The position numbers were made by a program, and so were the translations under genes. From positions 1,059,127 to 1,123,126 of the forward strand of contig RPGP01000040.1 in the NCBI GenBank assembly GCA_004193555.1: 64,000 nucleotides of DNA, written 5' to 3'. This DNA comes from Desulfobacteraceae bacterium Eth-SRB1 (GTDB taxonomy: Bacteria > Desulfobacterota > Desulfobacteria > Desulfobacterales > ETH-SRB1). Of this stretch, positions 1 to 64,000 are shown piece after piece. Each line of letters opens with the position of its first letter. Positions within the stretch are counted from its first letter, which is position 1. The notes beneath the pieces are model-generated. The model did no database searches. It was not told the DNA's origin and saw nothing but the letters and a program-made list of their open reading frames with translations.

Positions 1-1340
1 TGAAAGTAAGAGAAGCCTAATGCGTTATATATTTCTTTCATATGGCCGGCTGTTTCCCCGGCCTTTTCCAGCGCAACAACCGCCTGCTCATAATCGCCGA
101 TATTATTGAAGCATGTGCCTTTGTAAATTAGAATTCTGACCATGTCTTCCTTTTGAGGCTTTAGACGAAGGGCATCGGAAAATTTTTCTATAGCTGTGCT
201 GTAATTCCCCATTGCAAAATAACAAAGTCCCTTGTAAAAGTGGAAATAGTACTGGTCTGCATACGTAAGTTCGGCGCTGTTAAAGGCTTCGAGGGCTTGG
301 TTATAATGTCCAGTCATTTTGTAGCTCAGGCCTAATCGGAAATTAATATGACCGGCTTCCTGAGCCGGGGACAACTTCAATGACAGCTCATATTTTTTCA
401 CGGCCTGAATATCGTCTCCCGCCTCATGGTGCAATGTTCCAAAATGACAGAGCAACGCTCCGATCTGTTGTTTCCTGCCTTGTGATATGGGCAAATCCGC
501 AAAAGACTCAGCGGCTCGTCCCCTGCATCCAAGACAGTCTCTTTTTGACCTGTCGTGCTCATAATAGAGTGTCATGAGCGTATCTACGTTGCTGCTTTCA
601 TAAATATCCGTCAGGCTTTCGTTTTTGCGGAATGCATCCAGACAGGTATAAACCTTGCCGTCCTGGGCCGAGATAATGAGTGAAGCCCGACACGGGCCTG
701 GTATAAACCGGTCTTCGGACGTTAACATCTCTAATGAATCATCAAGAAGATCTCCGTTAAACATATTGCAGGCGATTTCAGCCGGCTCTTTTGAATCATC
801 ATTTCCATAGTAAAGCTTTTCCGTGCTGGACATAAGATCTTTATCCTGCGTAAGAAAAAAAACGCTTTTGTCAAGGTAAAGACAGGGTAACATAAAAGCG
901 CCCTTAAGCCTGTCTAACAAGGTTATAAGCGAAGCAGGTTCAATCCGGTTGTCGGGAACAATAACCGGAAGCAGCATAAACCTTGGCACCTCCTGATATA
1001 TATATCCCTCCTGATCAAATGTTCTGGTTTCACGTTTCAGATACTGGTAATAATACTGAAAATAATAATCTATTCCTTTGACGGTTGTCTGTGGGACAGT
1101 ATGAACAAAATGGAGATAAAGCCGGGCAAACAGGTTCTTTTTTAGAAATTTGATGACATCCTTCTGAATACGTTCCACCTGCGGCATGCTTTCAGACAGA
1201 TTCCCGGCCACAAGATAAAGATTAGATGTCGTGTTCACGTATGAAAACAGGCCCGACAACGTCCTGGAAAGCTGCTCAAGATTCCCATTGTCCTGTTTGC
1301 CAAATATCACGTATATTTTATGTATAGCAGTCTTGAACAT
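1..1340 (-). CDS. SPASM-like domain plus tetratricopeptide repeat protein, partial (runs off left edge)
   Basis: Reverse-strand translation from ATG at 1340 (MFKTAIHKIYVIFGKQDNGNLEQ...) is open to the window edge. Contains GPCRASLIISAQDGKVYTCLDAF...CLGCRGRAAESFADL followed by TPR-like repeats. Confidence 0.7.
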   Translation of the reverse strand, partial: MFKTAIHKIYVIFGKQDNGNLEQLSRTLSGLFSYVNTTSNLYLVAGNLSESMPQVERIQKDVIKFLKKNLFARLYLHFVHTVPQTTVKGIDYYFQYYYQYLKRETRTFDQEGYIYQEVPRFMLLPVIVPDNRIEPASLITLLDRLKGAFMLPCLYLDKSVFFLTQDKDLMSSTEKLYYGNDDSKEPAEIACNMFNGDLLDDSLEMLTSEDRFIPGPCRASLIISAQDGKVYTCLDAFRKNESLTDIYESSNVDTLMTLYYEHDRSKRDCLGCRGRAAESFADLPISQGRKQQIGALLCHFGTLHHEAGDDIQAVKKYELSLKLSPAQEAGHINFRLGLSYKMTGHYNQALEAFNSAELTYADQYYFHFYKGLCYFAMGNYSTAIEKFSDALRLKPQKEDMVRILIYKGTCFNNIGDYEQAVVALEKAGETAGHMKEIYNALGFSYF

Positions 1341-1341
1341 T

Positions 1342-2625
1342 TTACGACACGATCCGCTTTCCCCCGTCAAGAGAATTAGCTCGCCACATATTTTGAATCT
1401 TATGAAAGTCGCTGCTTTTCATGTATTCAGTTTCGTATTGAGATCCAATCGATATATATGCAGGACGATCTGTGTTTAACGGGCGTATATTATAGTCTTT
1501 GTAATGACCGGCCAGGTGTGTTCCAAAATAGATCTGCATCTGCTGTGAATTTGTATTTCCCATGATTTTAACCTTATTTTCTTTTACAAACTCCAGTGTC
1601 TTTACCGCATCGTCAAAGGTTTCATAAGGGAGGCCGAAAATAGTAAAAAGCTCCACCTCAATTTCCTGCTGCTGTGCCATTCTGATTGCCTGGACTACCT
1701 TGTCAAGGGCTAAATGTTTGCCTAATCTCGTCAGAACCTGTTCCGAGGCCGACTCCAGTCCAAAGGCGATGGTTTTAACACCTGCATTTTTCATTTTTTT
1801 CATTAGCTCAGGAGTTACAAGATCCGCACGGGTCTGCATCCACATTTCAAATTTAAGGTTCTCTGATAAAATCCTGTCAAGAAGTTCTATCACCCGCTCC
1901 ATTTTAAAGGATATATTTGGATCTGCAAACCAGAGTCTTTTTATACCTTTTTTGTTTATCCATTTAATTTCTTCAATAACCCTGTCAACAGAATGAAAAG
2001 TTATTTTGTGTTTGAATGCCTGAGGGGTGTAACAATAGATACAGTGGTGAGGACATCCGCGAGATGTCAGCATGATGGCTTCACTCATATGAGAATAGTC
2101 AAAAACGTCATTCAGATATGCAGAAGGATATTGATCTAAATCGGTAAAACCCTCTAATTCAGGTGTGTCATAAACAGCGCCGTCACTATCTTTGTAAGAA
2201 ACTCCTGAAAGGTTTGAAAAAGGTGTTCCATTTTTGATAGCCTGTGCAACACTTAGTACCGTCATCTCGCCCGAAGACCGACAGATATAATTAATATCGG
2301 CAAGCTCCGTAAAACCGGAAGAAGGCATGAAGGTAGCCTGTGGACCACCAATGATTATTTTAATATTATTATCAATCGATTTTATTAATCCGGCAAAACC
2401 TTTCACATAAAGCATGGTTCTCTGATAGGCCGTCAACCCAATTAGAGCAGGCTTAAAGGTGTTGATAAGTTCGTGAAAATTAGAGCAGGATAAAGACATA
2501 TCCTCTCCTACAGCTAATATCTTAACACCAAATCCATTCGACTTAAGATAGGCCGCAATATATCCTAACGAAATAGGAGTCGTTGCCGACGCAAAGGGAT
2601 TAATTTCAATCAGAAGAACATTCAT
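1342..2625 (-). CDS. B12-binding domain radical SAM protein
   Basis: MNVLLIEINPFASATTPISLGYIAAYLKSNG (B12-binding-like N-terminus) and radical SAM motif CPHHCIYCYTP. ORF track starts at 2766; the internal ATG at 2625 fits better. Confidence 0.85.
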   Translation of the reverse strand: MNVLLIEINPFASATTPISLGYIAAYLKSNGFGVKILAVGEDMSLSCSNFHELINTFKPALIGLTAYQRTMLYVKGFAGLIKSIDNNIKIIIGGPQATFMPSSGFTELADINYICRSSGEMTVLSVAQAIKNGTPFSNLSGVSYKDSDGAVYDTPELEGFTDLDQYPSAYLNDVFDYSHMSEAIMLTSRGCPHHCIYCYTPQAFKHKITFHSVDRVIEEIKWINKKGIKRLWFADPNISFKMERVIELLDRILSENLKFEMWMQTRADLVTPELMKKMKNAGVKTIAFGLESASEQVLTRLGKHLALDKVVQAIRMAQQQEIEVELFTIFGLPYETFDDAVKTLEFVKENKVKIMGNTNSQQMQIYFGTHLAGHYKDYNIRPLNTDRPAYISIGSQYETEYMKSSDFHKIQNMWRANSLDGGKRIVS

Positions 2626-2750
2626 GGTGGAAAGTTTTATAAGGGGACGGCCAATTAATGTCAAACAATAAATGAGGATTGAGGAATTCAGGAATTGGGG
2701 GATTAAATGTTCACAGGTTGCATTTATGCCATACGGGAGTAGTTTTAAAA

Positions 2751-2870
2751 GATGAACGTCCAACATCGAACATTGAACGTCGAACGTCGAATAATGATGT
2801 CGCTCCGCTCCTCAAATTATTTTAAAATCGAACAAAAAACAAACACCCAATACCGAACATTCAACCACGC
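2751..2870. repeat. GAACGTC-type heptad repeat element (half of the element at 34361-34495)
   Basis: GAACGTC CAACATC GAACATT GAACGTC GAACGTC GAATAATGATGTCGCTCCGCTCC; shared in inverted orientation with 34430-34490. Confidence 0.8.
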
Positions 2871-2895
2871 CAAGGCATGGTTTCTTTTGAGATGT

Positions 2896-5586
2896 TCATC
2901 CTTTTTTATTTTTACTCCTTTTAAGCTTGCGCAAGACATAGGCCAGTATCCCGCCATGCCTGTAATAGTCTATTTCAACAGGAGAGTCGATGCGGGCAAT
3001 AACACTGAATTCTTTTTTTTCACCGTTTTTTCCGTGAACCGAAACAATAAGCTCCTTATCAGGTTTGAGTCCATTCCGGATTCCCTTAATACCGTACAGT
3101 TCGGTCCCGTCCAGATTTAATGATTTATGGTTTTCTCCCGGCATGAACTGTAGCGGCAGGATACCCATGCAGACAAGATTGCTTCTGTGAATACGTTCGA
3201 AACTTTCGGCAATTACAGCTTTTATCCCAAGCAGCGTTGTTCCTTTAGCAGCCCAGTCGCGAGAACTGCCGGCCCCGTAATTTTTACCAGCCATAATCAG
3301 CAAGGGTGTTTTCTCTTTCTTGTATTGCATTGCAGCGTCATATATCGACATTTTTCTGTTTTCCGGCAAATGCACGGTCGATCCGCTGTTAATATTTGGC
3401 GTCAGCAGATTTTTAAGACGGATATTTCCGAATGTTCCGCGCAGCATGACTTCATGGTTTCCGCGGCGTGATCCAAAAGAATTGAATTCTAATGGTTTAA
3501 CCCCCCGGCTTATAAGATAGTTGCCTGCCGGGCTGTCAACAGGGATTGTGCCGGCAGGTGAGATGTGATCGGTTGTTACATTATCGCCTAAAAGCGCCAG
3601 AATCCTGGCTTCATTGATATCATGAAGTTCCGGGGCATCAGGAGATATGTCTTTGAAAAAAGGCGGTTCTTTTATGTATGTGGATTCCGGATTCCAGTTA
3701 TAGAATAATTCGTTGGGTACGGCTATTGCTTTCCAGCGATTTGATCCTTCAAATACTGACGTATATGCCCTGGAATACATTTCCGGTTTAATAACTTCTT
3801 TTATTGTTTTTAGGATCTCTTTTCTTGATGGCCATATTTCATGCAGATATACGGGTTTGCCGTCGGAGTCATCGGCAATCGGCTCGTTTTTAAAATCGAT
3901 ATCTATCTTTCCAGCAATGGCATAAGCAACAACAAGAGCTGGCGAGGCAAGATAGTTTGCGCGTGTATGAGGAGAAATTCTTCCTTCAAAGTTTCGGTTG
4001 CCGCTTAAAACAGACACCGCGACAAGATTATGTTTGTTTATCGCATCTGTCACAGGTTCTGAAAGGGGGCCGCTGTTTCCTATACAGGAAGCGCATCCAT
4101 ATGCTACCAGGTTAAATCGGAGAGCATCGAAAAAAGGCATAAGCTTTGCTGCTTCAAGATATTCAGTAACTACTTTTGAGCCTGGAGCCAGGCTGGTTTT
4201 AACCCACGGTTTTACAGAAAGCCCGCGCTCAACAGCCTTTTTAGCGAGCAGCCCCGCTCCGATCATAACAGATGTGTTTGAAGTGTTTGTACAGCTCGTT
4301 ATGGCCGCAATAACCACAGAACCGTGGGTAAGCTCATGGCCTGGATGCTTGGATGATATGGTTGATTTGTTTGAATATGATTCCTTGAAAGAATTACGGA
4401 AAGACTGTTTTATTTTATATAGAGGGATGCGTTCCTGTGGACGGCTGGGGCCTGCCAGGCTTGGTTCTATTGTGCTCATATCGATATGGATGGTATCGGT
4501 GAAAACAGGTTCCGGCCTTGTTTCTGTTCTGAAAAGCCCCTGTGCCTTGCAATAGTGTTCAATAAGTGAGACCTTTTTATCAGGCCGGCCTGATAAACGC
4601 AGGTAATTTATTGTCTCGTCATCTACAGGGAAAAACCCGGTTGTAGCTCCGTATTCAGGAGCCATATTTGCTATTGTCGCCCTGTCTTCCGAATTTAAAT
4701 TTTTAATGCCGGGTCCGTAGAATTCAACAAATTTTCCGACCACACCTTTTTGACGTAACAGCTCGGTAATTGTAAGCACGAGGTCCGTAGCCGTCACTCC
4801 ATCTTTAACACTGTTGCTCAGCCGACATCCAACTACTTGTGGAGGAAGCATATAATATGGCTGACCCAGCATTACAGCCTCGGCTTCTATCCCGCCCACA
4901 CCCCAGCCAAGCACGCCAATTCCATTGATCATTGTAGTGTGAGAGTCAAGACCGATAAGGCTGTCCGGGAACGCAAACCTTTGCCCTGAATCTTTCTTTA
5001 AAAACACGACTCTCGCAAGGTATTCCAGATTAACCTGATGTATTATGCCGGTTCCGGGCGGAACTACTCTAAAGTTACTAAAATTTTTCTGTCCCCAGCG
5101 CAAAAAGGCATACCGTTCTGAATTGCGCTGGAATTCTTTTTCAATATTGAATTCAAATGAGGAGGCGGACCCAAATGAATCAACCTGGACAGAGTGGTCG
5201 ATTACAAGCTCAACAGGGATATCCGGATTGATTTTCATCGGATCAAAATTAAGACGGCCCGCTGCATCACGCATACCGGCCATATCAACAAGGGAGGGTA
5301 CTCCTGTGAAATCCTGAAGCAGTATCCTTGCCGGCATAAAAGGCAGTTCGTTTTTGCCGGGCGCGTTTGGGCTCCATTGCGCTATATTTTCAACATCATC
5401 GGCAGTAACAAGGATGCCGTTTTCATTTCTGACCAGATTTTCAAGGAGGATTTTTATGCAGAAAGGCAGACGATCAAGATCGGATAGACCTGTGCCTGAC
5501 AGTTTGTCAAGGCTAAAATATATAACAGGGCCGTCAGGTGTATTGATAATCGATTTTGCTCCAAAACTATTCTTATAAATAGGCAT
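2896..5586 (-). CDS. acnA: aconitate hydratase (AcnA/IRP-type)
   Basis: 896 aa; aconitase motifs such as SCTNTSNTSVMIGAGLLAKKA, GLDSHTTMINGIGVLGWGVGGIEAEA, NYGAGSSRDWAAKG. Confidence 0.95.
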   Translation of the reverse strand: MPIYKNSFGAKSIINTPDGPVIYFSLDKLSGTGLSDLDRLPFCIKILLENLVRNENGILVTADDVENIAQWSPNAPGKNELPFMPARILLQDFTGVPSLVDMAGMRDAAGRLNFDPMKINPDIPVELVIDHSVQVDSFGSASSFEFNIEKEFQRNSERYAFLRWGQKNFSNFRVVPPGTGIIHQVNLEYLARVVFLKKDSGQRFAFPDSLIGLDSHTTMINGIGVLGWGVGGIEAEAVMLGQPYYMLPPQVVGCRLSNSVKDGVTATDLVLTITELLRQKGVVGKFVEFYGPGIKNLNSEDRATIANMAPEYGATTGFFPVDDETINYLRLSGRPDKKVSLIEHYCKAQGLFRTETRPEPVFTDTIHIDMSTIEPSLAGPSRPQERIPLYKIKQSFRNSFKESYSNKSTISSKHPGHELTHGSVVIAAITSCTNTSNTSVMIGAGLLAKKAVERGLSVKPWVKTSLAPGSKVVTEYLEAAKLMPFFDALRFNLVAYGCASCIGNSGPLSEPVTDAINKHNLVAVSVLSGNRNFEGRISPHTRANYLASPALVVAYAIAGKIDIDFKNEPIADDSDGKPVYLHEIWPSRKEILKTIKEVIKPEMYSRAYTSVFEGSNRWKAIAVPNELFYNWNPESTYIKEPPFFKDISPDAPELHDINEARILALLGDNVTTDHISPAGTIPVDSPAGNYLISRGVKPLEFNSFGSRRGNHEVMLRGTFGNIRLKNLLTPNINSGSTVHLPENRKMSIYDAAMQYKKEKTPLLIMAGKNYGAGSSRDWAAKGTTLLGIKAVIAESFERIHRSNLVCMGILPLQFMPGENHKSLNLDGTELYGIKGIRNGLKPDKELIVSVHGKNGEKKEFSVIARIDSPVEIDYYRHGGILAYVLRKLKRSKNKKG

Positions 5587-5859
5587 TTTTTCCTTCTAAT
5601 AATTTATAGAACTCGTAAAAAGTATAATTTACCCCAGAGCGTACAGAGAACACAAAGACAACTATTTGTTTTCGTTCCTACGCTCCTGCGCGAGAATTCA
5701 TAAACGTTCAATTCTCATCGTTCTTTAACACTGAACCTTAATAAATCATAAAATTATAAAATATTCTTCAAAACACATAAATGTCAACCATCAAAACATC
5801 AACCCGATTAAATTTTCTTGACATTTACTATAAAGCTTTAATAAAAGGTTTCATAAAAC

Positions 5860-5886
5860 TTGACAATTAATACATTATGATATAAC
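5860..5886 (+). promoter_or_regulatory. candidate sigma-70-type promoter upstream of rho
   Basis: TTGACA-N15-TATAAC in AT-rich intergenic DNA; spacing shorter than optimal. Confidence 0.3.
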
Positions 5887-6184
5887 TTTAAAAAAAGTTA
5901 GGCACTAAACCCGCCTGCTGGAGAGAATACCTCATTAGTTAATTTCTTCTGAAAAATCAAAAAATAATCATATTCTCCTCCATAAACCAAGCATGAAACC
6001 GATTCTAAGAGTCCTTTGCAAAATGCCCCTTTTGCCCAATTTAGGCGTCAGGCTCAGATTTTAATACTCGAAATATTCAATATATTTCTCCGGTTAAAAT
6101 CTTCGTCTTCCTTGAACATGAACAAAATTGAACTTTTTTCAAAGGTCTCTAAGTATCCGCATATAATCAGGGCATTATATTGTA

Positions 6185-6436
6185 ACTCAAGTTTCGCACC
6201 CTTTAATTTAGCCAAAGCGTTGGACGGTAAGGGCTAAAAATAAACTTTTAAAGCGAAATATACTACCTGTAGTTTTAACGGCGGTGCCAATCAATTAATA
6301 TAAGATTGATGCTTAATACATCGTTAAATTCAATATGTTATATCTCCTTTGCGCCTGATCATAATGTATAGCGAACAGGTTGCTGGTTACAAAATATAAG
6401 CAAATGATTTCGCTGTAAAAATGTTATTTTCAACCT
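6185..6436 (+). mobile_element. MITE-like element, 3'-truncated copy
   Basis: ACTCAAGTTTCGCACCCTTTAATTTAGCC... near-identical to 14447-14690 with the right terminus missing. Confidence 0.75.
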
Positions 6437-6495
6437 TTTCTCCAAACTAACTTGGAGAAGAAACCTAAAAAGTAAAATAGAGGGGAAAATGTTTA

Positions 6496-7743
6496 ATGAA
6501 CATAGTTGAACTAAAAGACAAGAAAATTAGCGAACTGGCCCAGATGGCAACGAAATTTAAGATTGAAAGGGCTGCCGGAATGAGAAAGCAAGAACTTATT
6601 TTTGCATTGCTCCAGGCACAGATCGAGAAAAACGGTATGATATTTGGTGAAGGCACACTGGAAATACTGCCTGATGGGTTTGGATTTCTACGAGCGCCGG
6701 ATTATAATTATCTGCCGGGCCCCGATGATATATATGTATCGCCATCACAGATACGCCGGTTTAATCTGAGAACCGGTGATACGGTATCGGGTCAGATCCG
6801 GCGGCCAAAGGAGACAGAACGTTATTTTGCCCTGTTAAAAGTGGAGGCTGTAAATTTCGAAGATCCGGAGAAAGCGAGAGAAAAAATACTGTTTGACAAC
6901 CTGACTCCCCTTTACCCTGACAGGAAGATAAATCTTGAAACCGATTCCGATAATTATTCAACACGAATAATGGATCTCATGATTCCTATCGGGTTTGGGC
7001 AGAGAGGTTTGCTCGTTTCTCCGCCAAGGTCAGGGAAGACGATGCTGTTGCAGAATATTGCAAACAGTATTATTGCAAGCCATAAAGATATTATTCCGTT
7101 TGTTCTTCTTATTGATGAGCGACCTGAAGAGGTCACAGACATGCAGCGGTCAGTCAAGGCCGAGGTTATTAGTTCAACCTTTGATGAACCGTCTGAAAGG
7201 CACATCCAGGTAGCTGAAATGGTTATCGAGAAAGCGAAAAGGTTGGTGGAACATAAAAAGGATGTTGTTATCCTTCTCGATAGTATAACAAGACTTGCGC
7301 GTGCCTATAATTCGGTAATGCCTCCCAGCGGAAAGATTCTTTCAGGAGGAGTTGATTCAAATGCTCTCCAGCGACCAAAACGCTTTTTCGGCGCTGCGAG
7401 GAACATTGAAGAAGGGGGCAGTCTCACTATAATAGCAACCGCTCTTGTTGACACCGGAAGTCGTATGGATGAGGTAATTTTCGAAGAATTCAAGGGCACA
7501 GGAAATATGGAGATTCAGTTAGATCGCAGGCTTGCCGATAAACGGTTGTTCCCTGCGTTTGAAATCAAGAAATCAGGCACAAGGAAAGAAGAGTTGCTCT
7601 TTGATCAGGAAACTCTTAATCGTGTGTGGATATTAAGAAAACTTCTTTCTTCATTAAATCCTGTTGACTGTATGGAGTTTTTGCTTGATAAAATGAGCAG
7701 GACAAAGGATAATAAATCATTTTTAAATTCAATGAATACATAA
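6496..7743 (+). CDS. rho: transcription termination factor Rho
   Basis: 415 aa; [61 protein letters not shown]. Confidence 0.97.
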
Positions 7744-7766
7744 AAAAGAAAACGGGGGTTACAAAC

Positions 7767-7985
7767 ATGAAAGCTGATATTCATCCAAAATATGTTGAAA
7801 CAACGATAAAGTGCGCATGTGGAAATATTATTGAGGTTGGTTCAACAAAAGAGGACATTCGAATTGAAATTTGTTCAAAATGCCATCCTTTCTTTACAGG
7901 CAAACAAAAGCTGATCGATACTGCCGGCAGGATTGAACGTTTTCGCAAAAAATATGAAAAATTTCAGAACGATCAGAAAAAATAG
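7767..7985 (+). CDS. rpmE: 50S ribosomal protein L31
   Basis: [28 protein letters not shown]...[24 protein letters not shown]. Confidence 0.95.
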
Positions 7986-8017
7986 ATTTTTTTGTAAATC
8001 TTATATTAAAAAATCAC

Positions 8018-8074
8018 ACCACGAAGGACACGAAGATAGACATCAGTTAACAACCTCTTCGTGTCCTTCGTGGT
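8018..8074. repeat. perfect 19-bp inverted repeat (hairpin) with heptad-like arms
   Basis: ACCACGAAGGACACGAAGA ... TCTTCGTGTCCTTCGTGGT. Confidence 0.85.
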
Positions 8075-8137
8075 TTAATTCACTTTGTTTGTCTGGAAAT
8101 GAGAAAAATCGATAATCAACAATATACGGTTGAACTT

Positions 8138-9214
8138 ATGTTTGATAAATTAAAGGGAGTGGAAGAACGGTTTGTTGAACTTGAAAAGCTTTTAAGCGAT
8201 CCCGCAATCGTTACTGACAGGGAGGCATATCAGAAGTATAGCCGCGAGCACGCCGATTTAAACAAGATTGTCCCTGTTTTCAGGACGTACAGGAACATCT
8301 TAAAAGATCTTGATGACAGCATGGACCTGCTAAAAGACGCAGACCCGGACATAAAAGATCTGGCTAATGATGAAGTTAATTCACTCACAGTCAAAAAAAA
8401 TGCTTGTGAAGAGGAACTGAAAAAGCTTCTTATACCTAAGAATCCACTGGATGAAAAGAATGTTTTAATTGAAATACGGGCCGGCACGGGAGGTGAAGAG
8501 GCAGGCCTCTTTGCAAGCGATCTTTTTAAAATGTACGGAAAGTATGCTGAGAACAGGTCATGGAAAGTAGAGGTCATGAGCCATCACGCGACCGGCGTCG
8601 GCGGTTTAAAAGAGATTATCGCAATGGTGCATGGCAGGGGAGCATACAGCCGTTTAAAATATGAAAGCGGCACACATCGTGTTCAGCGTGTTCCCACAAC
8701 AGAAACCCAGGGAAGAATCCATACATCTGCTGTTACCGTTGCCGTGCTGCCCGAAGCCGAAGATGTTGAGGTTCATATTGATCCGGGTGACATTAAGGTC
8801 GATGTGTATCGTTCTTCAGGGCCTGGTGGGCAGTCTGTGAACACAACCGATTCCGCGGTGCGTATCACACATCTTTCTTCAGGCTTGGTAGTAACGTGTC
8901 AGGATGAAAAATCGCAGCTAAAGAACAAAAATAAGGCCATGAAGGTTTTACGGGCCCGTCTTCTTGACATTATGATCAGGGAGCAGAATGAACAGAGATC
9001 AGAAGAGCGAAAAAGCCAGATAGGAAGCGGAGATAGAAGCGGGAGAATCAGAACATATAACTTTCCCCAGGGAAGGGTTACTGATCACCGTATCGGACTT
9101 ACCCTTTATAAACTGGAAAACATTCTCCATGGCGATATCGACGAAATAATTGACAGTCTTGCCACATATTATCAAACTAAATCTTTACAGAATGCAGAGT
9201 CACTCACAGATTAG
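8138..9214 (+). CDS. prfA: peptide chain release factor 1
   Basis: [22 protein letters not shown]... with [21 protein letters not shown] track begins upstream at 8099. Confidence 0.95.
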
Positions 9215-10169
9215 CGCTCCTGAATGGACCATACTCAAACTTCTCAAATGGTCCACCTCATATTTTCAATCCCACAATATTGACAGCCCGAGGGCAGCAG
9301 CCGAAATACTCCTTGCACACGCCTTAAAATTGAAAAGGATAGATCTATACCTGCGTTACGATCAACCGCTTTGCAGCAACGAACTTGCTGTTTTTAAATC
9401 CTTAATACAAAGGAGACTGACAAAAGAGCCGGTGGCCTATATTGTAGGCGTAAAGGAATTCTATTCCATGGACATTGCTGTTACAAATGATGTTCTCATA
9501 CCGAGACCTGAAACCGAACATCTTGTTGAGGCGGCAATTGCGCTTCTCCCTGATAATTCAGGTTCTGATTTAAACTTCGAGAAAAAGCGTGTCTTAGAAC
9601 TTGGCACAGGTTCCGGAGCAACAGTTCTGGCTCTTGCATCCCAGCGGCCGGAGCATATATATTTTGCGTCAGATCGTTCCATAAAGGCCGTTGAAACAGC
9701 GAAAAGAAACGCAATACATCATAATCTTGACAGCAAAATATATTTTTTTGCATGCGATTGGTTTGCGCCCCTGAAGAATCATATCCGTTCCTTTCAGCCA
9801 CTCAGCCACTCAGCCACTCGACCACTCGATCACTCGATCACTCGACCATTCGATATGATTATATCAAATCCGCCCTATATACAAACTTTGGCGATTAGCC
9901 GGCTACAGCCTGAGATATATAAACATGAACCTCTTATGGCTTTTGATGGAGGAGAAGACGGTCTTTGCTGTCTCAGACATATTATCGGCAATGCTCATGA
10001 CTATCTCAAGCCTGGCGGCGGTCTTTTGCTTGAGATAGGTTATGACCAAAAAAATGAGGTGCGTAAGATAATAGATTTAAGTGGCAATTATGAACAGGTG
10101 TTTTTTATAAAAGACTATAGCGGGAACTATCGTGTAGTGCAAATGATGAAAAAGGGAGGTATAAAATAA
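9192..10169 (+). CDS. prmC: peptide chain release factor N5-glutamine methyltransferase
   Basis: [16 protein letters not shown] and IISNPPYIQ motifs; directly downstream of prfA. Contains an in-frame heptad insertion. Confidence 0.9.
9792..9852 (+). repeat. heptad repeat array inside prmC
   Basis: CAGCCACTCAGCCACTCAGCCACTCGACCACTCGATCACTCGATCACTCGACCATTCGA, 7-nt period, in frame ([20 protein letters not shown]). Confidence 0.9.
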
Positions 10170-10319
10170 AAAAGTGTTGCGAAGCTTACTTGAGTTTGTT
10201 ATATATCTTTGTTTAAAATAAATCGCACGTCCTTGGACCTGTTTCCCGGTGCTCCTGACGGGGTCGGAAGCGGGGTAGATTAGGGCGGAAGAAAAAACCA
10301 ACAAAAAGAGGGAGAAAAA

Positions 10320-11225
10320 ATGGCTTATATTACAATGAAGGAACTCCTGGAGGCAGGGGTGCATTTTGGTCATCAGACAAAGCGCTGGAATCCAAAGATG
10401 AAGCAATATATCTTTGGGGCAAGAAACGGTATCTATATTATCGATCTGCAAAAAACGGTTCGAATGTTTAAAACTGTTTATGATTTTGTAGTGGATATTG
10501 TGATGGACGGAAAGTCGGTTCTTTTTGTCGGCACTAAAAAGCAGGCGCGTGAGTCAATTTATGAAGAGGCTAATCGATGTGAGATGTTCTATATTCATAA
10601 CAGGTGGTTAGGGGGGATGCTGACAAATTTTAACACCATAAAAAAGAGCATAGACCGTCTTAACCATCTCAACAACATAACAAATGACGGGTCAATCAAC
10701 CTTTTCCCCAAAAAAGAGAGATTGAAGCTTGAAAAGGCAAGGGTGAAGTTAGATAACAACCTTGGAGGAATTCGTGAGATGAAAAGACTCCCGGGAGCTA
10801 TCTTTGTTGTTGACTCCAAAAATGAAGCAATTGCTGTGCGTGAAGGGAGACGTCTCAATATACCAATTATTGCGATTGTTGATACAAACTGTGATCCTGA
10901 TGAGATTGATTTAGTTATCCCCGGCAATGATGACGCCATACGAGCAATAAGGTTGATTTCGTCCAGGATTGCTGATGCATGCATTGAGGGAAAGCAGCGG
11001 ATGGTTGAGAAACAGCAGGCTGAAACAGATAAAGATATTGAAAGCAAACCAGAAACAGTATCTGTAAACACAGAATTGAAATCCGGTGAAAGGAAGGTAA
11101 TCTCGGACGGATCAGATGGACCTGTTGTAGAGATAATAAAAAAAACAAAGCCCGCAATTTTGCCTGAGACTGTTGATGCTTCTAATAACGATGAATCAGG
11201 AGAAGTCGCTGAGACCAACACCTAA
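10320..11225 (+). CDS. rpsB: 30S ribosomal protein S2
   Basis: [27 protein letters not shown]...; long acidic C-terminal extension. Confidence 0.96.
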
Positions 11226-11232
11226 ATTGATT

Positions 11233-11400
11233 GGTTCAATGGTTCAGGGTTCAATGATTATAATCTATTGACACCTATCACCTTATAACACAACACCCAG
11301 ATGGGTGAAACATGCGTGTTATCCCTGCCGAGGTATCATCTTTTTGATATCAGACAGTTGCTTTTCAACCGGGAACCGTGAACGTTGAACCGCTTAACCC
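11233..11400. repeat. heptad-armed inverted element between rpsB and tsf
   Basis: GGTTCAATGGTTCAGGGTTCAATG at left; AACCGGGAACCGTGAACGTTGAACC at right. Confidence 0.6.
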
Positions 11401-11421
11401 AGGTAATAAAGGAGAATAATG

Positions 11422-12021
11422 ATGGGAATAATTAGCGCGGGAATGGTTAAGCAGCTCCGGGAAAAAACAGGAGCCGGCATTATGGATTGCAAGGAAGCCC
11501 TTACGGAGTGCGATGGCGATATCGACAGGTCCGTTGATTTTTTAAGAAAGAAAGGCATAGCTACAGCCGAAAAGAGAGCCGGAAAAGCTATGACGGAAGG
11601 CATAATTGAGTCTTATATACATATGGGCGGCAAATTAGGTGTTTTAGTTGAGGTTAACTGCGAAACAGATTTTGTTGCAAAGAATGACGATTTTAAGGAA
11701 TTTGCCAGGAATCTCGCTATGCATATTGCGGCTACAAACCCTGTGGGGATTTCACAGGAAGATGTTCCCGAAGAGGTAATCAATAAGGAAAGAGAAATAT
11801 ATCGCGCTCAGGCCCTTGAAACAGGCAAGCCTGAAAATATAGTTGACAAGATAGCAAATGGGAAACTGAGCAAATATTTCAAGGAAAACTGCCTGTTAAA
11901 CCAGGCTTACGTACGTGATCCGAATATAACTATAGCGGATCTTTTAAATGAGCTGATTGCAAAGATTGGTGAGAATATTTCCATTAGACGCTTTGTCCGT
12001 TTCCAGACAGGGGAGTCGTAA
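11422..12021 (+). CDS. tsf: translation elongation factor Ts
   Basis: MVKQLREKTGAGIMDCKEALTECDGDIDRSVDFLRKKG...VNCETDFVAKND. Confidence 0.95.
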   Translation: MGIISAGMVKQLREKTGAGIMDCKEALTECDGDIDRSVDFLRKKGIATAEKRAGKAMTEGIIESYIHMGGKLGVLVEVNCETDFVAKNDDFKEFARNLAMHIAATNPVGISQEDVPEEVINKEREIYRAQALETGKPENIVDKIANGKLSKYFKENCLLNQAYVRDPNITIADLLNELIAKIGENISIRRFVRFQTGES

Positions 12022-12024
12022 GCC

Positions 12025-12741
12025 TTGGCATTTCCAAAGTATAAAAGAATTTTGTTGAAATTAAGCGGCGAAGCCCTGATGGGAGATCATGGCTTTGGAA
12101 TCAGCCAGGATGTAATGAAGTATATTGCAGATGAGGTGCGTTCGACATTTGATCTTGGTGTTCAGGTGGCCATAGTTGTCGGCGGCGGCAATATTTTCAG
12201 GGGAGTTGCCGCCAGTTCATACGGCATGGATCGGACATCTGCCGATCATATGGGGATGCTGGCCACAGTGATCAACAGTCTGGCGCTTCAGGATGCTTTA
12301 GAGAAGAAAGGTATGCAGACCCGTGTTCAGTCTGCCATATCGATGCATGAAGTGGCTGAACCGTATATACTCCGTAAAGCTGTCCGCCATCTGGAGAAAG
12401 GGCGCGTTGTGATATTTGCGGCAGGCACAGGCAACCCCTACTTTACAACAGATACAGCCGCGGTCTTAAGGGCTCAGGAAATTCATGCTGAAATACTTTT
12501 AAAGGCCACCAAGGTTGACGGTCTTTACGATTCAGACCCCCTTGTTAACGCTGATGCCAAATTTATAAAAAAAATCAGCTACATGAATGTTCTTGAAAAG
12601 CAGCTTAAAGTCATGGATATGACAGCGATCTCCCTGGCCATGGACAATCAGCTCCCTATCGTTGTTTTTAATTTAAAAGACAGGGAAAATATCAGAAAGG
12701 TTGTATGCGGAGAGGAGGTCGGCACACTTATTAATGGTTGA
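12025..12741 (+). CDS. pyrH: UMP kinase
   Basis: [44 protein letters not shown]. Confidence 0.95.
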
Positions 12742-12966
12742 GTAGTCGAGTAGGGAATTAGTCGAGCAGGGAGAATAGTCAAGTAGTCGAGAGGCCACGA
12801 CTGAAGTGATTATACTTTACACCCCTATAAACTGCGGTTTTTAAAACTGTCATAATGATAAAGAATAAAATTAAACCATGAAGATTATTAATACTTTTAT
12901 AATTTCTTAGTGCTTTTCGTGGTAAAAAACATAAAATTATGATTGTTTACAGTACAGGTGAAAGAG

Positions 12967-13524
12967 ATGATTGAAACAATGTATCAAGAAACAAGAGATG
13001 GGATGGGCAAGTCAATATCTTCCCTGAAAAATGAATTGATGAAATTAAGAACAGGTCGTGCGTCGCTTTCTCTGTTTGACGGAATACGGGTTGATTACTA
13101 TGGCACGCTTACGCCTATTAACCAGATGGCCTCCCTTTCCATTCCTGAAAGCCGTCTTATCACCATACAGCCATGGGATGTTACTGTAATCAAGGAAATC
13201 GAAAAAGCTATATTAAAATCAGACCTCGGCCTTACTCCTTCAAGCGACGGTAAGATTATTCGTATATCCGTTCCACCACTTACAGAAGAAAGACGAAAGC
13301 AGCTTGTCAAGGTCGTTCACAAAACATGCGAAGATTATAAGGTCGCGGTGCGTAATATCAGGCGTGATTCAAATGAGCTGTTAAAAAGTTTAAAAAAGGA
13401 CGGCGAGATTTCTGAAGATGATGCTTTCAAGGCACAGGATCAGGTACAGAAGATAACAGATAAGTATATAACGCTTATCGATGATACATATAAAGAAAAA
13501 GAGAAAGAAATTCTTGAATTCTAA
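12967..13524 (+). CDS. frr: ribosome recycling factor
   Basis: LRTGRASLSLFDGIRVDYYGTLTPINQMASLSIPESR...; order pyrH-frr-uppS. Confidence 0.95.
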   Translation: MIETMYQETRDGMGKSISSLKNELMKLRTGRASLSLFDGIRVDYYGTLTPINQMASLSIPESRLITIQPWDVTVIKEIEKAILKSDLGLTPSSDGKIIRISVPPLTEERRKQLVKVVHKTCEDYKVAVRNIRRDSNELLKSLKKDGEISEDDAFKAQDQVQKITDKYITLIDDTYKEKEKEILEF

Positions 13525-14260
13525 CACAGATTCCTCTCTTCAAACAGACCTTGATACTGCAAACCTTCCCTCCCATGTAGCAATTATTATGGATGGCAAT
13601 GGTAGGTGGGCAAAGAGACGTCTGTTAAACCGTATTCAAGGGCATGAAAAGGGCGCTGAAGCAGTTCGAACAATTGTTGAATGCTGCCGTGAAATGGGAA
13701 TTTCCATCCTCACCCTGTATGCTTTTTCCACTGAAAACTGGCAGCGGCCCAAAATAGAAGTAGCGGCTCTAATGACCCTTCTCGCAAAATTTTTAGAGTC
13801 AGAGCAAAAAAATATGCTGGATAATAATATCCGCCTAAACGCAATAGGGCAGATAGAGCGTCTGCCGGAACATGTGCGGCGAGTGCTTCATGAAACAATG
13901 ACTTTAACGAAAAATAATAACGGCATGCTTCTTAATCTTGCATTGAGCTATGGGGGACGGGCAGAGATAGTCAGAATGGTTCGGGATGTCGCGATAAAAG
14001 CAAAGGAAGGCGGGATCGATCCTGATTCAATAACATACGATGTTGTATCTGATCACCTGTATACAAAAGGGATGCCGGATCCTGACCTGTTGATCAGAAC
14101 CAGCGGGGAAATGCGCATAAGCAATTTTTTGCTGTGTCAAATTGCATACACCGAAATTTTTGTTACCGACACCTTGTGGCCGGATTTTAACAGGGAAGAG
14201 TTTTTGCGCATTCTGCAGCACTATCAACACCGTGAACGCAGATTCGGCAGGACCGGCTAG
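13481..14260 (+). CDS. uppS: isoprenyl transferase (undecaprenyl diphosphate synthase)
   Basis: HVAIIMDGNGRWAKRR, DLLIRTSGEMRISNFLLCQIAYTE; overlaps the frr end, start uncertain. Confidence 0.93.
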   Translation: MIHIKKKRKKFLNSNTDSSLQTDLDTANLPSHVAIIMDGNGRWAKRRLLNRIQGHEKGAEAVRTIVECCREMGISILTLYAFSTENWQRPKIEVAALMTLLAKFLESEQKNMLDNNIRLNAIGQIERLPEHVRRVLHETMTLTKNNNGMLLNLALSYGGRAEIVRMVRDVAIKAKEGGIDPDSITYDVVSDHLYTKGMPDPDLLIRTSGEMRISNFLLCQIAYTEIFVTDTLWPDFNREEFLRILQHYQHRERRFGRTG

Positions 14261-14446
14261 CCAGTAGGGAGTAGGCAGAGCGAGGACTTATGATTGTCGA
14301 TACGCGGCGCAAGCGCCTGCGCTGTGCGTTGAAAAGATAGAATTACATCAATCAACAATCAACAATGCAAAGAGATCAGAGAACCGGCAACCTTGAACCG
14401 TGAACCTTATAACCCAGACCGAAGGGATTGCAGTCAATAATAAATA

Positions 14447-14743
14447 ACTCAAGTTTCGCACCCTTTAATTTAGCCGAAGCGTTAGACGGTAAGGGCTAAA
14501 AATAAATTTTAAGGCGAAACATACTACCTGTGGTTTTAACAACGGCGCCAATCAATTAAGTATAAGATTGATGCTTAATACGTTGTTAAATTCAATATGT
14601 TATATCTCCTTTGCGCCTGATCGTAATGTATGTCGCACAGGGTGCTGTTTACAAGATATAAGCAAATGAATTCGCTGTAAAAATGTTATTTTCAACCCTT
14701 ACCGTCTTGACATTCCTAAAAATTAAGGGTGCGAAACTTGAGT
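14447..14743. mobile_element. MITE-like element, complete copy with terminal inverted repeats
   Basis: ACTCAAGTTTCGCACCCTT... / ...AAGGGTGCGAAACTTGAGT termini; imperfect inverted similarity extends about 70 bp inward (GACGGTAAGGGCTAAAAATAA); flanked by AAATA on both sides; no ORF. Confidence 0.8.
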
Positions 14744-14765
14744 AAATAATTTTTACGAGGTCTGT

Positions 14766-15620
14766 ATGCATTTAAAACGTTGGCTTACAGCTATTGCAGC
14801 TCTTCCATTACTTTTTTGGGTGATTCTCAAAGGAGGGCATCTTCTTTTTGCCGCATTAATTGTCATAGCAGCTATTTTATCTTTGGATGAGTATTTTAGT
14901 ATAGTTTTAAATGACAGAGCCAAAACCAAAGACCCAACATCTAAAGCACAAAGTCCAAACAGACTCTATCTTAAGGTTTCTGCTTTTATTATCGGGCTAA
15001 TGATAATTTTGGCCGCATTTAACAATTTATTCGATGTTATGATCGGCCTTGTTATTTTGAATGTTGTGCTTTCCAGCTTGTATTTGTTGCGGAAATTCAG
15101 GTCTGATCCATTAGCTTTAGAAATAATTGCAAAGCAGGTTATGGGTATTATATACATACCATTATTTCTCTCCTGCCTTGTTTTGATACGAAACGGCCCT
15201 GATGGAGTCAAATGGGTTTTCTTACTGTTATTGCTTGTTTTTGCATGTGATACAGGAGCATACTATATCGGCACATATATGGGACGCCGTAAACTTTGCC
15301 CTTCAATAAGTCACGGAAAGACCGTTGAAGGTTCTATCGGAGGGATTGCCGCAAGTCTTGGAGCAGGCCTGATTTTTAAGAATTTTTTTCTGCCGCAAAT
15401 GCCGTGGGGATATATCATACTTTTTTGCCTTTCCATTGCCGCAGCAGGGCAGGTGGGCGACTTGTTCGAATCAGCTCTCAAGCGGTCAGCAAACGTTAAA
15501 GATTCCGGTGTAATCCTTCCCGGCCATGGAGGTATCCTGGATCGTATCGATGCGTTGTTGTTTGCAGCGCCTGTGGCCTATTTTTTAAAGGAATATTTAT
15601 TTTCAAGTGCCTTAAAGTGA
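14766..15620 (+). CDS. cdsA: phosphatidate cytidylyltransferase
   Basis: CdsA signature GHGGILDRIDALLFAAPVAYF; 284 aa membrane protein. Confidence 0.92.
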   Translation: MHLKRWLTAIAALPLLFWVILKGGHLLFAALIVIAAILSLDEYFSIVLNDRAKTKDPTSKAQSPNRLYLKVSAFIIGLMIILAAFNNLFDVMIGLVILNVVLSSLYLLRKFRSDPLALEIIAKQVMGIIYIPLFLSCLVLIRNGPDGVKWVFLLLLLVFACDTGAYYIGTYMGRRKLCPSISHGKTVEGSIGGIAASLGAGLIFKNFFLPQMPWGYIILFCLSIAAAGQVGDLFESALKRSANVKDSGVILPGHGGILDRIDALLFAAPVAYFLKEYLFSSALK

Positions 15621-15845
15621 GCTAAAGTATGTTAAAGTGCCTAAAGCCCGCCCTGGTGCGACACGTTAGTATATTTGGATATCCAATGCATCATTCTAAG
15701 ACTGACTTTTTTTTACTGTATAGTAGTTGTGACCGGTCTGGGCCAGGGTTATGGAGTCGCTTCGCTCCATTATTTTACATACAATTAGCAGCACCGAAGG
15801 TGCATTCCTTAACTTTAGGCATTTTAGGCGCTTTAGTTCACTTAT
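15605..15845 (+). repeat. CTAAAGTG-type dispersed element, copy 1
   Basis: About 235 bp near-identical in inverted orientation to 25762-25999; both ends carry GTGCCTAAAGT heptads. Confidence 0.85.
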
Positions 15846-15860
15846 AACTTTTACTATACT

Positions 15861-17015
15861 ATGAAATATCTTTCCATACTGGGTTCTACAGGATCAGTGG
15901 GTTGCAATGCTCTTGAGATAGCGGGAAAATTCCCTGAGCGCTTTGCTGTAAAGGCGCTGTCAGCAGCGCATAATGTTGAACTGTTAGCTGGACAGATTAA
16001 GAAGTTCCGCCCGGAAATAGCAGTGGTTCTAAATGCAAGCAGAGCTCTTGAGCTGAAAAGTAGGCTTCCTGCCGGCATTTCTGTTGAAATAATGCATGGC
16101 CAGGATGGATACAGGGCTGCGGCCACACATTCATCTGTTGATATGGTTGTTGTTGCAATTGTGGGAGCTGCCGGTCTGATACCGACCCTGGCCGCGATAG
16201 AGGCAGGCAAGGACATCGCCCTGGCCAATAAGGAAACCATTGTGATGGCGGGCGAAATCGTTTCAAAAACGGCGGCTCAAAAAAACGTAAAGATACTGCC
16301 AATCGACAGCGAGCACAGCGCAATTTTTCAATGCATTGTGGGACACCGGAAGGAGGACCTTGACAAAATACTCCTGACAGCTTCAGGTGGACCTTTTTTA
16401 CACAAACCTGAAAAAGAATTTTCAAAAATAACACCGGAGGATGCCCTGAATCATCCAATATGGCGTATGGGCAAAAAGATCAGCGTGGACTCAGCGACTC
16501 TTATGAACAAAGGGCTTGAGGTCATAGAGGCAAAATCTCTTTTTACGGTTTCTCAGGATATGATTAAGGTCTTAATTCACCCGCAAAGTGTTATTCATTC
16601 AATGGTTTCATACAGAGATGGCTCGGTAATTGCCCAGTTAGGCATTCCGGATATGAAAACAGCCATTGCATATGCCATATCATATCCTGAACGTCTTCCC
16701 CTTGAGCAACCGATACCGGATTTTCTTAATATTGAGGCTCTTACCTTTGAGCAGCCGGATTCAGGAAAATTTCCATGTCTTGATCTGGCTTATAATGCTT
16801 GCAGAGCCGGTGGAACGATGCCTGTGGTACTTAATGCGTCAAACGAAGTGGCAGTGGAGTCATTTTTAATGCAGAGAATATCATTTGTCAAAATTCCGGA
16901 AATTATCAGCAAAACAATGGATAAACATTCTGTTGTTGTAAATCCGGCGCTTTCCGACATTATCGAGACTGACAGGTGGGCAAGGGAAACAGCGTATAAA
17001 ATGGTAAAATTATGA
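15861..17015 (+). CDS. dxr: 1-deoxy-D-xylulose-5-phosphate reductoisomerase
   Basis: MKYLSILGSTGSVGCNALEIA, ALANKETIVMAGE, PIDSEHSAIFQ. Confidence 0.96.
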   Translation: MKYLSILGSTGSVGCNALEIAGKFPERFAVKALSAAHNVELLAGQIKKFRPEIAVVLNASRALELKSRLPAGISVEIMHGQDGYRAAATHSSVDMVVVAIVGAAGLIPTLAAIEAGKDIALANKETIVMAGEIVSKTAAQKNVKILPIDSEHSAIFQCIVGHRKEDLDKILLTASGGPFLHKPEKEFSKITPEDALNHPIWRMGKKISVDSATLMNKGLEVIEAKSLFTVSQDMIKVLIHPQSVIHSMVSYRDGSVIAQLGIPDMKTAIAYAISYPERLPLEQPIPDFLNIEALTFEQPDSGKFPCLDLAYNACRAGGTMPVVLNASNEVAVESFLMQRISFVKIPEIISKTMDKHSVVVNPALSDIIETDRWARETAYKMVKL

Positions 17016-18079
17016 CCACAACCATTTTTTCTTTTGTTGTCGTATTAGGCATTCTTATATTTTTCCATGAACTGGGTCATTTCCTTGTCGCCAAGCTGTT
17101 TGGTGTCGGGGTGGAGAAATTTTCATTGGGGTTTGGCCCTAAACTTATCGGAAAAAAGATCGGCAGTACCAATTATATTCTTTCAGCCATACCTCTTGGC
17201 GGATATGTAAAGATGGTAGGTGAAAACCCCGGAGCTGATATCGATTCCGCTGATATATCTGTTTCATTTTCACATAAGCATGTATTTAAACGGATTTTAA
17301 TTGTTGCGGCGGGCCCTTTTTTTAATTTTTTTCTCGCCATGATTATATTTTTCGGGATTTTTCAGATTTCAGGAGCTTTTTTATTAAAGCCTTCCATTGG
17401 AGAAGTAAAAGAAGATTCACCTGCCTGCATGGCTGGGCTGCAGAAAGACGATCTGATTGTAGCGATTGACGGATCAGCCATCGAAAGCTGGGAAGAAATG
17501 GCAAGTGTTATTACCGGCAGCAAAGGCAGAAGAATTGCATTAAGTGTGCGCCGGGGCGAATCAATTGTTGCTGTTGATATTATGCCGGAGCTTGTAACGA
17601 CAAAAAACCTGTTTGGTGATGATATTAAGCGTTATGTAATAGGCATTACAGCATCCGGAGATGTATTTTCAAAGGATTTAACTCTGTTTCAGGCTTTTTC
17701 AGAAAGTATAAACCAGACATATAATATTTCCAAATTAGTTGTAATTAGTATTGTTAAAATGATACAGGGAACTATTTCTGTAAAAACCATAGGCGGTCCA
17801 ATCATGATCGCTGAGATGGCAGGACAGCAGGCAAGGCAGGGGGCTGTCAACTTTATTTTTTTTATTGCGCTTCTAAGCGTTAATCTTGGCATTCTCAACA
17901 TTCTTCCCATACCGGTTTTAGACGGCGGCCACCTGGTTTTCTTTTTTATTGAGGCGGTGACAGGACGTCCGGTAAGCATAAGAGTTCGTGAAATTGCTCA
18001 ACAGGCAGGCATCGTTATATTACTATTGCTTATGGTCTTTGTGTTTTATAATGACATCACCCGAATATTTTTTAATTAA
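17012..18079 (+). CDS. rseP: RIP metalloprotease RseP
   Basis: FFHELGHFLVAKLFGVGVEKFSLGFGP (HExxH), PDZ region, NILPIPVLDGGHL. Confidence 0.95.
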   Translation: MTTTIFSFVVVLGILIFFHELGHFLVAKLFGVGVEKFSLGFGPKLIGKKIGSTNYILSAIPLGGYVKMVGENPGADIDSADISVSFSHKHVFKRILIVAAGPFFNFFLAMIIFFGIFQISGAFLLKPSIGEVKEDSPACMAGLQKDDLIVAIDGSAIESWEEMASVITGSKGRRIALSVRRGESIVAVDIMPELVTTKNLFGDDIKRYVIGITASGDVFSKDLTLFQAFSESINQTYNISKLVVISIVKMIQGTISVKTIGGPIMIAEMAGQQARQGAVNFIFFIALLSVNLGILNILPIPVLDGGHLVFFFIEAVTGRPVSIRVREIAQQAGIVILLLLMVFVFYNDITRIFFN

Positions 18080-18150
18080 CATTGATGAATTCGACTTACG
18101 AGTTCATTAACATTAACCCGCAACTTGTAACTCGCAAAACCGAACTCATT

Positions 18151-21100
18151 ATGCCGTATCGACTGGAAATCACCTTAAACCCCGATCTTTTTGATGCCGA
18201 AGGTGAAGGCGTCCGCCGGAAGGCTGAGCATTATTTTGGCATTGAAATTAAGCAGGTTCGCACAATTAATGTGCTTACAATTGATGCAGACCTTACGGCT
18301 GACCAGTTAAATACAATTCAAACAGAAATCTTCACAAACCCCGTAACACAGATTTCCTCTTATAAGCCTCTTTCCGTTGAGTTTGACCGGGTTATCTGGG
18401 TCGGTTACAGGCCCGGTGTAAAGGATAACCCCGGCAGCACTGCTGTTGAAGCCATTGAAGATATGCTTGGAATAAAATTTAAACAGGATGAAGATGTCTA
18501 TACGTCAAAGCGGTATTGCCTGAAAGGAAAAGGCCTGACAGCCGGAGATGTAGAGAAGGTCGCCGGTGAACTTCTTGCCAACGACATTATCCAGCGATGG
18601 AAAATATTTTCAAAGCAGGATTGGGACCCTGAAGCCGGAACAGGTTTTATCATTCCAAAAGTCGTTCTCGATCATACTCCCTGTGTTAAGTCAATTCCGA
18701 TAGATAGTGACGAAACTCTGAAAAAAATCAGCGATAAGCGGAACCTTGCGCTGAATCCAAACGATATTCCAACTATAAGGGCATATTTTTTAGGCAAGCA
18801 GGTGCGGGCTGAGCGGGCTTTAGTCGGTCTTTCAGACCCTACGGATATTGAAGTGGAGTATATATCTCAAGCCAGAAGCGATCATTGTAACCATAATACA
18901 TTTCAGGGGTTGTTCCATTATAAGGATCTTTCAACAGGCCGGACAGAGGTTGTGGACAATATTTTTGAGACCTGTATCAAGGAGCCCACACTTTCGTTAA
19001 AGGAAAAAAAGCCGTGGGTTGTGTCTGTGCTATGGGACAATGCCGGCGCCGGACGTTTTGATGAAGACTACTATTACGTTATTACCGGCGAAACGCACAA
19101 CTCGCCATCCAACATGGAGGCTTACGGCGGAGCAATAACCGGTATTGTCGGCGTGTATCGTGACCCAATGGGCACCGGCAAGGGCGCGAAGCTGATTATG
19201 GGGGGCTATGGTTATTGTGTAGGGCAAAGGGATTATAACGGCGACCTTACTCCTCATCTTCATCCAAGACGCCTTTTAGACGGTGTTATAGAAGGTGTGC
19301 GTGACGGCGGCAACAAGAGCGGAATTCCCACAACTTTTGGACAGCTCATTTTTCATCCCGGCTATATGGGGAAGGCGCTGGTTTTCGTAACGGCTGTCGG
19401 CATAATGCCTGCACGGATAAAGGGAGAGCCCTCGGAACAGAAAAAAACATCACCTGGAGATCTGGTAATTATGTGCGGCGGAAGGGTCGGCAAAGACGGT
19501 ATTCATGGCGTTACCGCAGCATCCGAAATTTTTTCTGAAGATACTCCAGCGGGTCATGTCCAGATAGGTGATCCATATACACAGAAAAAGATGCACGATT
19601 TTATCCTCGAGGTTCGTGACCTTGGGCTTATCAGGTTTATTACAGACAACGGGGGAGGAGGGCTTTCATCATCTGTTGGTGAATCAGCCCGGTTTTCCAA
19701 TGGGTGCGAGATTCAGCTTGAAAAGGTTCCATTAAAATATGAAGGCCTTGATCAATGGGAAATATGGATTTCAGAATCTCAGGAGCGCATGACCCTGGCC
19801 ATAAAGCCGGAAGACCTTGAATATTTTCTTGAACTTTCGAAAAAACATGCTGTCGAAAGCACAGTTATTGGCAAATACACAGATTCAGGCAAACTTCATA
19901 TCACCTATAATGGTAAAACCTGCGCCTATATCGATCTTGATTTACTGGCTTCCGGTTTTCCCCAGTGGGAATTTGATGCGCACTGGCAGTCTCCTGAAAG
20001 ACGGGGGTTATTTGAACCTGTTGTCAGAGAGCCCCATGACTATGAAGCTTTGCTGACAGATATTTTGTCGCGTCCCAACATATGTTCCAGGGAATGGATA
20101 TCCAGGCAATACGACCATGAAGTGCAGGGAACAAGCGTGATTAAACCTCTTGTAGGCGTTGGCCGTGATGTTAACAGCGATGCATCTGTTATAAGGCCTG
20201 TGCTTGATTCTGAAAAAGGGCTTGCTTTTGCCCAGGCGCTGTTGCCCACATATTCGGAAATAGATGCTTATCACATGACAAGTTGCACTATTGATGAGGC
20301 TGTTCGCAGGCTGATTGCTGTAGGGGCCGACCTGGACATGATAGGGGGTGTGGATAATTTCTGCTGGCCGAACATTCAGTACGATCCAGAAGATAATCCT
20401 GACGGCAGATTCAAAGCAGCGCAACTTGTGCGCTCATGCCTGGCGCTTCGGGACATCTGTCTGGAATATGGAATACCGCTCCTTTCAGGGAAGGACAGCA
20501 TGTATATTGATGGATATCTTGCAGGCCGGTATGGTGAAACCCACAAGGTGTCTGCTCTTGAAACCATTCAGTTTTCAACCATATCTGTTATCGATGATAT
20601 AAATAAATGCATTACTATGGACTCCAAAATCCCCGGCGATCTGGTTTATATACTTGGAGAAACATGGAATGAGCTTGGAGGCTCCGAATACTACGAACAT
20701 TATGGATATATTGGCCTGAATGTTCCGCGGGTGCATCCCAAACAGTTTGCCACGCTTTACAGGGCGCTCGGCAGCGCTATTGAAAAAGAGATTGTAGCAT
20801 CTGCCCATGGAATATATCGCGGCGGTCTAAGCGTGCATCTAACAATGGTTGCCATGGGCGGCGACCTGGGCATGAAAGTTGATCTTGCTCTTGTTCCTTC
20901 CAACAGTGTTAATCGCATTGACACCATTTTATTTTCAGAATCCGCGGGCCGCTTTATAGTGACAATAGATCCTGAAAACAAAAAGAGCTTTGAAGATATT
21001 TTTAAAGGGCTTCCCTGCTCCTGCATAGGGGTTATAACGAACAAGTCCGGCGATTTGGTTATCAGCGATTCTAAGAACAAAGGGAAAAGCAAAACCATTA

Positions 21101-21162
21101 TTTCCATTCCCGTCCAAGACTTGAAAGCTGCATGGAAGAAACCTTTTAAGGACCTTTGTTGA
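18151..21162 (+). CDS. purL: phosphoribosylformylglycinamidine synthase, PurS-like N-terminus fused to PurL
   Basis: MPYRLEITLNPDLFDAEGEG..., SDHCNHNTF, ETHNSPS, LSGKDSM. The ORF track start at 18082 lies in heptad-like DNA; the ATG at 18151 is preferred. Confidence 0.9.
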   Translation: MPYRLEITLNPDLFDAEGEGVRRKAEHYFGIEIKQVRTINVLTIDADLTADQLNTIQTEIFTNPVTQISSYKPLSVEFDRVIWVGYRPGVKDNPGSTAVEAIEDMLGIKFKQDEDVYTSKRYCLKGKGLTAGDVEKVAGELLANDIIQRWKIFSKQDWDPEAGTGFIIPKVVLDHTPCVKSIPIDSDETLKKISDKRNLALNPNDIPTIRAYFLGKQVRAERALVGLSDPTDIEVEYISQARSDHCNHNTFQGLFHYKDLSTGRTEVVDNIFETCIKEPTLSLKEKKPWVVSVLWDNAGAGRFDEDYYYVITGETHNSPSNMEAYGGAITGIVGVYRDPMGTGKGAKLIMGGYGYCVGQRDYNGDLTPHLHPRRLLDGVIEGVRDGGNKSGIPTTFGQLIFHPGYMGKALVFVTAVGIMPARIKGEPSEQKKTSPGDLVIMCGGRVGKDGIHGVTAASEIFSEDTPAGHVQIGDPYTQKKMHDFILEVRDLGLIRFITDNGGGGLSSSVGESARFSNGCEIQLEKVPLKYEGLDQWEIWISESQERMTLAIKPEDLEYFLELSKKHAVESTVIGKYTDSGKLHITYNGKTCAYIDLDLLASGFPQWEFDAHWQSPERRGLFEPVVREPHDYEALLTDILSRPNICSREWISRQYDHEVQGTSVIKPLVGVGRDVNSDASVIRPVLDSEKGLAFAQALLPTYSEIDAYHMTSCTIDEAVRRLIAVGADLDMIGGVDNFCWPNIQYDPEDNPDGRFKAAQLVRSCLALRDICLEYGIPLLSGKDSMYIDGYLAGRYGETHKVSALETIQFSTISVIDDINKCITMDSKIPGDLVYILGETWNELGGSEYYEHYGYIGLNVPRVHPKQFATLYRALGSAIEKEIVASAHGIYRGGLSVHLTMVAMGGDLGMKVDLALVPSNSVNRIDTILFSESAGRFIVTIDPENKKSFEDIFKGLPCSCIGVITNKSGDLVISDSKNKGKSKTIISIPVQDLKAAWKKPFKDLC

Positions 21163-21218
21163 AAGGCAATCGTTTTCGGTTTTTATAAATAGCATCAACT
21201 AATCGTGAGAAGAACCAT

Positions 21219-22037
21219 ATGAAGATGGTAAACGCTCTTGTCCTGGCTGGATACGGCCTGAATTGTGACAATGAAACAGCCTGTGCTCTTGAATTAGCCG
21301 GCGCTTCAGTTGCCAGGGCGCACATAAATTCCCTTATTGACGGTTCTGTGCCTCTTGATGATTTTCAGATAATGGTTTTTGTAGGAGGATTCAGCTGGGG
21401 AGATGATCATGGCGCCGGCGTGATTCAGGCTGTTCGCCTGAAGACAAATCTTGGAGACAAGATCCTTGAATTCGTTGACAGTGGGAATCTTGTGCTTGGG
21501 ATATGCAACGGATTCCAGACACTTGTCAACCTTGGACTTTTGCCTGGTTTCAACGGCGATTACAAGACACGATCCATTGCTCTTACATTTAATGATTGTG
21601 GAAATTTCAGGGATGACTGGGTAATGTTGAAGGTTAATCCTTCATCTCCATGTGTATTTACAAAAGGATTTGATTACCTTGAGCTTCCCATAAGGCATGG
21701 TGAAGGAAAATTTTATTCAGATAAGGACGTAATCCAGCGCCTGATAAAAAACAACCAGGTCGTCATCCAGTATGCCCTGCCGGACGGAAATCCCGCAGAG
21801 TGCAAATTCCCATTTAATCCAAACGGGTCAATAAATGATATTGCCGGCATATGTGATCCCACCGGCCGGATTTTCGGCCTTATGCCTCATCCCGAAGCTT
21901 TTAACCACTGGACAAATCATCCAGACTGGACGCGTGACAAGGAAAAGATAAAGCGCGGCGGAGGTGCGGCAGATCCTGGCGCTACAGCCGGCATACGCAT
22001 GTTTCAAAATGGTGTGGATTTTATTTGCGACAGGTAG
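21219..22037 (+). CDS. purQ: phosphoribosylformylglycinamidine synthase glutaminase subunit
   Basis: ALVLAGYGLNCDNETACA, VLGICNGFQTLVNLGLLPG, GLMPHPE. Confidence 0.93.
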   Translation: MKMVNALVLAGYGLNCDNETACALELAGASVARAHINSLIDGSVPLDDFQIMVFVGGFSWGDDHGAGVIQAVRLKTNLGDKILEFVDSGNLVLGICNGFQTLVNLGLLPGFNGDYKTRSIALTFNDCGNFRDDWVMLKVNPSSPCVFTKGFDYLELPIRHGEGKFYSDKDVIQRLIKNNQVVIQYALPDGNPAECKFPFNPNGSINDIAGICDPTGRIFGLMPHPEAFNHWTNHPDWTRDKEKIKRGGGAADPGATAGIRMFQNGVDFICDR

Positions 22038-22286
22038 TTGATTTTCATCCATAACTGGTTATTTTCACCGGTTTTTCTTTTATATTTAGATTTAGCCACA
22101 GACCCACGCAGACACATAGAGACCTTTGCAAAAGCCTCGTTTTGGTCGATTCTGGTGTTATGCAAAGCTCTCATATAGTAACAACTACTTGACCAGTTAA
22201 CTACTCGACCACTTGACGAGGCCCGAAGTAGTAGATGGCGCAGAATTTGCATAAATCAATTTTAAACCCCATTCTTCAGAGACCCT

Positions 22287-22745
22287 ATGCGACTTTTTAA
22301 TAAACAATCGGGCTTTACACTCATTGAACTGATCGTTATCATCGCTATTCTGGCGGTTTTTGCCGGCATTGCCGTTCCAAATTTTCTATCTTATATACCG
22401 AAAAGCAGATTAAACGGAGCAGCCAGGCAGGTAATGGGTGATTTAATGGCGGCGAGAATGAAAGCCGTTAAAGAGAATAACAGGTTTAGGGTTTTCTTTC
22501 TTAGCGATAATCATCATTATAAGATATTAGATGATGACAACAATAATAATGCAGAAGATAGCGGCGAATGGACGAACATCAAAGATATTCAGAGCGAATA
22601 TTCTGATGTAACATTTAGCGCAACGGCAGATCCGATTTTTTATCCCAGAGGAACTGCTTACGGGACAACTATAATTCTAACCAATTCGGCCGGCTCAACA
22701 AAGGATGTGAAGGTTCATATTACCGGCCGTGTTAAGATAGAATAA
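22287..22745 (+). CDS. GspH/FimT-type prepilin
   Basis: SGFTLIELIVIIAILAVFAGIAVPNFLSY prepilin cleavage motif. Confidence 0.88.
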   Translation: MRLFNKQSGFTLIELIVIIAILAVFAGIAVPNFLSYIPKSRLNGAARQVMGDLMAARMKAVKENNRFRVFFLSDNHHYKILDDDNNNNAEDSGEWTNIKDIQSEYSDVTFSATADPIFYPRGTAYGTTIILTNSAGSTKDVKVHITGRVKIE

Positions 22746-22771
22746 ATCTTTCAAAAGGAAAAAACCCTTTA

Positions 22772-23158
22772 ATGCGCAGATTAGGCGACAACAATAGCGG
22801 CTTTACCTTGATGGAAGTTCTGGTTGCCATGGTTATTTTGACAGTAGGACTGCTTGGAACGGCAGCCCTGATAACAGGGATAATTAACAGCAATAAGCTA
22901 AGCAACAGGATTAGCGCTGCCACGGTTCTGGCGCAGGATAAGATGGAAGATGTCAAAAGGCTTGGATATTCCGGCATGCCTGCATCTGATACAACCACGA
23001 CAGAAGCCTATAATTCTATTACAAATTATTCCTTATATAAAAGGGTTACATTTACAGAGGTTGCCAATCCGGCCGCGGGAATGAAGAAGATAACCGTTAC
23101 CGTATATTGGGAATCTGATGGCCATTCGGTTGTTTTAAAGACGATCCTTGCGGAGTGA
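22772..23158 (+). CDS. PilV-like type IV pilus minor pilin
   Basis: SGFTLMEVLVAMVILTVGLLGTAALITG. Confidence 0.85.
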   Translation: MRRLGDNNSGFTLMEVLVAMVILTVGLLGTAALITGIINSNKLSNRISAATVLAQDKMEDVKRLGYSGMPASDTTTTEAYNSITNYSLYKRVTFTEVANPAAGMKKITVTVYWESDGHSVVLKTILAE

Positions 23159-23781
23159 ACCTATTGAATTGTTTGTCTAAAAATAGAGAAAGCGGTTTTA
23201 CCCTGGTGGAACTGCTGATTGCCATGACTATAGGCCTGCTTATCCTTGCGGCATTGTCGAGCACTTTCCTTATGCAGCGCAAAACGTATGATATCCAGGA
23301 ACAGATTGTCGAGATGGTGCAGACCGCAAGAGCTGCCATGGATATGATGACGAGAGAGATCAGGATGGCAGGGTATGACCCAACAGACGCGGGTTTTGAC
23401 GGTATTACATATAATGCGGATCAATTACAGATACAGGCAGATATAGATAATGATGCCGGCACTGGTGTTCCTGATGGTGATACCGGCGACGCAAATGAAA
23501 ATATAGTATATAAATATTATAACACTTCCGAGTATCCTTATCAGATCAAGAGAAAAACCGGTAATGGGTCTTTTCAACCATTTGCCGAAAACATTCAACC
23601 ATTTACTTTTGAGTACTTAGACAGCGCCGGCAGCGCCACGACAACAACCGCCGATATCCGGCAGATAAAGATTACAATAACCGCCAGAACATCCAAAGCA
23701 GACGCTGATTATTCCGCAAATGGCGGATACAGGACACACACTTTAACCTCTTTGGTAACACCAAGGAATCTTGGTTTATAG
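23155..23781 (+). CDS. PilW family minor pilin
   Basis: SGFTLVELLIAMTIGLLILAALSSTFLMQRKTYDIQEQ...MTREIRMAGYDP. Confidence 0.87.
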   Translation: MNLLNCLSKNRESGFTLVELLIAMTIGLLILAALSSTFLMQRKTYDIQEQIVEMVQTARAAMDMMTREIRMAGYDPTDAGFDGITYNADQLQIQADIDNDAGTGVPDGDTGDANENIVYKYYNTSEYPYQIKRKTGNGSFQPFAENIQPFTFEYLDSAGSATTTTADIRQIKITITARTSKADADYSANGGYRTHTLTSLVTPRNLGL

Positions 23782-23793
23782 AAAACTCGTTGC

Positions 23794-25146
23794 TTGTTAC
23801 TGGTTGCTCGTTTCGACTACTCGACCAAGTTTACAATGGAGTTTGGGATGTTAAATTTAATACATAAAAATGAAAAAGGGATGGTTCTTCCTCTCGGGCT
23901 TATGTTTCTCGCTATTATAACGGTTTTGGGTTCCACAGCGGTTATAGTAACAACAACAGATCTTAAAATCGGCAGCAATTACAGGGCCAGTGAACAGGCA
24001 TTTTATGCGGCGGAAGCTGGAATAGAAGAGGCAAAAGCGCGTCTTAGGGGATCATCCACGGCTGCCGATTATGCGGGAGACCCTTCTTCAACTTACGATG
24101 CATGGTGGTCTGCATACATATTAACATCAGACTCGTGGCAGACATCCGATGATTCGGGCTATGACGCAAATTACAACAACTACATTCCAACTTCAGTTTC
24201 CCATACAAATACAACCATTACGGTAAACAGCCTTCAGACAGATATCTCATATTTTGTCAAAATCAGGCACAAGAGAGAGCATGATGCTGAACAGGCAGGG
24301 CATACAACCTCGTTACCACACTACTATGATGGTGACGGAAATACAGGAACCAATCCCGCCACTGCACCGGGAAACATCGTTTATTACGGTTATGGAGACC
24401 CCTCTCAGCCCACAACTGCAGTCCAGTTTACAACATCGGGGACAACAGAACACAAGCCGGTTGAAATCATAACAGCTTACGGACAAAGCAGCAACAGCCT
24501 TAAAACAGTAGAGATTGAGGTGGTGAAAAACCCCGGTCCTCTGGTAAATTCCGCTATGTATGCAAAGGGTGATGTTACAGGAAACGGCAGCTCTCTGAGT
24601 GTTGACGGAAACGATAACTGCGGGTCAGCTCCTGCCAAGCCCTCTATTTATACACTATCTCCTGCTGAGACAATCCTGAACGGCACCCCGACACTCTCTC
24701 CCGCGGAGACACAGGGAACAGACAATATTGATATTTCTGGTTACGTCGACAGTCTAAAAGCTTCAGCCACCGAGACAATAACGGCAGACCAGAATGGTAC
24801 AACTTACGGAGACGCCGGCAATTTTGTTGCCTGTTACTCCAACACGTCCGATCCATACAATGTCAACGGTTTGAGTCTGTCAGGCGTAACTGGTTACGGA
24901 ATTCTTCTGGTAGAAGGTAATTTAACGCTGGGCGGAGGTTTTAGCTGGAATGGCCTTATTCTCGTTACAGGCACACTTACATTTAACGGAGGTGGCTTGG
25001 GGATAAATATTAAGGGCGCTGTGCTGGCAAACCAGACCATTGATATTAACGGCGGAATAGACATAAAATATGACAGTTGCATGATTGATAATTCCCTAAA
25101 CAACCAGTCGCTGGATATTATCAGGTGGAAGGAGTCCTACTATTGA
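23794..25146 (+). CDS. PilX N-terminal-like pilus assembly protein
   Basis: KGMVLPLGLMFLAIITVLGSTAVIVTTTDLKIGSNYRASEQAFYAAEAGIEEA; true start probably an internal ATG near 23836-23848. Confidence 0.8.
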   Translation: MLLVARFDYSTKFTMEFGMLNLIHKNEKGMVLPLGLMFLAIITVLGSTAVIVTTTDLKIGSNYRASEQAFYAAEAGIEEAKARLRGSSTAADYAGDPSSTYDAWWSAYILTSDSWQTSDDSGYDANYNNYIPTSVSHTNTTITVNSLQTDISYFVKIRHKREHDAEQAGHTTSLPHYYDGDGNTGTNPATAPGNIVYYGYGDPSQPTTAVQFTTSGTTEHKPVEIITAYGQSSNSLKTVEIEVVKNPGPLVNSAMYAKGDVTGNGSSLSVDGNDNCGSAPAKPSIYTLSPAETILNGTPTLSPAETQGTDNIDISGYVDSLKASATETITADQNGTTYGDAGNFVACYSNTSDPYNVNGLSLSGVTGYGILLVEGNLTLGGGFSWNGLILVTGTLTFNGGGLGINIKGAVLANQTIDINGGIDIKYDSCMIDNSLNNQSLDIIRWKESYY

Positions 25147-25688
25147 CCTCTCCTCTTGATTGCAGCTTCTATCTCATCACCCATTGCGTGGATTTCAAAA
25201 ATTTGATTTACATACACATGGCCTAAGCGGCTTTTGTGTATTTTATCTCTGAAGTTGGTTAAATCTTTCGAAAACTCATAAAGTTCAGGGGTTGGTGTGC
25301 TTTCGATATTCTCGAATCTTTGCTTAAGCACATTAAATTCTTTTATAAACAGATCATCTTTCTTTACTGTAGCTCCGGAAGCCGGTGTTTCCTCAGTCTT
25401 TGCGTCAATTTCATGCTTAGCCTTACCGGGAGCTGCTTCAGGCTTTTTTTCAGGAAAAACCACATTTTCTTTGTAAACCAGATCTGTTTCTTCTATTTTT
25501 CTGATCAAGTTTCTGCTGATCCCAACAACTCCGCCGCGACAGTAGAACTTTATTTGCCGCCCTTCCTTCCAATAGTGGTTGGTTATAAATGTAGAGCCAT
25601 TTTTTAATTTTATAAGATAAGAAGAAAGGCAGACAGATGGACATATGAAAAAGGCGATGATTACAATTGATAGGATAAATTTTTTCAT
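25140..25688 (-). CDS. secreted hypothetical protein
   Basis: MKKFILSIVIIAFFICPSVCLSSYLIKLKNGSTFITNHYWKEGRQIKFY: signal peptide then small beta-like segment. Confidence 0.6.
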   Translation of the reverse strand: MKKFILSIVIIAFFICPSVCLSSYLIKLKNGSTFITNHYWKEGRQIKFYCRGGVVGISRNLIRKIEETDLVYKENVVFPEKKPEAAPGKAKHEIDAKTEETPASGATVKKDDLFIKEFNVLKQRFENIESTPTPELYEFSKDLTNFRDKIHKSRLGHVYVNQIFEIHAMGDEIEAAIKRRGQ

Positions 25689-25761
25689 AAGATTCTCCGG
25701 CATCTTTCAAAACAGGGCAAAAGTAGTTGACACTTTTTTAAACTTGTATGATCACACAAAA

Positions 25762-25999
25762 ATAAGTGCCTAAAATGCCTAAAGTTAAGGAATGCGCCTT
25801 CGGCGCTGCCAATTGTACGGGTATGTAAATTAATGGAGCGAAGCGACTCCATAACCCTGGCCCAGACCGGTCACAACTACTATACAGTAAAAAAAGTCAG
25901 TCTTAGAATGATGCATTGGATATCCAAATATACTAACGTGTCGTACCAGGGCGGGCTTTAGGCACTTTAACATACTTTAGCTCACTTTAAGGCACTTTA
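25762..25999 (-). repeat. CTAAAGTG-type dispersed element, copy 2
   Basis: Reverse complement of 15605-15845 with few substitutions. Confidence 0.85.
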
Positions 26000-26056
26000 T
26001 ATTCCAGGCCGATGAGAAGAAACCATCTTTCTTCCAACCTCATCGGGGTGTTTGCC

Positions 26057-27070
26057 CTATTTTCTCGGCAAAGGGCCGCAGATTTTAGCGCCCGGAGTAA
26101 TGCTTTTGTCAGACCTTGTAATGAGAACCGTTGATGTGGTCTGTTCGGTGCGCAGGACAAACAATGTTCCAAAATTTACCTTTGAAAGAAGGGTATATTT
26201 TTTACTTTTTGGATCGAGCCGTTCTTTTTCCTGGTAATATATGCTGTATTGCTGGCCGGGAACCACTCCATCATTATATCCTTTGTCGATAAAGGCAATA
26301 GTGTCGTTTCCGAACACAGTAGTATTTTCTTCGGATGCTATAATTTTTCCGTTAAGCTCTTTTTTACTTTCACTCAGGGTGATTTTTGGTTGTCGAGATA
26401 TATATGGCATTAAAAGATCGTTTACCCGCATATCGCGAAAAGATCGAATGATCGTGCCTGTAACAAAATCAGGTTCAATTTCTGTAATTTCAAGTATGCC
26501 TCCGAGGTAATGCTGTGTTCCAATATATTCCCTGGTTTCTTTGTCTTTTAACGGCTTCAGAGTTCTATATACAGTAAATTTGTTTCCTGGTATAAGAAGA
26601 GCATTTCCATACGGTTTGATATAAACTTTATCTCCGGTACTTATCATTTGTTTATCATCATATGACTTGAAGATATAACCGCTTGGGCTGACAGGTTCTT
26701 TCCTGATAAATCCGATGCTGTCGATTGCTGAATAGGTATAATAGGGCGCTTTTTTTTTGTCTGTTTTTACCGGAGTTTTGACGGCAATATTTTTGATCCG
26801 GCGTTTATGAAGCAGTCGGATACGTTCGCCGGGATAGATCAGGTGCGGGTTTGCGATCTGATCATTTTCATTCCACAATCCAGGCCATTGCCATGGTGAA
26901 TCAAAGAATCGCTGCGAAAGATCCCAGAGGGTATCTCCCTTCTGGATTGTATAATAGAAACCTGTCTCATGTTCTATTGCATTTTCACTTTCCTGTGCCA
27001 AAAGAGATAAAGGAAGGGTTGTAATTGCTGTAAATATCCACAGGCACGCAATTGTTTTGATTATTTTCAT
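26057..27070 (-). CDS. LysM domain-containing protein
   Basis: Signal peptide then YTIQKGDTLWDLSQRFFDSPWQWPGLWNENDQIANPHLIYPGERIRL. Confidence 0.85.
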   Translation of the reverse strand: MKIIKTIACLWIFTAITTLPLSLLAQESENAIEHETGFYYTIQKGDTLWDLSQRFFDSPWQWPGLWNENDQIANPHLIYPGERIRLLHKRRIKNIAVKTPVKTDKKKAPYYTYSAIDSIGFIRKEPVSPSGYIFKSYDDKQMISTGDKVYIKPYGNALLIPGNKFTVYRTLKPLKDKETREYIGTQHYLGGILEITEIEPDFVTGTIIRSFRDMRVNDLLMPYISRQPKITLSESKKELNGKIIASEENTTVFGNDTIAFIDKGYNDGVVPGQQYSIYYQEKERLDPKSKKYTLLSKVNFGTLFVLRTEQTTSTVLITRSDKSITPGAKICGPLPRK

Positions 27071-27114
27071 AGCTCACTCCGATATTTGATTGGATTAATG
27101 GAGTATTGATGGCT

Positions 27115-27233
27115 TCGTAAAAAGTCGTCACTCCGGTGAAAACCGGAGTCCAAAGACTGGATAGCGCTAAAGCTTCACTACGTGCCCGGCTTTCCATGGA
27201 ATGACAAAAAAGTGGTTTTTCGACTTTTTACGA
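27115..27233. repeat. intergenic palindromic element
   Basis: Perfect 13-bp inverted ends TCGTAAAAAGTCG / CGACTTTTTACGA with inner CTCCGGTGAAAACCGGAG hairpin. Confidence 0.75.
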
Positions 27234-27348
27234 GTTTATCAATATTGGGCTTAGCGGAATCAGATCAATTTTTTATCCCGCCAGTCCATTATTCCACTAT
27301 TCCAAGCTGTTATATCCCTCTTTTTGTTTATTTGTCAAGCTTTTCAAT

Positions 27349-27384
27349 AAAAAAGCCCCCATGCATGCAAACATGGAGGCTTTA
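27349..27384 (-). terminator. rho-independent terminator of groEL
   Basis: Reverse strand AAAGCCTCCATG-loop-CATGGGGGCTTTTTT immediately after the groEL stop. Confidence 0.8.
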
Positions 27385-27412
27385 TAAGATTAAATATCAA
27401 ACAGGCATATAA

Positions 27413-29089
<1,677 letters not shown>

Positions 29090-29112
29090 TTATCCTCCAT
29101 TTATTATGTTTA

Positions 29113-29400
29113 TTATTCGATTATTCCAAGCACATCGTCTTCGCGCATGATCAGATATTCAACACCGTCAATCTTTACATCTGTGCCGCCGTATTTGCCG
29201 AATAGAATCCGGTCGCCCTTCTTGACATCGAGGGCAATTGTTTTGCCGTCATCACCAACCTTACCTTTACCGACAGCAACGACATTGCCTTCAATCGGTT
29301 TTTCAGTGGCTGTGTCAGGGATGATGATTCCTCCTTTAGTCTGTTTTTCTTCTTCAACACGTTTTACTAAGATTCGATCATGTAATGGTCTAAGTTTCAT
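29113..29400 (-). CDS. groES: co-chaperonin GroES
   Basis: [35 protein letters not shown]; start at ATG 29400. Confidence 0.97.
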
Positions 29401-29544
29401 CGTTAAAATTCTCCTTTTTTGGCTTGTTATATATTTTTTTTTTTGCAAAACCGGTATTGCAATACGAGGGTGTACAAGCAAACTTCGCCATAGTAGCTAC
29501 GATGGCAGAAATAGTCTGACACCCATTTAAAAAGGTTGTTTAAT

Positions 29545-29820
29545 TCAGCTTTCTTTAACGCCTTGTTTTTTGTTTGATTTGTCAGCGTTTTTGGTTGATA
29601 TTTTTTCCTTCTTTTTTGGCGGAGAGGAAGCGCACTGGGATTTATGCGCATAGTCTGTTACATACCAGCCTGTTCCTTTTAGATGAAAACTGCTTTGGGA
29701 AATCAGCTTGTGAAGCTTTCCTGCACAGTGACTGCATCTCGTTAGAGGTTTGTCGGAAAACTTTTGTATTACCTCTTCAGTTTTACCGCACTTTGTGCAT
29801 TCATATTCATAAATCGGCAT
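29545..29820 (-). CDS. FmdB-type zinc ribbon protein
   Basis: MPIYEYECTKCGKTEEVIQKFSDKPLTRCSHCAGKLHKLISQSSFHLKGTGWYVTDY. Confidence 0.88.
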   Translation of the reverse strand: MPIYEYECTKCGKTEEVIQKFSDKPLTRCSHCAGKLHKLISQSSFHLKGTGWYVTDYAHKSQCASSPPKKKEKISTKNADKSNKKQGVKES

Positions 29821-30001
29821 TTTTTTAAATATCCTTCTTGTTAAGAGAAAATGAAAAGGCTTTGTTTTGCTGAAAGCAATGCTCAATTTTATATTAATAA
29901 TAGTTAGTGCATTTAAGTTGTCAAGAAGTTACCGGCATTTTTTTTTATAACATAATAATCTCTGCGTATCCTGCGGTAAAAAATAAAAAAGCATCTGTTT
30001 T

Positions 30002-30544
30002 TTATTGTGAATTTTTTAGTCCATCAAAAGGTGCGCGCCATTTATCATAGAACTTCAGGACATCGGCCAGCCCTGGGAACCGGACTGTGCTGAGAATTTC
30101 ATGAGTCTGTTTATGTACACGTCTTTCTTCCGCCATTTTTTCTTCATCTGATGCATCAAAATTTTGAAGATATTTGCTGAACCTGACTATATGAATTAAT
30201 TCGTGAATTACAATGTAAAGCACAAAAGGAAAAAGTTTTATACCCGGCGATTGATTCAGCGCTGCTAATATGGAATGGTCCTGAAGGCATATTTTATAAA
30301 AGTCGTATGTTGAAGAACCAAGCGACGTATCTTTTCGTTGTCCCTTATAACGGATTATCTGTGCAAAAGGGCCATGAACTATCTCTTCGGTAGTGAGATC
30401 AATCAGTGTTTTGATATCGAACCTGCGATTCAGCCACTGGTTTTCAGACATCTTATAAAAGTTGCTTACAAGCTCTTCAGCCATTGCGACCGAGTAGTTG
30501 ACGGTTTTAATCTGATCCTGGTTGAATTTTCTCAGTTTTTGCAT
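30002..30544 (-). CDS. uncharacterised protein with HExxH putative metalloprotease motif
   Basis: FVLYIVIHELIHIVRFSKYLQNFDASDEEKMAEERRVHKQTHEIL. Confidence 0.7.
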   Translation of the reverse strand: MQKLRKFNQDQIKTVNYSVAMAEELVSNFYKMSENQWLNRRFDIKTLIDLTTEEIVHGPFAQIIRYKGQRKDTSLGSSTYDFYKICLQDHSILAALNQSPGIKLFPFVLYIVIHELIHIVRFSKYLQNFDASDEEKMAEERRVHKQTHEILSTVRFPGLADVLKFYDKWRAPFDGLKNSQ

Positions 30545-30570
30545 TTTTGATGAACTTGTAAAAAGACAAA

Positions 30571-30730
30571 TTGGCCGCAGATAAATGCGGATACAAGCTG
30601 TTTTTTTGTTAATTTCTCAATAAGGGTTCGGCAAAAAATAAGTTCGCAATTTCAGGTGTTGAGGCGGAGTAGCTGTAGCGCCATTTTTTAAAAGCAATTT
30701 TTTGTTTTATCTGCGTTTATCCGCGGCTAA
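30571..30730. repeat. palindromic element with heptad-like arms
   Basis: TTGGCCGCAGATAAATGCGGAT / ATCTGCGTTTATCCGCGGCTAA inverted. Confidence 0.7.
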
Positions 30731-30837
30731 TAAAATAGATCGGCCTTTTTAATAAAGTTATGGACAAATCGTTATTAATGATGTTAGAAAACATTTTTAT
30801 TGAAATTTAACAAGAAATTTTGATTGGGGGTGATTTG

Positions 30838-30936
30838 TTGGGTAGCGTAGTTAAAAAGCGAAGAAAGAAAATGAGAAAACATAAACACAGAAAACTTCTG
30901 GCACGTACACGCCATCAAAGAAGAAAGGGTAAATAG
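30838..30936 (+). CDS. AURKAIP1/COX24 domain (bS22-like) small ribosomal protein, 32 aa, TTG start
   Basis: (M)GSVVKKRRKKMRKHKHRKLLARTRHQRRKGK*; GGGGGTG Shine-Dalgarno-like run upstream; below the ORF track length cut-off. Confidence 0.85.
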   Translation: MGSVVKKRRKKMRKHKHRKLLARTRHQRRKGK

Positions 30937-30939
30937 GGA

Positions 30940-31028
30940 TTAAGGATTAAAGTGTTAGGTGTTAAGATAAAACATTTAATCGTCATATCAAGCTCTTAAC
31001 ACTTAACACTTAACACTTAACACTTAAT
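30940..31028. repeat. heptad repeats with inverted arms next to the hflC stop
   Basis: AAGTGTTAGGTGTTAAG ... CTTAACACTTAACACTTAACACTTAACACTTAA. Confidence 0.85.
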
Positions 31029-31029
31029 T

Positions 31030-31974
31030 TTATTTTGAATATCCTTTTAGATATTTAAAAAATTCTGAATCGGTTGAAAGAACAAGATCACTTGTATCAT
31101 CTAATGCTTCTTTGTAAATTTCGAGTGTCTTTGTGAATGAATAGAATTCCGGATTTCTTCCATATGCATCAGCAAATAATTTTGTAGCCTCTGCATCTGC
31201 TTTTCCCTTTATTTCCTGGGCAGTCCTGTAAGCTTCCGAGGTTATTTGTTTTAAATCCCGCTCTTTTTCACCAAGAATTTTGCGGGCTTCCCCCATACCT
31301 TCGGAGCGGAATTTTTCCGCAATCTGATTCCGTTCCGCAACCATTCTGCCATAAACAGACTGTCTTACCTGCTCCACATAATTTATGCGCTTGATTTTAA
31401 CATCCACAAGCTCGATGCCGAATTTAACGAGTTTTGGCTGAGCCTGTTTCAATATCCCTGCTGTTATCTTTTCTCTGCCGGTTGTAATGTTATAAGCGTC
31501 CAGACGCTCCTTTTTAACATCTTCCAGGCCTACTTCAGAGATGTTCAGTTCCCTGTTGGTGTTGCGGACAGCCTCAATCAGCCTGTAAGAGGTAATAAAG
31601 TTTCTTACAGCAGGGTCTATGATATCATCAAGCCGTGCAAGAGCGCTGACCGTATTGCTTACCGTCTGAAAAAAATTAATTGGATCAACGATTTTCCATC
31701 TCGCAAAGGTATCAACCCATATATAGGTTTTTTCAAGGGTGGGTATCTGGCCCGGATCGCCATCCCATTGCAAAAGGTTTTTTGGAAAATAGGTTGCATG
31801 CTGTATAAAAGGGATCTTAAAGTAAAGCCCTGGATTTAATTTTGGTGTTCCCACAACCCTTCCAAATTGAGTTACAACCGCCTGCTGTGTCTCGTCAACA
31901 GTATATGCTGAGGAGAAAACAAGCAGGAAGGCAATTACAGCTATTGATATTAATATAATGTTTTTAGATTTCAT
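31030..31974 (-). CDS. hflC: protease modulator HflC
   Basis: SPFH/band-7 protein (VDETQQAVVTQFGRVVG...); paired with hflK. Confidence 0.93.
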   Translation of the reverse strand: MKSKNIILISIAVIAFLLVFSSAYTVDETQQAVVTQFGRVVGTPKLNPGLYFKIPFIQHATYFPKNLLQWDGDPGQIPTLEKTYIWVDTFARWKIVDPINFFQTVSNTVSALARLDDIIDPAVRNFITSYRLIEAVRNTNRELNISEVGLEDVKKERLDAYNITTGREKITAGILKQAQPKLVKFGIELVDVKIKRINYVEQVRQSVYGRMVAERNQIAEKFRSEGMGEARKILGEKERDLKQITSEAYRTAQEIKGKADAEATKLFADAYGRNPEFYSFTKTLEIYKEALDDTSDLVLSTDSEFFKYLKGYSK

Positions 31975-33011
31975 TTATCCGCACCTATTTGTTTCCCAAG
32001 ATTAAGAAAAGGCAAAAGATTTTTCTGATCCGAGTCTATAATATATTTATTACCGAGTTTAGGGAAAAGATCTTTCAGTGTTTCAAGATACAGCCGTCTT
32101 TTGGTAACATCCTTTGCCTTGATATATTCATTATAAACAGCAACAAACCTTGAAGCATCACCCTTTGCCCTGTTGATCCTGTCAAGGGCATATCCTTCGG
32201 CGGCCTTTATGGTTCTTTCCGCCTCTCCTCTGGCGGCAGGGATTGCCTTGTTGTAATCCTCTTTTGCCTGATAGATCATCTTTTCCTTTTCCTGGACAGC
32301 CTGATTTACTTTATTGAATGATGCCTGTACCGGTCCGGGAACATTGGTTTTTTTCATTTCTATGGTAACGATATTAATGCCGGATTCTGATTTGTCCATT
32401 TCTGCCTGCAGGACATGTCTGGCTTCGATCGCAATTTCTTCCCGTTTGCTTATAACTTCATTGATGCTTCTGTCGCCGACAACCATCCGCATGGAAGATT
32501 CCGACATGTCCATGAGAAGTTTTCTTACATCCCGAACTTTAAACAGATATTTATAAGGGTCCTTTATCCTGTACTGGACAATCCATGGGACAAGACCGAC
32601 ATTAAGGTCACCGGTAAGCATAAGTGATACATTTACATTCTCACTGCCTGGTGAAAAGCGTTCTCTAACATCTCTGGATGCTGAACGGAAGCCGAACTCT
32701 TCTTTATATACACGTTTTACCTTGACCTTTGTTACTTTTTCGATTCCGGCCGGAAGTTTGAAATTAAGACCCGGTTGACTGGTGCGAATATATTTTCCAA
32801 ACCGCTGGATGACTCCGGCTTCGTCAACGCCCACCGTATAAAATGCCGAAGAGCCAAAAAACAGGGCAATTATGATAATGATGATAATGGGCCCGCCCGG
32901 CAATTTAAATTGCTTAAATTTGTTTATAACTTCATTCATATCAGGTGGCGTCCTGCCACCGCCACTGCCCGAGCCTTGTTGCTGTTTAAGTTTGTCCCAA
33001 TCCCAATTCAT
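31971..33011 (-). CDS. hflK: FtsH protease activity modulator HflK
   Basis: MNWDWDKLKQQQGSGSGGGRTPPDMNEVINKFK...VDEAGVIQRFGKYIRTSQPGLNFKLP. Confidence 0.93.
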   Translation of the reverse strand: MNWDWDKLKQQQGSGSGGGRTPPDMNEVINKFKQFKLPGGPIIIIIIIALFFGSSAFYTVGVDEAGVIQRFGKYIRTSQPGLNFKLPAGIEKVTKVKVKRVYKEEFGFRSASRDVRERFSPGSENVNVSLMLTGDLNVGLVPWIVQYRIKDPYKYLFKVRDVRKLLMDMSESSMRMVVGDRSINEVISKREEIAIEARHVLQAEMDKSESGINIVTIEMKKTNVPGPVQASFNKVNQAVQEKEKMIYQAKEDYNKAIPAARGEAERTIKAAEGYALDRINRAKGDASRFVAVYNEYIKAKDVTKRRLYLETLKDLFPKLGNKYIIDSDQKNLLPFLNLGKQIGADK

Positions 33012-33295
33012 TGTTTTATTATCCTGTAAAAATATTTATAGGGTTGCTTTAACTAAGATTATGTCAATGTAAATTACAAGTTGTTCCAAGTCAAGCTTAA
33101 ACCTGAATTAAACGATTTTTTGCTCGATCTGCGCCGATTTCTTGCGCATAAAGGCTTCGCAAAAATCTTAGACATATCCATGGGAAAAAAATAGTATTGA
33201 TTCGACAAAACTGTTTTTCTTGACAATAAAACCGGTATCCTTCATTTTGTGGTTTACACTTCTTTCAAGATTTTTCTTTTTATGGTTTTGCTGTT

Positions 33296-33607
33296 ATGAA
33301 AAAAAAACAAAAAGAATTTGTGCATATAAGCGGTATTGTCGACAATCTTTTAAAAACACTTCGCAGCGAACCTGATAAAGAAATGCTGTGTGTTTGGAGT
33401 CTGTGGGATAATGCGGTTGGAAAGACTATTGCGGAAAATGCGAGGCCCGCGGCTTTCAAAGGAAAACTTCTTGTCGTGCATGTAATTAGTTCGACATGGC
33501 TGCATCAGCTTCAATTTTTAAAAAAGGAGATTATAACCAAAGTAAATAATGCTCTGGGAAATGAGCTGATCGAAGAGATAGTATTCAAAATCGGGGCAAT
33601 AAGATAA
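33296..33607 (+). CDS. DUF721/DciA-like protein
   Basis: WSLWDNAVGKTIAENARPAAFKGKLLVVHVISSTWLHQLQFLKKEIITKVN. Confidence 0.8.
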   Translation: MKKKQKEFVHISGIVDNLLKTLRSEPDKEMLCVWSLWDNAVGKTIAENARPAAFKGKLLVVHVISSTWLHQLQFLKKEIITKVNNALGNELIEEIVFKIGAIR

Positions 33608-33612
33608 AAAAA

Positions 33613-34332
33613 ATGAAAATCCTGACTACAGACACCTTTTATAACGGTCGGATTCAGGTCAAGCAGAATAAGCCCGGCTACCGTTTTTCCATTGACGCTG
33701 TTTTGTTGGCCTCCCATGCCTTCCCGCGTGAAGGTGATAAGGTTCTTGACCTGGGAACAGGTTGCGGCATTATTCCCCTGATGCTTGCATATCGAAATCC
33801 GACGATAAAGATTTATGGGGTTGAACTCCAGGAACCCCTTGCCGAAATCGCATCTCTGAATATTAAAGATAACAATATGGAGGATCGGGTGACAATCCTC
33901 TGTCTTGATATGAAAGACCTGAAACAGGATATGATTTCAGGCCCGGCAGATCTGATTGTATGCAACCCTCCATACAGGAAGGCTGAATCCGGCAGGATGA
34001 ACCCGGATGAGCAGCGGGCTGTTGCAAGGCATGAAATTAAGGTCACCCTCTATGATGTAATTGAAACCGCCCGCCGGATGTTACATACTTCCGGCAAATT
34101 CATAACGATTTATCCTGCCGAACGACTTGTTGATATTATTTCTCAGATGCGTTCTGCCGGTATTGAACCGAAATTTTTTCGTATGATATATTCTAAAACA
34201 GACACAGAAGCAAAACTGATTCTGCTTGAAAGTATTAAAGGAGGACGTCCGGGCATAAAAATCGGTCCGCCTCTTATCATCTATCGTAAAGATGGTTCCT
34301 ATACAGATGAAGTAAAAGATATGATGGGATGA
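33613..34332 (+). CDS. tRNA1(Val) (adenine-N6)-methyltransferase-like
   Basis: KVLDLGTGCGIIPLMLA and DLIVCNPPYRK. Confidence 0.85.
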   Translation: MKILTTDTFYNGRIQVKQNKPGYRFSIDAVLLASHAFPREGDKVLDLGTGCGIIPLMLAYRNPTIKIYGVELQEPLAEIASLNIKDNNMEDRVTILCLDMKDLKQDMISGPADLIVCNPPYRKAESGRMNPDEQRAVARHEIKVTLYDVIETARRMLHTSGKFITIYPAERLVDIISQMRSAGIEPKFFRMIYSKTDTEAKLILLESIKGGRPGIKIGPPLIIYRKDGSYTDEVKDMMG

Positions 34333-34360
34333 ATGGTCGAGTGGTCGAGAGACTGAAAAA

Positions 34361-34495
34361 AATGAACGTCGAACATCGAACGTTCAACGTCGAATTTTGA
34401 ATAAGGTATTCTACCAATCTATAAAACTGGCGGAGCGGAGCGACATCATTATTCGACGTTCGATGTTCAATGTTCGATGTTGGACGTTCATCTTT
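34361..34495. repeat. GAACGTC-type palindromic heptad element
   Basis: GAACGTCGAACATCGAACGTTCAACGTCGAA ... TTCGACGTTCGATGTTCAATGTTCGATGTTGGACGTTC. Confidence 0.9.
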
Positions 34496-34522
34496 CAAAT
34501 GAACCGGGTTTTGGTTCAGACG

Positions 34523-35851
34523 CTAAGTGGTCAGCCTGTTTATTACCTGGCCGGTTATAACCTTTGGATAAAAATAGGTTGATTTTCTCGGCATTATCAG
34601 GCCCTGCCGGGCAATATTACCCACCTGCTCAATTTTTGTAGGATTAAGGATAAAGGAAATATCACAGCTGCCGGATGCAACCTCTTTGATGGCCTGTTTC
34701 TCAGAGCTCGAATAGGCGATTAGTTTTATATTATCCAGCATTGATTGATCAAAACCGAGGATCTCCATTAAAATCAGGCGTGTCAGCACAGTAACGTCAA
34801 GATTTATTAATGAATCTGAAAGTTCTTTGCCGAACATCTGTTGCATGATTTGTGCTTTTAGTGTCAGCAGGTAAAATTCGGGCCGGTTTTTTATAAAAAC
34901 CCCGATTATATTTTTTGAACTGTTTGATCTAAGAGCCGAGATAAATTGCATACGGGCATTTTCCCTGCTTTTTTCATTAAACGGGATGGTTGTTATTTCA
35001 AAGTAATTTCCGGCTTTTTTAATAAATGTTTCAAGATCAGAATCCTGAACATTTTTCAGCATGCGGTGTGCCGGAAGAATAATAAGCCCGGGATCTTCCA
35101 TGCTGCTGAGATACATCATTACATAGTTGGCCGGATGATCGGCGCTGAAACCGGGATTAATTTCGGATATCCAGTCCCTGTATTTAAGAGCTGTTTCATA
35201 TCTATGATGACCATCAGCGATGAGCAGTTTTTTTTCCTTCATCGCATCGGTTATATGACTGTGCACAGATCTATCGGTTATGCGCCACAGCCTGTGTTTA
35301 AGGCTGTGGCTGTCAATAAATTCCATATCCGGCGCTTTAGCGCCGGCTGCATCCTTTAATGAACCCAGAATGTTATTCTGATCGGAATAAATTCCAAAAA
35401 TCGGGCTGAAATTGGCATGGCAGGTTTTTATAAGTTCAAACCTTTCTTCCGTTACTCTGGAGAAGGTTTTTTCGTGCGGGATAATTATTCCCCTGTTAAA
35501 AGGTTCAAGGCCAACCAGAGCAATCAGGCCGTAGCGTGTAATTATTTTATTTTCTAAAGAAAACTCCACACTTGAAAGGTAAAGCGAAGGTGAGTTGTCC
35601 TGCACCAGGATATTTTTTGAGAGCCAGTCATTAAAAAGACCCGCGGCCCTTGTGTGCCAATTGTTTGTATTTGTGTCATTTTCAGCCTGTTTGCCTAATG
35701 TCAGCCGGATAATATTGTATGGATGCCGGTTATGGAAATCGAGCTGTTCCTGTTTTGAGATAACATCATAAGGGGGTATTGTAACATCCCCGAGGTTATG
35801 AATCTTGTCAGGATTATAAAAAATTCCTCTAAACGGTATAATTTTAGCCAT
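34523..35851 (-). CDS. DUF1015 family protein
   Basis: MAKIIPFRGIFYNPDKI...PPYDVISKQEQLDFHNRHPYNIIRL...IADGHHRYETALKYRD. Confidence 0.88.
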   Translation of the reverse strand: MAKIIPFRGIFYNPDKIHNLGDVTIPPYDVISKQEQLDFHNRHPYNIIRLTLGKQAENDTNTNNWHTRAAGLFNDWLSKNILVQDNSPSLYLSSVEFSLENKIITRYGLIALVGLEPFNRGIIIPHEKTFSRVTEERFELIKTCHANFSPIFGIYSDQNNILGSLKDAAGAKAPDMEFIDSHSLKHRLWRITDRSVHSHITDAMKEKKLLIADGHHRYETALKYRDWISEINPGFSADHPANYVMMYLSSMEDPGLIILPAHRMLKNVQDSDLETFIKKAGNYFEITTIPFNEKSRENARMQFISALRSNSSKNIIGVFIKNRPEFYLLTLKAQIMQQMFGKELSDSLINLDVTVLTRLILMEILGFDQSMLDNIKLIAYSSSEKQAIKEVASGSCDISFILNPTKIEQVGNIARQGLIMPRKSTYFYPKVITGQVINRLTT

Positions 35852-36193
35852 GTTTTATATGTTCCTTTATCTAACATTCTCACGCAAAGGCGCAAAGACG
35901 CAAAGGATAAAAAACAAAACCTTTGAGCGAGCCCTTAGCGCTTTTGTATGAATCTTCAACCTCTTGGAGCTATGCTGCCTCCTTGTATCCTCATCGATTT
36001 TGACGTTTTCATGCTTGATTCGTGCTGACACCTGATACTAAAATGAGAAATGATTATCAAGCTAAATGATTATTGAAAAGAATTAATTTATCACGAAAAT
36101 ACGAAGACACGAAAGATTATTGACAGGGTATATCAAAAATTATATTCAAATTTACTTGTTCCTTAAATACTGGGAGATTTGTAAAGGTTTCTT

Positions 36194-36286
36194 GGAGAGG
36201 TTGCCGAGTGGCTGAAGGCCCCGCTCTCGAAAAGCGGTATCCTGTGAATAACGGGATCGTGGGTTCGAATCCCACCCTCTCCGCCA
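36194..36286 (+). tRNA. tRNA-Ser (CGA)
   Basis: Acceptor GGAGAGG/CCTCTCC, anticodon loop CTCGAAA, long variable arm, GGTTCGAATCC T-arm, encoded CCA. Confidence 0.95.
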
Positions 36287-36492
36287 AAAAGTGCCTAAAG
36301 TGCCTAAAGTGAGCTAAAGTGCCTAAAGTTATGGTACGTCTTCCGCGTGCTAATTGATAATCCAAAGCCACAGGAGTTTGCAACCTTGTGCATTGATGGC
36401 TTAAGGAACATACCTGTCGGCAGGTATAAAATGGCAGAATTTCTTAACTTTAGGCACTTTAATATACTTTAGCGCACTTTAGGCACTCATAA
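36287..36492. repeat. CTAAAGTG-type element with a different core, between the two tRNA-Ser genes
   Basis: AAGTGCCTAAAGTGCCTAAAGTGAGCTAAAGTGCCTAAAGTTA ... TTAACTTTAGGCACTTTAATATACTTTAGCGCACTTTAGGCACT. Confidence 0.8.
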
Positions 36493-36498
36493 GTTCAT

Positions 36499-36592
36499 GG
36501 AGAGATGTCCGAGCTGGCTGAAGGAGCACGACTGGAAATCGTGTGTGCTGCCAAAAGCGGCACCGAGGGTTCGAATCCCTCTCTCTCCGCCA
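36499..36592 (+). tRNA. tRNA-Ser (GGA)
   Basis: Acceptor GGAGAGA/TCTCTCC, anticodon loop CTGGAAA, long variable arm, encoded CCA. Confidence 0.95.
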
Positions 36593-36612
36593 AAACACTC
36601 TGGAAAACTTTT

Positions 36613-36731
36613 ACCACAGAGATCACAGAGCACACTGAGATTTTGTCATCTTTCATAATTGGCTAAAAGCAGTATGCATTTTTGTATGAAATGCTTTGTT
36701 CTTCCTTGGTTTTCTCTGTGCTCTCTGTGGT
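36613..36731. repeat. inverted element with ACAGAG-type arms
   Basis: ACCACAGAGATCACAGAGCACACTGAGA ... TCTCTGTGCTCTCTGTGGT. Confidence 0.7.
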
Positions 36732-36785
36732 AAATCCATTTTTTTTTGCAAAGGTCTCAAGTTGTCAACATGGATATTTTCTAAT

Positions 36786-38471
36786 ATGTCTTATATTGTT
36801 TTTGCTCGTAAATACCGGCCACAGACATTTGATGAAGTTATAAAACAGGAACATGTTTCCAAAACCCTGGCCAATGCTATTTCATCGAATCGGGTTTCCC
36901 ATGCGATCCTGCTCTCAGGGCCAAGAGGTACCGGAAAGACAACCGTTGCGCGAATACTGGCAAAGGCAATGAATTGCAAAAAAGGGCCGACTCCCGTTCC
37001 ATGCAATTCATGCAGATCCTGCACTGAGATTACTTCCGGTTGTTCCGCGGATGTGCTTGAAATAGACGGCGCATCAAATAATGGTGTAGAGCAGATCAGA
37101 ACCCTGCGTGAAAATGTCAAATACATGCCGGCATACAGTCTTTACAAGATATATATTATTGATGAAGTCCACATGCTCAGCATCGCGGCTTTTAACGCTC
37201 TTTTAAAAACTCTTGAAGAGCCGCCGGAGCACGTCATGTTTATTTTTGCCACCACCGAACCTCACAAGATCCCGATTACCATTCTTTCCCGATGTCAGCG
37301 ATACGATTTCCGGCGTATAGATGTTGAATCTCTTTCAAAACATATGGAGATGATTTGCACGAAAGAGGGGGTCGATATTTCCATTGAAAGCCTGTCGATC
37401 ATTGCGCGGGTGGCAGGCGGCAGCATGCGAGACGCCTTAAGTCTTCTTGACCAGGTAATTTCTTGCGCCCAGGGGTCTGTTACACATGAACAGGTGTTAG
37501 ATATATTAAGCGTTATTGATAGAAAAAAAATCTATGACATTTCAGAGGCGATTTTAAGCGGAGATGTTGCGGGGATTCTTTGTATTCTGGATGAGATTTA
37601 TAATCGCGGCTATGAAATGAAAAGGTTGTATTCAGATCTTGTCGAACACTTCAGGAATCTTATTGTTGTAAAGATGGGGAAAGATGTAAAAAAACTGGTT
37701 GATCTTCCAGCGTATGAAATTGATCTGGCACAGGAACAGATAAAGGATGTAACCGCTGTTTATTTGAATCAGATTTTAAATCTTCTTTTCAAGGAGGAGC
37801 CTGCGATAAGGTTTTCAGCCCAGCCAAAGCTTACCCTTGAAATGATTTTTATCAAAATGTTTCAGATTAAACCTGCGATGCCTATAGAACTGCTGATAGA
37901 GAAACTTGACAGCATGAAAAACAAGGTCTATGAAAAACAGGGAAATGAAATTTTTGAACATCAGATGCCTTATGGCGATTATAACAAAAGACCCGCTGCT
38001 TGCGATGACGGAAAAGATTTGCAGGCCCCGCCTCGCATCTCGAAAGAAACTGAAGGCTCAAATGAACCCGTTGCCGCAACTTGTCTGCACGATGCCAAAG
38101 ATCATGAAGGGACATGGAAAAAACTACTTGATGTTTTTCTGAAAAACTATCCTTCTCTCGCCGCCAATCTGACGAGATGCACCCTTAAAAAGATGACAGA
38201 CCATGGGCTGGAGATAGAGGTAAACGGCAATGGTTTTAATTTAAAGATGCTCAGGCGCAGTAAAAACATGGCCATCATAAAAAAGGTGTGCGAAGACTTT
38301 TTTGGGAAAAAGATGGATTTTGCTATAACGGAAAAAAAGAAACAACAGGCTGAAAACAAATCTAAAAAGACCGGGGAAGAGCATTTTAAAAAGGAAGCTT
38401 TAAGCCACCGTCTGGTCGCCGACGCGGTTGAAATATTCAGTGGTAATGTTGTAGATGTAAAAATATTATAG
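36786..38471 (+). CDS. dnaX: DNA polymerase III subunit gamma/tau
   Basis: [62 protein letters not shown] zinc site. The upstream extension in the ORF track is repeat-derived. Confidence 0.95.
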
Positions 38472-38484
38472 GAGGTATTTTTTT

Positions 38485-38796
38485 ATGAAAGGTATGGGAA
38501 ACATGATGAAGCAGGCCCAGAAGCTTCAATCAAGGATGCTGAAATTGCAGGAAGATCTGGCCGAAAAGACCGTTGAGGCAACTGCAGGCGGAGGCATGAT
38601 TAAGGTGGTAGCAACCGGCAAACAGCAGGTCTTGTCAATTCAGATAGAAAAGGAGGTCGTCGATCCTGATGATGTGGAAATGTTGCAGGATTTGATATTG
38701 GCAGCGGTTAATGATGCTTTGGCAAAAGCACAGGAAATGGTTTCCGGAGAAATGAGCAAACTTACAGGTGGAATGAATATACCGGGGCTGATGTAA
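38485..38796 (+). CDS. YbaB/EbfC family nucleoid-associated protein
   Basis: [44 protein letters not shown]; between dnaX and recR. Confidence 0.95.
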
Positions 38797-38797
38797 T

Positions 38798-39397
38798 ATG
38801 GGTTACTATCCATCATTGCTCATGGATTTGATCAGAAATATCTGCAGGTTGCCGGGGATAGGAGAAAAGACCGCAGAGCGCCTCGCAATGCATATACTCA
38901 ATGCTCCCCGCGGCGAGGCTGAACAGCTATCACGCAATATACTGAAAGTTAAAGACAGGATAAAATTATGCTCCATCTGCTCTGCTTTCAGCGATGGGGA
39001 AATTTGTGATATCTGTCGTGACCGTACACGTGTTTCAACACTGTTGTGTGTGGTAGAACAGCCTGCGGATATGGTGGCTATTGAAAAATCAGGATCTTAT
39101 AAAGGTTTATATCATATTCTTCAGGGGGTATTGTCTCCAATGAATGGTATCGGGCCTGATAAGATCAGGATCAGAGAGCTTATATCAAGGCTAAAAGATA
39201 ACAAAGTCAAAGAGGTTGTTCTTGCAACAGGCACAAATGTTGAGGGTGAGGCAACCGCATCATATATTGCGCAGCGCCTTAAAGATCGTCCGGTGAAAGT
39301 TACGCGGATAGCATCCGGCGTCCCTGTTGGCGGTGATCTGAAATATGTGGATCAGGTTACTTTGAGAAAGGCTATGGAGACAAGGCATGATGTTTAG
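38798..39397 (+). CDS. recR: recombination mediator RecR
   Basis: RLPGIGEKTAERLAMHIL, CSICSAFSDGEICDIC, CVVEQPADMVAIE. Confidence 0.96.
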   Translation: MGYYPSLLMDLIRNICRLPGIGEKTAERLAMHILNAPRGEAEQLSRNILKVKDRIKLCSICSAFSDGEICDICRDRTRVSTLLCVVEQPADMVAIEKSGSYKGLYHILQGVLSPMNGIGPDKIRIRELISRLKDNKVKEVVLATGTNVEGEATASYIAQRLKDRPVKVTRIASGVPVGGDLKYVDQVTLRKAMETRHDV

Positions 39398-39436
39398 ATT
39401 AGCCACAGACCCACACAGACAGACGCAGACAAGATA

Positions 39437-39820
39437 ATGAAACCATCAGACATATTCAAATGCGCTAAATGCGGTGACTGCTGCAAGGGGTACGGGGGGA
39501 CTTATGTTACCGCGAAAGATATTAAAGCCATAGCCGCTTATATCAAGACGGATCCGGAAAGCTTTGTTGATAATTATTGCAGCAGGTCGGGCAGCAGGCT
39601 TGTTCTTGCCCAGGGAGAGAACGGTTACTGCATCTTCTGGGATGGTCTATGCACGATCCATCCGGTAAAGCCGCACATGTGCAAACAGTGGCCTTTTATC
39701 GAAAGTGTATTAGTAGATATGAATAACTGGGACATCATGGCAAATCAATGCCCGGGCATTCGTACCGATGTTCCCGACAGCATTGTGCTGGAATGTGTAA
39801 AGAAAGAACTTTCAAAGTGA
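39437..39820 (+). CDS. YkgJ family cysteine cluster protein
   Basis: FKCAKCGDCCKGYGGTYVT...CIFWDGLCTIHPVKPHMCKQWPF. Confidence 0.85.
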   Translation: MKPSDIFKCAKCGDCCKGYGGTYVTAKDIKAIAAYIKTDPESFVDNYCSRSGSRLVLAQGENGYCIFWDGLCTIHPVKPHMCKQWPFIESVLVDMNNWDIMANQCPGIRTDVPDSIVLECVKKELSK

Positions 39821-39839
39821 CTTAACACTTATAATCATT

Positions 39840-40625
39840 ATGATTGGAATATTCGATTCAGGAATTGGGGGTCTGACAGTTGTTCGGGCGCTTATGGAAG
39901 AGCTTTCAGGTTATGATATCGTCTATTTCGGCGATACAGCCCGCACCCCTTATGGAAACAAAAGCCCTGATACGGTTATCAAGTATGCCCTTGAAAATAC
40001 GGAATTTCTTTTAAGCAAAGGCGCAAAGATAATTGTCATGGCATGCAATACAGCCTCAAGTGTTGCAACCGATGATGTGACAAAAAGATTCGATGTCCCC
40101 ATATTCGAGGTAATAACCCCTGCGGTTGAGCTTTCTGTTAAAACCTCAAAAAAGCTGAGGGTAGGTGTTATCGGAACACGCGCTACAATTAAAAGCGGTA
40201 TTTATTCAAAAAAGATCAGGGACCTGAAGCCTGACACAAAAGTTTATTCCTATTCATGTCCTCTTCTCGTTCCATTGGTTGAGGAAGGGTGGCTTAAAAA
40301 ACCGGAAACAACAATGATAGTAAAAAAATATCTGCATCCCCTGAAAGTCAGGCAGATAGACACGCTTATTCTTGGTTGCACACATTATCCAATCTTGAAA
40401 AACATTATACAGAATAAAATTGGGAAGAGAGTTAACATAATAGACTCTTCTGTAACTGTTGCAGAGAAGGTAAAGGGTTTTCTGGAAAAGCATAAAGATA
40501 TTGACAGTCTCCTGAGCAAAAACGGGGAATGCAGGTTTTTTGTGTCTGATGTAACAGAGCAGTTTGAAAAGATAGCAGGGGCTACACTTAAAAGGAATGT
40601 TATCCTTGAACACGTAAGGATGTAA
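39840..40625 (+). CDS. murI: glutamate racemase
   Basis: MIGIFDSGIGGLTVVRALMEEL, MACNTASS, LILGCTHYPIL. Confidence 0.95.
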   Translation: MIGIFDSGIGGLTVVRALMEELSGYDIVYFGDTARTPYGNKSPDTVIKYALENTEFLLSKGAKIIVMACNTASSVATDDVTKRFDVPIFEVITPAVELSVKTSKKLRVGVIGTRATIKSGIYSKKIRDLKPDTKVYSYSCPLLVPLVEEGWLKKPETTMIVKKYLHPLKVRQIDTLILGCTHYPILKNIIQNKIGKRVNIIDSSVTVAEKVKGFLEKHKDIDSLLSKNGECRFFVSDVTEQFEKIAGATLKRNVILEHVRM

Positions 40626-40639
40626 GAGGAGAAGAACCT

Positions 40640-40894
40640 ATGAAAGACAAAAGAGGATTGTATTTTTATCCTTTTCCACAGAACAAACAGACAAAAACCT
40701 ATGTGCGTGAATCCGGAGGAGAAATTTTGTTCAGGCTGTGGAGTGCGGATGATCCTGACCTGTGGAAAGAACACGGCTGGGTGCCGTACGAGGCCATCAG
40801 GCAGGCTGCCGGCATGTTCAATCGTGGTGGCTTTGACCCTGATCAGGTTTATGATATCCGGGTGGCAAAGGCGCTGGTTGAGGAAAACAAGTAG
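40640..40894 (+). CDS. small conserved-looking hypothetical protein
   Basis: 84 aa ORF with upstream AGAGGAGAAG Shine-Dalgarno. Confidence 0.6.
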   Translation: MKDKRGLYFYPFPQNKQTKTYVRESGGEILFRLWSADDPDLWKEHGWVPYEAIRQAAGMFNRGGFDPDQVYDIRVAKALVEENK

Positions 40895-40948
40895 TGTCCA
40901 TCTACAAATGGCATCTTTCGGCCCCTGGCGGCGTTCTCGCTTTGCAAC

Positions 40949-42118
40949 CTAAACAAGCTGTGAAAGAAACGTACGCCCGGAAACCCGCACCGGATATAAA
41001 AATTCAAAGCAGTCAGCATTTTCAAAAGCAGCATCCATCATAACCTGAAACGCATGTTTTGCGCCTATCCTTGTTTGAAAATATTCAAGATGTTTGCTCA
41101 ACGGTCGGCTTTGTGACGACTTTACTTCTATTATAAACCATGGCTTATTGTTTTTGGTTACCAAAAAATCAACCTCGCGTTTATCTTTTGTGCGAAGGAA
41201 GTTGAGGCTATACTCACCAAGCCCCAGATCCTGCCACCATGAAACAGCCTTTAGGAGATGACAGGCAACAAAATTCTCATTTCTGGCACCCGGATCATCA
41301 ATAAGAGACCAGTCTAAAAGGTAGATTTTGGGATTTTTCAGAAGGCTCCTGGAAACATTCTTTGTCCACGGTCGAATCGAAAAACAGTAGTAGAGAGATT
41401 CTAATACCGAAATCCACAGCCGTATTGAATCCTGAGAAGCATGAATTCTTCTCGCCAGGGAAAGATAGTTAACAAGCTGTCCGGACTGCTGTCTGAGCAG
41501 TTCGGCAAGCAACTCCACCTGTCCGACCTCATGTATCCTTGCAGTATCCCTTAAATCCTCACGGAATAGAAGCTTCAGGCGTGTCTGTTTCCATCGGTTA
41601 TAGAAACGTATATTTCGTTTTAGATAGGGCTCTGGAAAACCTCCAAAGCGTTCAAGCGCCTCAAAATCTTTTTCTTTTATTTTTTTTGGCGGAACAATTT
41701 CCATAAACGGCAGCTCCTCATGAACAACTTCGGCAACCGATAAAGGAAACATGTGATACATAAAGTAGCGTCCCATAAGGCTGTCTGCGCCTTTCCTGTA
41801 AATATCCAGGCGTGAGCTGCCGGTCACAACGATATGGAATATGTTCCGAGCATAAGAATCATAAAAACCTTTTAGGAAATTTCTCCAGTTAGTATATTTG
41901 TGTAGCTCGTCGAAGATAATTGTTCGCGTTTCGCCGGCCCCAATTTTACCGGCAACGGCAGATGGCCCTGAAAGAATAAGCCGCTGGTCATCGTCATTAT
42001 CCCAGTTGAAATAAAAATGTTTTTTTGTGAGTGATATGCATGAGGTTGTCTTGCCAACCTGGCGTGGCCCGGCTACAAATGCCATCTGGACGTCATTCCT
42101 GAAATAAACCCGCCTCAT
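40949..42118 (-). CDS. AAA-type ATPase with C-terminal DUF4143-like domain
   Basis: FVAGPRQVGKTTSCISL Walker A, TIIFDELHKYTNWRNFLKGFYD, VVTGSSRLD, EVDFLVTKNNKPWFIIEVKSS. Confidence 0.85.
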   Translation of the reverse strand: MRRVYFRNDVQMAFVAGPRQVGKTTSCISLTKKHFYFNWDNDDDQRLILSGPSAVAGKIGAGETRTIIFDELHKYTNWRNFLKGFYDSYARNIFHIVVTGSSRLDIYRKGADSLMGRYFMYHMFPLSVAEVVHEELPFMEIVPPKKIKEKDFEALERFGGFPEPYLKRNIRFYNRWKQTRLKLLFREDLRDTARIHEVGQVELLAELLRQQSGQLVNYLSLARRIHASQDSIRLWISVLESLYYCFSIRPWTKNVSRSLLKNPKIYLLDWSLIDDPGARNENFVACHLLKAVSWWQDLGLGEYSLNFLRTKDKREVDFLVTKNNKPWFIIEVKSSQSRPLSKHLEYFQTRIGAKHAFQVMMDAAFENADCFEFLYPVRVSGRTFLSQLV

Positions 42119-42184
42119 AACTCAAAATAGCTAATATGCTGTTCAATCGATTATATTCGGTTTGATTATGAAGAATTATCTCCT

Positions 42185-42345
42185 GGTTCTTTGTAATCTA
42201 AACAATTTGTGAAAGAAACGTGCGCTCTGAAACCCGAAATGGACGAGATGACAGACTCATAGGGAAAACGCGCCAGAGTTATCCCAAATATGGCTAAGGC
42301 GGTGCGGGAGGCATTTGACGGATAAAAAAAGCTTGCCTTAAAATG
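42185..42345 (-). pseudogene. 3'-terminal remnant of a DUF4143-type ATPase gene
   Basis: Reverse strand LSSRPFRVSERTFLSQIV* matches the end of the intact neighbour (PVRVSGRTFLSQLV*); nucleotide similarity 40957-41000 vs 42195-42240. Confidence 0.55.
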
Positions 42346-42398
42346 CATTTTATGATAAATACCAAACCTTAAAAATGCATTTTACCGGAGGAAATATG

Positions 42399-43730
42399 AT
42401 TTACCTGATAAATACATTCAACCCTCACTGGGAAGGGCAAGCTCTGCCTGAATGGACGTGGCCAAAACGGCGCGTTTTCGAATATATGCTGAAGTTGATA
42501 GATGGCTCCCTCTCATTAGGTATTGGAGGATTGCGGAGAATAGGAAAGACAACCCTTCTAAAACAATTAGTGGGGGAACTAAGCGCAAACAGGATTCCGG
42601 CCAAAAGGATATGCTACTTCCAGTTTGACAGGGATCTTGTTTTGAAAGATGATAATGTCCTGGAAAGGGTGCTGGACGCGTATCTTTTGGATTTCCTTGA
42701 TGAATCCATTGGACGTATCAAGGAGAAAACATACATTTTCTTAGATGAAATTCAGCTTGTTCCTCGCTGGTCTGACATCGCTAAACGGTATTTAGACCGA
42801 GATCCCGCGCTTACTTTTGTGGTTTCCGGATCATCCTCTTTGCTGCTGGAATCGGAATCAGCAGAAAGCCTGGCCGGCCGGCTTGATATGCTGCGTCTGT
42901 CCCCACCTGATTTCAGGGATTACATGACGATCAATGGACTTCAACCACCGCCTGAGTTTAAAATTGATCCCGGCTTGCGAAAGATCCCCACTGAAACAGC
43001 CCTTTTTTACGGGGCGAACAGGTCCCGTCTTACCAGGGCATATCTCGACTATTTGAGGTGGGGTGGCTTTCCCCAGTTAAAGGAACTCGATGATGAGGAA
43101 TCCAGACGTCGCTATATTAAAGAGGTGGTTGTCGAAAAAATACTGAGATACGATCTTCCCGCCCGTTTTGGAGGTGAAAATCCTATTGACCTGGAAATGC
43201 TTTATGGAATCTACCTCAGTGAATATGGACAGCTAATAGAATACAACACCCTTGCCGGGGACGTCGGGGTTTCCACAGGCAGGCTAAAGAGGCTTACTGA
43301 GGCATTGATGGCCGGATATCTTGTACAATACTGTTTTAACTATACACGTTCCAAAAGAAAATCCGGAAGGACAGGGAAAAAAGTCTATCTGAGTACTCCC
43401 TCCCTTGCAGCACACCGGTATGGACCGCTGGATACTTTTCCCGAAATATTAGGGAGGATTGTAGAAAATGATGTGTTTCTTCGCCTGAGAGAAATGGATG
43501 AAATCTTGACATTCTGGAGGGTTGGCAGGCAGGAAATTGATTTCATCTTTCATGTGCAGGATGTAGCGTTCCCTGTGGAATGTAAAACCGGGCGTTTAAG
43601 ATTCAATGGTACCCGTTTAATCCGGTCTCTGGCAGAAAAGTGGGGGGCGCCCTTTTCAGTGATGGTTACATCCGATACATTCGATTTTTCAGACCCGTCG
43701 ATCCTGCGTGTTCCGGCCTTTATGCTATGA
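42399..43730 (+). CDS. AAA-type ATPase with DUF4143-like C-terminus
   Basis: LGIGGLRRIGKTTLLKQLV, TYIFLDEIQLVPRWSDIAKRYLD, VVSGSSSLLLESE, RQEIDFIFHVQDVAFPVECK. Confidence 0.83.
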   Translation: MYLINTFNPHWEGQALPEWTWPKRRVFEYMLKLIDGSLSLGIGGLRRIGKTTLLKQLVGELSANRIPAKRICYFQFDRDLVLKDDNVLERVLDAYLLDFLDESIGRIKEKTYIFLDEIQLVPRWSDIAKRYLDRDPALTFVVSGSSSLLLESESAESLAGRLDMLRLSPPDFRDYMTINGLQPPPEFKIDPGLRKIPTETALFYGANRSRLTRAYLDYLRWGGFPQLKELDDEESRRRYIKEVVVEKILRYDLPARFGGENPIDLEMLYGIYLSEYGQLIEYNTLAGDVGVSTGRLKRLTEALMAGYLVQYCFNYTRSKRKSGRTGKKVYLSTPSLAAHRYGPLDTFPEILGRIVENDVFLRLREMDEILTFWRVGRQEIDFIFHVQDVAFPVECKTGRLRFNGTRLIRSLAEKWGAPFSVMVTSDTFDFSDPSILRVPAFML

Positions 43731-43819
43731 GAGAGAAGGAATTGCCCAACCCCGGGTTCTTTTGCAAGCAAGGTTGAACGATGCAAGCCTGGTCGGGATA
43801 AACATAATTCTGTCCATAG

Positions 43820-43930
43820 GAGAGCGAATCCTTCATCAGAGCGGTCATGGATAATCTTCCTATAGGTGTGGCTGTGAACTCTGTCGATCCCATTGCGGAT
43901 TTTGGATTGCCTGCCCTTTGGAATGCATAG
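43820..43930 (+). pseudogene. PAS-kinase-like fragment
   Basis: ESESFIRAVMDNLPIGVAVNSVDPIADFGLPALWNA*, resembling an internal PAS segment, bounded by stops. Confidence 0.45.
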
Positions 43931-44035
43931 CATATTCCACTGGGGATGGTTTTGCTATGTTTTGGTTGACTATTGCTGTATTTTTAAATAGTTATAATGT
44001 GTTCAGTTGTTTTTAGTGAAATTGGAGGTTTTTAA

Positions 44036-46051
44036 ATGGGCAAAAAGCCGACGTATGAAGAACTGGAACAAAGAATCAAGGGGTTAGAGGCAAAAGCTCT
44101 TGAAGGCAAACAGGCGGAAGAGGCACCGCAAGAGAGCGAAAGGTTTCTCCAGGATGTTTTCAACGCAATCAAAGACGGGATCAGTGTATTGGATCTCAAC
44201 CTGAAAATTGTTCGTGTTAATCCGTGGATCGAGGAGATGTACTCAAAAGAGGGAAAGTTCGCTGAAAGGAAGTGTTACGAGGTCTATCAGAAGAGAGACA
44301 CCCCTTGTCCCTGGTGTCCATCTCTGAAGGCCATTGAAACAGGAGAAACCCATAACACAATCGTGCCTTATCCTTCAGAGGAAAATCCCACTGGGTGGAT
44401 TGATCTCTCGTCTTTTCCCCTTAGAAATATCGAAGGTGATATTGTTGGTGTCATTGAATATGCGAAAGACATCACCGAGCGTAAGCGTGCAGAGGAGGAG
44501 TTGCGGAACAGTGAAAAAAGACTTGAACAAGCCGTTGAGGGAAATTCGGTCCCAACCTTTATCATTGACATCAATCACACCATCACACACTGGAACAAGG
44601 CATGTGAAAATTTAACCGGTTTTTCCGCTTCTGAAGCGGTGGGTACAAAAAAACAATGGCTTGCTTTCTATCATGAAGAAAGACCGGTTATGGCAGATTT
44701 TATAGTGGATGGGTCGACAGAGGAAGAAATGGTCGAACGTTATAAGCATATTAGCTATAATAAATCTACTCTGATTGAAGGGGCGTATGAAGGTGAAAAC
44801 TTTTATCCTGATTTGGGAGAAAAAGGCAAATGGATTTTCTTTACAGCGGCGCCATTGATAGACCAACAGGGAAAGATTGTTGGCGCGATAGAAACTTTCC
44901 AGGACGTCAGCAAGCGCAAGCAGGCAGAGGAGAAAATAAAGGAGTATTCTGAGAGTCTGGAGAATATGGTGGAAGTGAGAACCAAAGAACTCAGACGCGC
45001 CCTCTATGACACAGAGGAGGAAAGGGACAAAATAGACGGCATCCTCAAGTCTATTGCCGACGGCCTCATAGTCACCGACCAATACAACAGAATAATCTTA
45101 ATGAACCGGGTTGCTGAAGAACTTTTGGGTGTCCGCTTCAGCGAAGTGATTGACCGGCCCATCGATGTTGCCACCCGTGATAAGAGCTTAAAAGAATTTT
45201 TCAAATCCACCCCGGACAAAACAAAGACAGAACTTTTTCTTGACTTTGAACTTCCGGGAAAAGATAAAAAACATCCACGGATCATACGGGCAAAGAGAAC
45301 GCCCATAAAAGATAAGAAAAGTGCGTATGTCGGAACTATAATCCTTATGGAAGATGTAACACGGGAACATGAAATAGACCGCATGAAGACAGAATTAATC
45401 TCCACAGCGGCCCATGAGCTGAAGACGCCGCTGACCTCCATCCAGGGGTATTCTGAACTTCTCATATCGCGCGATGATATTCAGGAAAAAGAGACAAAGG
45501 AGTTTTTGACATATATCAACGACCGGTCAAGACACCTCGCCGCCATTGTCAACAACATGCTGTACATATTAAACATTGAATCAGGCCTTGGAATTCAAAT
45601 AAAAAAAGAATCCGTGGATATGACAAAATTGATCAGAGAAAGCGTATCTGCATTTCAGGAGCGTTACCCTGACTGTGTGTTTAAAATTGATTTACCCGAA
45701 GGAAAAGACAGCATAAGCCTGGACAGAGAGAAGATGGGGCTGGTTTTAGAAAATCTTCTCAGTAATGCCGTCAAATTTTCTTCCAGCAACACAGCGGTCG
45801 CAATAAGAGGGGAAAAGACAGACAAATACTACCAGCTATTCATAGAAGATGAAGGAATCGGCATGACCACTGAACAGGCCGATAAGGTATTCGACAAGTT
45901 CTACCGGGCTGACATGTCCAGCACCGCCGTCGAGGGCGCCGGTTTGGGCATGACGATTGTAAAATATATCATTGAAGCTCACAACGGAACAATCCATGTA
46001 AAAAGCCAGCATGGGAAAGGAACGGTCGTTAAATTTTTATTAAAAATTTAA
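44036..46051 (+). CDS. multi-PAS sensor histidine kinase
   Basis: [20 protein letters not shown] coiled coil, PAS/PAC segments, STAAHELKTPLTSIQGYSELL H-box, GAGLGMTIVKYIIEAHNG. Confidence 0.9.
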   Translation: MGKKPTYEELEQRIKGLEAKALEGKQAEEAPQESERFLQDVFNAIKDGISVLDLNLKIVRVNPWIEEMYSKEGKFAERKCYEVYQKRDTPCPWCPSLKAIETGETHNTIVPYPSEENPTGWIDLSSFPLRNIEGDIVGVIEYAKDITERKRAEEELRNSEKRLEQAVEGNSVPTFIIDINHTITHWNKACENLTGFSASEAVGTKKQWLAFYHEERPVMADFIVDGSTEEEMVERYKHISYNKSTLIEGAYEGENFYPDLGEKGKWIFFTAAPLIDQQGKIVGAIETFQDVSKRKQAEEKIKEYSESLENMVEVRTKELRRALYDTEEERDKIDGILKSIADGLIVTDQYNRIILMNRVAEELLGVRFSEVIDRPIDVATRDKSLKEFFKSTPDKTKTELFLDFELPGKDKKHPRIIRAKRTPIKDKKSAYVGTIILMEDVTREHEIDRMKTELISTAAHELKTPLTSIQGYSELLISRDDIQEKETKEFLTYINDRSRHLAAIVNNMLYILNIESGLGIQIKKESVDMTKLIRESVSAFQERYPDCVFKIDLPEGKDSISLDREKMGLVLENLLSNAVKFSSSNTAVAIRGEKTDKYYQLFIEDEGIGMTTEQADKVFDKFYRADMSSTAVEGAGLGMTIVKYIIEAHNGTIHVKSQHGKGTVVKFLLKI

Positions 46052-46061
46052 CGATTGCGAA

Positions 46062-46163
46062 ATGGAATGGGAAGAGGGCCTTGCCGCCGGCACTGACGAC
46101 TATTTTGCAAAACCTTTCAGTTTGTTGGCATTGATAAAGAAGGTTGCAGAGCTGATTGGATAG
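46062..46163 (+). pseudogene. C-terminal fragment of a response-regulator receiver domain
   Basis: MEWEEGLAAGTDDYFAKPFSLLALIKKVAELIG*. Confidence 0.55.
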
Positions 46164-46225
46164 AAACTTGAGTAATAATTTAAGCAATTGACTAAAGGAG
46201 TTTCCAATGAAAAATGTAAAATATA

Positions 46226-46504
46226 ATGGCCTGCGCTCTTTTGCGGGAACTCCACTTTATTGAAGACACAACAGGTAATAAGACAGCGTTTTATTACCTG
46301 CGGGACAAAGAAAAACATGAAGTCGATTTTTTCATTATCATTGAAAACAGGCCGGCAAAATTGATTGGAGTAAAAGTAAGTGACGATAAATTTTCTTCAT
46401 CATTGTTTCGTTTTTACAGCTTTCTAAAAGATGCGGCGTTGCTCCAGATTGTTTATAAACTAAAACACAAAAAGACAAAGGGTCCGGTTGCCTTTGTCTT
46501 CTAA
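46226..46504 (+). pseudogene. C-terminal fragment of a DUF4143-type ATPase
   Basis: ELHFIEDTTGNKTAFYYLRDKEKHEVDFFIIIENRPAKLIGVKVSDDKFSSSL. Confidence 0.6.
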
Positions 46505-46673
46505 AAATGAGTAAAATTATAAATATATTAGGAAAGATAGACACCAGGGGGTGATATTATGCAAGAACGTATCTCAATTGATTCAAAAGCATGGTAATTG
46601 GTGTTTTCTCCTTTCACTAATGATAAAATATAGTGGAAGAAATCAAAGCTGGAGGCGATTTTATATGGTTAAT

Positions 46674-46722
46674 AAAGGCTCATACACAATGCAAAAGATA
46701 TGAATGTGTATGAGCCTTTTTT
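46674..46722 (+). terminator. strong hairpin terminator
   Basis: AAAGGCTCATACACA-loop-TGTGTATGAGCCTTTTTT. Confidence 0.8.
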
Positions 46723-46749
46723 GTTTTTAGTGAAATTGGAGGTTTTTTA

Positions 46750-48330
46750 ATGGGCAAAAAGCCGACGTATGAAGAGCTGGAACAAAGAATCAAGGGGTTA
46801 GAGGCAAAAGTTCTTGAGAGCAGGCAGGCGGAGGAGATGTTGACCAGATACAGGGCCATGTTTGAAAACAATCCTGTTCAAACCGTAGTGGTGGACAATG
46901 AAGGGAAAATCAAGGACGTCAACCTGGCAAAAAAGAATTCATGCGAGAGGATGCCTGATATTGGTGATGTGATGTATAAAGATTATGCGGGAAAGCATGA
47001 GATTGACATGCATGCCAGGCTGATGAAATGTATCCAATCACACAGAATAAAAAAATTTGATAAACTAAGATACGGGGACAGGTTTTTATCTGTAACGATA
47101 GCTCCGTTCTCCAGGGGAGCTATCATTACATCTGAAGACATTACCGAGATAAAACACTCAGAGGAGCAAAATCGGAAAAGCTTGACCATGCTGCAGACGA
47201 TTTTTGATGGAGTTCGAGATCCTTTGATTACAGTTGAAAGAGACCTGTCTGTTAAGATGCTCAACAGGGCTGCTTGTGAGTACCATCAGGTAACCGAACC
47301 CGAGGATGTCCTCGGGAAGCCATGTTATAAGGCATTCAAGGGAAGGTCAGTTCCGTGTAAGGGGTGCAACATTCCTTCGGCGGTTTCAAACGGTAAGGAT
47401 GCAACCTTCGAACAAAAAGGGAACAAGGGGTCCAGTATATCGGAAAAGGTTGCCATATATAGTCTGAAAGGAAAGGATAGTGGACTTGGGGCCGCCATTA
47501 TCCAGATAACCGACATGACAGAGGCAAGGCGAACAGAGAGGCAACTCATGAAGAGCGAAAAGCTGTCCTCCCTTGGTCTTCTCGTATCAGGCATTGCCCA
47601 TGAGATAAATAACCCCAACAACTTCATCAGCTTCAACATCCCTATCCTTCGGGATTACCTAAAGGAGCTGATACCCATCATTGATGATTATGTTGAGGGT
47701 CATCAGGATTTTGCACTGTTCGGTATGTCTTACCCTGAATTCCGTAAGGATATCTTTAAACTCCTGGATAACATGGAACATGGCTCCCATAGAATCAATG
47801 CCACGGTGTCCAGGCTGAAAGAGTTTACCCAAAGGAGGGATCGGGGGGAAAAGCGTCGGGTTGACCTGAAGGAGGTGATAGAAAAGGGGATTGCCATTTG
47901 CAAATCCCAGATAGATAAGATGGTTAAATTTCTTGAAGTATCTATTCCCGAAGACCTGCCCCCGATTTTCACCGATCCCCAGTCTCTCGAGCAGGTATTG
48001 ATCAACCTTCTGCTCAATGCTGCCCAGGCCGCAGACAAAGAAGATTCCCGGGTAAGGATCAATGTTGTGCCGGGAAAAACAAGACGGGATCATTTAATGA
48101 TCGAGGTGAGTGACAATGGCTGCGGCATGGATGATGAAACCATAAAGAAAATATTTGACCCCTTCTTTACGAACAAAACACCCGGGACGGGAACCGGTCT
48201 GGGCCTGTATGTTTGTCATAACCTCATTGACGGGCTCGGGGGGCGGATCAAGGTAAAGAGTGCGCCTGGTGAAGGAAGCACCTTTCAGATAATATTACGC
48301 AATGTGAAAAGACAGACCAGGAAGCAATAA
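46750..48330 (+). CDS. PAS sensor histidine kinase
   Basis: Same N-terminus [42 protein letters not shown]-box; [20 protein letters not shown]. Confidence 0.9.
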
Positions 48331-48405
48331 TAGGGGATTTGAAACTGGAAACTACTTTTCGCTTGTTATGAACGATGCCGCAATTACTAATTGAGGATAT
48401 TCAAA

Positions 48406-49776
48406 GTGGATAAGAACATACTTGTTATTGACGATGAGCAGGCCTTTCTGGATAGCGTCAGGAGAGGATTGATTTCCTCCGGTCTTGAAAATGTGCAACT
48501 TGAGAGTGATCCCGGAAAAGCGGTGGCCCTTTTTGAAAAGGGAGAGGCCTTTGATATCGCCCTGATCGATATAGCCATGCCGGGCATAGGTGGTATGGAG
48601 CTGCTGGAATCAATCAAGAAAATCAGCCTTACCACAGAATGTATTATGGTCACGGCAATTGACGAGGCCAGGATTGCGGTGGAATGTCTGAAAAAGGGGG
48701 CCTATGACTACCTGGTGAAGCCGATCTCCAGAGATGATCTGGTCTCGGCAATAAATCGTGCCCTGGAAAGGAAACGGCTGCTTGATATTCTTGATCTCGG
48801 GAAAAAGAAGATCCTGCCACGGCTGATACACCCAGAAGTCTTTAAGCCTATGGTAACAAGGTCTGCCAGGATACTCAGGATCTTTAAGGAGGCAGAACTC
48901 CATGCCGGGAGCGATGTGCCTGTTTTGATCACCGGAGAGAGTGGTACCGGCAAAGAACTTCTGGCCAGGGCCATTCATGCGGCCAGCCCCAGGGCCAAAT
49001 TCTCCTTTGTCCCGGTCAACATGGCCTCGCTTACGGGCAGCCTGTTTGATGCCGAATTTTTTGGCCACACCAGGGGCGCCTTTACAGGGGCAGAGAAGGA
49101 ACGTAAGGGTTATCTGGGATATACGAACCGTGGGACCCTGTTTTTGGATGAGATAGGCAGTTTGCCCCTCGAGCTTCAAGGAAAACTGTTGCGGGTTTTA
49201 CAGGAAGGAGAATACAGCAAGTTAGGGATCAGCAAGCCTCAAAAAGTGGATGTTCGCTTTATCACAGCCACCAATGCGGATCCGGACCGGTTGATGGCAA
49301 AAGGGATGTTTCGAAAAGATCTCTACTACCGGCTCAGGGGGGCATGGCTTCATCTGCCGCCTCTCAAGGAAAGGGAGGAGGACATCCCTCTGCTGACAAA
49401 GAAATTCCTGGATGAATTCTGTGGTGTTAGTGAAAGCAGTAGCATTGAAGAAGAAGCCATGTCCGTTCTTATGGACTATGACTATCCCGGAAATATCAGG
49501 GAACTCAAGTCTATTCTCCAGTCGGCAGTGAACCTGGCCAAGGGCAGGCCCATCTCTGCAAATCAATTTCCTGATCATTTACAAAAGCGAAAAGCGATAT
49601 CAAGCCATGACCCTCAGATAGGATTTGAACCTGTTACTCCACTTTCAGAAGTGGAAAAGGCACATATTTTCAAGGTCTATGCCGGGACAAGGAGAAACAA
49701 GGTTCAGTCTGCAAGGGTCCTGGGTATCGGTCTGAACACGCTCCGCAGGAGACTGAGATCTTACGGAGTGGAGTAG
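48406..49776 (+). CDS. sigma-54-dependent response regulator (REC-AAA-HTH)
   Basis: ILVIDDEQAFLDSVRRG, ITGESGTGKELLARAIH, GAFTGAEKERKGYLG, Fis-like C-terminus RNKVQSARVLGIGLNTLRRRLRSYG. Confidence 0.93.
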   Translation: MDKNILVIDDEQAFLDSVRRGLISSGLENVQLESDPGKAVALFEKGEAFDIALIDIAMPGIGGMELLESIKKISLTTECIMVTAIDEARIAVECLKKGAYDYLVKPISRDDLVSAINRALERKRLLDILDLGKKKILPRLIHPEVFKPMVTRSARILRIFKEAELHAGSDVPVLITGESGTGKELLARAIHAASPRAKFSFVPVNMASLTGSLFDAEFFGHTRGAFTGAEKERKGYLGYTNRGTLFLDEIGSLPLELQGKLLRVLQEGEYSKLGISKPQKVDVRFITATNADPDRLMAKGMFRKDLYYRLRGAWLHLPPLKEREEDIPLLTKKFLDEFCGVSESSSIEEEAMSVLMDYDYPGNIRELKSILQSAVNLAKGRPISANQFPDHLQKRKAISSHDPQIGFEPVTPLSEVEKAHIFKVYAGTRRNKVQSARVLGIGLNTLRRRLRSYGVE

Positions 49777-49999
49777 TTTCGAATTTCCAGCAGCCAGTTT
49801 CCAGAATAGACCATCCCAAAATGGCACTATAGCCTATAACTATGTGATCTTAAAAAGTTTTATTTGTGGAATATGCCAAATCGGCACATCAACCATACTA
49901 ATCCAAACTTCTGCCGAACAGCTCACCCGCAAAACCTTTCGTATTTAACTTCTTGAATTTACGTGCCTTTTTGTTCGTGTTCCGGAAATATTCCTCCAT

Positions 50000-50015
50000 G
50001 GCACGATAAATGCTT
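50000..50015 (+). promoter_or_regulatory. candidate sigma-54 (-24/-12) promoter
   Basis: TGGCACGATAAATGCT: GG-N10-GC spacing, close to TGGCACGN4TTGCW, 90 bp upstream of the next gene and downstream of a sigma-54 activator gene. Confidence 0.6.
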
Positions 50016-50106
50016 TTCATATCAGAAAAAGGAAGGGGAAACCAAAGCCAGGTCTCGCTGTGGGCTGGAGGCTGGTTCCGGATGTTTTATTTAGGAGGTC
50101 AATCTT

Positions 50107-51606
50107 ATGAACGTACTTGTTGTTGATGATGAAACAGTACAGGTCGAGAGTTTAGCAAGGGGATTGAGGCACAGGGGTTACCAGGTTTTGGAGGCTTTGA
50201 GCGCTGAAGAGGCCCTTAAACACCTTAGTGATAATCACAGTAAGATTGATCTGGTATTGTTAGATTATATCATGCCTGGGATGAACGGCATAGAATTGTT
50301 AAGAAACATTCGCGAAAACTATGGCTTCTTGCCCGTTATAATGATGACGGCATACGGTGAAAAGAATCTGGTAATTGATGCTTTATATAACCGCTGTGAT
50401 AGTTTTATGGAGAAACCCTTTGATCTTGACGAATTGATCCGGGAAATCGAAAAGGCCATGGAAAATCAAAACCTAAGGTCGTTTAAGGATAAGCATTTAA
50501 GAAAAATTGCTGAAAAAGAATTGGATGAGGTAAGCTTTTGGTCTTATGCCGTCTATATTGAGGGCAAACTATTAGTCTCCGGTCTCAATCTGAACAAACT
50601 AACCGATATGGCTATTGACATGTTTGTTGAACTTATGCGGGTCGAGTCGGGATGTCTGATGCTTTTTAATGAAAAGTCTCTGGAGTTGAGCATTAGCTCG
50701 GTTAAAGGCTCAAAACAAAAACACATCCAGGAAGAAAGTAGCATAGAAATAGAAAAGGATGTTGTTAAATGGATTGTTGATTGGAGAAAACCGATTCTGC
50801 TCTCCGATATAGACGAATTGTTCATAAGAGAATTCTTCGGCAAGATGTCGGAAAAAATCGGATTTGAGATCGCTCTATTCTGTCCTCTAATAATGAAGGA
50901 TAAATTTGTAGGTCTGATTAATCTTGGAGAGAAAGAGTCTAAAAAACCATTTAGCCGGAAAGACGCCCGGCTGTTATCCAGCATGAGCGGTCATGTTGCG
51001 GTTGCTATCGAAAATGCAAAATTATACGAGGGGTTGCTCAAAAGCTATCTCAGCACCGTCAGCGCTCTGGCTGAAGCCATAGAGACAAAGGACCCTTATA
51101 CTCGCGGTCATTCTGAACGGGTTTCTAAATATGCTGCTGTTATAGCCAGGGGCATGAATCTCCCTGAATCTGAAATCGAACGTATCAGGATTGCCGGTAT
51201 ATTGCATGATATTGGCAAGATCGGTGTCCAGGAGGGGATCCTCTTGAAATTCGCCCCTCTGACCGATGCTGAATTTGCTGTTATTAAGGAGCATCCTGTT
51301 CTTAGCGCCAGAATAATCGAAAAGGCCGAGTTCCCCTGGGAGATAACATCGTTGGCTCGCCATCATCATGAGCGGTATGGCGGCAACGGGTATCCGGACG
51401 GCCTTAAAGGAGAGGATATCCCGTTAGGAGCCCGCATTCTGGCCGTTGCCGATACCTATGAGGCGCTACTGGCGGACAGGCCATACCGCAGAGGCTTTCC
51501 AAAAGAAAAGGCCTTGGAAATAATTAAAGATGCTGCCGGCACCCAGCTTGATCCGAAAATAGTCCCGGTATTCCTTGAGCTGGTGGAAAAGGGGGAGATT
51601 GAGTAG
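50107..51606 (+). CDS. REC-GAF-HD-GYP response regulator
   Basis: MNVLVVDDETVQVESLARGLRHRG; GILHDIGKIGVQEGIL; HHHERYGGNGYPDGLKGEDIPLGARILAVADTYEA. Confidence 0.9.
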   Translation: MNVLVVDDETVQVESLARGLRHRGYQVLEALSAEEALKHLSDNHSKIDLVLLDYIMPGMNGIELLRNIRENYGFLPVIMMTAYGEKNLVIDALYNRCDSFMEKPFDLDELIREIEKAMENQNLRSFKDKHLRKIAEKELDEVSFWSYAVYIEGKLLVSGLNLNKLTDMAIDMFVELMRVESGCLMLFNEKSLELSISSVKGSKQKHIQEESSIEIEKDVVKWIVDWRKPILLSDIDELFIREFFGKMSEKIGFEIALFCPLIMKDKFVGLINLGEKESKKPFSRKDARLLSSMSGHVAVAIENAKLYEGLLKSYLSTVSALAEAIETKDPYTRGHSERVSKYAAVIARGMNLPESEIERIRIAGILHDIGKIGVQEGILLKFAPLTDAEFAVIKEHPVLSARIIEKAEFPWEITSLARHHHERYGGNGYPDGLKGEDIPLGARILAVADTYEALLADRPYRRGFPKEKALEIIKDAAGTQLDPKIVPVFLELVEKGEIE

Positions 51607-51619
51607 GGATTTTGGATTG

Positions 51620-52435
51620 ATGACATTTACTAACGACCAGGCATTCCATGCCCTCTGGAAAAGAATATTTAAGGAAAGGGGATTGGATCTCAGCCAGTAC
51701 AGGGAGAAATGCCTGAAGCGGAGGATTGATGTAAGGTTGAGGGCAACTGGAGTGGATACCTATATGGAATACATGGTTGTCCTGAAAAGAGACCCCTCGG
51801 AATACGACAGGCTCTTTGATGTTCTCACTATCAATGTGACCGATTTTTTCAGGGACAGCAGCACCTACAGGATAATAGAAGACAAGGTTATCCCGGAATT
51901 GGTATCATTGAAGAAAAAACAGGGGAAGAAAATAATCCGCGTCTGGAGCGCCGCATGTGCCACCGGAGAAGAACCCTATTCCATTGCCATTTTATTCCAC
52001 GAGATATTGCGGGACAGGATAGATGATTTTCTTATCTCTATTTATGCCACAGATATCGACGAGAAAGTCATGAAAAAGGCTAAAAAGGGAGAGTATGAAG
52101 CGGGGTCTGTGTCTAAGGTTGATGAAAAAATACTGAGGCGGTATTTCAACTGCAACCTGAAATACAACCTAAAAGAAGAGATAAAACAGATGGTGAGATT
52201 TAAGCGGCATGATCTGATCTCCGACAGGCCCCTTGTCCACTTAGATATCATACTTTGCAGAAATGTGTTGATATACTTTTCAAGGGACCAGCAGGTAAAA
52301 CTGTTTGATAAATTCTATGAGGCGTTAAATCGAGGCGGATACCTGATACTTGGAAAGACCGAAAGCCTTGCCGGAAAACCGGCAGGGCTATTTCAGCCGG
52401 TGAGTATCAGAGAGAGAATATACAGGAAAAAATGA
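51620..52435 (+). CDS. cheR: chemotaxis protein methyltransferase CheR
   Basis: LTINVTDFFRDSSTYRIIE, VWSAACATGEEPYSIAIL, DIILCRNVLIYFSRDQQ. Confidence 0.94.
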   Translation: MTFTNDQAFHALWKRIFKERGLDLSQYREKCLKRRIDVRLRATGVDTYMEYMVVLKRDPSEYDRLFDVLTINVTDFFRDSSTYRIIEDKVIPELVSLKKKQGKKIIRVWSAACATGEEPYSIAILFHEILRDRIDDFLISIYATDIDEKVMKKAKKGEYEAGSVSKVDEKILRRYFNCNLKYNLKEEIKQMVRFKRHDLISDRPLVHLDIILCRNVLIYFSRDQQVKLFDKFYEALNRGGYLILGKTESLAGKPAGLFQPVSIRERIYRKK

Positions 52436-52496
52436 GCTGTGAGCCAAAAGCACATGACGCAAGACTCGAAGCTTAAATAAGGATAGGGGTGAAAAT

Positions 52497-54539
52497 ATGA
52501 GAATGACAATCGGAAGGAAGTTGGCGCTGGGCTTTGGGGGATTAGTACTATTAATCCTCGTCGTTGGAGCTATTAGTTACTCTTCGTTATCCAGGATTTT
52601 GGACAAGGTCGAGAAGGCAGATGATGCCAATCGTCTTGTAAGGCTTTCTCTGGAGGCAAGAAGAGCTGAGAAGAATTTCATGTTTAGGCATGACAAATCC
52701 TACATTAACGAGAATGCTGAGATCCTATCAGCGATGTTTAAACAGGTAGAGGAGACAAAAGCCAAATTCAAGCAGCAGGTTAACAAAGACCAGATGGATG
52801 AGATGACAAGGCGATTCCATGAATATGCAGCGGCTTTTGATTCCTATGTGGATTTAGAGAACAAGAAAAACCTAAGTATGGAAAAAATGAGGATACAGGC
52901 TCGTGAGTCTCTCGCACAAGCCGACGTCATCCGGGCGGATCAGAAGAAGCAACTTGCCGAAAGGAAAGAGAAAGACGCAGTCTTTCTGGATGACAAGATG
53001 GCCAAGGCCGATGACGCCAATCGGCTGATCAAGTGGTTTATAGAGGTACGCAAGAACGAGAAAGAATTCATCATCACCAATGGCGATCAAGGGTGGAAGG
53101 ATAAGCACCAAGATCTGATGGCTAAGATCTACAATCTGTCCACAGATCTCAAGCCCCGGTTCAAGCTGGCTCAGAATATCGAACAGATCGACAAGGTCAT
53201 TGCAGCGGTGAAGGCCTATGACGCCGCATTTGATAAATTCGCTGGCCTTATGAAAGCGCAAAATGATGGGGCTAACCTTATGGTCCAGGCCGCAAGGGAG
53301 GCCCAGGAAATCTGCAAGACAGTCCGTGCAGACCAGAAATCTCAGGTGCAGGCAATATTTTCCAACACAATACTCTTGCTCATTGTCTCTGTGTTGATTA
53401 CTCTATTGGCTGGCATTACGGCAGGTGTTGTGATCACCAGAGCTATAACTATTCCTGTCCGCCAACTGGTATCTGCATCCCAGACCGTTGCTAATAGTGA
53501 TCTGACCCGTGATGTAGAGGTGAAAGCAGGAGATGAAGTGGGCATGCTGGCCGCTGCCTTTCAGCAGATGGTGGAGAGTCTTAGAGGTCTCGTTGGTGAG
53601 GCCCAGAATACAGCGGAGAAGGTATCTGCAACATCCCAGGAGTTATCTTCCTCGGCCCAGGAGATGAATGCTACTACCGAGGAGGTCTCTTCCACGGTTC
53701 AGCAGGTTGCCACCGGTTCGACCAAACAGGCCGAGGCCACTGAAACGACATCAAAGATTATAGAGGATATTTCAACTACTATAAAAGAAAACGCCTCTGC
53801 TGCGCAGTCGGCCTCAGTCGCATCCATGGAGGCCATTGAAAAGGCACAGATCGGCAAGAATGCCACCCGGAAGGCAGTAGAAAAGATGGGGCAGATAGAT
53901 TCCGTAATCAATGAATCGGTCAGTTCTGTTCGTGGGCTGAAAGACAGGTCCCAGCAGATAGGCCGGATTGTTGAGGTAATTACCGGTTTTGCCAACCAGA
54001 CCAATCTTCTCTCCTTAAATGCGGCCATTGAAGCGGCCAGGGCCGGTGAATCAGGTCGAGGGTTTGCGGTGGTGGCCGAGGAGGTCCGCAAACTTGCAGA
54101 AGGTTCTAAAAAGTCGGCCGAAGAGATTTCCGACCTGATTGCAGAGATACAGGCAGAAACAGAAAAGACGGCTACTTCCATAAATTCAGGAAGTAAAGAG
54201 GTGGCCGAGGGGATGGAAGTGGCTAAAGAATCCGCTGTGGCATTTGAAGAGATTATCAAAGGGGTGGAGGAAGCAGGCGCCGTGAGCCAGCAGGTCGCAA
54301 GCGCAAGTCAGCAGATCGTAGAGGGTATCGAAAAGATAGTGAAGTTCATGGAGGAGATATCAACGACGGCCGAAGAGAATGCCTCGGCTGTACAGGAGGT
54401 ATCGGCCTCCACCGAGGAGCAGACAGCTTCCATGGAAGAGATGGCCTCATCCGCCCAGGAGCTGTCAGATATGGCAATTAAATTAGCTGAATTGACGGCA
54501 AAATTTAAGGTGGGAGGAGATAAAGATGTTAGAAGATAG
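52497..54539 (+). CDS. methyl-accepting chemotaxis protein with bimodular helical sensor
   Basis: TM segments, HAMP, signalling hairpin [35 protein letters not shown]; duplicated ADDANRLxxxxxExRxxEKxF motif. Confidence 0.93.
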
Positions 54540-55008
54540 AACTGCCGGAAAAGAGATTCAGGTAGTAATCTTTCGCCTTGGAAGGGAAGAGTTCGGAGTC
54601 AGGATAGATCAGGTGAAAGAGATTATTGAAATGACCCATATAACCCGAATGCCAAAGGCCCCGTCTTTTATCGAAGGGGTAATAAACCTCAGGGGGCAGG
54701 TGATTGCTGTTATTGATTTAGCCAAACAGTTTGATCTCCCTGCATCCGAGCATGACGAAGAAACCCGAATCGTAGTGGTTGATGTTGATGATAACACAGT
54801 GGGCATGCTTGTTGATTCTGTCCCCGAGGTACTCAGAATCTCTGCGGAGGATATTGATCCGACCCCCTCCCTTATAGAGAACAGGATAGATACAAGATAT
54901 ATTGAAGGGATCGGGAAGCTCGAGGACCGTCTCTTTGTCCTGCTGAAACTCGGCAAGGTGCTTTCTCCCGAAGAGGTGGAAAGGATGGAAGAGACGGTGG
55001 GGGATTGA
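54526..55008 (+). CDS. cheW: chemotaxis coupling protein CheW
   Basis: [56 protein letters not shown]. Confidence 0.94.
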
Positions 55009-55056
55009 TGCTGGATGCTTGAAACTTGAAACCGGATGCTTGAAACTTAATGCTGA
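55009..55056 (+). repeat. heptad spacer between cheW and cheD
   Basis: GATGCTG GATGCTT GAAACTT GAAACCG GATGCTT GAAACTT AATGCTG. Confidence 0.9.
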
Positions 55057-55538
55057 ACAAAAAAATCAATGTCGGTCTGGGTGAGGTGAAAACAGCCACG
55101 AACCCTCATATGTTGGTCACACCGCCGGTTGGTTCCTGTGTGGTTGTCATGCTTTACGATGAATTGATGGGGATAGGGAGCATGGCTCACATTATGCTGC
55201 CGGATATCAACATGGCTAAGGCAAAAAACAACAGGGCCAGGTTCGCCAATACTGCCGTGGAGATTATGCTGAAAGAGATGATCGATCTGGGTGCGGTCAG
55301 AAGGCGGATAAAGGCCAAGATAGCGGGAGGGGCAAATATGTTTCCAAATGTGAATCGAAATAGTGAGTTGCATATTGGGTTGAGAAATGTTGTTGCGGTG
55401 AAGGGTGAATTAAAGAAAAGAAAAATCAGGCTCGTGGCGGAAGATACAGAAGGGAATTATGGTCGCTGTGTGGAATTTTTTCTTGAAACAGGGGTAGTGA
55501 GGACAAAAAGCGCTTTACACGGCAACAGAGAAATTTGA
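55050..55538 (+). CDS. cheD: chemoreceptor glutamine deamidase CheD
   Basis: TPPVGSCVVVMLYDELMGIGSMAHIMLPD; AKIAGGANMF. Confidence 0.92.
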   Translation: MLNKKINVGLGEVKTATNPHMLVTPPVGSCVVVMLYDELMGIGSMAHIMLPDINMAKAKNNRARFANTAVEIMLKEMIDLGAVRRRIKAKIAGGANMFPNVNRNSELHIGLRNVVAVKGELKKRKIRLVAEDTEGNYGRCVEFFLETGVVRTKSALHGNREI

Positions 55539-55547
55539 GGAGGGATT

Positions 55548-55913
55548 ATGAGGGCAAAAATTTTGATCGTGGATGATGCGGCATTTATGAGGATGATGTT
55601 GTCTGACATCCTTGTAGAAAAAGGTTATGAGATCGCCGGAGAGGCCGAAGATGGCGGAAAGGCACTCAGGCTTTATAAAGAGTTGAAGCCGGATTTGGTA
55701 ACCATGGATATCGTTATGCCGGAAGTTGGGGGCATCGAATCGATAAGGGAAATCCTGAAGATAGATCCCGAGGCAAAGATACTCGTAGTCAGCGCCTTAG
55801 GCCAGCAGGCGCTGGTGAAGGAAGCTATTGATGCGGGAGCAAAGGGTTTTGTGGTCAAGCCTTTTCAGCCTGAAAAGGTGACCGAGGAAATTGAGAAGAT
55901 CCTGGGCGGGTAG
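55548..55913 (+). CDS. cheY: CheY-like response regulator
   Basis: ILIVDDAAFMRMMLSDILVEKGYEIAGEAEDG...DIVMPEVGG...KGFVVKPF. Confidence 0.92.
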   Translation: MRAKILIVDDAAFMRMMLSDILVEKGYEIAGEAEDGGKALRLYKELKPDLVTMDIVMPEVGGIESIREILKIDPEAKILVVSALGQQALVKEAIDAGAKGFVVKPFQPEKVTEEIEKILGG

Positions 55914-55998
55914 AGAAACTTGAAATTTGAAACTCGATGCTGGATGTTGACTCCAAAAACATTGTTATGAGAGCTACTGGAAATAGTGAAGGAAAAAG

Positions 55999-57069
55999 AT
56001 GACTAACAAGATTCGTGTTCTGGTGGTGGATGATTCCGCCTTGATGAGGCTGATGATTTCAGACATTCTCAATTCTGATGAGGAGATCAAGGTGGTGGCT
56101 ACGGCCAGAGATGGTGAAGACGGTATTAAGAAAGTAACCGAGCTAAGACCCGACGTGGTTACCCTCGATATTGAAATGCCGCGTCTGGATGGTTTGCACG
56201 CCCTGGGTTATATCATGAGCGAGATTCCCACTCCTGTGGTCATGATCAGCGCCTATACTCAAAAAGGGGCAGAGGCTACCTTTCGTGCACTGGAGTACGG
56301 AGCGGTCGATTTTGTTTCCAAGCCATCAGGGCCTATATCAGGAGATATAAGAGCGATAGGCGATGAATTGATAGCCAAGGTAAAAATGGCTGCTTCGGTC
56401 GATTTTAATAACCTTGGATTCATACGGCCTAAAAAGATTTCTGAAAAGTATATAAAACATAAACCCGGGAAAATTGTTCCGGGAGTCGGGGTTGTGGCTA
56501 TTGGAGCATCCACGGGAGGACCTCGTGCCTTAGAGAAGATTCTCCCCCAGCTTGACCCTGATATTCCCGCAGGATTATTGGTTGTGCAGCACATGCCCAA
56601 AGGGTTTACTGAAACGTTTGCCGCCAGACTCGACAGGGAATCTAAAATAGATATAAGAGAGGCAAAAGCTGGTGATAAAATAGAACAGGGAAAGGCATTG
56701 ATTGCGCCTGGTGATTATCACATGTCTATAATGATAGAAACAACAGGCAATAATATGGCTGGTGGTGTTATAAGTCTTAATCAGGATCCTCCTGTCCATG
56801 GCCTGAGGCCCACGGTTGATACCATGATGCTTTCAGCGGCAGAGGCCTACGGGAATAAAATTGTAGGAGTTCTTCTGACGGGCATGGGCAGCGACGGAGC
56901 AAAGGGAATGAAGGCCATAAAGGAGAATAAGGGCAGGACAATTGCCCAGGATAAGGATACCTGTGTGGTGTATGGTATGCCCAGAGCGGCAGTTGAAGCG
57001 GGGATTGTGGATAAGGTGGTTCCTTTAGATAAGATGGCGGAAGAGATAATGAAGATGCTGGAAACTTGA
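55999..57069 (+). CDS. cheB: protein-glutamate methylesterase CheB
   Basis: REC domain plus GASTGGPRALEKILPQL, VVQHMPKGFTETFAARLD, GVLLTGMGSDGAKG. Confidence 0.95.
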   Translation: MTNKIRVLVVDDSALMRLMISDILNSDEEIKVVATARDGEDGIKKVTELRPDVVTLDIEMPRLDGLHALGYIMSEIPTPVVMISAYTQKGAEATFRALEYGAVDFVSKPSGPISGDIRAIGDELIAKVKMAASVDFNNLGFIRPKKISEKYIKHKPGKIVPGVGVVAIGASTGGPRALEKILPQLDPDIPAGLLVVQHMPKGFTETFAARLDRESKIDIREAKAGDKIEQGKALIAPGDYHMSIMIETTGNNMAGGVISLNQDPPVHGLRPTVDTMMLSAAEAYGNKIVGVLLTGMGSDGAKGMKAIKENKGRTIAQDKDTCVVYGMPRAAVEAGIVDKVVPLDKMAEEIMKMLET

Positions 57070-57105
57070 AACCGGATGCTGGAAACTGGTTTCTGGATGG
57101 TGGAG
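57059..57105 (+). repeat. heptad spacer between cheB and cheA
   Basis: CTGGAAA CTTGAAA CCGGATG CTGGAAA CTGGTTT CTGGATG. Confidence 0.85.
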
Positions 57106-57117
57106 AAAGCAGGAAAG

Positions 57118-59010
57118 ATGAGCGATAATTCTAAATATATGAAGGCATTTATCGCTGAGGCACAAGAGAACCTTCAGGATATGAACAGCGCCCTTTTGGA
57201 ATTAGAGAAGGATCCGGGCAGAAGGGAGTTCATAGATGAGATATTTCGCCATGCCCATACCATAAAAAGTGGCGCGGCCTCCATGGAGTATGAAGAAATA
57301 TCGACGCTCGCCCACGAGATGGAAAGCCTCATGGACAGGTTGCGAAGCCAGAACATAAAACCCGATTCTTCTGTTATAGATATACTATTTCAAACTTTTG
57401 ACCTCCTGGAGACGCTTGTAAGTGGTGTGGCAAAACAGGAAAAAAGAGAAATAGAGATAACCCCCCTGATAGACAAAGTTAAGACGATATCTCTTGCGGG
57501 GCCTCCTTTTAAGCCCGAGACAGCAGAAGAGGGGCAGGTGCCTGTAGAGCCGGAAAAAGGTACCCCGGAAAAAAAGAAATTTAACATTGAGATCAAGGTT
57601 AAATTGAAAGACGACTGTGTATTCAAATCGATCAGGGCCTTTATGGTGCTGAAAAGTCTGGGCAAAATCGGCGAAATAGTCAACACGACACCCGAAGTCA
57701 GAGACATAGAAGATGAGAAGTTTGATCAATTGTTCACGGTCTTTTTTGCAACCACTGAGAATGAAAAAAATATTAGGAAGGCCGTCGAAGCCGTGTCAGA
57801 GATAGACAGCGTGGATATTTTAACTGTTGGCAGGCTCGCAATAAAAGCTCCTTCCTTGACTACGACAGCCCAGAGCGTCCGGGTGGACATAGAACGACTT
57901 GACAAACTCATGAACCTGGTTGGGGAGTTGGTCATCGACAAGATCAAATTGATCCGGATCGGCTCGATTCATGAGATACCCGAACTAATAGAGACCATTA
58001 CCCATCTGGATCGATTGATCACTGATGTTCAGGATGAGGTGATGCAGGCAAGGCTCGTTCCAGTTGATATGATCTTTAACAGGTTCCCAAGAATGGTAAG
58101 AGACCTGGCCAGAGTGGAGAACAAGAAAGTTGACTTCATAGTAGAAGGGACAGAAATCGAGGTAGACAGGACCATACTGGATAAGATCAGCGATCCCCTG
58201 ATTCATTTGCTCAGGAATTCTGTTGACCATGGGATCGAATCTGCTGCGGAAAGAAAGAGCGCTGGAAAGCCTGAGACCGGTTCCATAAAACTGACAGCAA
58301 ATCGTAAAAAGGAGCACGTGATCATAGAAATTTCGGATGACGGAATGGGGATAGATGCTGACCGGATTCTTGACATGGCCATAAAGAAAGGTATTATAAC
58401 TCTGGAAGAAAGTATTAAGCTGAATGACAAAGAGAAACTGATGCTGATATGCGCTCCCGGCCTCTCTACTTGCAAAAAGGCTACGGATGTCTCCGGCAGG
58501 GGGGTTGGGATGGACGTGGTTAAGACAACAATAGAATCCATTGACGGCATGCTGGTCATAGATTCAGAGAAAGGCGCCGGGACCAAAACCGTTCTGAAAT
58601 TACCCCTGACCATGGCAATAGCACGGGGCCTGCTGGTTATGGTGGGGGAGGAAATTTTTATCGTTCCCCTGGCTGATGTGCAGGAGATAGTGAGTGTCAG
58701 AGCCGCTGATGTAAAAACAATTAAGGGGGAAGAGGCAATTTTCTTGAGAGAGGAAGTTGTTCCTCTTATACAATTAGACAGGACCATGGGGCTTGATCTA
58801 AAAGAAGAGTCAAAGTCGGAATTCAATGCCCTAATAGTGGAAGTTGGCGGAAAACCGGCGGGCTTGGTGGTCGATTCTCTGTTAGGACAGCAGGAAATCG
58901 TTATTAAGTCGTTGGATAGCTATCTAAAAGGAGTCAAGGGTTATGCCGGCGCTACTATCCTGGGAGATGGAAAGGTGGCCTTTATATTGGATGTGCCATC
59001 GTTCGTGTAA
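57118..59010 (+). CDS. cheA: chemotaxis histidine kinase CheA
   Basis: Hpt FRHAHTIKSGAASMEYEEIS, LIHLLRNSVDHGIE, CheW-like C-terminus. The ORF track start at 57076 is repeat-derived. Confidence 0.94.
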   Translation: MSDNSKYMKAFIAEAQENLQDMNSALLELEKDPGRREFIDEIFRHAHTIKSGAASMEYEEISTLAHEMESLMDRLRSQNIKPDSSVIDILFQTFDLLETLVSGVAKQEKREIEITPLIDKVKTISLAGPPFKPETAEEGQVPVEPEKGTPEKKKFNIEIKVKLKDDCVFKSIRAFMVLKSLGKIGEIVNTTPEVRDIEDEKFDQLFTVFFATTENEKNIRKAVEAVSEIDSVDILTVGRLAIKAPSLTTTAQSVRVDIERLDKLMNLVGELVIDKIKLIRIGSIHEIPELIETITHLDRLITDVQDEVMQARLVPVDMIFNRFPRMVRDLARVENKKVDFIVEGTEIEVDRTILDKISDPLIHLLRNSVDHGIESAAERKSAGKPETGSIKLTANRKKEHVIIEISDDGMGIDADRILDMAIKKGIITLEESIKLNDKEKLMLICAPGLSTCKKATDVSGRGVGMDVVKTTIESIDGMLVIDSEKGAGTKTVLKLPLTMAIARGLLVMVGEEIFIVPLADVQEIVSVRAADVKTIKGEEAIFLREEVVPLIQLDRTMGLDLKEESKSEFNALIVEVGGKPAGLVVDSLLGQQEIVIKSLDSYLKGVKGYAGATILGDGKVAFILDVPSFV

Positions 59011-59141
59011 GGAAAAAAAATTGAAGCTTGGGAAAGGAAAGTTGAAATTTGGGCATGTATTGCGATTTTTATGTGTTATCCAGTTTCGAATTTAATGGCG
59101 CCATTTTGACTATGGATTTTTGACTGAAGGGAGGAACTACT

Positions 59142-59789
59142 ATGAATGATTTTGGCATATTGAGTGAAAAACAGATTGATGCCTTAAAGGAGGTAGGCAC
59201 TATTGGGGCCGGTCACGCTGCCAACGCTCTCTCACAATTGGTTGGTAGAAAGATTATGATATCTGTGCCGGAAGTGAAAGCGGTCTCCCTGAAGAAGGTG
59301 GTGAAACTGGTCGGGCCGCCGGAAAGCTTGGTGGCTGTGGTATATACGAACCTTATGGGTGATACCCGGGGAAGGTCCCTGTTGATATTTCCCAGGCAGA
59401 GCGTGTTTAACCTGGTGGATATATTAATGAAGCGGCCTGCCGGGCAGACTAAATTTTTAAAGGAAATCGATTGTTCAGCCATCAAAGAGGTAGGAAACAT
59501 CCTGGCAGGGGCTTTTTTGACCACGTTAGCCGACTTTTTGAATATAGCGTTGATACCCTCCGTGCCCCTGCTGGCCTATGACATGATCGGGGCAATCCTG
59601 GAAGCCCTGGCTATCGAATTCGGTAAGGATGCGGATTACATATTCTGTATCCAGACGGAATTTATGGACCCAACACTTGATATAGGAGGGAGCTTTATAT
59701 TGGTATTCGACCGTAAGTCCTTAAACGTTATAACTGAGAAGATTGATATGAAAATCAAGGAGATGACGATAAATAAGAAAAAAACCTGA
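59142..59789 (+). CDS. cheC: CheC-type phosphatase
   Basis: LSEKQIDALKEVGTIGAGHAANALSQLVGRKIMISVPEV; IKEVGNILAGAFLTTLADFL. Confidence 0.9.
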   Translation: MNDFGILSEKQIDALKEVGTIGAGHAANALSQLVGRKIMISVPEVKAVSLKKVVKLVGPPESLVAVVYTNLMGDTRGRSLLIFPRQSVFNLVDILMKRPAGQTKFLKEIDCSAIKEVGNILAGAFLTTLADFLNIALIPSVPLLAYDMIGAILEALAIEFGKDADYIFCIQTEFMDPTLDIGGSFILVFDRKSLNVITEKIDMKIKEMTINKKKT

Positions 59790-59950
59790 TGCTGGATGCT
59801 TCCGATACAGCGAAAAAAATCCTAATAGTAGATGACCAGGAAGAGATTAGAAGACTGGTGGAGATGGCTCTCAGGGTTGAGGATTATCATATTTTTCAGG
59901 CTGAAAGCGGGGAAGAGGTCTTTAAGGAGCATTTTTATGGAGAAAAATGA
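59789..59950 (+). pseudogene. truncated receiver domain (N-terminal 53 aa)
   Basis: MLDASDTAKKILIVDDQEEIRRLVEMALRVEDYHIFQAESGEEVFKEHFYGEK*; lacks the phosphoacceptor strand and the rest of REC. Confidence 0.7.
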
Positions 59951-60812
59951 TTTATTTGCCGGTTATTCATATGCCGATCAACTGAAAAAATATTCGCATG
60001 ATCTTGTTATGGCTTACAAAGCTGAAAAAGAAAAACAGAAAGATTTGCAAATTGCCAGGAAGCAACTTTTGAAATATGCTGATGATTTGAACAAGACGGT
60101 CTCAGCTTTGAACGCTGTTAACCAGGAACTACGGGAAGCTTACATTGACACCGTTAACCGGCTTGTAATAGCTGCTGAGTATAAAGATGAAGACACGGGC
60201 TCCCATATCGTTCGCATTAGTCGATACAGCGCCCTGTTAGCCGAAAAACTTGGGTTGCCGGCCAGGAAGGTCCAGGATATTCTCTATGCTGCTCCCATGC
60301 ACGATGTGGGAAAAATTGGAATTCCCGATAATATTCTGATGAAACCCGGCAAATTAACAAAAGAAGAATTCGATTTCATGAAGACCCATACCACTATAGG
60401 AGCAAAAATCCTGGCGAATTCTAAATCGGCAATATTACAGGTTGCAACGCAGATAGCCCTCTCTCACCATGAAAAATGGAACGGCAAGGGATATCCCCAG
60501 GGCCTTTCCGGGGATGTCATTCCTCTGGCAGCCAGAATTGTCGGCCTGGTGGACACTTTTGATGCGCTTACGTCTAAACGTCCTTACAAAGAGTCCTATC
60601 CTGTGGAAGTTGCCCTTGAAATTATCAGGAAAGAGCGAGGCCGGCATTTTGATCCTGATATGACAGATGTATTTTTGGAAAATATAGATGAGATTTTGAA
60701 AATAAAATCAGAAATAGATTCTGCTGAGGATGTTGCGCAGTCCGATTTTGTGTTGAGCGAAAGAGATCAGTCTGAAAGAAAATATTCAGACAGGATAACC
60801 CTGGGGCGGTGA
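59937..60812 (+). CDS. HD-GYP domain protein
   Basis: AAPMHDVGKIGIPDNILMKPGKLTKEEF; HHEKWNGKGYPQGLSGDVIPLAARIVGLVDTFDALTSKRPYK. Confidence 0.9.
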   Translation: MEKNDLFAGYSYADQLKKYSHDLVMAYKAEKEKQKDLQIARKQLLKYADDLNKTVSALNAVNQELREAYIDTVNRLVIAAEYKDEDTGSHIVRISRYSALLAEKLGLPARKVQDILYAAPMHDVGKIGIPDNILMKPGKLTKEEFDFMKTHTTIGAKILANSKSAILQVATQIALSHHEKWNGKGYPQGLSGDVIPLAARIVGLVDTFDALTSKRPYKESYPVEVALEIIRKERGRHFDPDMTDVFLENIDEILKIKSEIDSAEDVAQSDFVLSERDQSERKYSDRITLGR

Positions 60813-60967
60813 AAATCATGCTTTCTATTGTACTATTTTCTTTGCAATGCGATTTGGCTTTTTGTTCCTAAAAATTGCGGATTTTGAATTTAAGGAATTC
60901 TATCAATCCAGCGGCACAGCCTCGGGCATTGAGATGGAGTCGCGGGGCATATGCTGAGGAGGCCATT

Positions 60968-63900
60968 ATGAAAAATATTTCAATGAACGACCTGACATTT
61001 GACCCGCAATGGCAATACGAGAATCCGCAAACCAAAGTGGCCTACCGCAACGGAATCATTGCCGGGTCCCTGTTCTTTTCTTCTATGAGCGGAAACATCA
61101 CCATTGAGGATGCCGGATCCGTTGTTGAGGTTCTGGAAAGGGTATTTGCCAAAGGCAGGTTTGATAATACTGCCTATGTGCGCATTGCCGATTATAGCGG
61201 CATTATACGGGGATCGTTCATGGCGCGGCAAAAGTATGCGCGTACGCTCCAGCGTATCAACAGAGAGCATAACTGCAGGCCTTCTGTTACCTATATATGC
61301 GGTGCAAATGCTATAACTCGGGCAACACTGCTGTTTGCGCAAAAAATAATGCAAGTGAATTTTATATTTGTTTCCACTGTTGACGAGGCGTTTGAGCTGG
61401 CCAATACTTCTCGGCCCGCTCATGATGACGATATAGAATTGTCGCGTGAGGCTGACAAGAGCGTGGCTGTTTCGCAGAAAGACATAGATGCACTGGTGCA
61501 ATTGACCGGATCTGCTGTTTGGGATGAATCACCTGATAACAGCGCTGTCATAGATGCCGGCAGCCCCCTCAATACTCTTTATCAGGCGTTGCAGGAAGCC
61601 AGCTGTGATATGCGCGAGTTGATACAGAGGGAAAGAGAGGAGATTGCCGAGCGCAAGCGGGCAGAAGAAGCAGCCGGGACGGAGAACGCCAAGCTTTCCG
61701 CTATGATTTCCGGCATGGACGAAGGAGTGGTCTTTGCGGATGCCGATGACAGGATCGTGGAGGTCAACAACTACTTCTGTAACTTTGTGGGCAGAGATCG
61801 GGAAGCTATTGCAGGGAAGAATATCGAGGAATTCCACTCAGGCGCTGTGCTTGAAAAAGTTCGAAAACATATCTCCTCTTTCCGCAAGAGCCCAGGTTCG
61901 GACCCCGTTGTCATACAAAGGTCATTGGGAAAGTCAGAAGTCATCTTCCGCATTCAGCCCATCTATTTGGATGGCCGGTATGTTGGGATTCTCCTGAACG
62001 TCGTTGACGTGACCGAACTTGTCATGACACGCCGTGAAGCTGAGGATGCCAGCCGCGCCAAAAGTGAATTTTTGGCCAACATGAGTCACGAGATCCGCAC
62101 ACCCATGAACGGAATAATCGGCATGACAAACCTGGCCTTAGACACCGATTTGACCAGACAGCAGCAGGAATACCTGAAAATGGTGAAAATCTCAGCAGAC
62201 TCCCTGCTTTCAATTATAAATGACATTCTGGATTTTTCCAAGATCGAAGCGCATAAGATGGAGCTGGAAGAGATCCAGTTTAACCTGCGCAACACCGTGG
62301 GAAATGCCGCTGATATGTTGGCGGTTAATGCGCACGAAAAGGCATTGGACTTTATGTTCCATATCAAATCCGACGTGCCCACAGCGCTCACGGGAGACCC
62401 TACCAGACTTCGCCAGATTATTGTAAATCTAACTGGAAATGCCATCAAGTTCACTGAAGAAGGGGAGGTGGTCATCCTGGTAGCAATGGAAAAGAAAGAA
62501 GAGTCTTCGGCGCTTTTACATTTCATGGTATCGGATACGGGCACGGGCATTCCCGCTGACAAGATAGATACAATTTTTGAAAGCTTTACCCAGGCAGATG
62601 GATCAACTACCCGGAAATACGGGGGCACAGGACTGGGCATGGCCATCTCTAAACAGTTTGTGGAGATGATGGGAGGGCGCATTTGGGTAGAAAGCCCGTC
62701 ACATTTTGGATTGGGGGATGCGGAAAACCAAAATCCAAAATCCAAAATCGGAGGTCCCGGCAGCACATTTCACTTTACCGTTCGTTTCGGGTTGAGTCCG
62801 GCAAAGGCAGGAGAAGCGGTCGTGTTGAGCCGGCCTGATCTTTCAGGAAAGCGGATTCTCATCGTGGACGACAATGCCACAAACCGTTTTGTCTTTCAGG
62901 AAATGACCTCTTTATGGGGATTGTTGCCGGAAGAAGCGGAAGACGGGTATCAGGCCCTTGCCATGATTGATCGGGCATATGACTCCGGCGAATCTTACAA
63001 GCTTGTCCTTCTGGACTTACAGATGCCAGGACTGGACGGATTTGCTGTGGCAAGGAGAATAAAAGAAATGTCTTTCGGGAAGAATATACCTATAATACTG
63101 CTGACCTCTTTGGGGCAGAGAGGGGATGTAGCGCACTGCAGGGAGGTGGGAATATCGGGGTATTTGCATAAACCGGTCAAGCAGTCGGAGCTTTTGGATG
63201 CCATCATGATGGCCATGGGCAGCCCTGAAAAAGAAGAGACTCCTGTTATTACCCGCCATACGATTCAGGAGGCTCGAATGAGACTCAACATTCTGTTGGC
63301 CGAGGACAACCCGATTAATCAGCGGCTTGCGCAGGAGCTTTTAGAGACAAGGGGGCACAGGGTTGTTTTGACTTCAAACGGAAAGGAGGCTGTGGATGCT
63401 TTTGAGAAAGAACGGTTTGACCTGATCCTGATGGATGTGCAGATGCCTGAGATGGACGGATTCGAAGCCACGCGACAAATCCGCAATCTGCAATCTGCAA
63501 TCCAAATTCCAAATTCCAGATTCCAAAAAGTTCCTATTGTGGCGATGACTGCTCATGCCATGAAGGGAGACAGGGAGAAGTGTCTTGCGGCCGGGATGGA
63601 TGATTATGTGCCAAAGCCGATAAATGCGGAAGATCTTTTTGGTGTTATCGAAAAATTGACTCATGGACTGCAGGATAAGAAAGAGCCTTCTATTCCCAAA
63701 AAGATGGATGAGACAGTATCTGAAGATGTTTTTGACCTGTCAAAGGCTCTTGAGGTTGTTGTTGGAAAAAAGGAACTTTTTTATGAGATAGCAGATATGT
63801 TTTTAGAGAATCTGCCCGAAAATATTGCCGATATTAAAGAGAAAATTGCGGCAGGTGATATGCAGGGCCTGGAGAAGGCTGCCCACAGCCTGAAGGGTTC

Positions 63901-64000
63901 TGTAGGCAATTTTGGCGCAGAGCTGGCATATAAGGCAGCGTATCGTATGGAGAAGGTAGGGAGTGACGGAAAACACGCTGAAGCCGGGGAGGCGATGCAG
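60968..64000 (+). CDS. hybrid sensor kinase (PAS-HisKA-HATPase-REC-REC-Hpt), truncated by window end
   Basis: Open frame from ATG 60968: [85 protein letters not shown]. Not in the ORF track because no stop lies in the window. Confidence 0.92.

Follow-up and report, generated by a model that had tools for sequence, protein, structure and literature searches.

The window analysed here is a stretch of 64,000 nucleotides (G000:C40:1059127-1123126) from the 3.34-Mb, 52-contig genome of Desulfobacteraceae bacterium Eth-SRB1. It carries many short tandem arrays, and many of their copies occupy gaps between same-strand genes. The first-pass annotation had reported such arrays in at least a dozen gaps of the window, and most of the positions it gave do contain one. 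No tandem array was found at TRF score 30 at 30571, 48340 or 59015, the array at 22094 amounted to just two loose copies, and those at 62724 and 63478 lie not in a gap but inside a sensor-kinase/response-regulator gene. The arrays and elements of the window are the following, with the strand named where one is assigned; IVP refers to the PF05635 (23S_rRNA_IVP) genes described below, L to their loci, and G001 is a congener.

2744-2831, forward strand: terminal part of an AACRTCG (GAACGTC) element, comprising a heptad array (2754-2791) and conserved inner sequence; it matches other copies and, read as reverse complement, the right end of L049, an IVP-bearing element.
9794-9853, forward strand: CCACTCGA octad array, TRF period 8.
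11232-11392: element with inverted arms GGTTCAA (11232-11256) and GAACCGT (11367-11392), from TRF and an inverted match; arms absent in G001.
12740-12791: GAGTAGTC octad array downstream of gene 12025-12741, TRF period 8; shorter in G001.
14349-14408: AACAATC and AACCTTG heptad arrays (TRF); G001 has another inverted array pair there.
15602-15850: gene-less AAAGTGCCT element with arms of period 9/10 (15602-15646 and 15812-15836); ends common to the IVP-bearing L042 and L043, precise empty site in G001.
23773-23812: GTTGCTC heptads and, after them, a CGACTACTCGACC octad remnant (TRF); the array at 23785/23810 is shared with G001.
25761-25999: gene-less copy of the AAAGTGCCT element, with inverted arms and the shared ends; absent in G001.
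30939-31031: AACACYT hairpin element, arms 30939-30966 and 30995-31027 with a conserved loop; adjoins the remnant of an older GGATTAA array.
34334-34349: TGGTCGAG octad array, period 8; shared with G001.
34356-34499: gene-less AACRTCG element with inverted heptad arms and a foldback stem (fold z = -8.2), of the family of the IVP-bearing L048 and L049.
35883-35906: CGCAAAGG octad array (TRF).
36285-36495: gene-less AAAGTGCCT element between two tRNA-Ser genes (fold z = -8.5).
36610-36736: CACAGAG / CTCTGTG inverted pair (inverted match).
39404-39431: CACAGAC array, period 8-10.
55005-55055: CTGGATG / CTTGAAA heptads in an operon gap (TRF).
55915-55934: GAAACTT heptads (TRF).
57058-57097: CTGGAAA heptads (TRF).
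62724-62749, forward strand: AAATCCA heptads in the sensor-kinase/response-regulator gene (TRF, domain search).
63478-63527, forward strand: AATCTGC and TCCAAAT heptads in a receiver domain of the same gene (TRF, domain search); they leave the reading frame unbroken.

The octad array at 9794-9853 forms an in-frame insert of 57 bp (19 codons) in a PrmC-like methyltransferase gene (9192-10169, with PrmC_N and methyltransferase domains); the insert is absent in G001, which has a similar single unit, CCATTTGAT, beside the site. Two other dispersed repeats were seen in the window: a MITE, some 310 bp long, whose ends read AACTCAAGTTTCGCACCCTT (6183-6438 and 14439-14752; about 11 copies in 464 kb), and a hairpin family TTCGTAAAAAGTCG...CGACTTTTTACGA (27105-27246), which often adjoins AACACYT elements. 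Very long arrays lie elsewhere in the genome, at L007 (C40:137207) and L006 (C40:105556), with, for example, an ACGGAGG-type unit repeated 33 times and ACTGCCT repeated 17 times.

The same annotation had described the period as strictly seven nucleotides. This is wrong, as CACTCGA (9794-9853, 12740-12791 and 34334-34349) repeats with period 8, CTAAAGT (15605, 25762 and 36288) with period 9/10 and CACAGA/CGCAAAG (35883, 36615 and 39404) with period 8-10; an exact search for CACTCGACACTCGA gave zero matches because the unit has 8 nucleotides. For each lag we scored local match runs in intergenic DNA and compared them with dinucleotide shuffles, using the window together with C40:1-400000 (464 kb, 81 kb of it intergenic by a split that is approximate, since genes were called by a simple home-made script). 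Lag 7 gave 77 intergenic segments against a shuffle mean of 1.3, followed by lag 8 (29 vs 0.8), lag 9 (23 vs 0.6) and lag 10 (11 vs 1.3), while lags 2-6 and 11-13 showed no excess over the shuffles in this intergenic DNA. Tandem 7-mers are thus over-represented in intergenic DNA, as in the heptamer class of LSSR, and the excess as a whole is a band of 7-10 and its multiples with its maximum at 7. The peak at lag 7 that had been expected from a common period was therefore found, accompanied by lags 8, 9 and 10, when local runs were scored; single-lag autocorrelation over the whole window was dominated by codon period 3, uninformative, and did not show the effect.

Copies that use the same unit also have the same conserved, non-repeat interior, even when they are distant from one another. 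In the AACACYT elements two inverted arms enclose a conserved loop of about 30 nt, the AACRTCG elements, of about 140 bp, have a conserved middle between inverted arms, and the AAAGTGCCT family, with three copies in the window, consists of elements of 200-250 bp that also end in inverted arms. AACACYT elements with the conserved loop were seen in several related genera as well. Single-strand folding of window elements predicted long stems (z -8.2, -6.3 and -8.5), and together with the inverted matches this bears out the earlier remark that the arms are often inverted. A preference for insertion next to stop codons, at which the window hinted, was weak over the 464 kb (14% vs 9% within 10 nt) and was dropped.

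To follow individual sites, we compared window positions 30900-38500 with the orthologous regions of four relatives. The gap between the two tRNA-Ser genes holds four different contents among the five species: in G001 it is about 30 bp long and element-free, in the window it contains the AAAGTGCCT element, in G003 an unrelated one, in which GATTGAA is repeated eleven times and the inverted arm is of TCAATC, and in G005 TAGCTAT-type arms around an IVP ORF (PF05635, 72 bits), of which G008 carries an internally deleted version that lacks the first half of the ORF. The element at 34356-34499 is missing in G003 and G005 and internally shorter in G001, and at the site of 30939-31031 another inverted pair, GGATTAA/TTAATCC, takes its place in G001, G003 and G005. 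Between 9000 and 26500 the alignment of the window with G001 breaks at most arrays. One such break is at 15603-15862, where G001 has a precise empty site at which two genes overlap (TTTTTGTGAAA); about 250 bp have been inserted in the window, and the array now supplies the stop codon of the first gene. No clear target-site duplication was seen at the empty sites inspected.

These observations bear on the possibility that the arrays are ordinary slippage microsatellites, which arise locally and independently because the polymerase favours 7-nt units, a preference of DNA polymerase that Mrazek proposed (as cited in PMC4679880). Heptamers are, according to that paper, the commonest long SSR class in many genomes, copy number varies among our loci, and the 9794 octad has its similar single unit in G001. 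Slippage would nevertheless not be expected to conserve non-repeat interiors between distant copies, to pair and invert the arms or to tie the arrays tightly to one gene family over phyla (see below), and it is already disfavoured by the presence or absence of whole elements at otherwise empty sites. We therefore consider it an unlikely explanation for the arrays in general, but those that have no inverted partner, such as 9794-9853, could be due to local slippage.

That gene family encodes the IVP proteins, for which the genome has 16 PF05635 matches, most of them with arrays nearby, often on both sides and inverted. At L042 and L043, two different sites, an IVP ORF lies between AAAGTGCCT arms, and at L048 and L049, again two different sites, another IVP ORF lies between AACRTCG arms. 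An IVP/S23 ORF between inverted-repeat arms is the arrangement of an IVS. The AAAGTGCCT and AACRTCG copies of the window have the same ends as these four elements and so can be read as their gene-less derivatives; terminal inverted repeats in common with a longer coding element are also what characterizes a MITE. As most window arrays lie far from any IVP gene, their derivation from IVP elements is suggested by shared ends in these two families, which are among the largest, and by analogy in the rest; an IVP-bearing copy was not found for the AACACYT, CACTCGA and ACAGGATT unit families in the data examined. The proteins score well above the cut-off of TIGR02436 and weakly against the Avd model (51.5 and 25.9 bits, under its cut-off of 80), and structures of IVP relatives have been solved (2GSC, 2RLD). 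The elements encode no recombinase or nuclease. There was no rRNA gene at the 14 IVP loci of the genome tested with Rfam, and the copies in the window are flanked by protein or tRNA genes. Two IVP genes, L053/L047 (C40:203162-203444) and L046/L050 (C37:8942-9304), are each split by a small element with the ends CCCTGTTAAATA...TATTTAACAGGG, which sits at the same conserved motif in both; the insert of L053 codes for a GIY-YIG protein (PF01541, 55 bits).

To see how general this layout is, we scanned one genome per species for IVP relatives and obtained 80 loci from about 20 phyla, one archaeon included, a set picked by protein similarity and not at random. An alignment of divergent IVPs was too variable for scanning, and a second alignment was used. 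An array of period 7-10 lies within 160 bp of the gene at 67 of the 80 loci; the other 13 have none at the threshold used. Lag 7 was found in 55.6% of the 160 IVP flanks, compared with 0.4% of shuffles and 3.2% of distant windows, and lag 8 in 7.5%, with lags 2-6 and 9-13 at chance in these flanks. Among matched non-coding flanks, 94 of 159 next to IVP genes have an array, compared with 22 of 116 next to other ORFs of the same loci. Where both arms were present (34 loci), their inverted similarity averaged 0.55, compared with 0.05 when partners were exchanged (highest of 2000, 0.158), and the period was the same on both sides in 33. The 101 arrays at IVP loci comprise 78 different units; the coding strand is G-rich in upstream arms (41 of 48) and C-rich in downstream arms (45 of 53). 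The layout also occurs in isolate genomes, e.g., Bosea, Thiohalocapsa and Faecalibacter, and is therefore no artefact of metagenome assembly. The heptamer follows the IVP lineage: unit similarity between pairs of loci is 0.68 at IVP identities of at least 80%, 0.40 at 65-80% and 0.10 at 55-65%, and falls to the background of 0.05-0.06 below 55%. This association could also be plain co-inheritance that involves no binding. Most IVP elements thus have their own heptamer and share one anatomy, so that the suggestion of the first-pass annotation, one common generator and not one repeat family, holds up well.

Paired arrays of this kind have been read as binding sites of global regulators in Geobacter metallireducens, where four to five tandem GTTGCTYN or MTYCTGA units are paired on opposite strands at variable distance (PMC2700814). 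The anatomy is the same as here, and many of our copies lie in gaps between same-strand genes. Against this stand the frequent lack of conservation among congeners, in which the arrays are replaced by unrelated units, and the occurrence of the same kind of array beside IVP genes across phyla, which together make it extremely improbable that regulator sites account for the arrays.

Two enzymes had been put forward as generator, a RAYT-type transposase and a polymerase, and neither is supported. If a RAYT (Y1) transposase moved REP/BIME-like palindromes and IVP genes travelled along as passengers, the dispersal of palindromic intergenic repeats would be explained, and the genome has 14 Y1 matches. 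These genes seldom adjoin arrays, however, and no linked or co-varying Y1 gene emerged: Y1 and IVP numbers show no clear correlation (rho 0.23, p 0.09), 8 of 25 IVP-rich relatives have at most three Y1 matches, and the unit follows the IVP lineage, all of which leaves this explanation very improbable. The other enzyme would be a resident reverse transcriptase copying a stem-loop RNA, with IVP acting like the Avd of diversity-generating retroelements (DGRs). The weak match to the Avd model points in this direction, a stem-loop RNA is plausible from the predicted folds, and the genome itself has 12 RVT_1 matches. Yet RVT_1 is absent in 12 of the 25 relatives with at least five IVP genes (G001, G005, G014 and G056 among them) and its counts are uncorrelated with those of IVP (rho 0.06); no RT gene was found adjoining an Avd-like gene as in a DGR, the RT genes rarely lying beside arrays and their loci being almost array-free. 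We regard a retroelement origin as similarly improbable.

The reading that we favour, and consider probable, is that most of the arrays form the inverted arms of mobile elements of a small, foldback type, which carry an IVP/S23 gene when complete. A complete element consists of units of 7 (or 8 to 10) nt repeated in tandem, an IVP ORF of about 120 codons and the array again, inverted; the ORF encodes a four-helix-bundle protein related to DGR Avd. An oligomer of this protein may bind the arms, as a DNA hairpin or an RNA stem, and mark them so that host enzymes copy or insert them. An IVP of Xanthomonas forms a homopentamer (Lin 2006, cited in PMC4990558), and for this reason a ring of subunits reading a spacing of 7-8 nt is an attractive, if putative, determinant of the period. 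The unit changes fast and the two arms nevertheless change in step, which calls for a process by which one arm is copied onto the other, most simply foldback synthesis: slippage would alter the number of units and foldback synthesis would copy the change to the opposite arm, so that the unit would drift fast while the arms stayed complementary. Gene-less copies would be deletion derivatives, presumably mobilised in trans. A single kind of element whose unit changes fast explains why many unrelated units share one period. More tentatively, at a little below even chances, IVP elements may form a separate and very widespread class of prokaryotic mobile element, with a single small nucleic-acid-binding protein, neither recombinase nor reverse transcriptase of their own, and heptad arms homogenised by foldback copying, and be a main source of prokaryotic heptanucleotide repeats.

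Over-representation of heptamers in bacteria has been known since at least 2007, with explanations from polymerase slippage to regulator sites. The layout around IVP relatives in about 20 phyla suggests where these long-known seven-letter repeats originate, and tying them to one gene family gives them a single, testable source. To our knowledge, the widespread IVP/S23 'four helix bundle' proteins have no known function, and the link offers a likely role for them. It also poses the question of how an element moves with only a gene for a small helical bundle, and how its arms are kept alike while the unit changes.

Several known systems share part of this picture. MITEs and foldback elements are likewise short, non-autonomous and present in many copies, with inverted ends shared with a longer coding element, but here the ends consist of a unit that changes fast and is repeated in tandem, and the coding partner is not a known transposase. 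The Avd of DGRs is a homologous four-helix-bundle protein, but IVP has no adjacent RT and RT is missing from many IVP-rich genomes. The Geobacter metallireducens units are resembled here by the array at 23785 and by the ACCTCTG family, and the sections of PMC2700814 used report no IVP link for the paired sites. The TAACTGA repeats of Beggiatoaceae (PMC4679880), the GGGAATC repeats of Xanthomonas (PMC4692102) and cyanobacterial STRR are likewise intergenic heptamer arrays, patchy over phyla, each studied as one unit and, in the portions of those studies consulted, with no IVP gene reported. STRR are, by analogy, a fair comparison for the window arrays; in one cyanobacterium, Nodularia, the IVP locus L131 has GGGTGTA arms. 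For a general link between heptamer arrays and IVP we found Coxiella as the only precedent, in a search that covered few subscription papers, so that others may exist. In the 23S rRNA IVS of Coxiella, heptamers (GACAGAT) are repeated in tandem immediately before the S23p ORF, in numbers that differ among strains, and such elements have been proposed to be selfish or mobile (PMC4990558). The 23S rRNA IVS of Leptospira and Coxiella encode the same protein family (PF05635/TIGR02436) within an inverted-repeat stem, whereas the elements described here are intergenic or at tolerated sites, occur in many copies and have gene-less derivatives; on this view the intervening sequences of 23S rRNA become one of the places where a general element lands.
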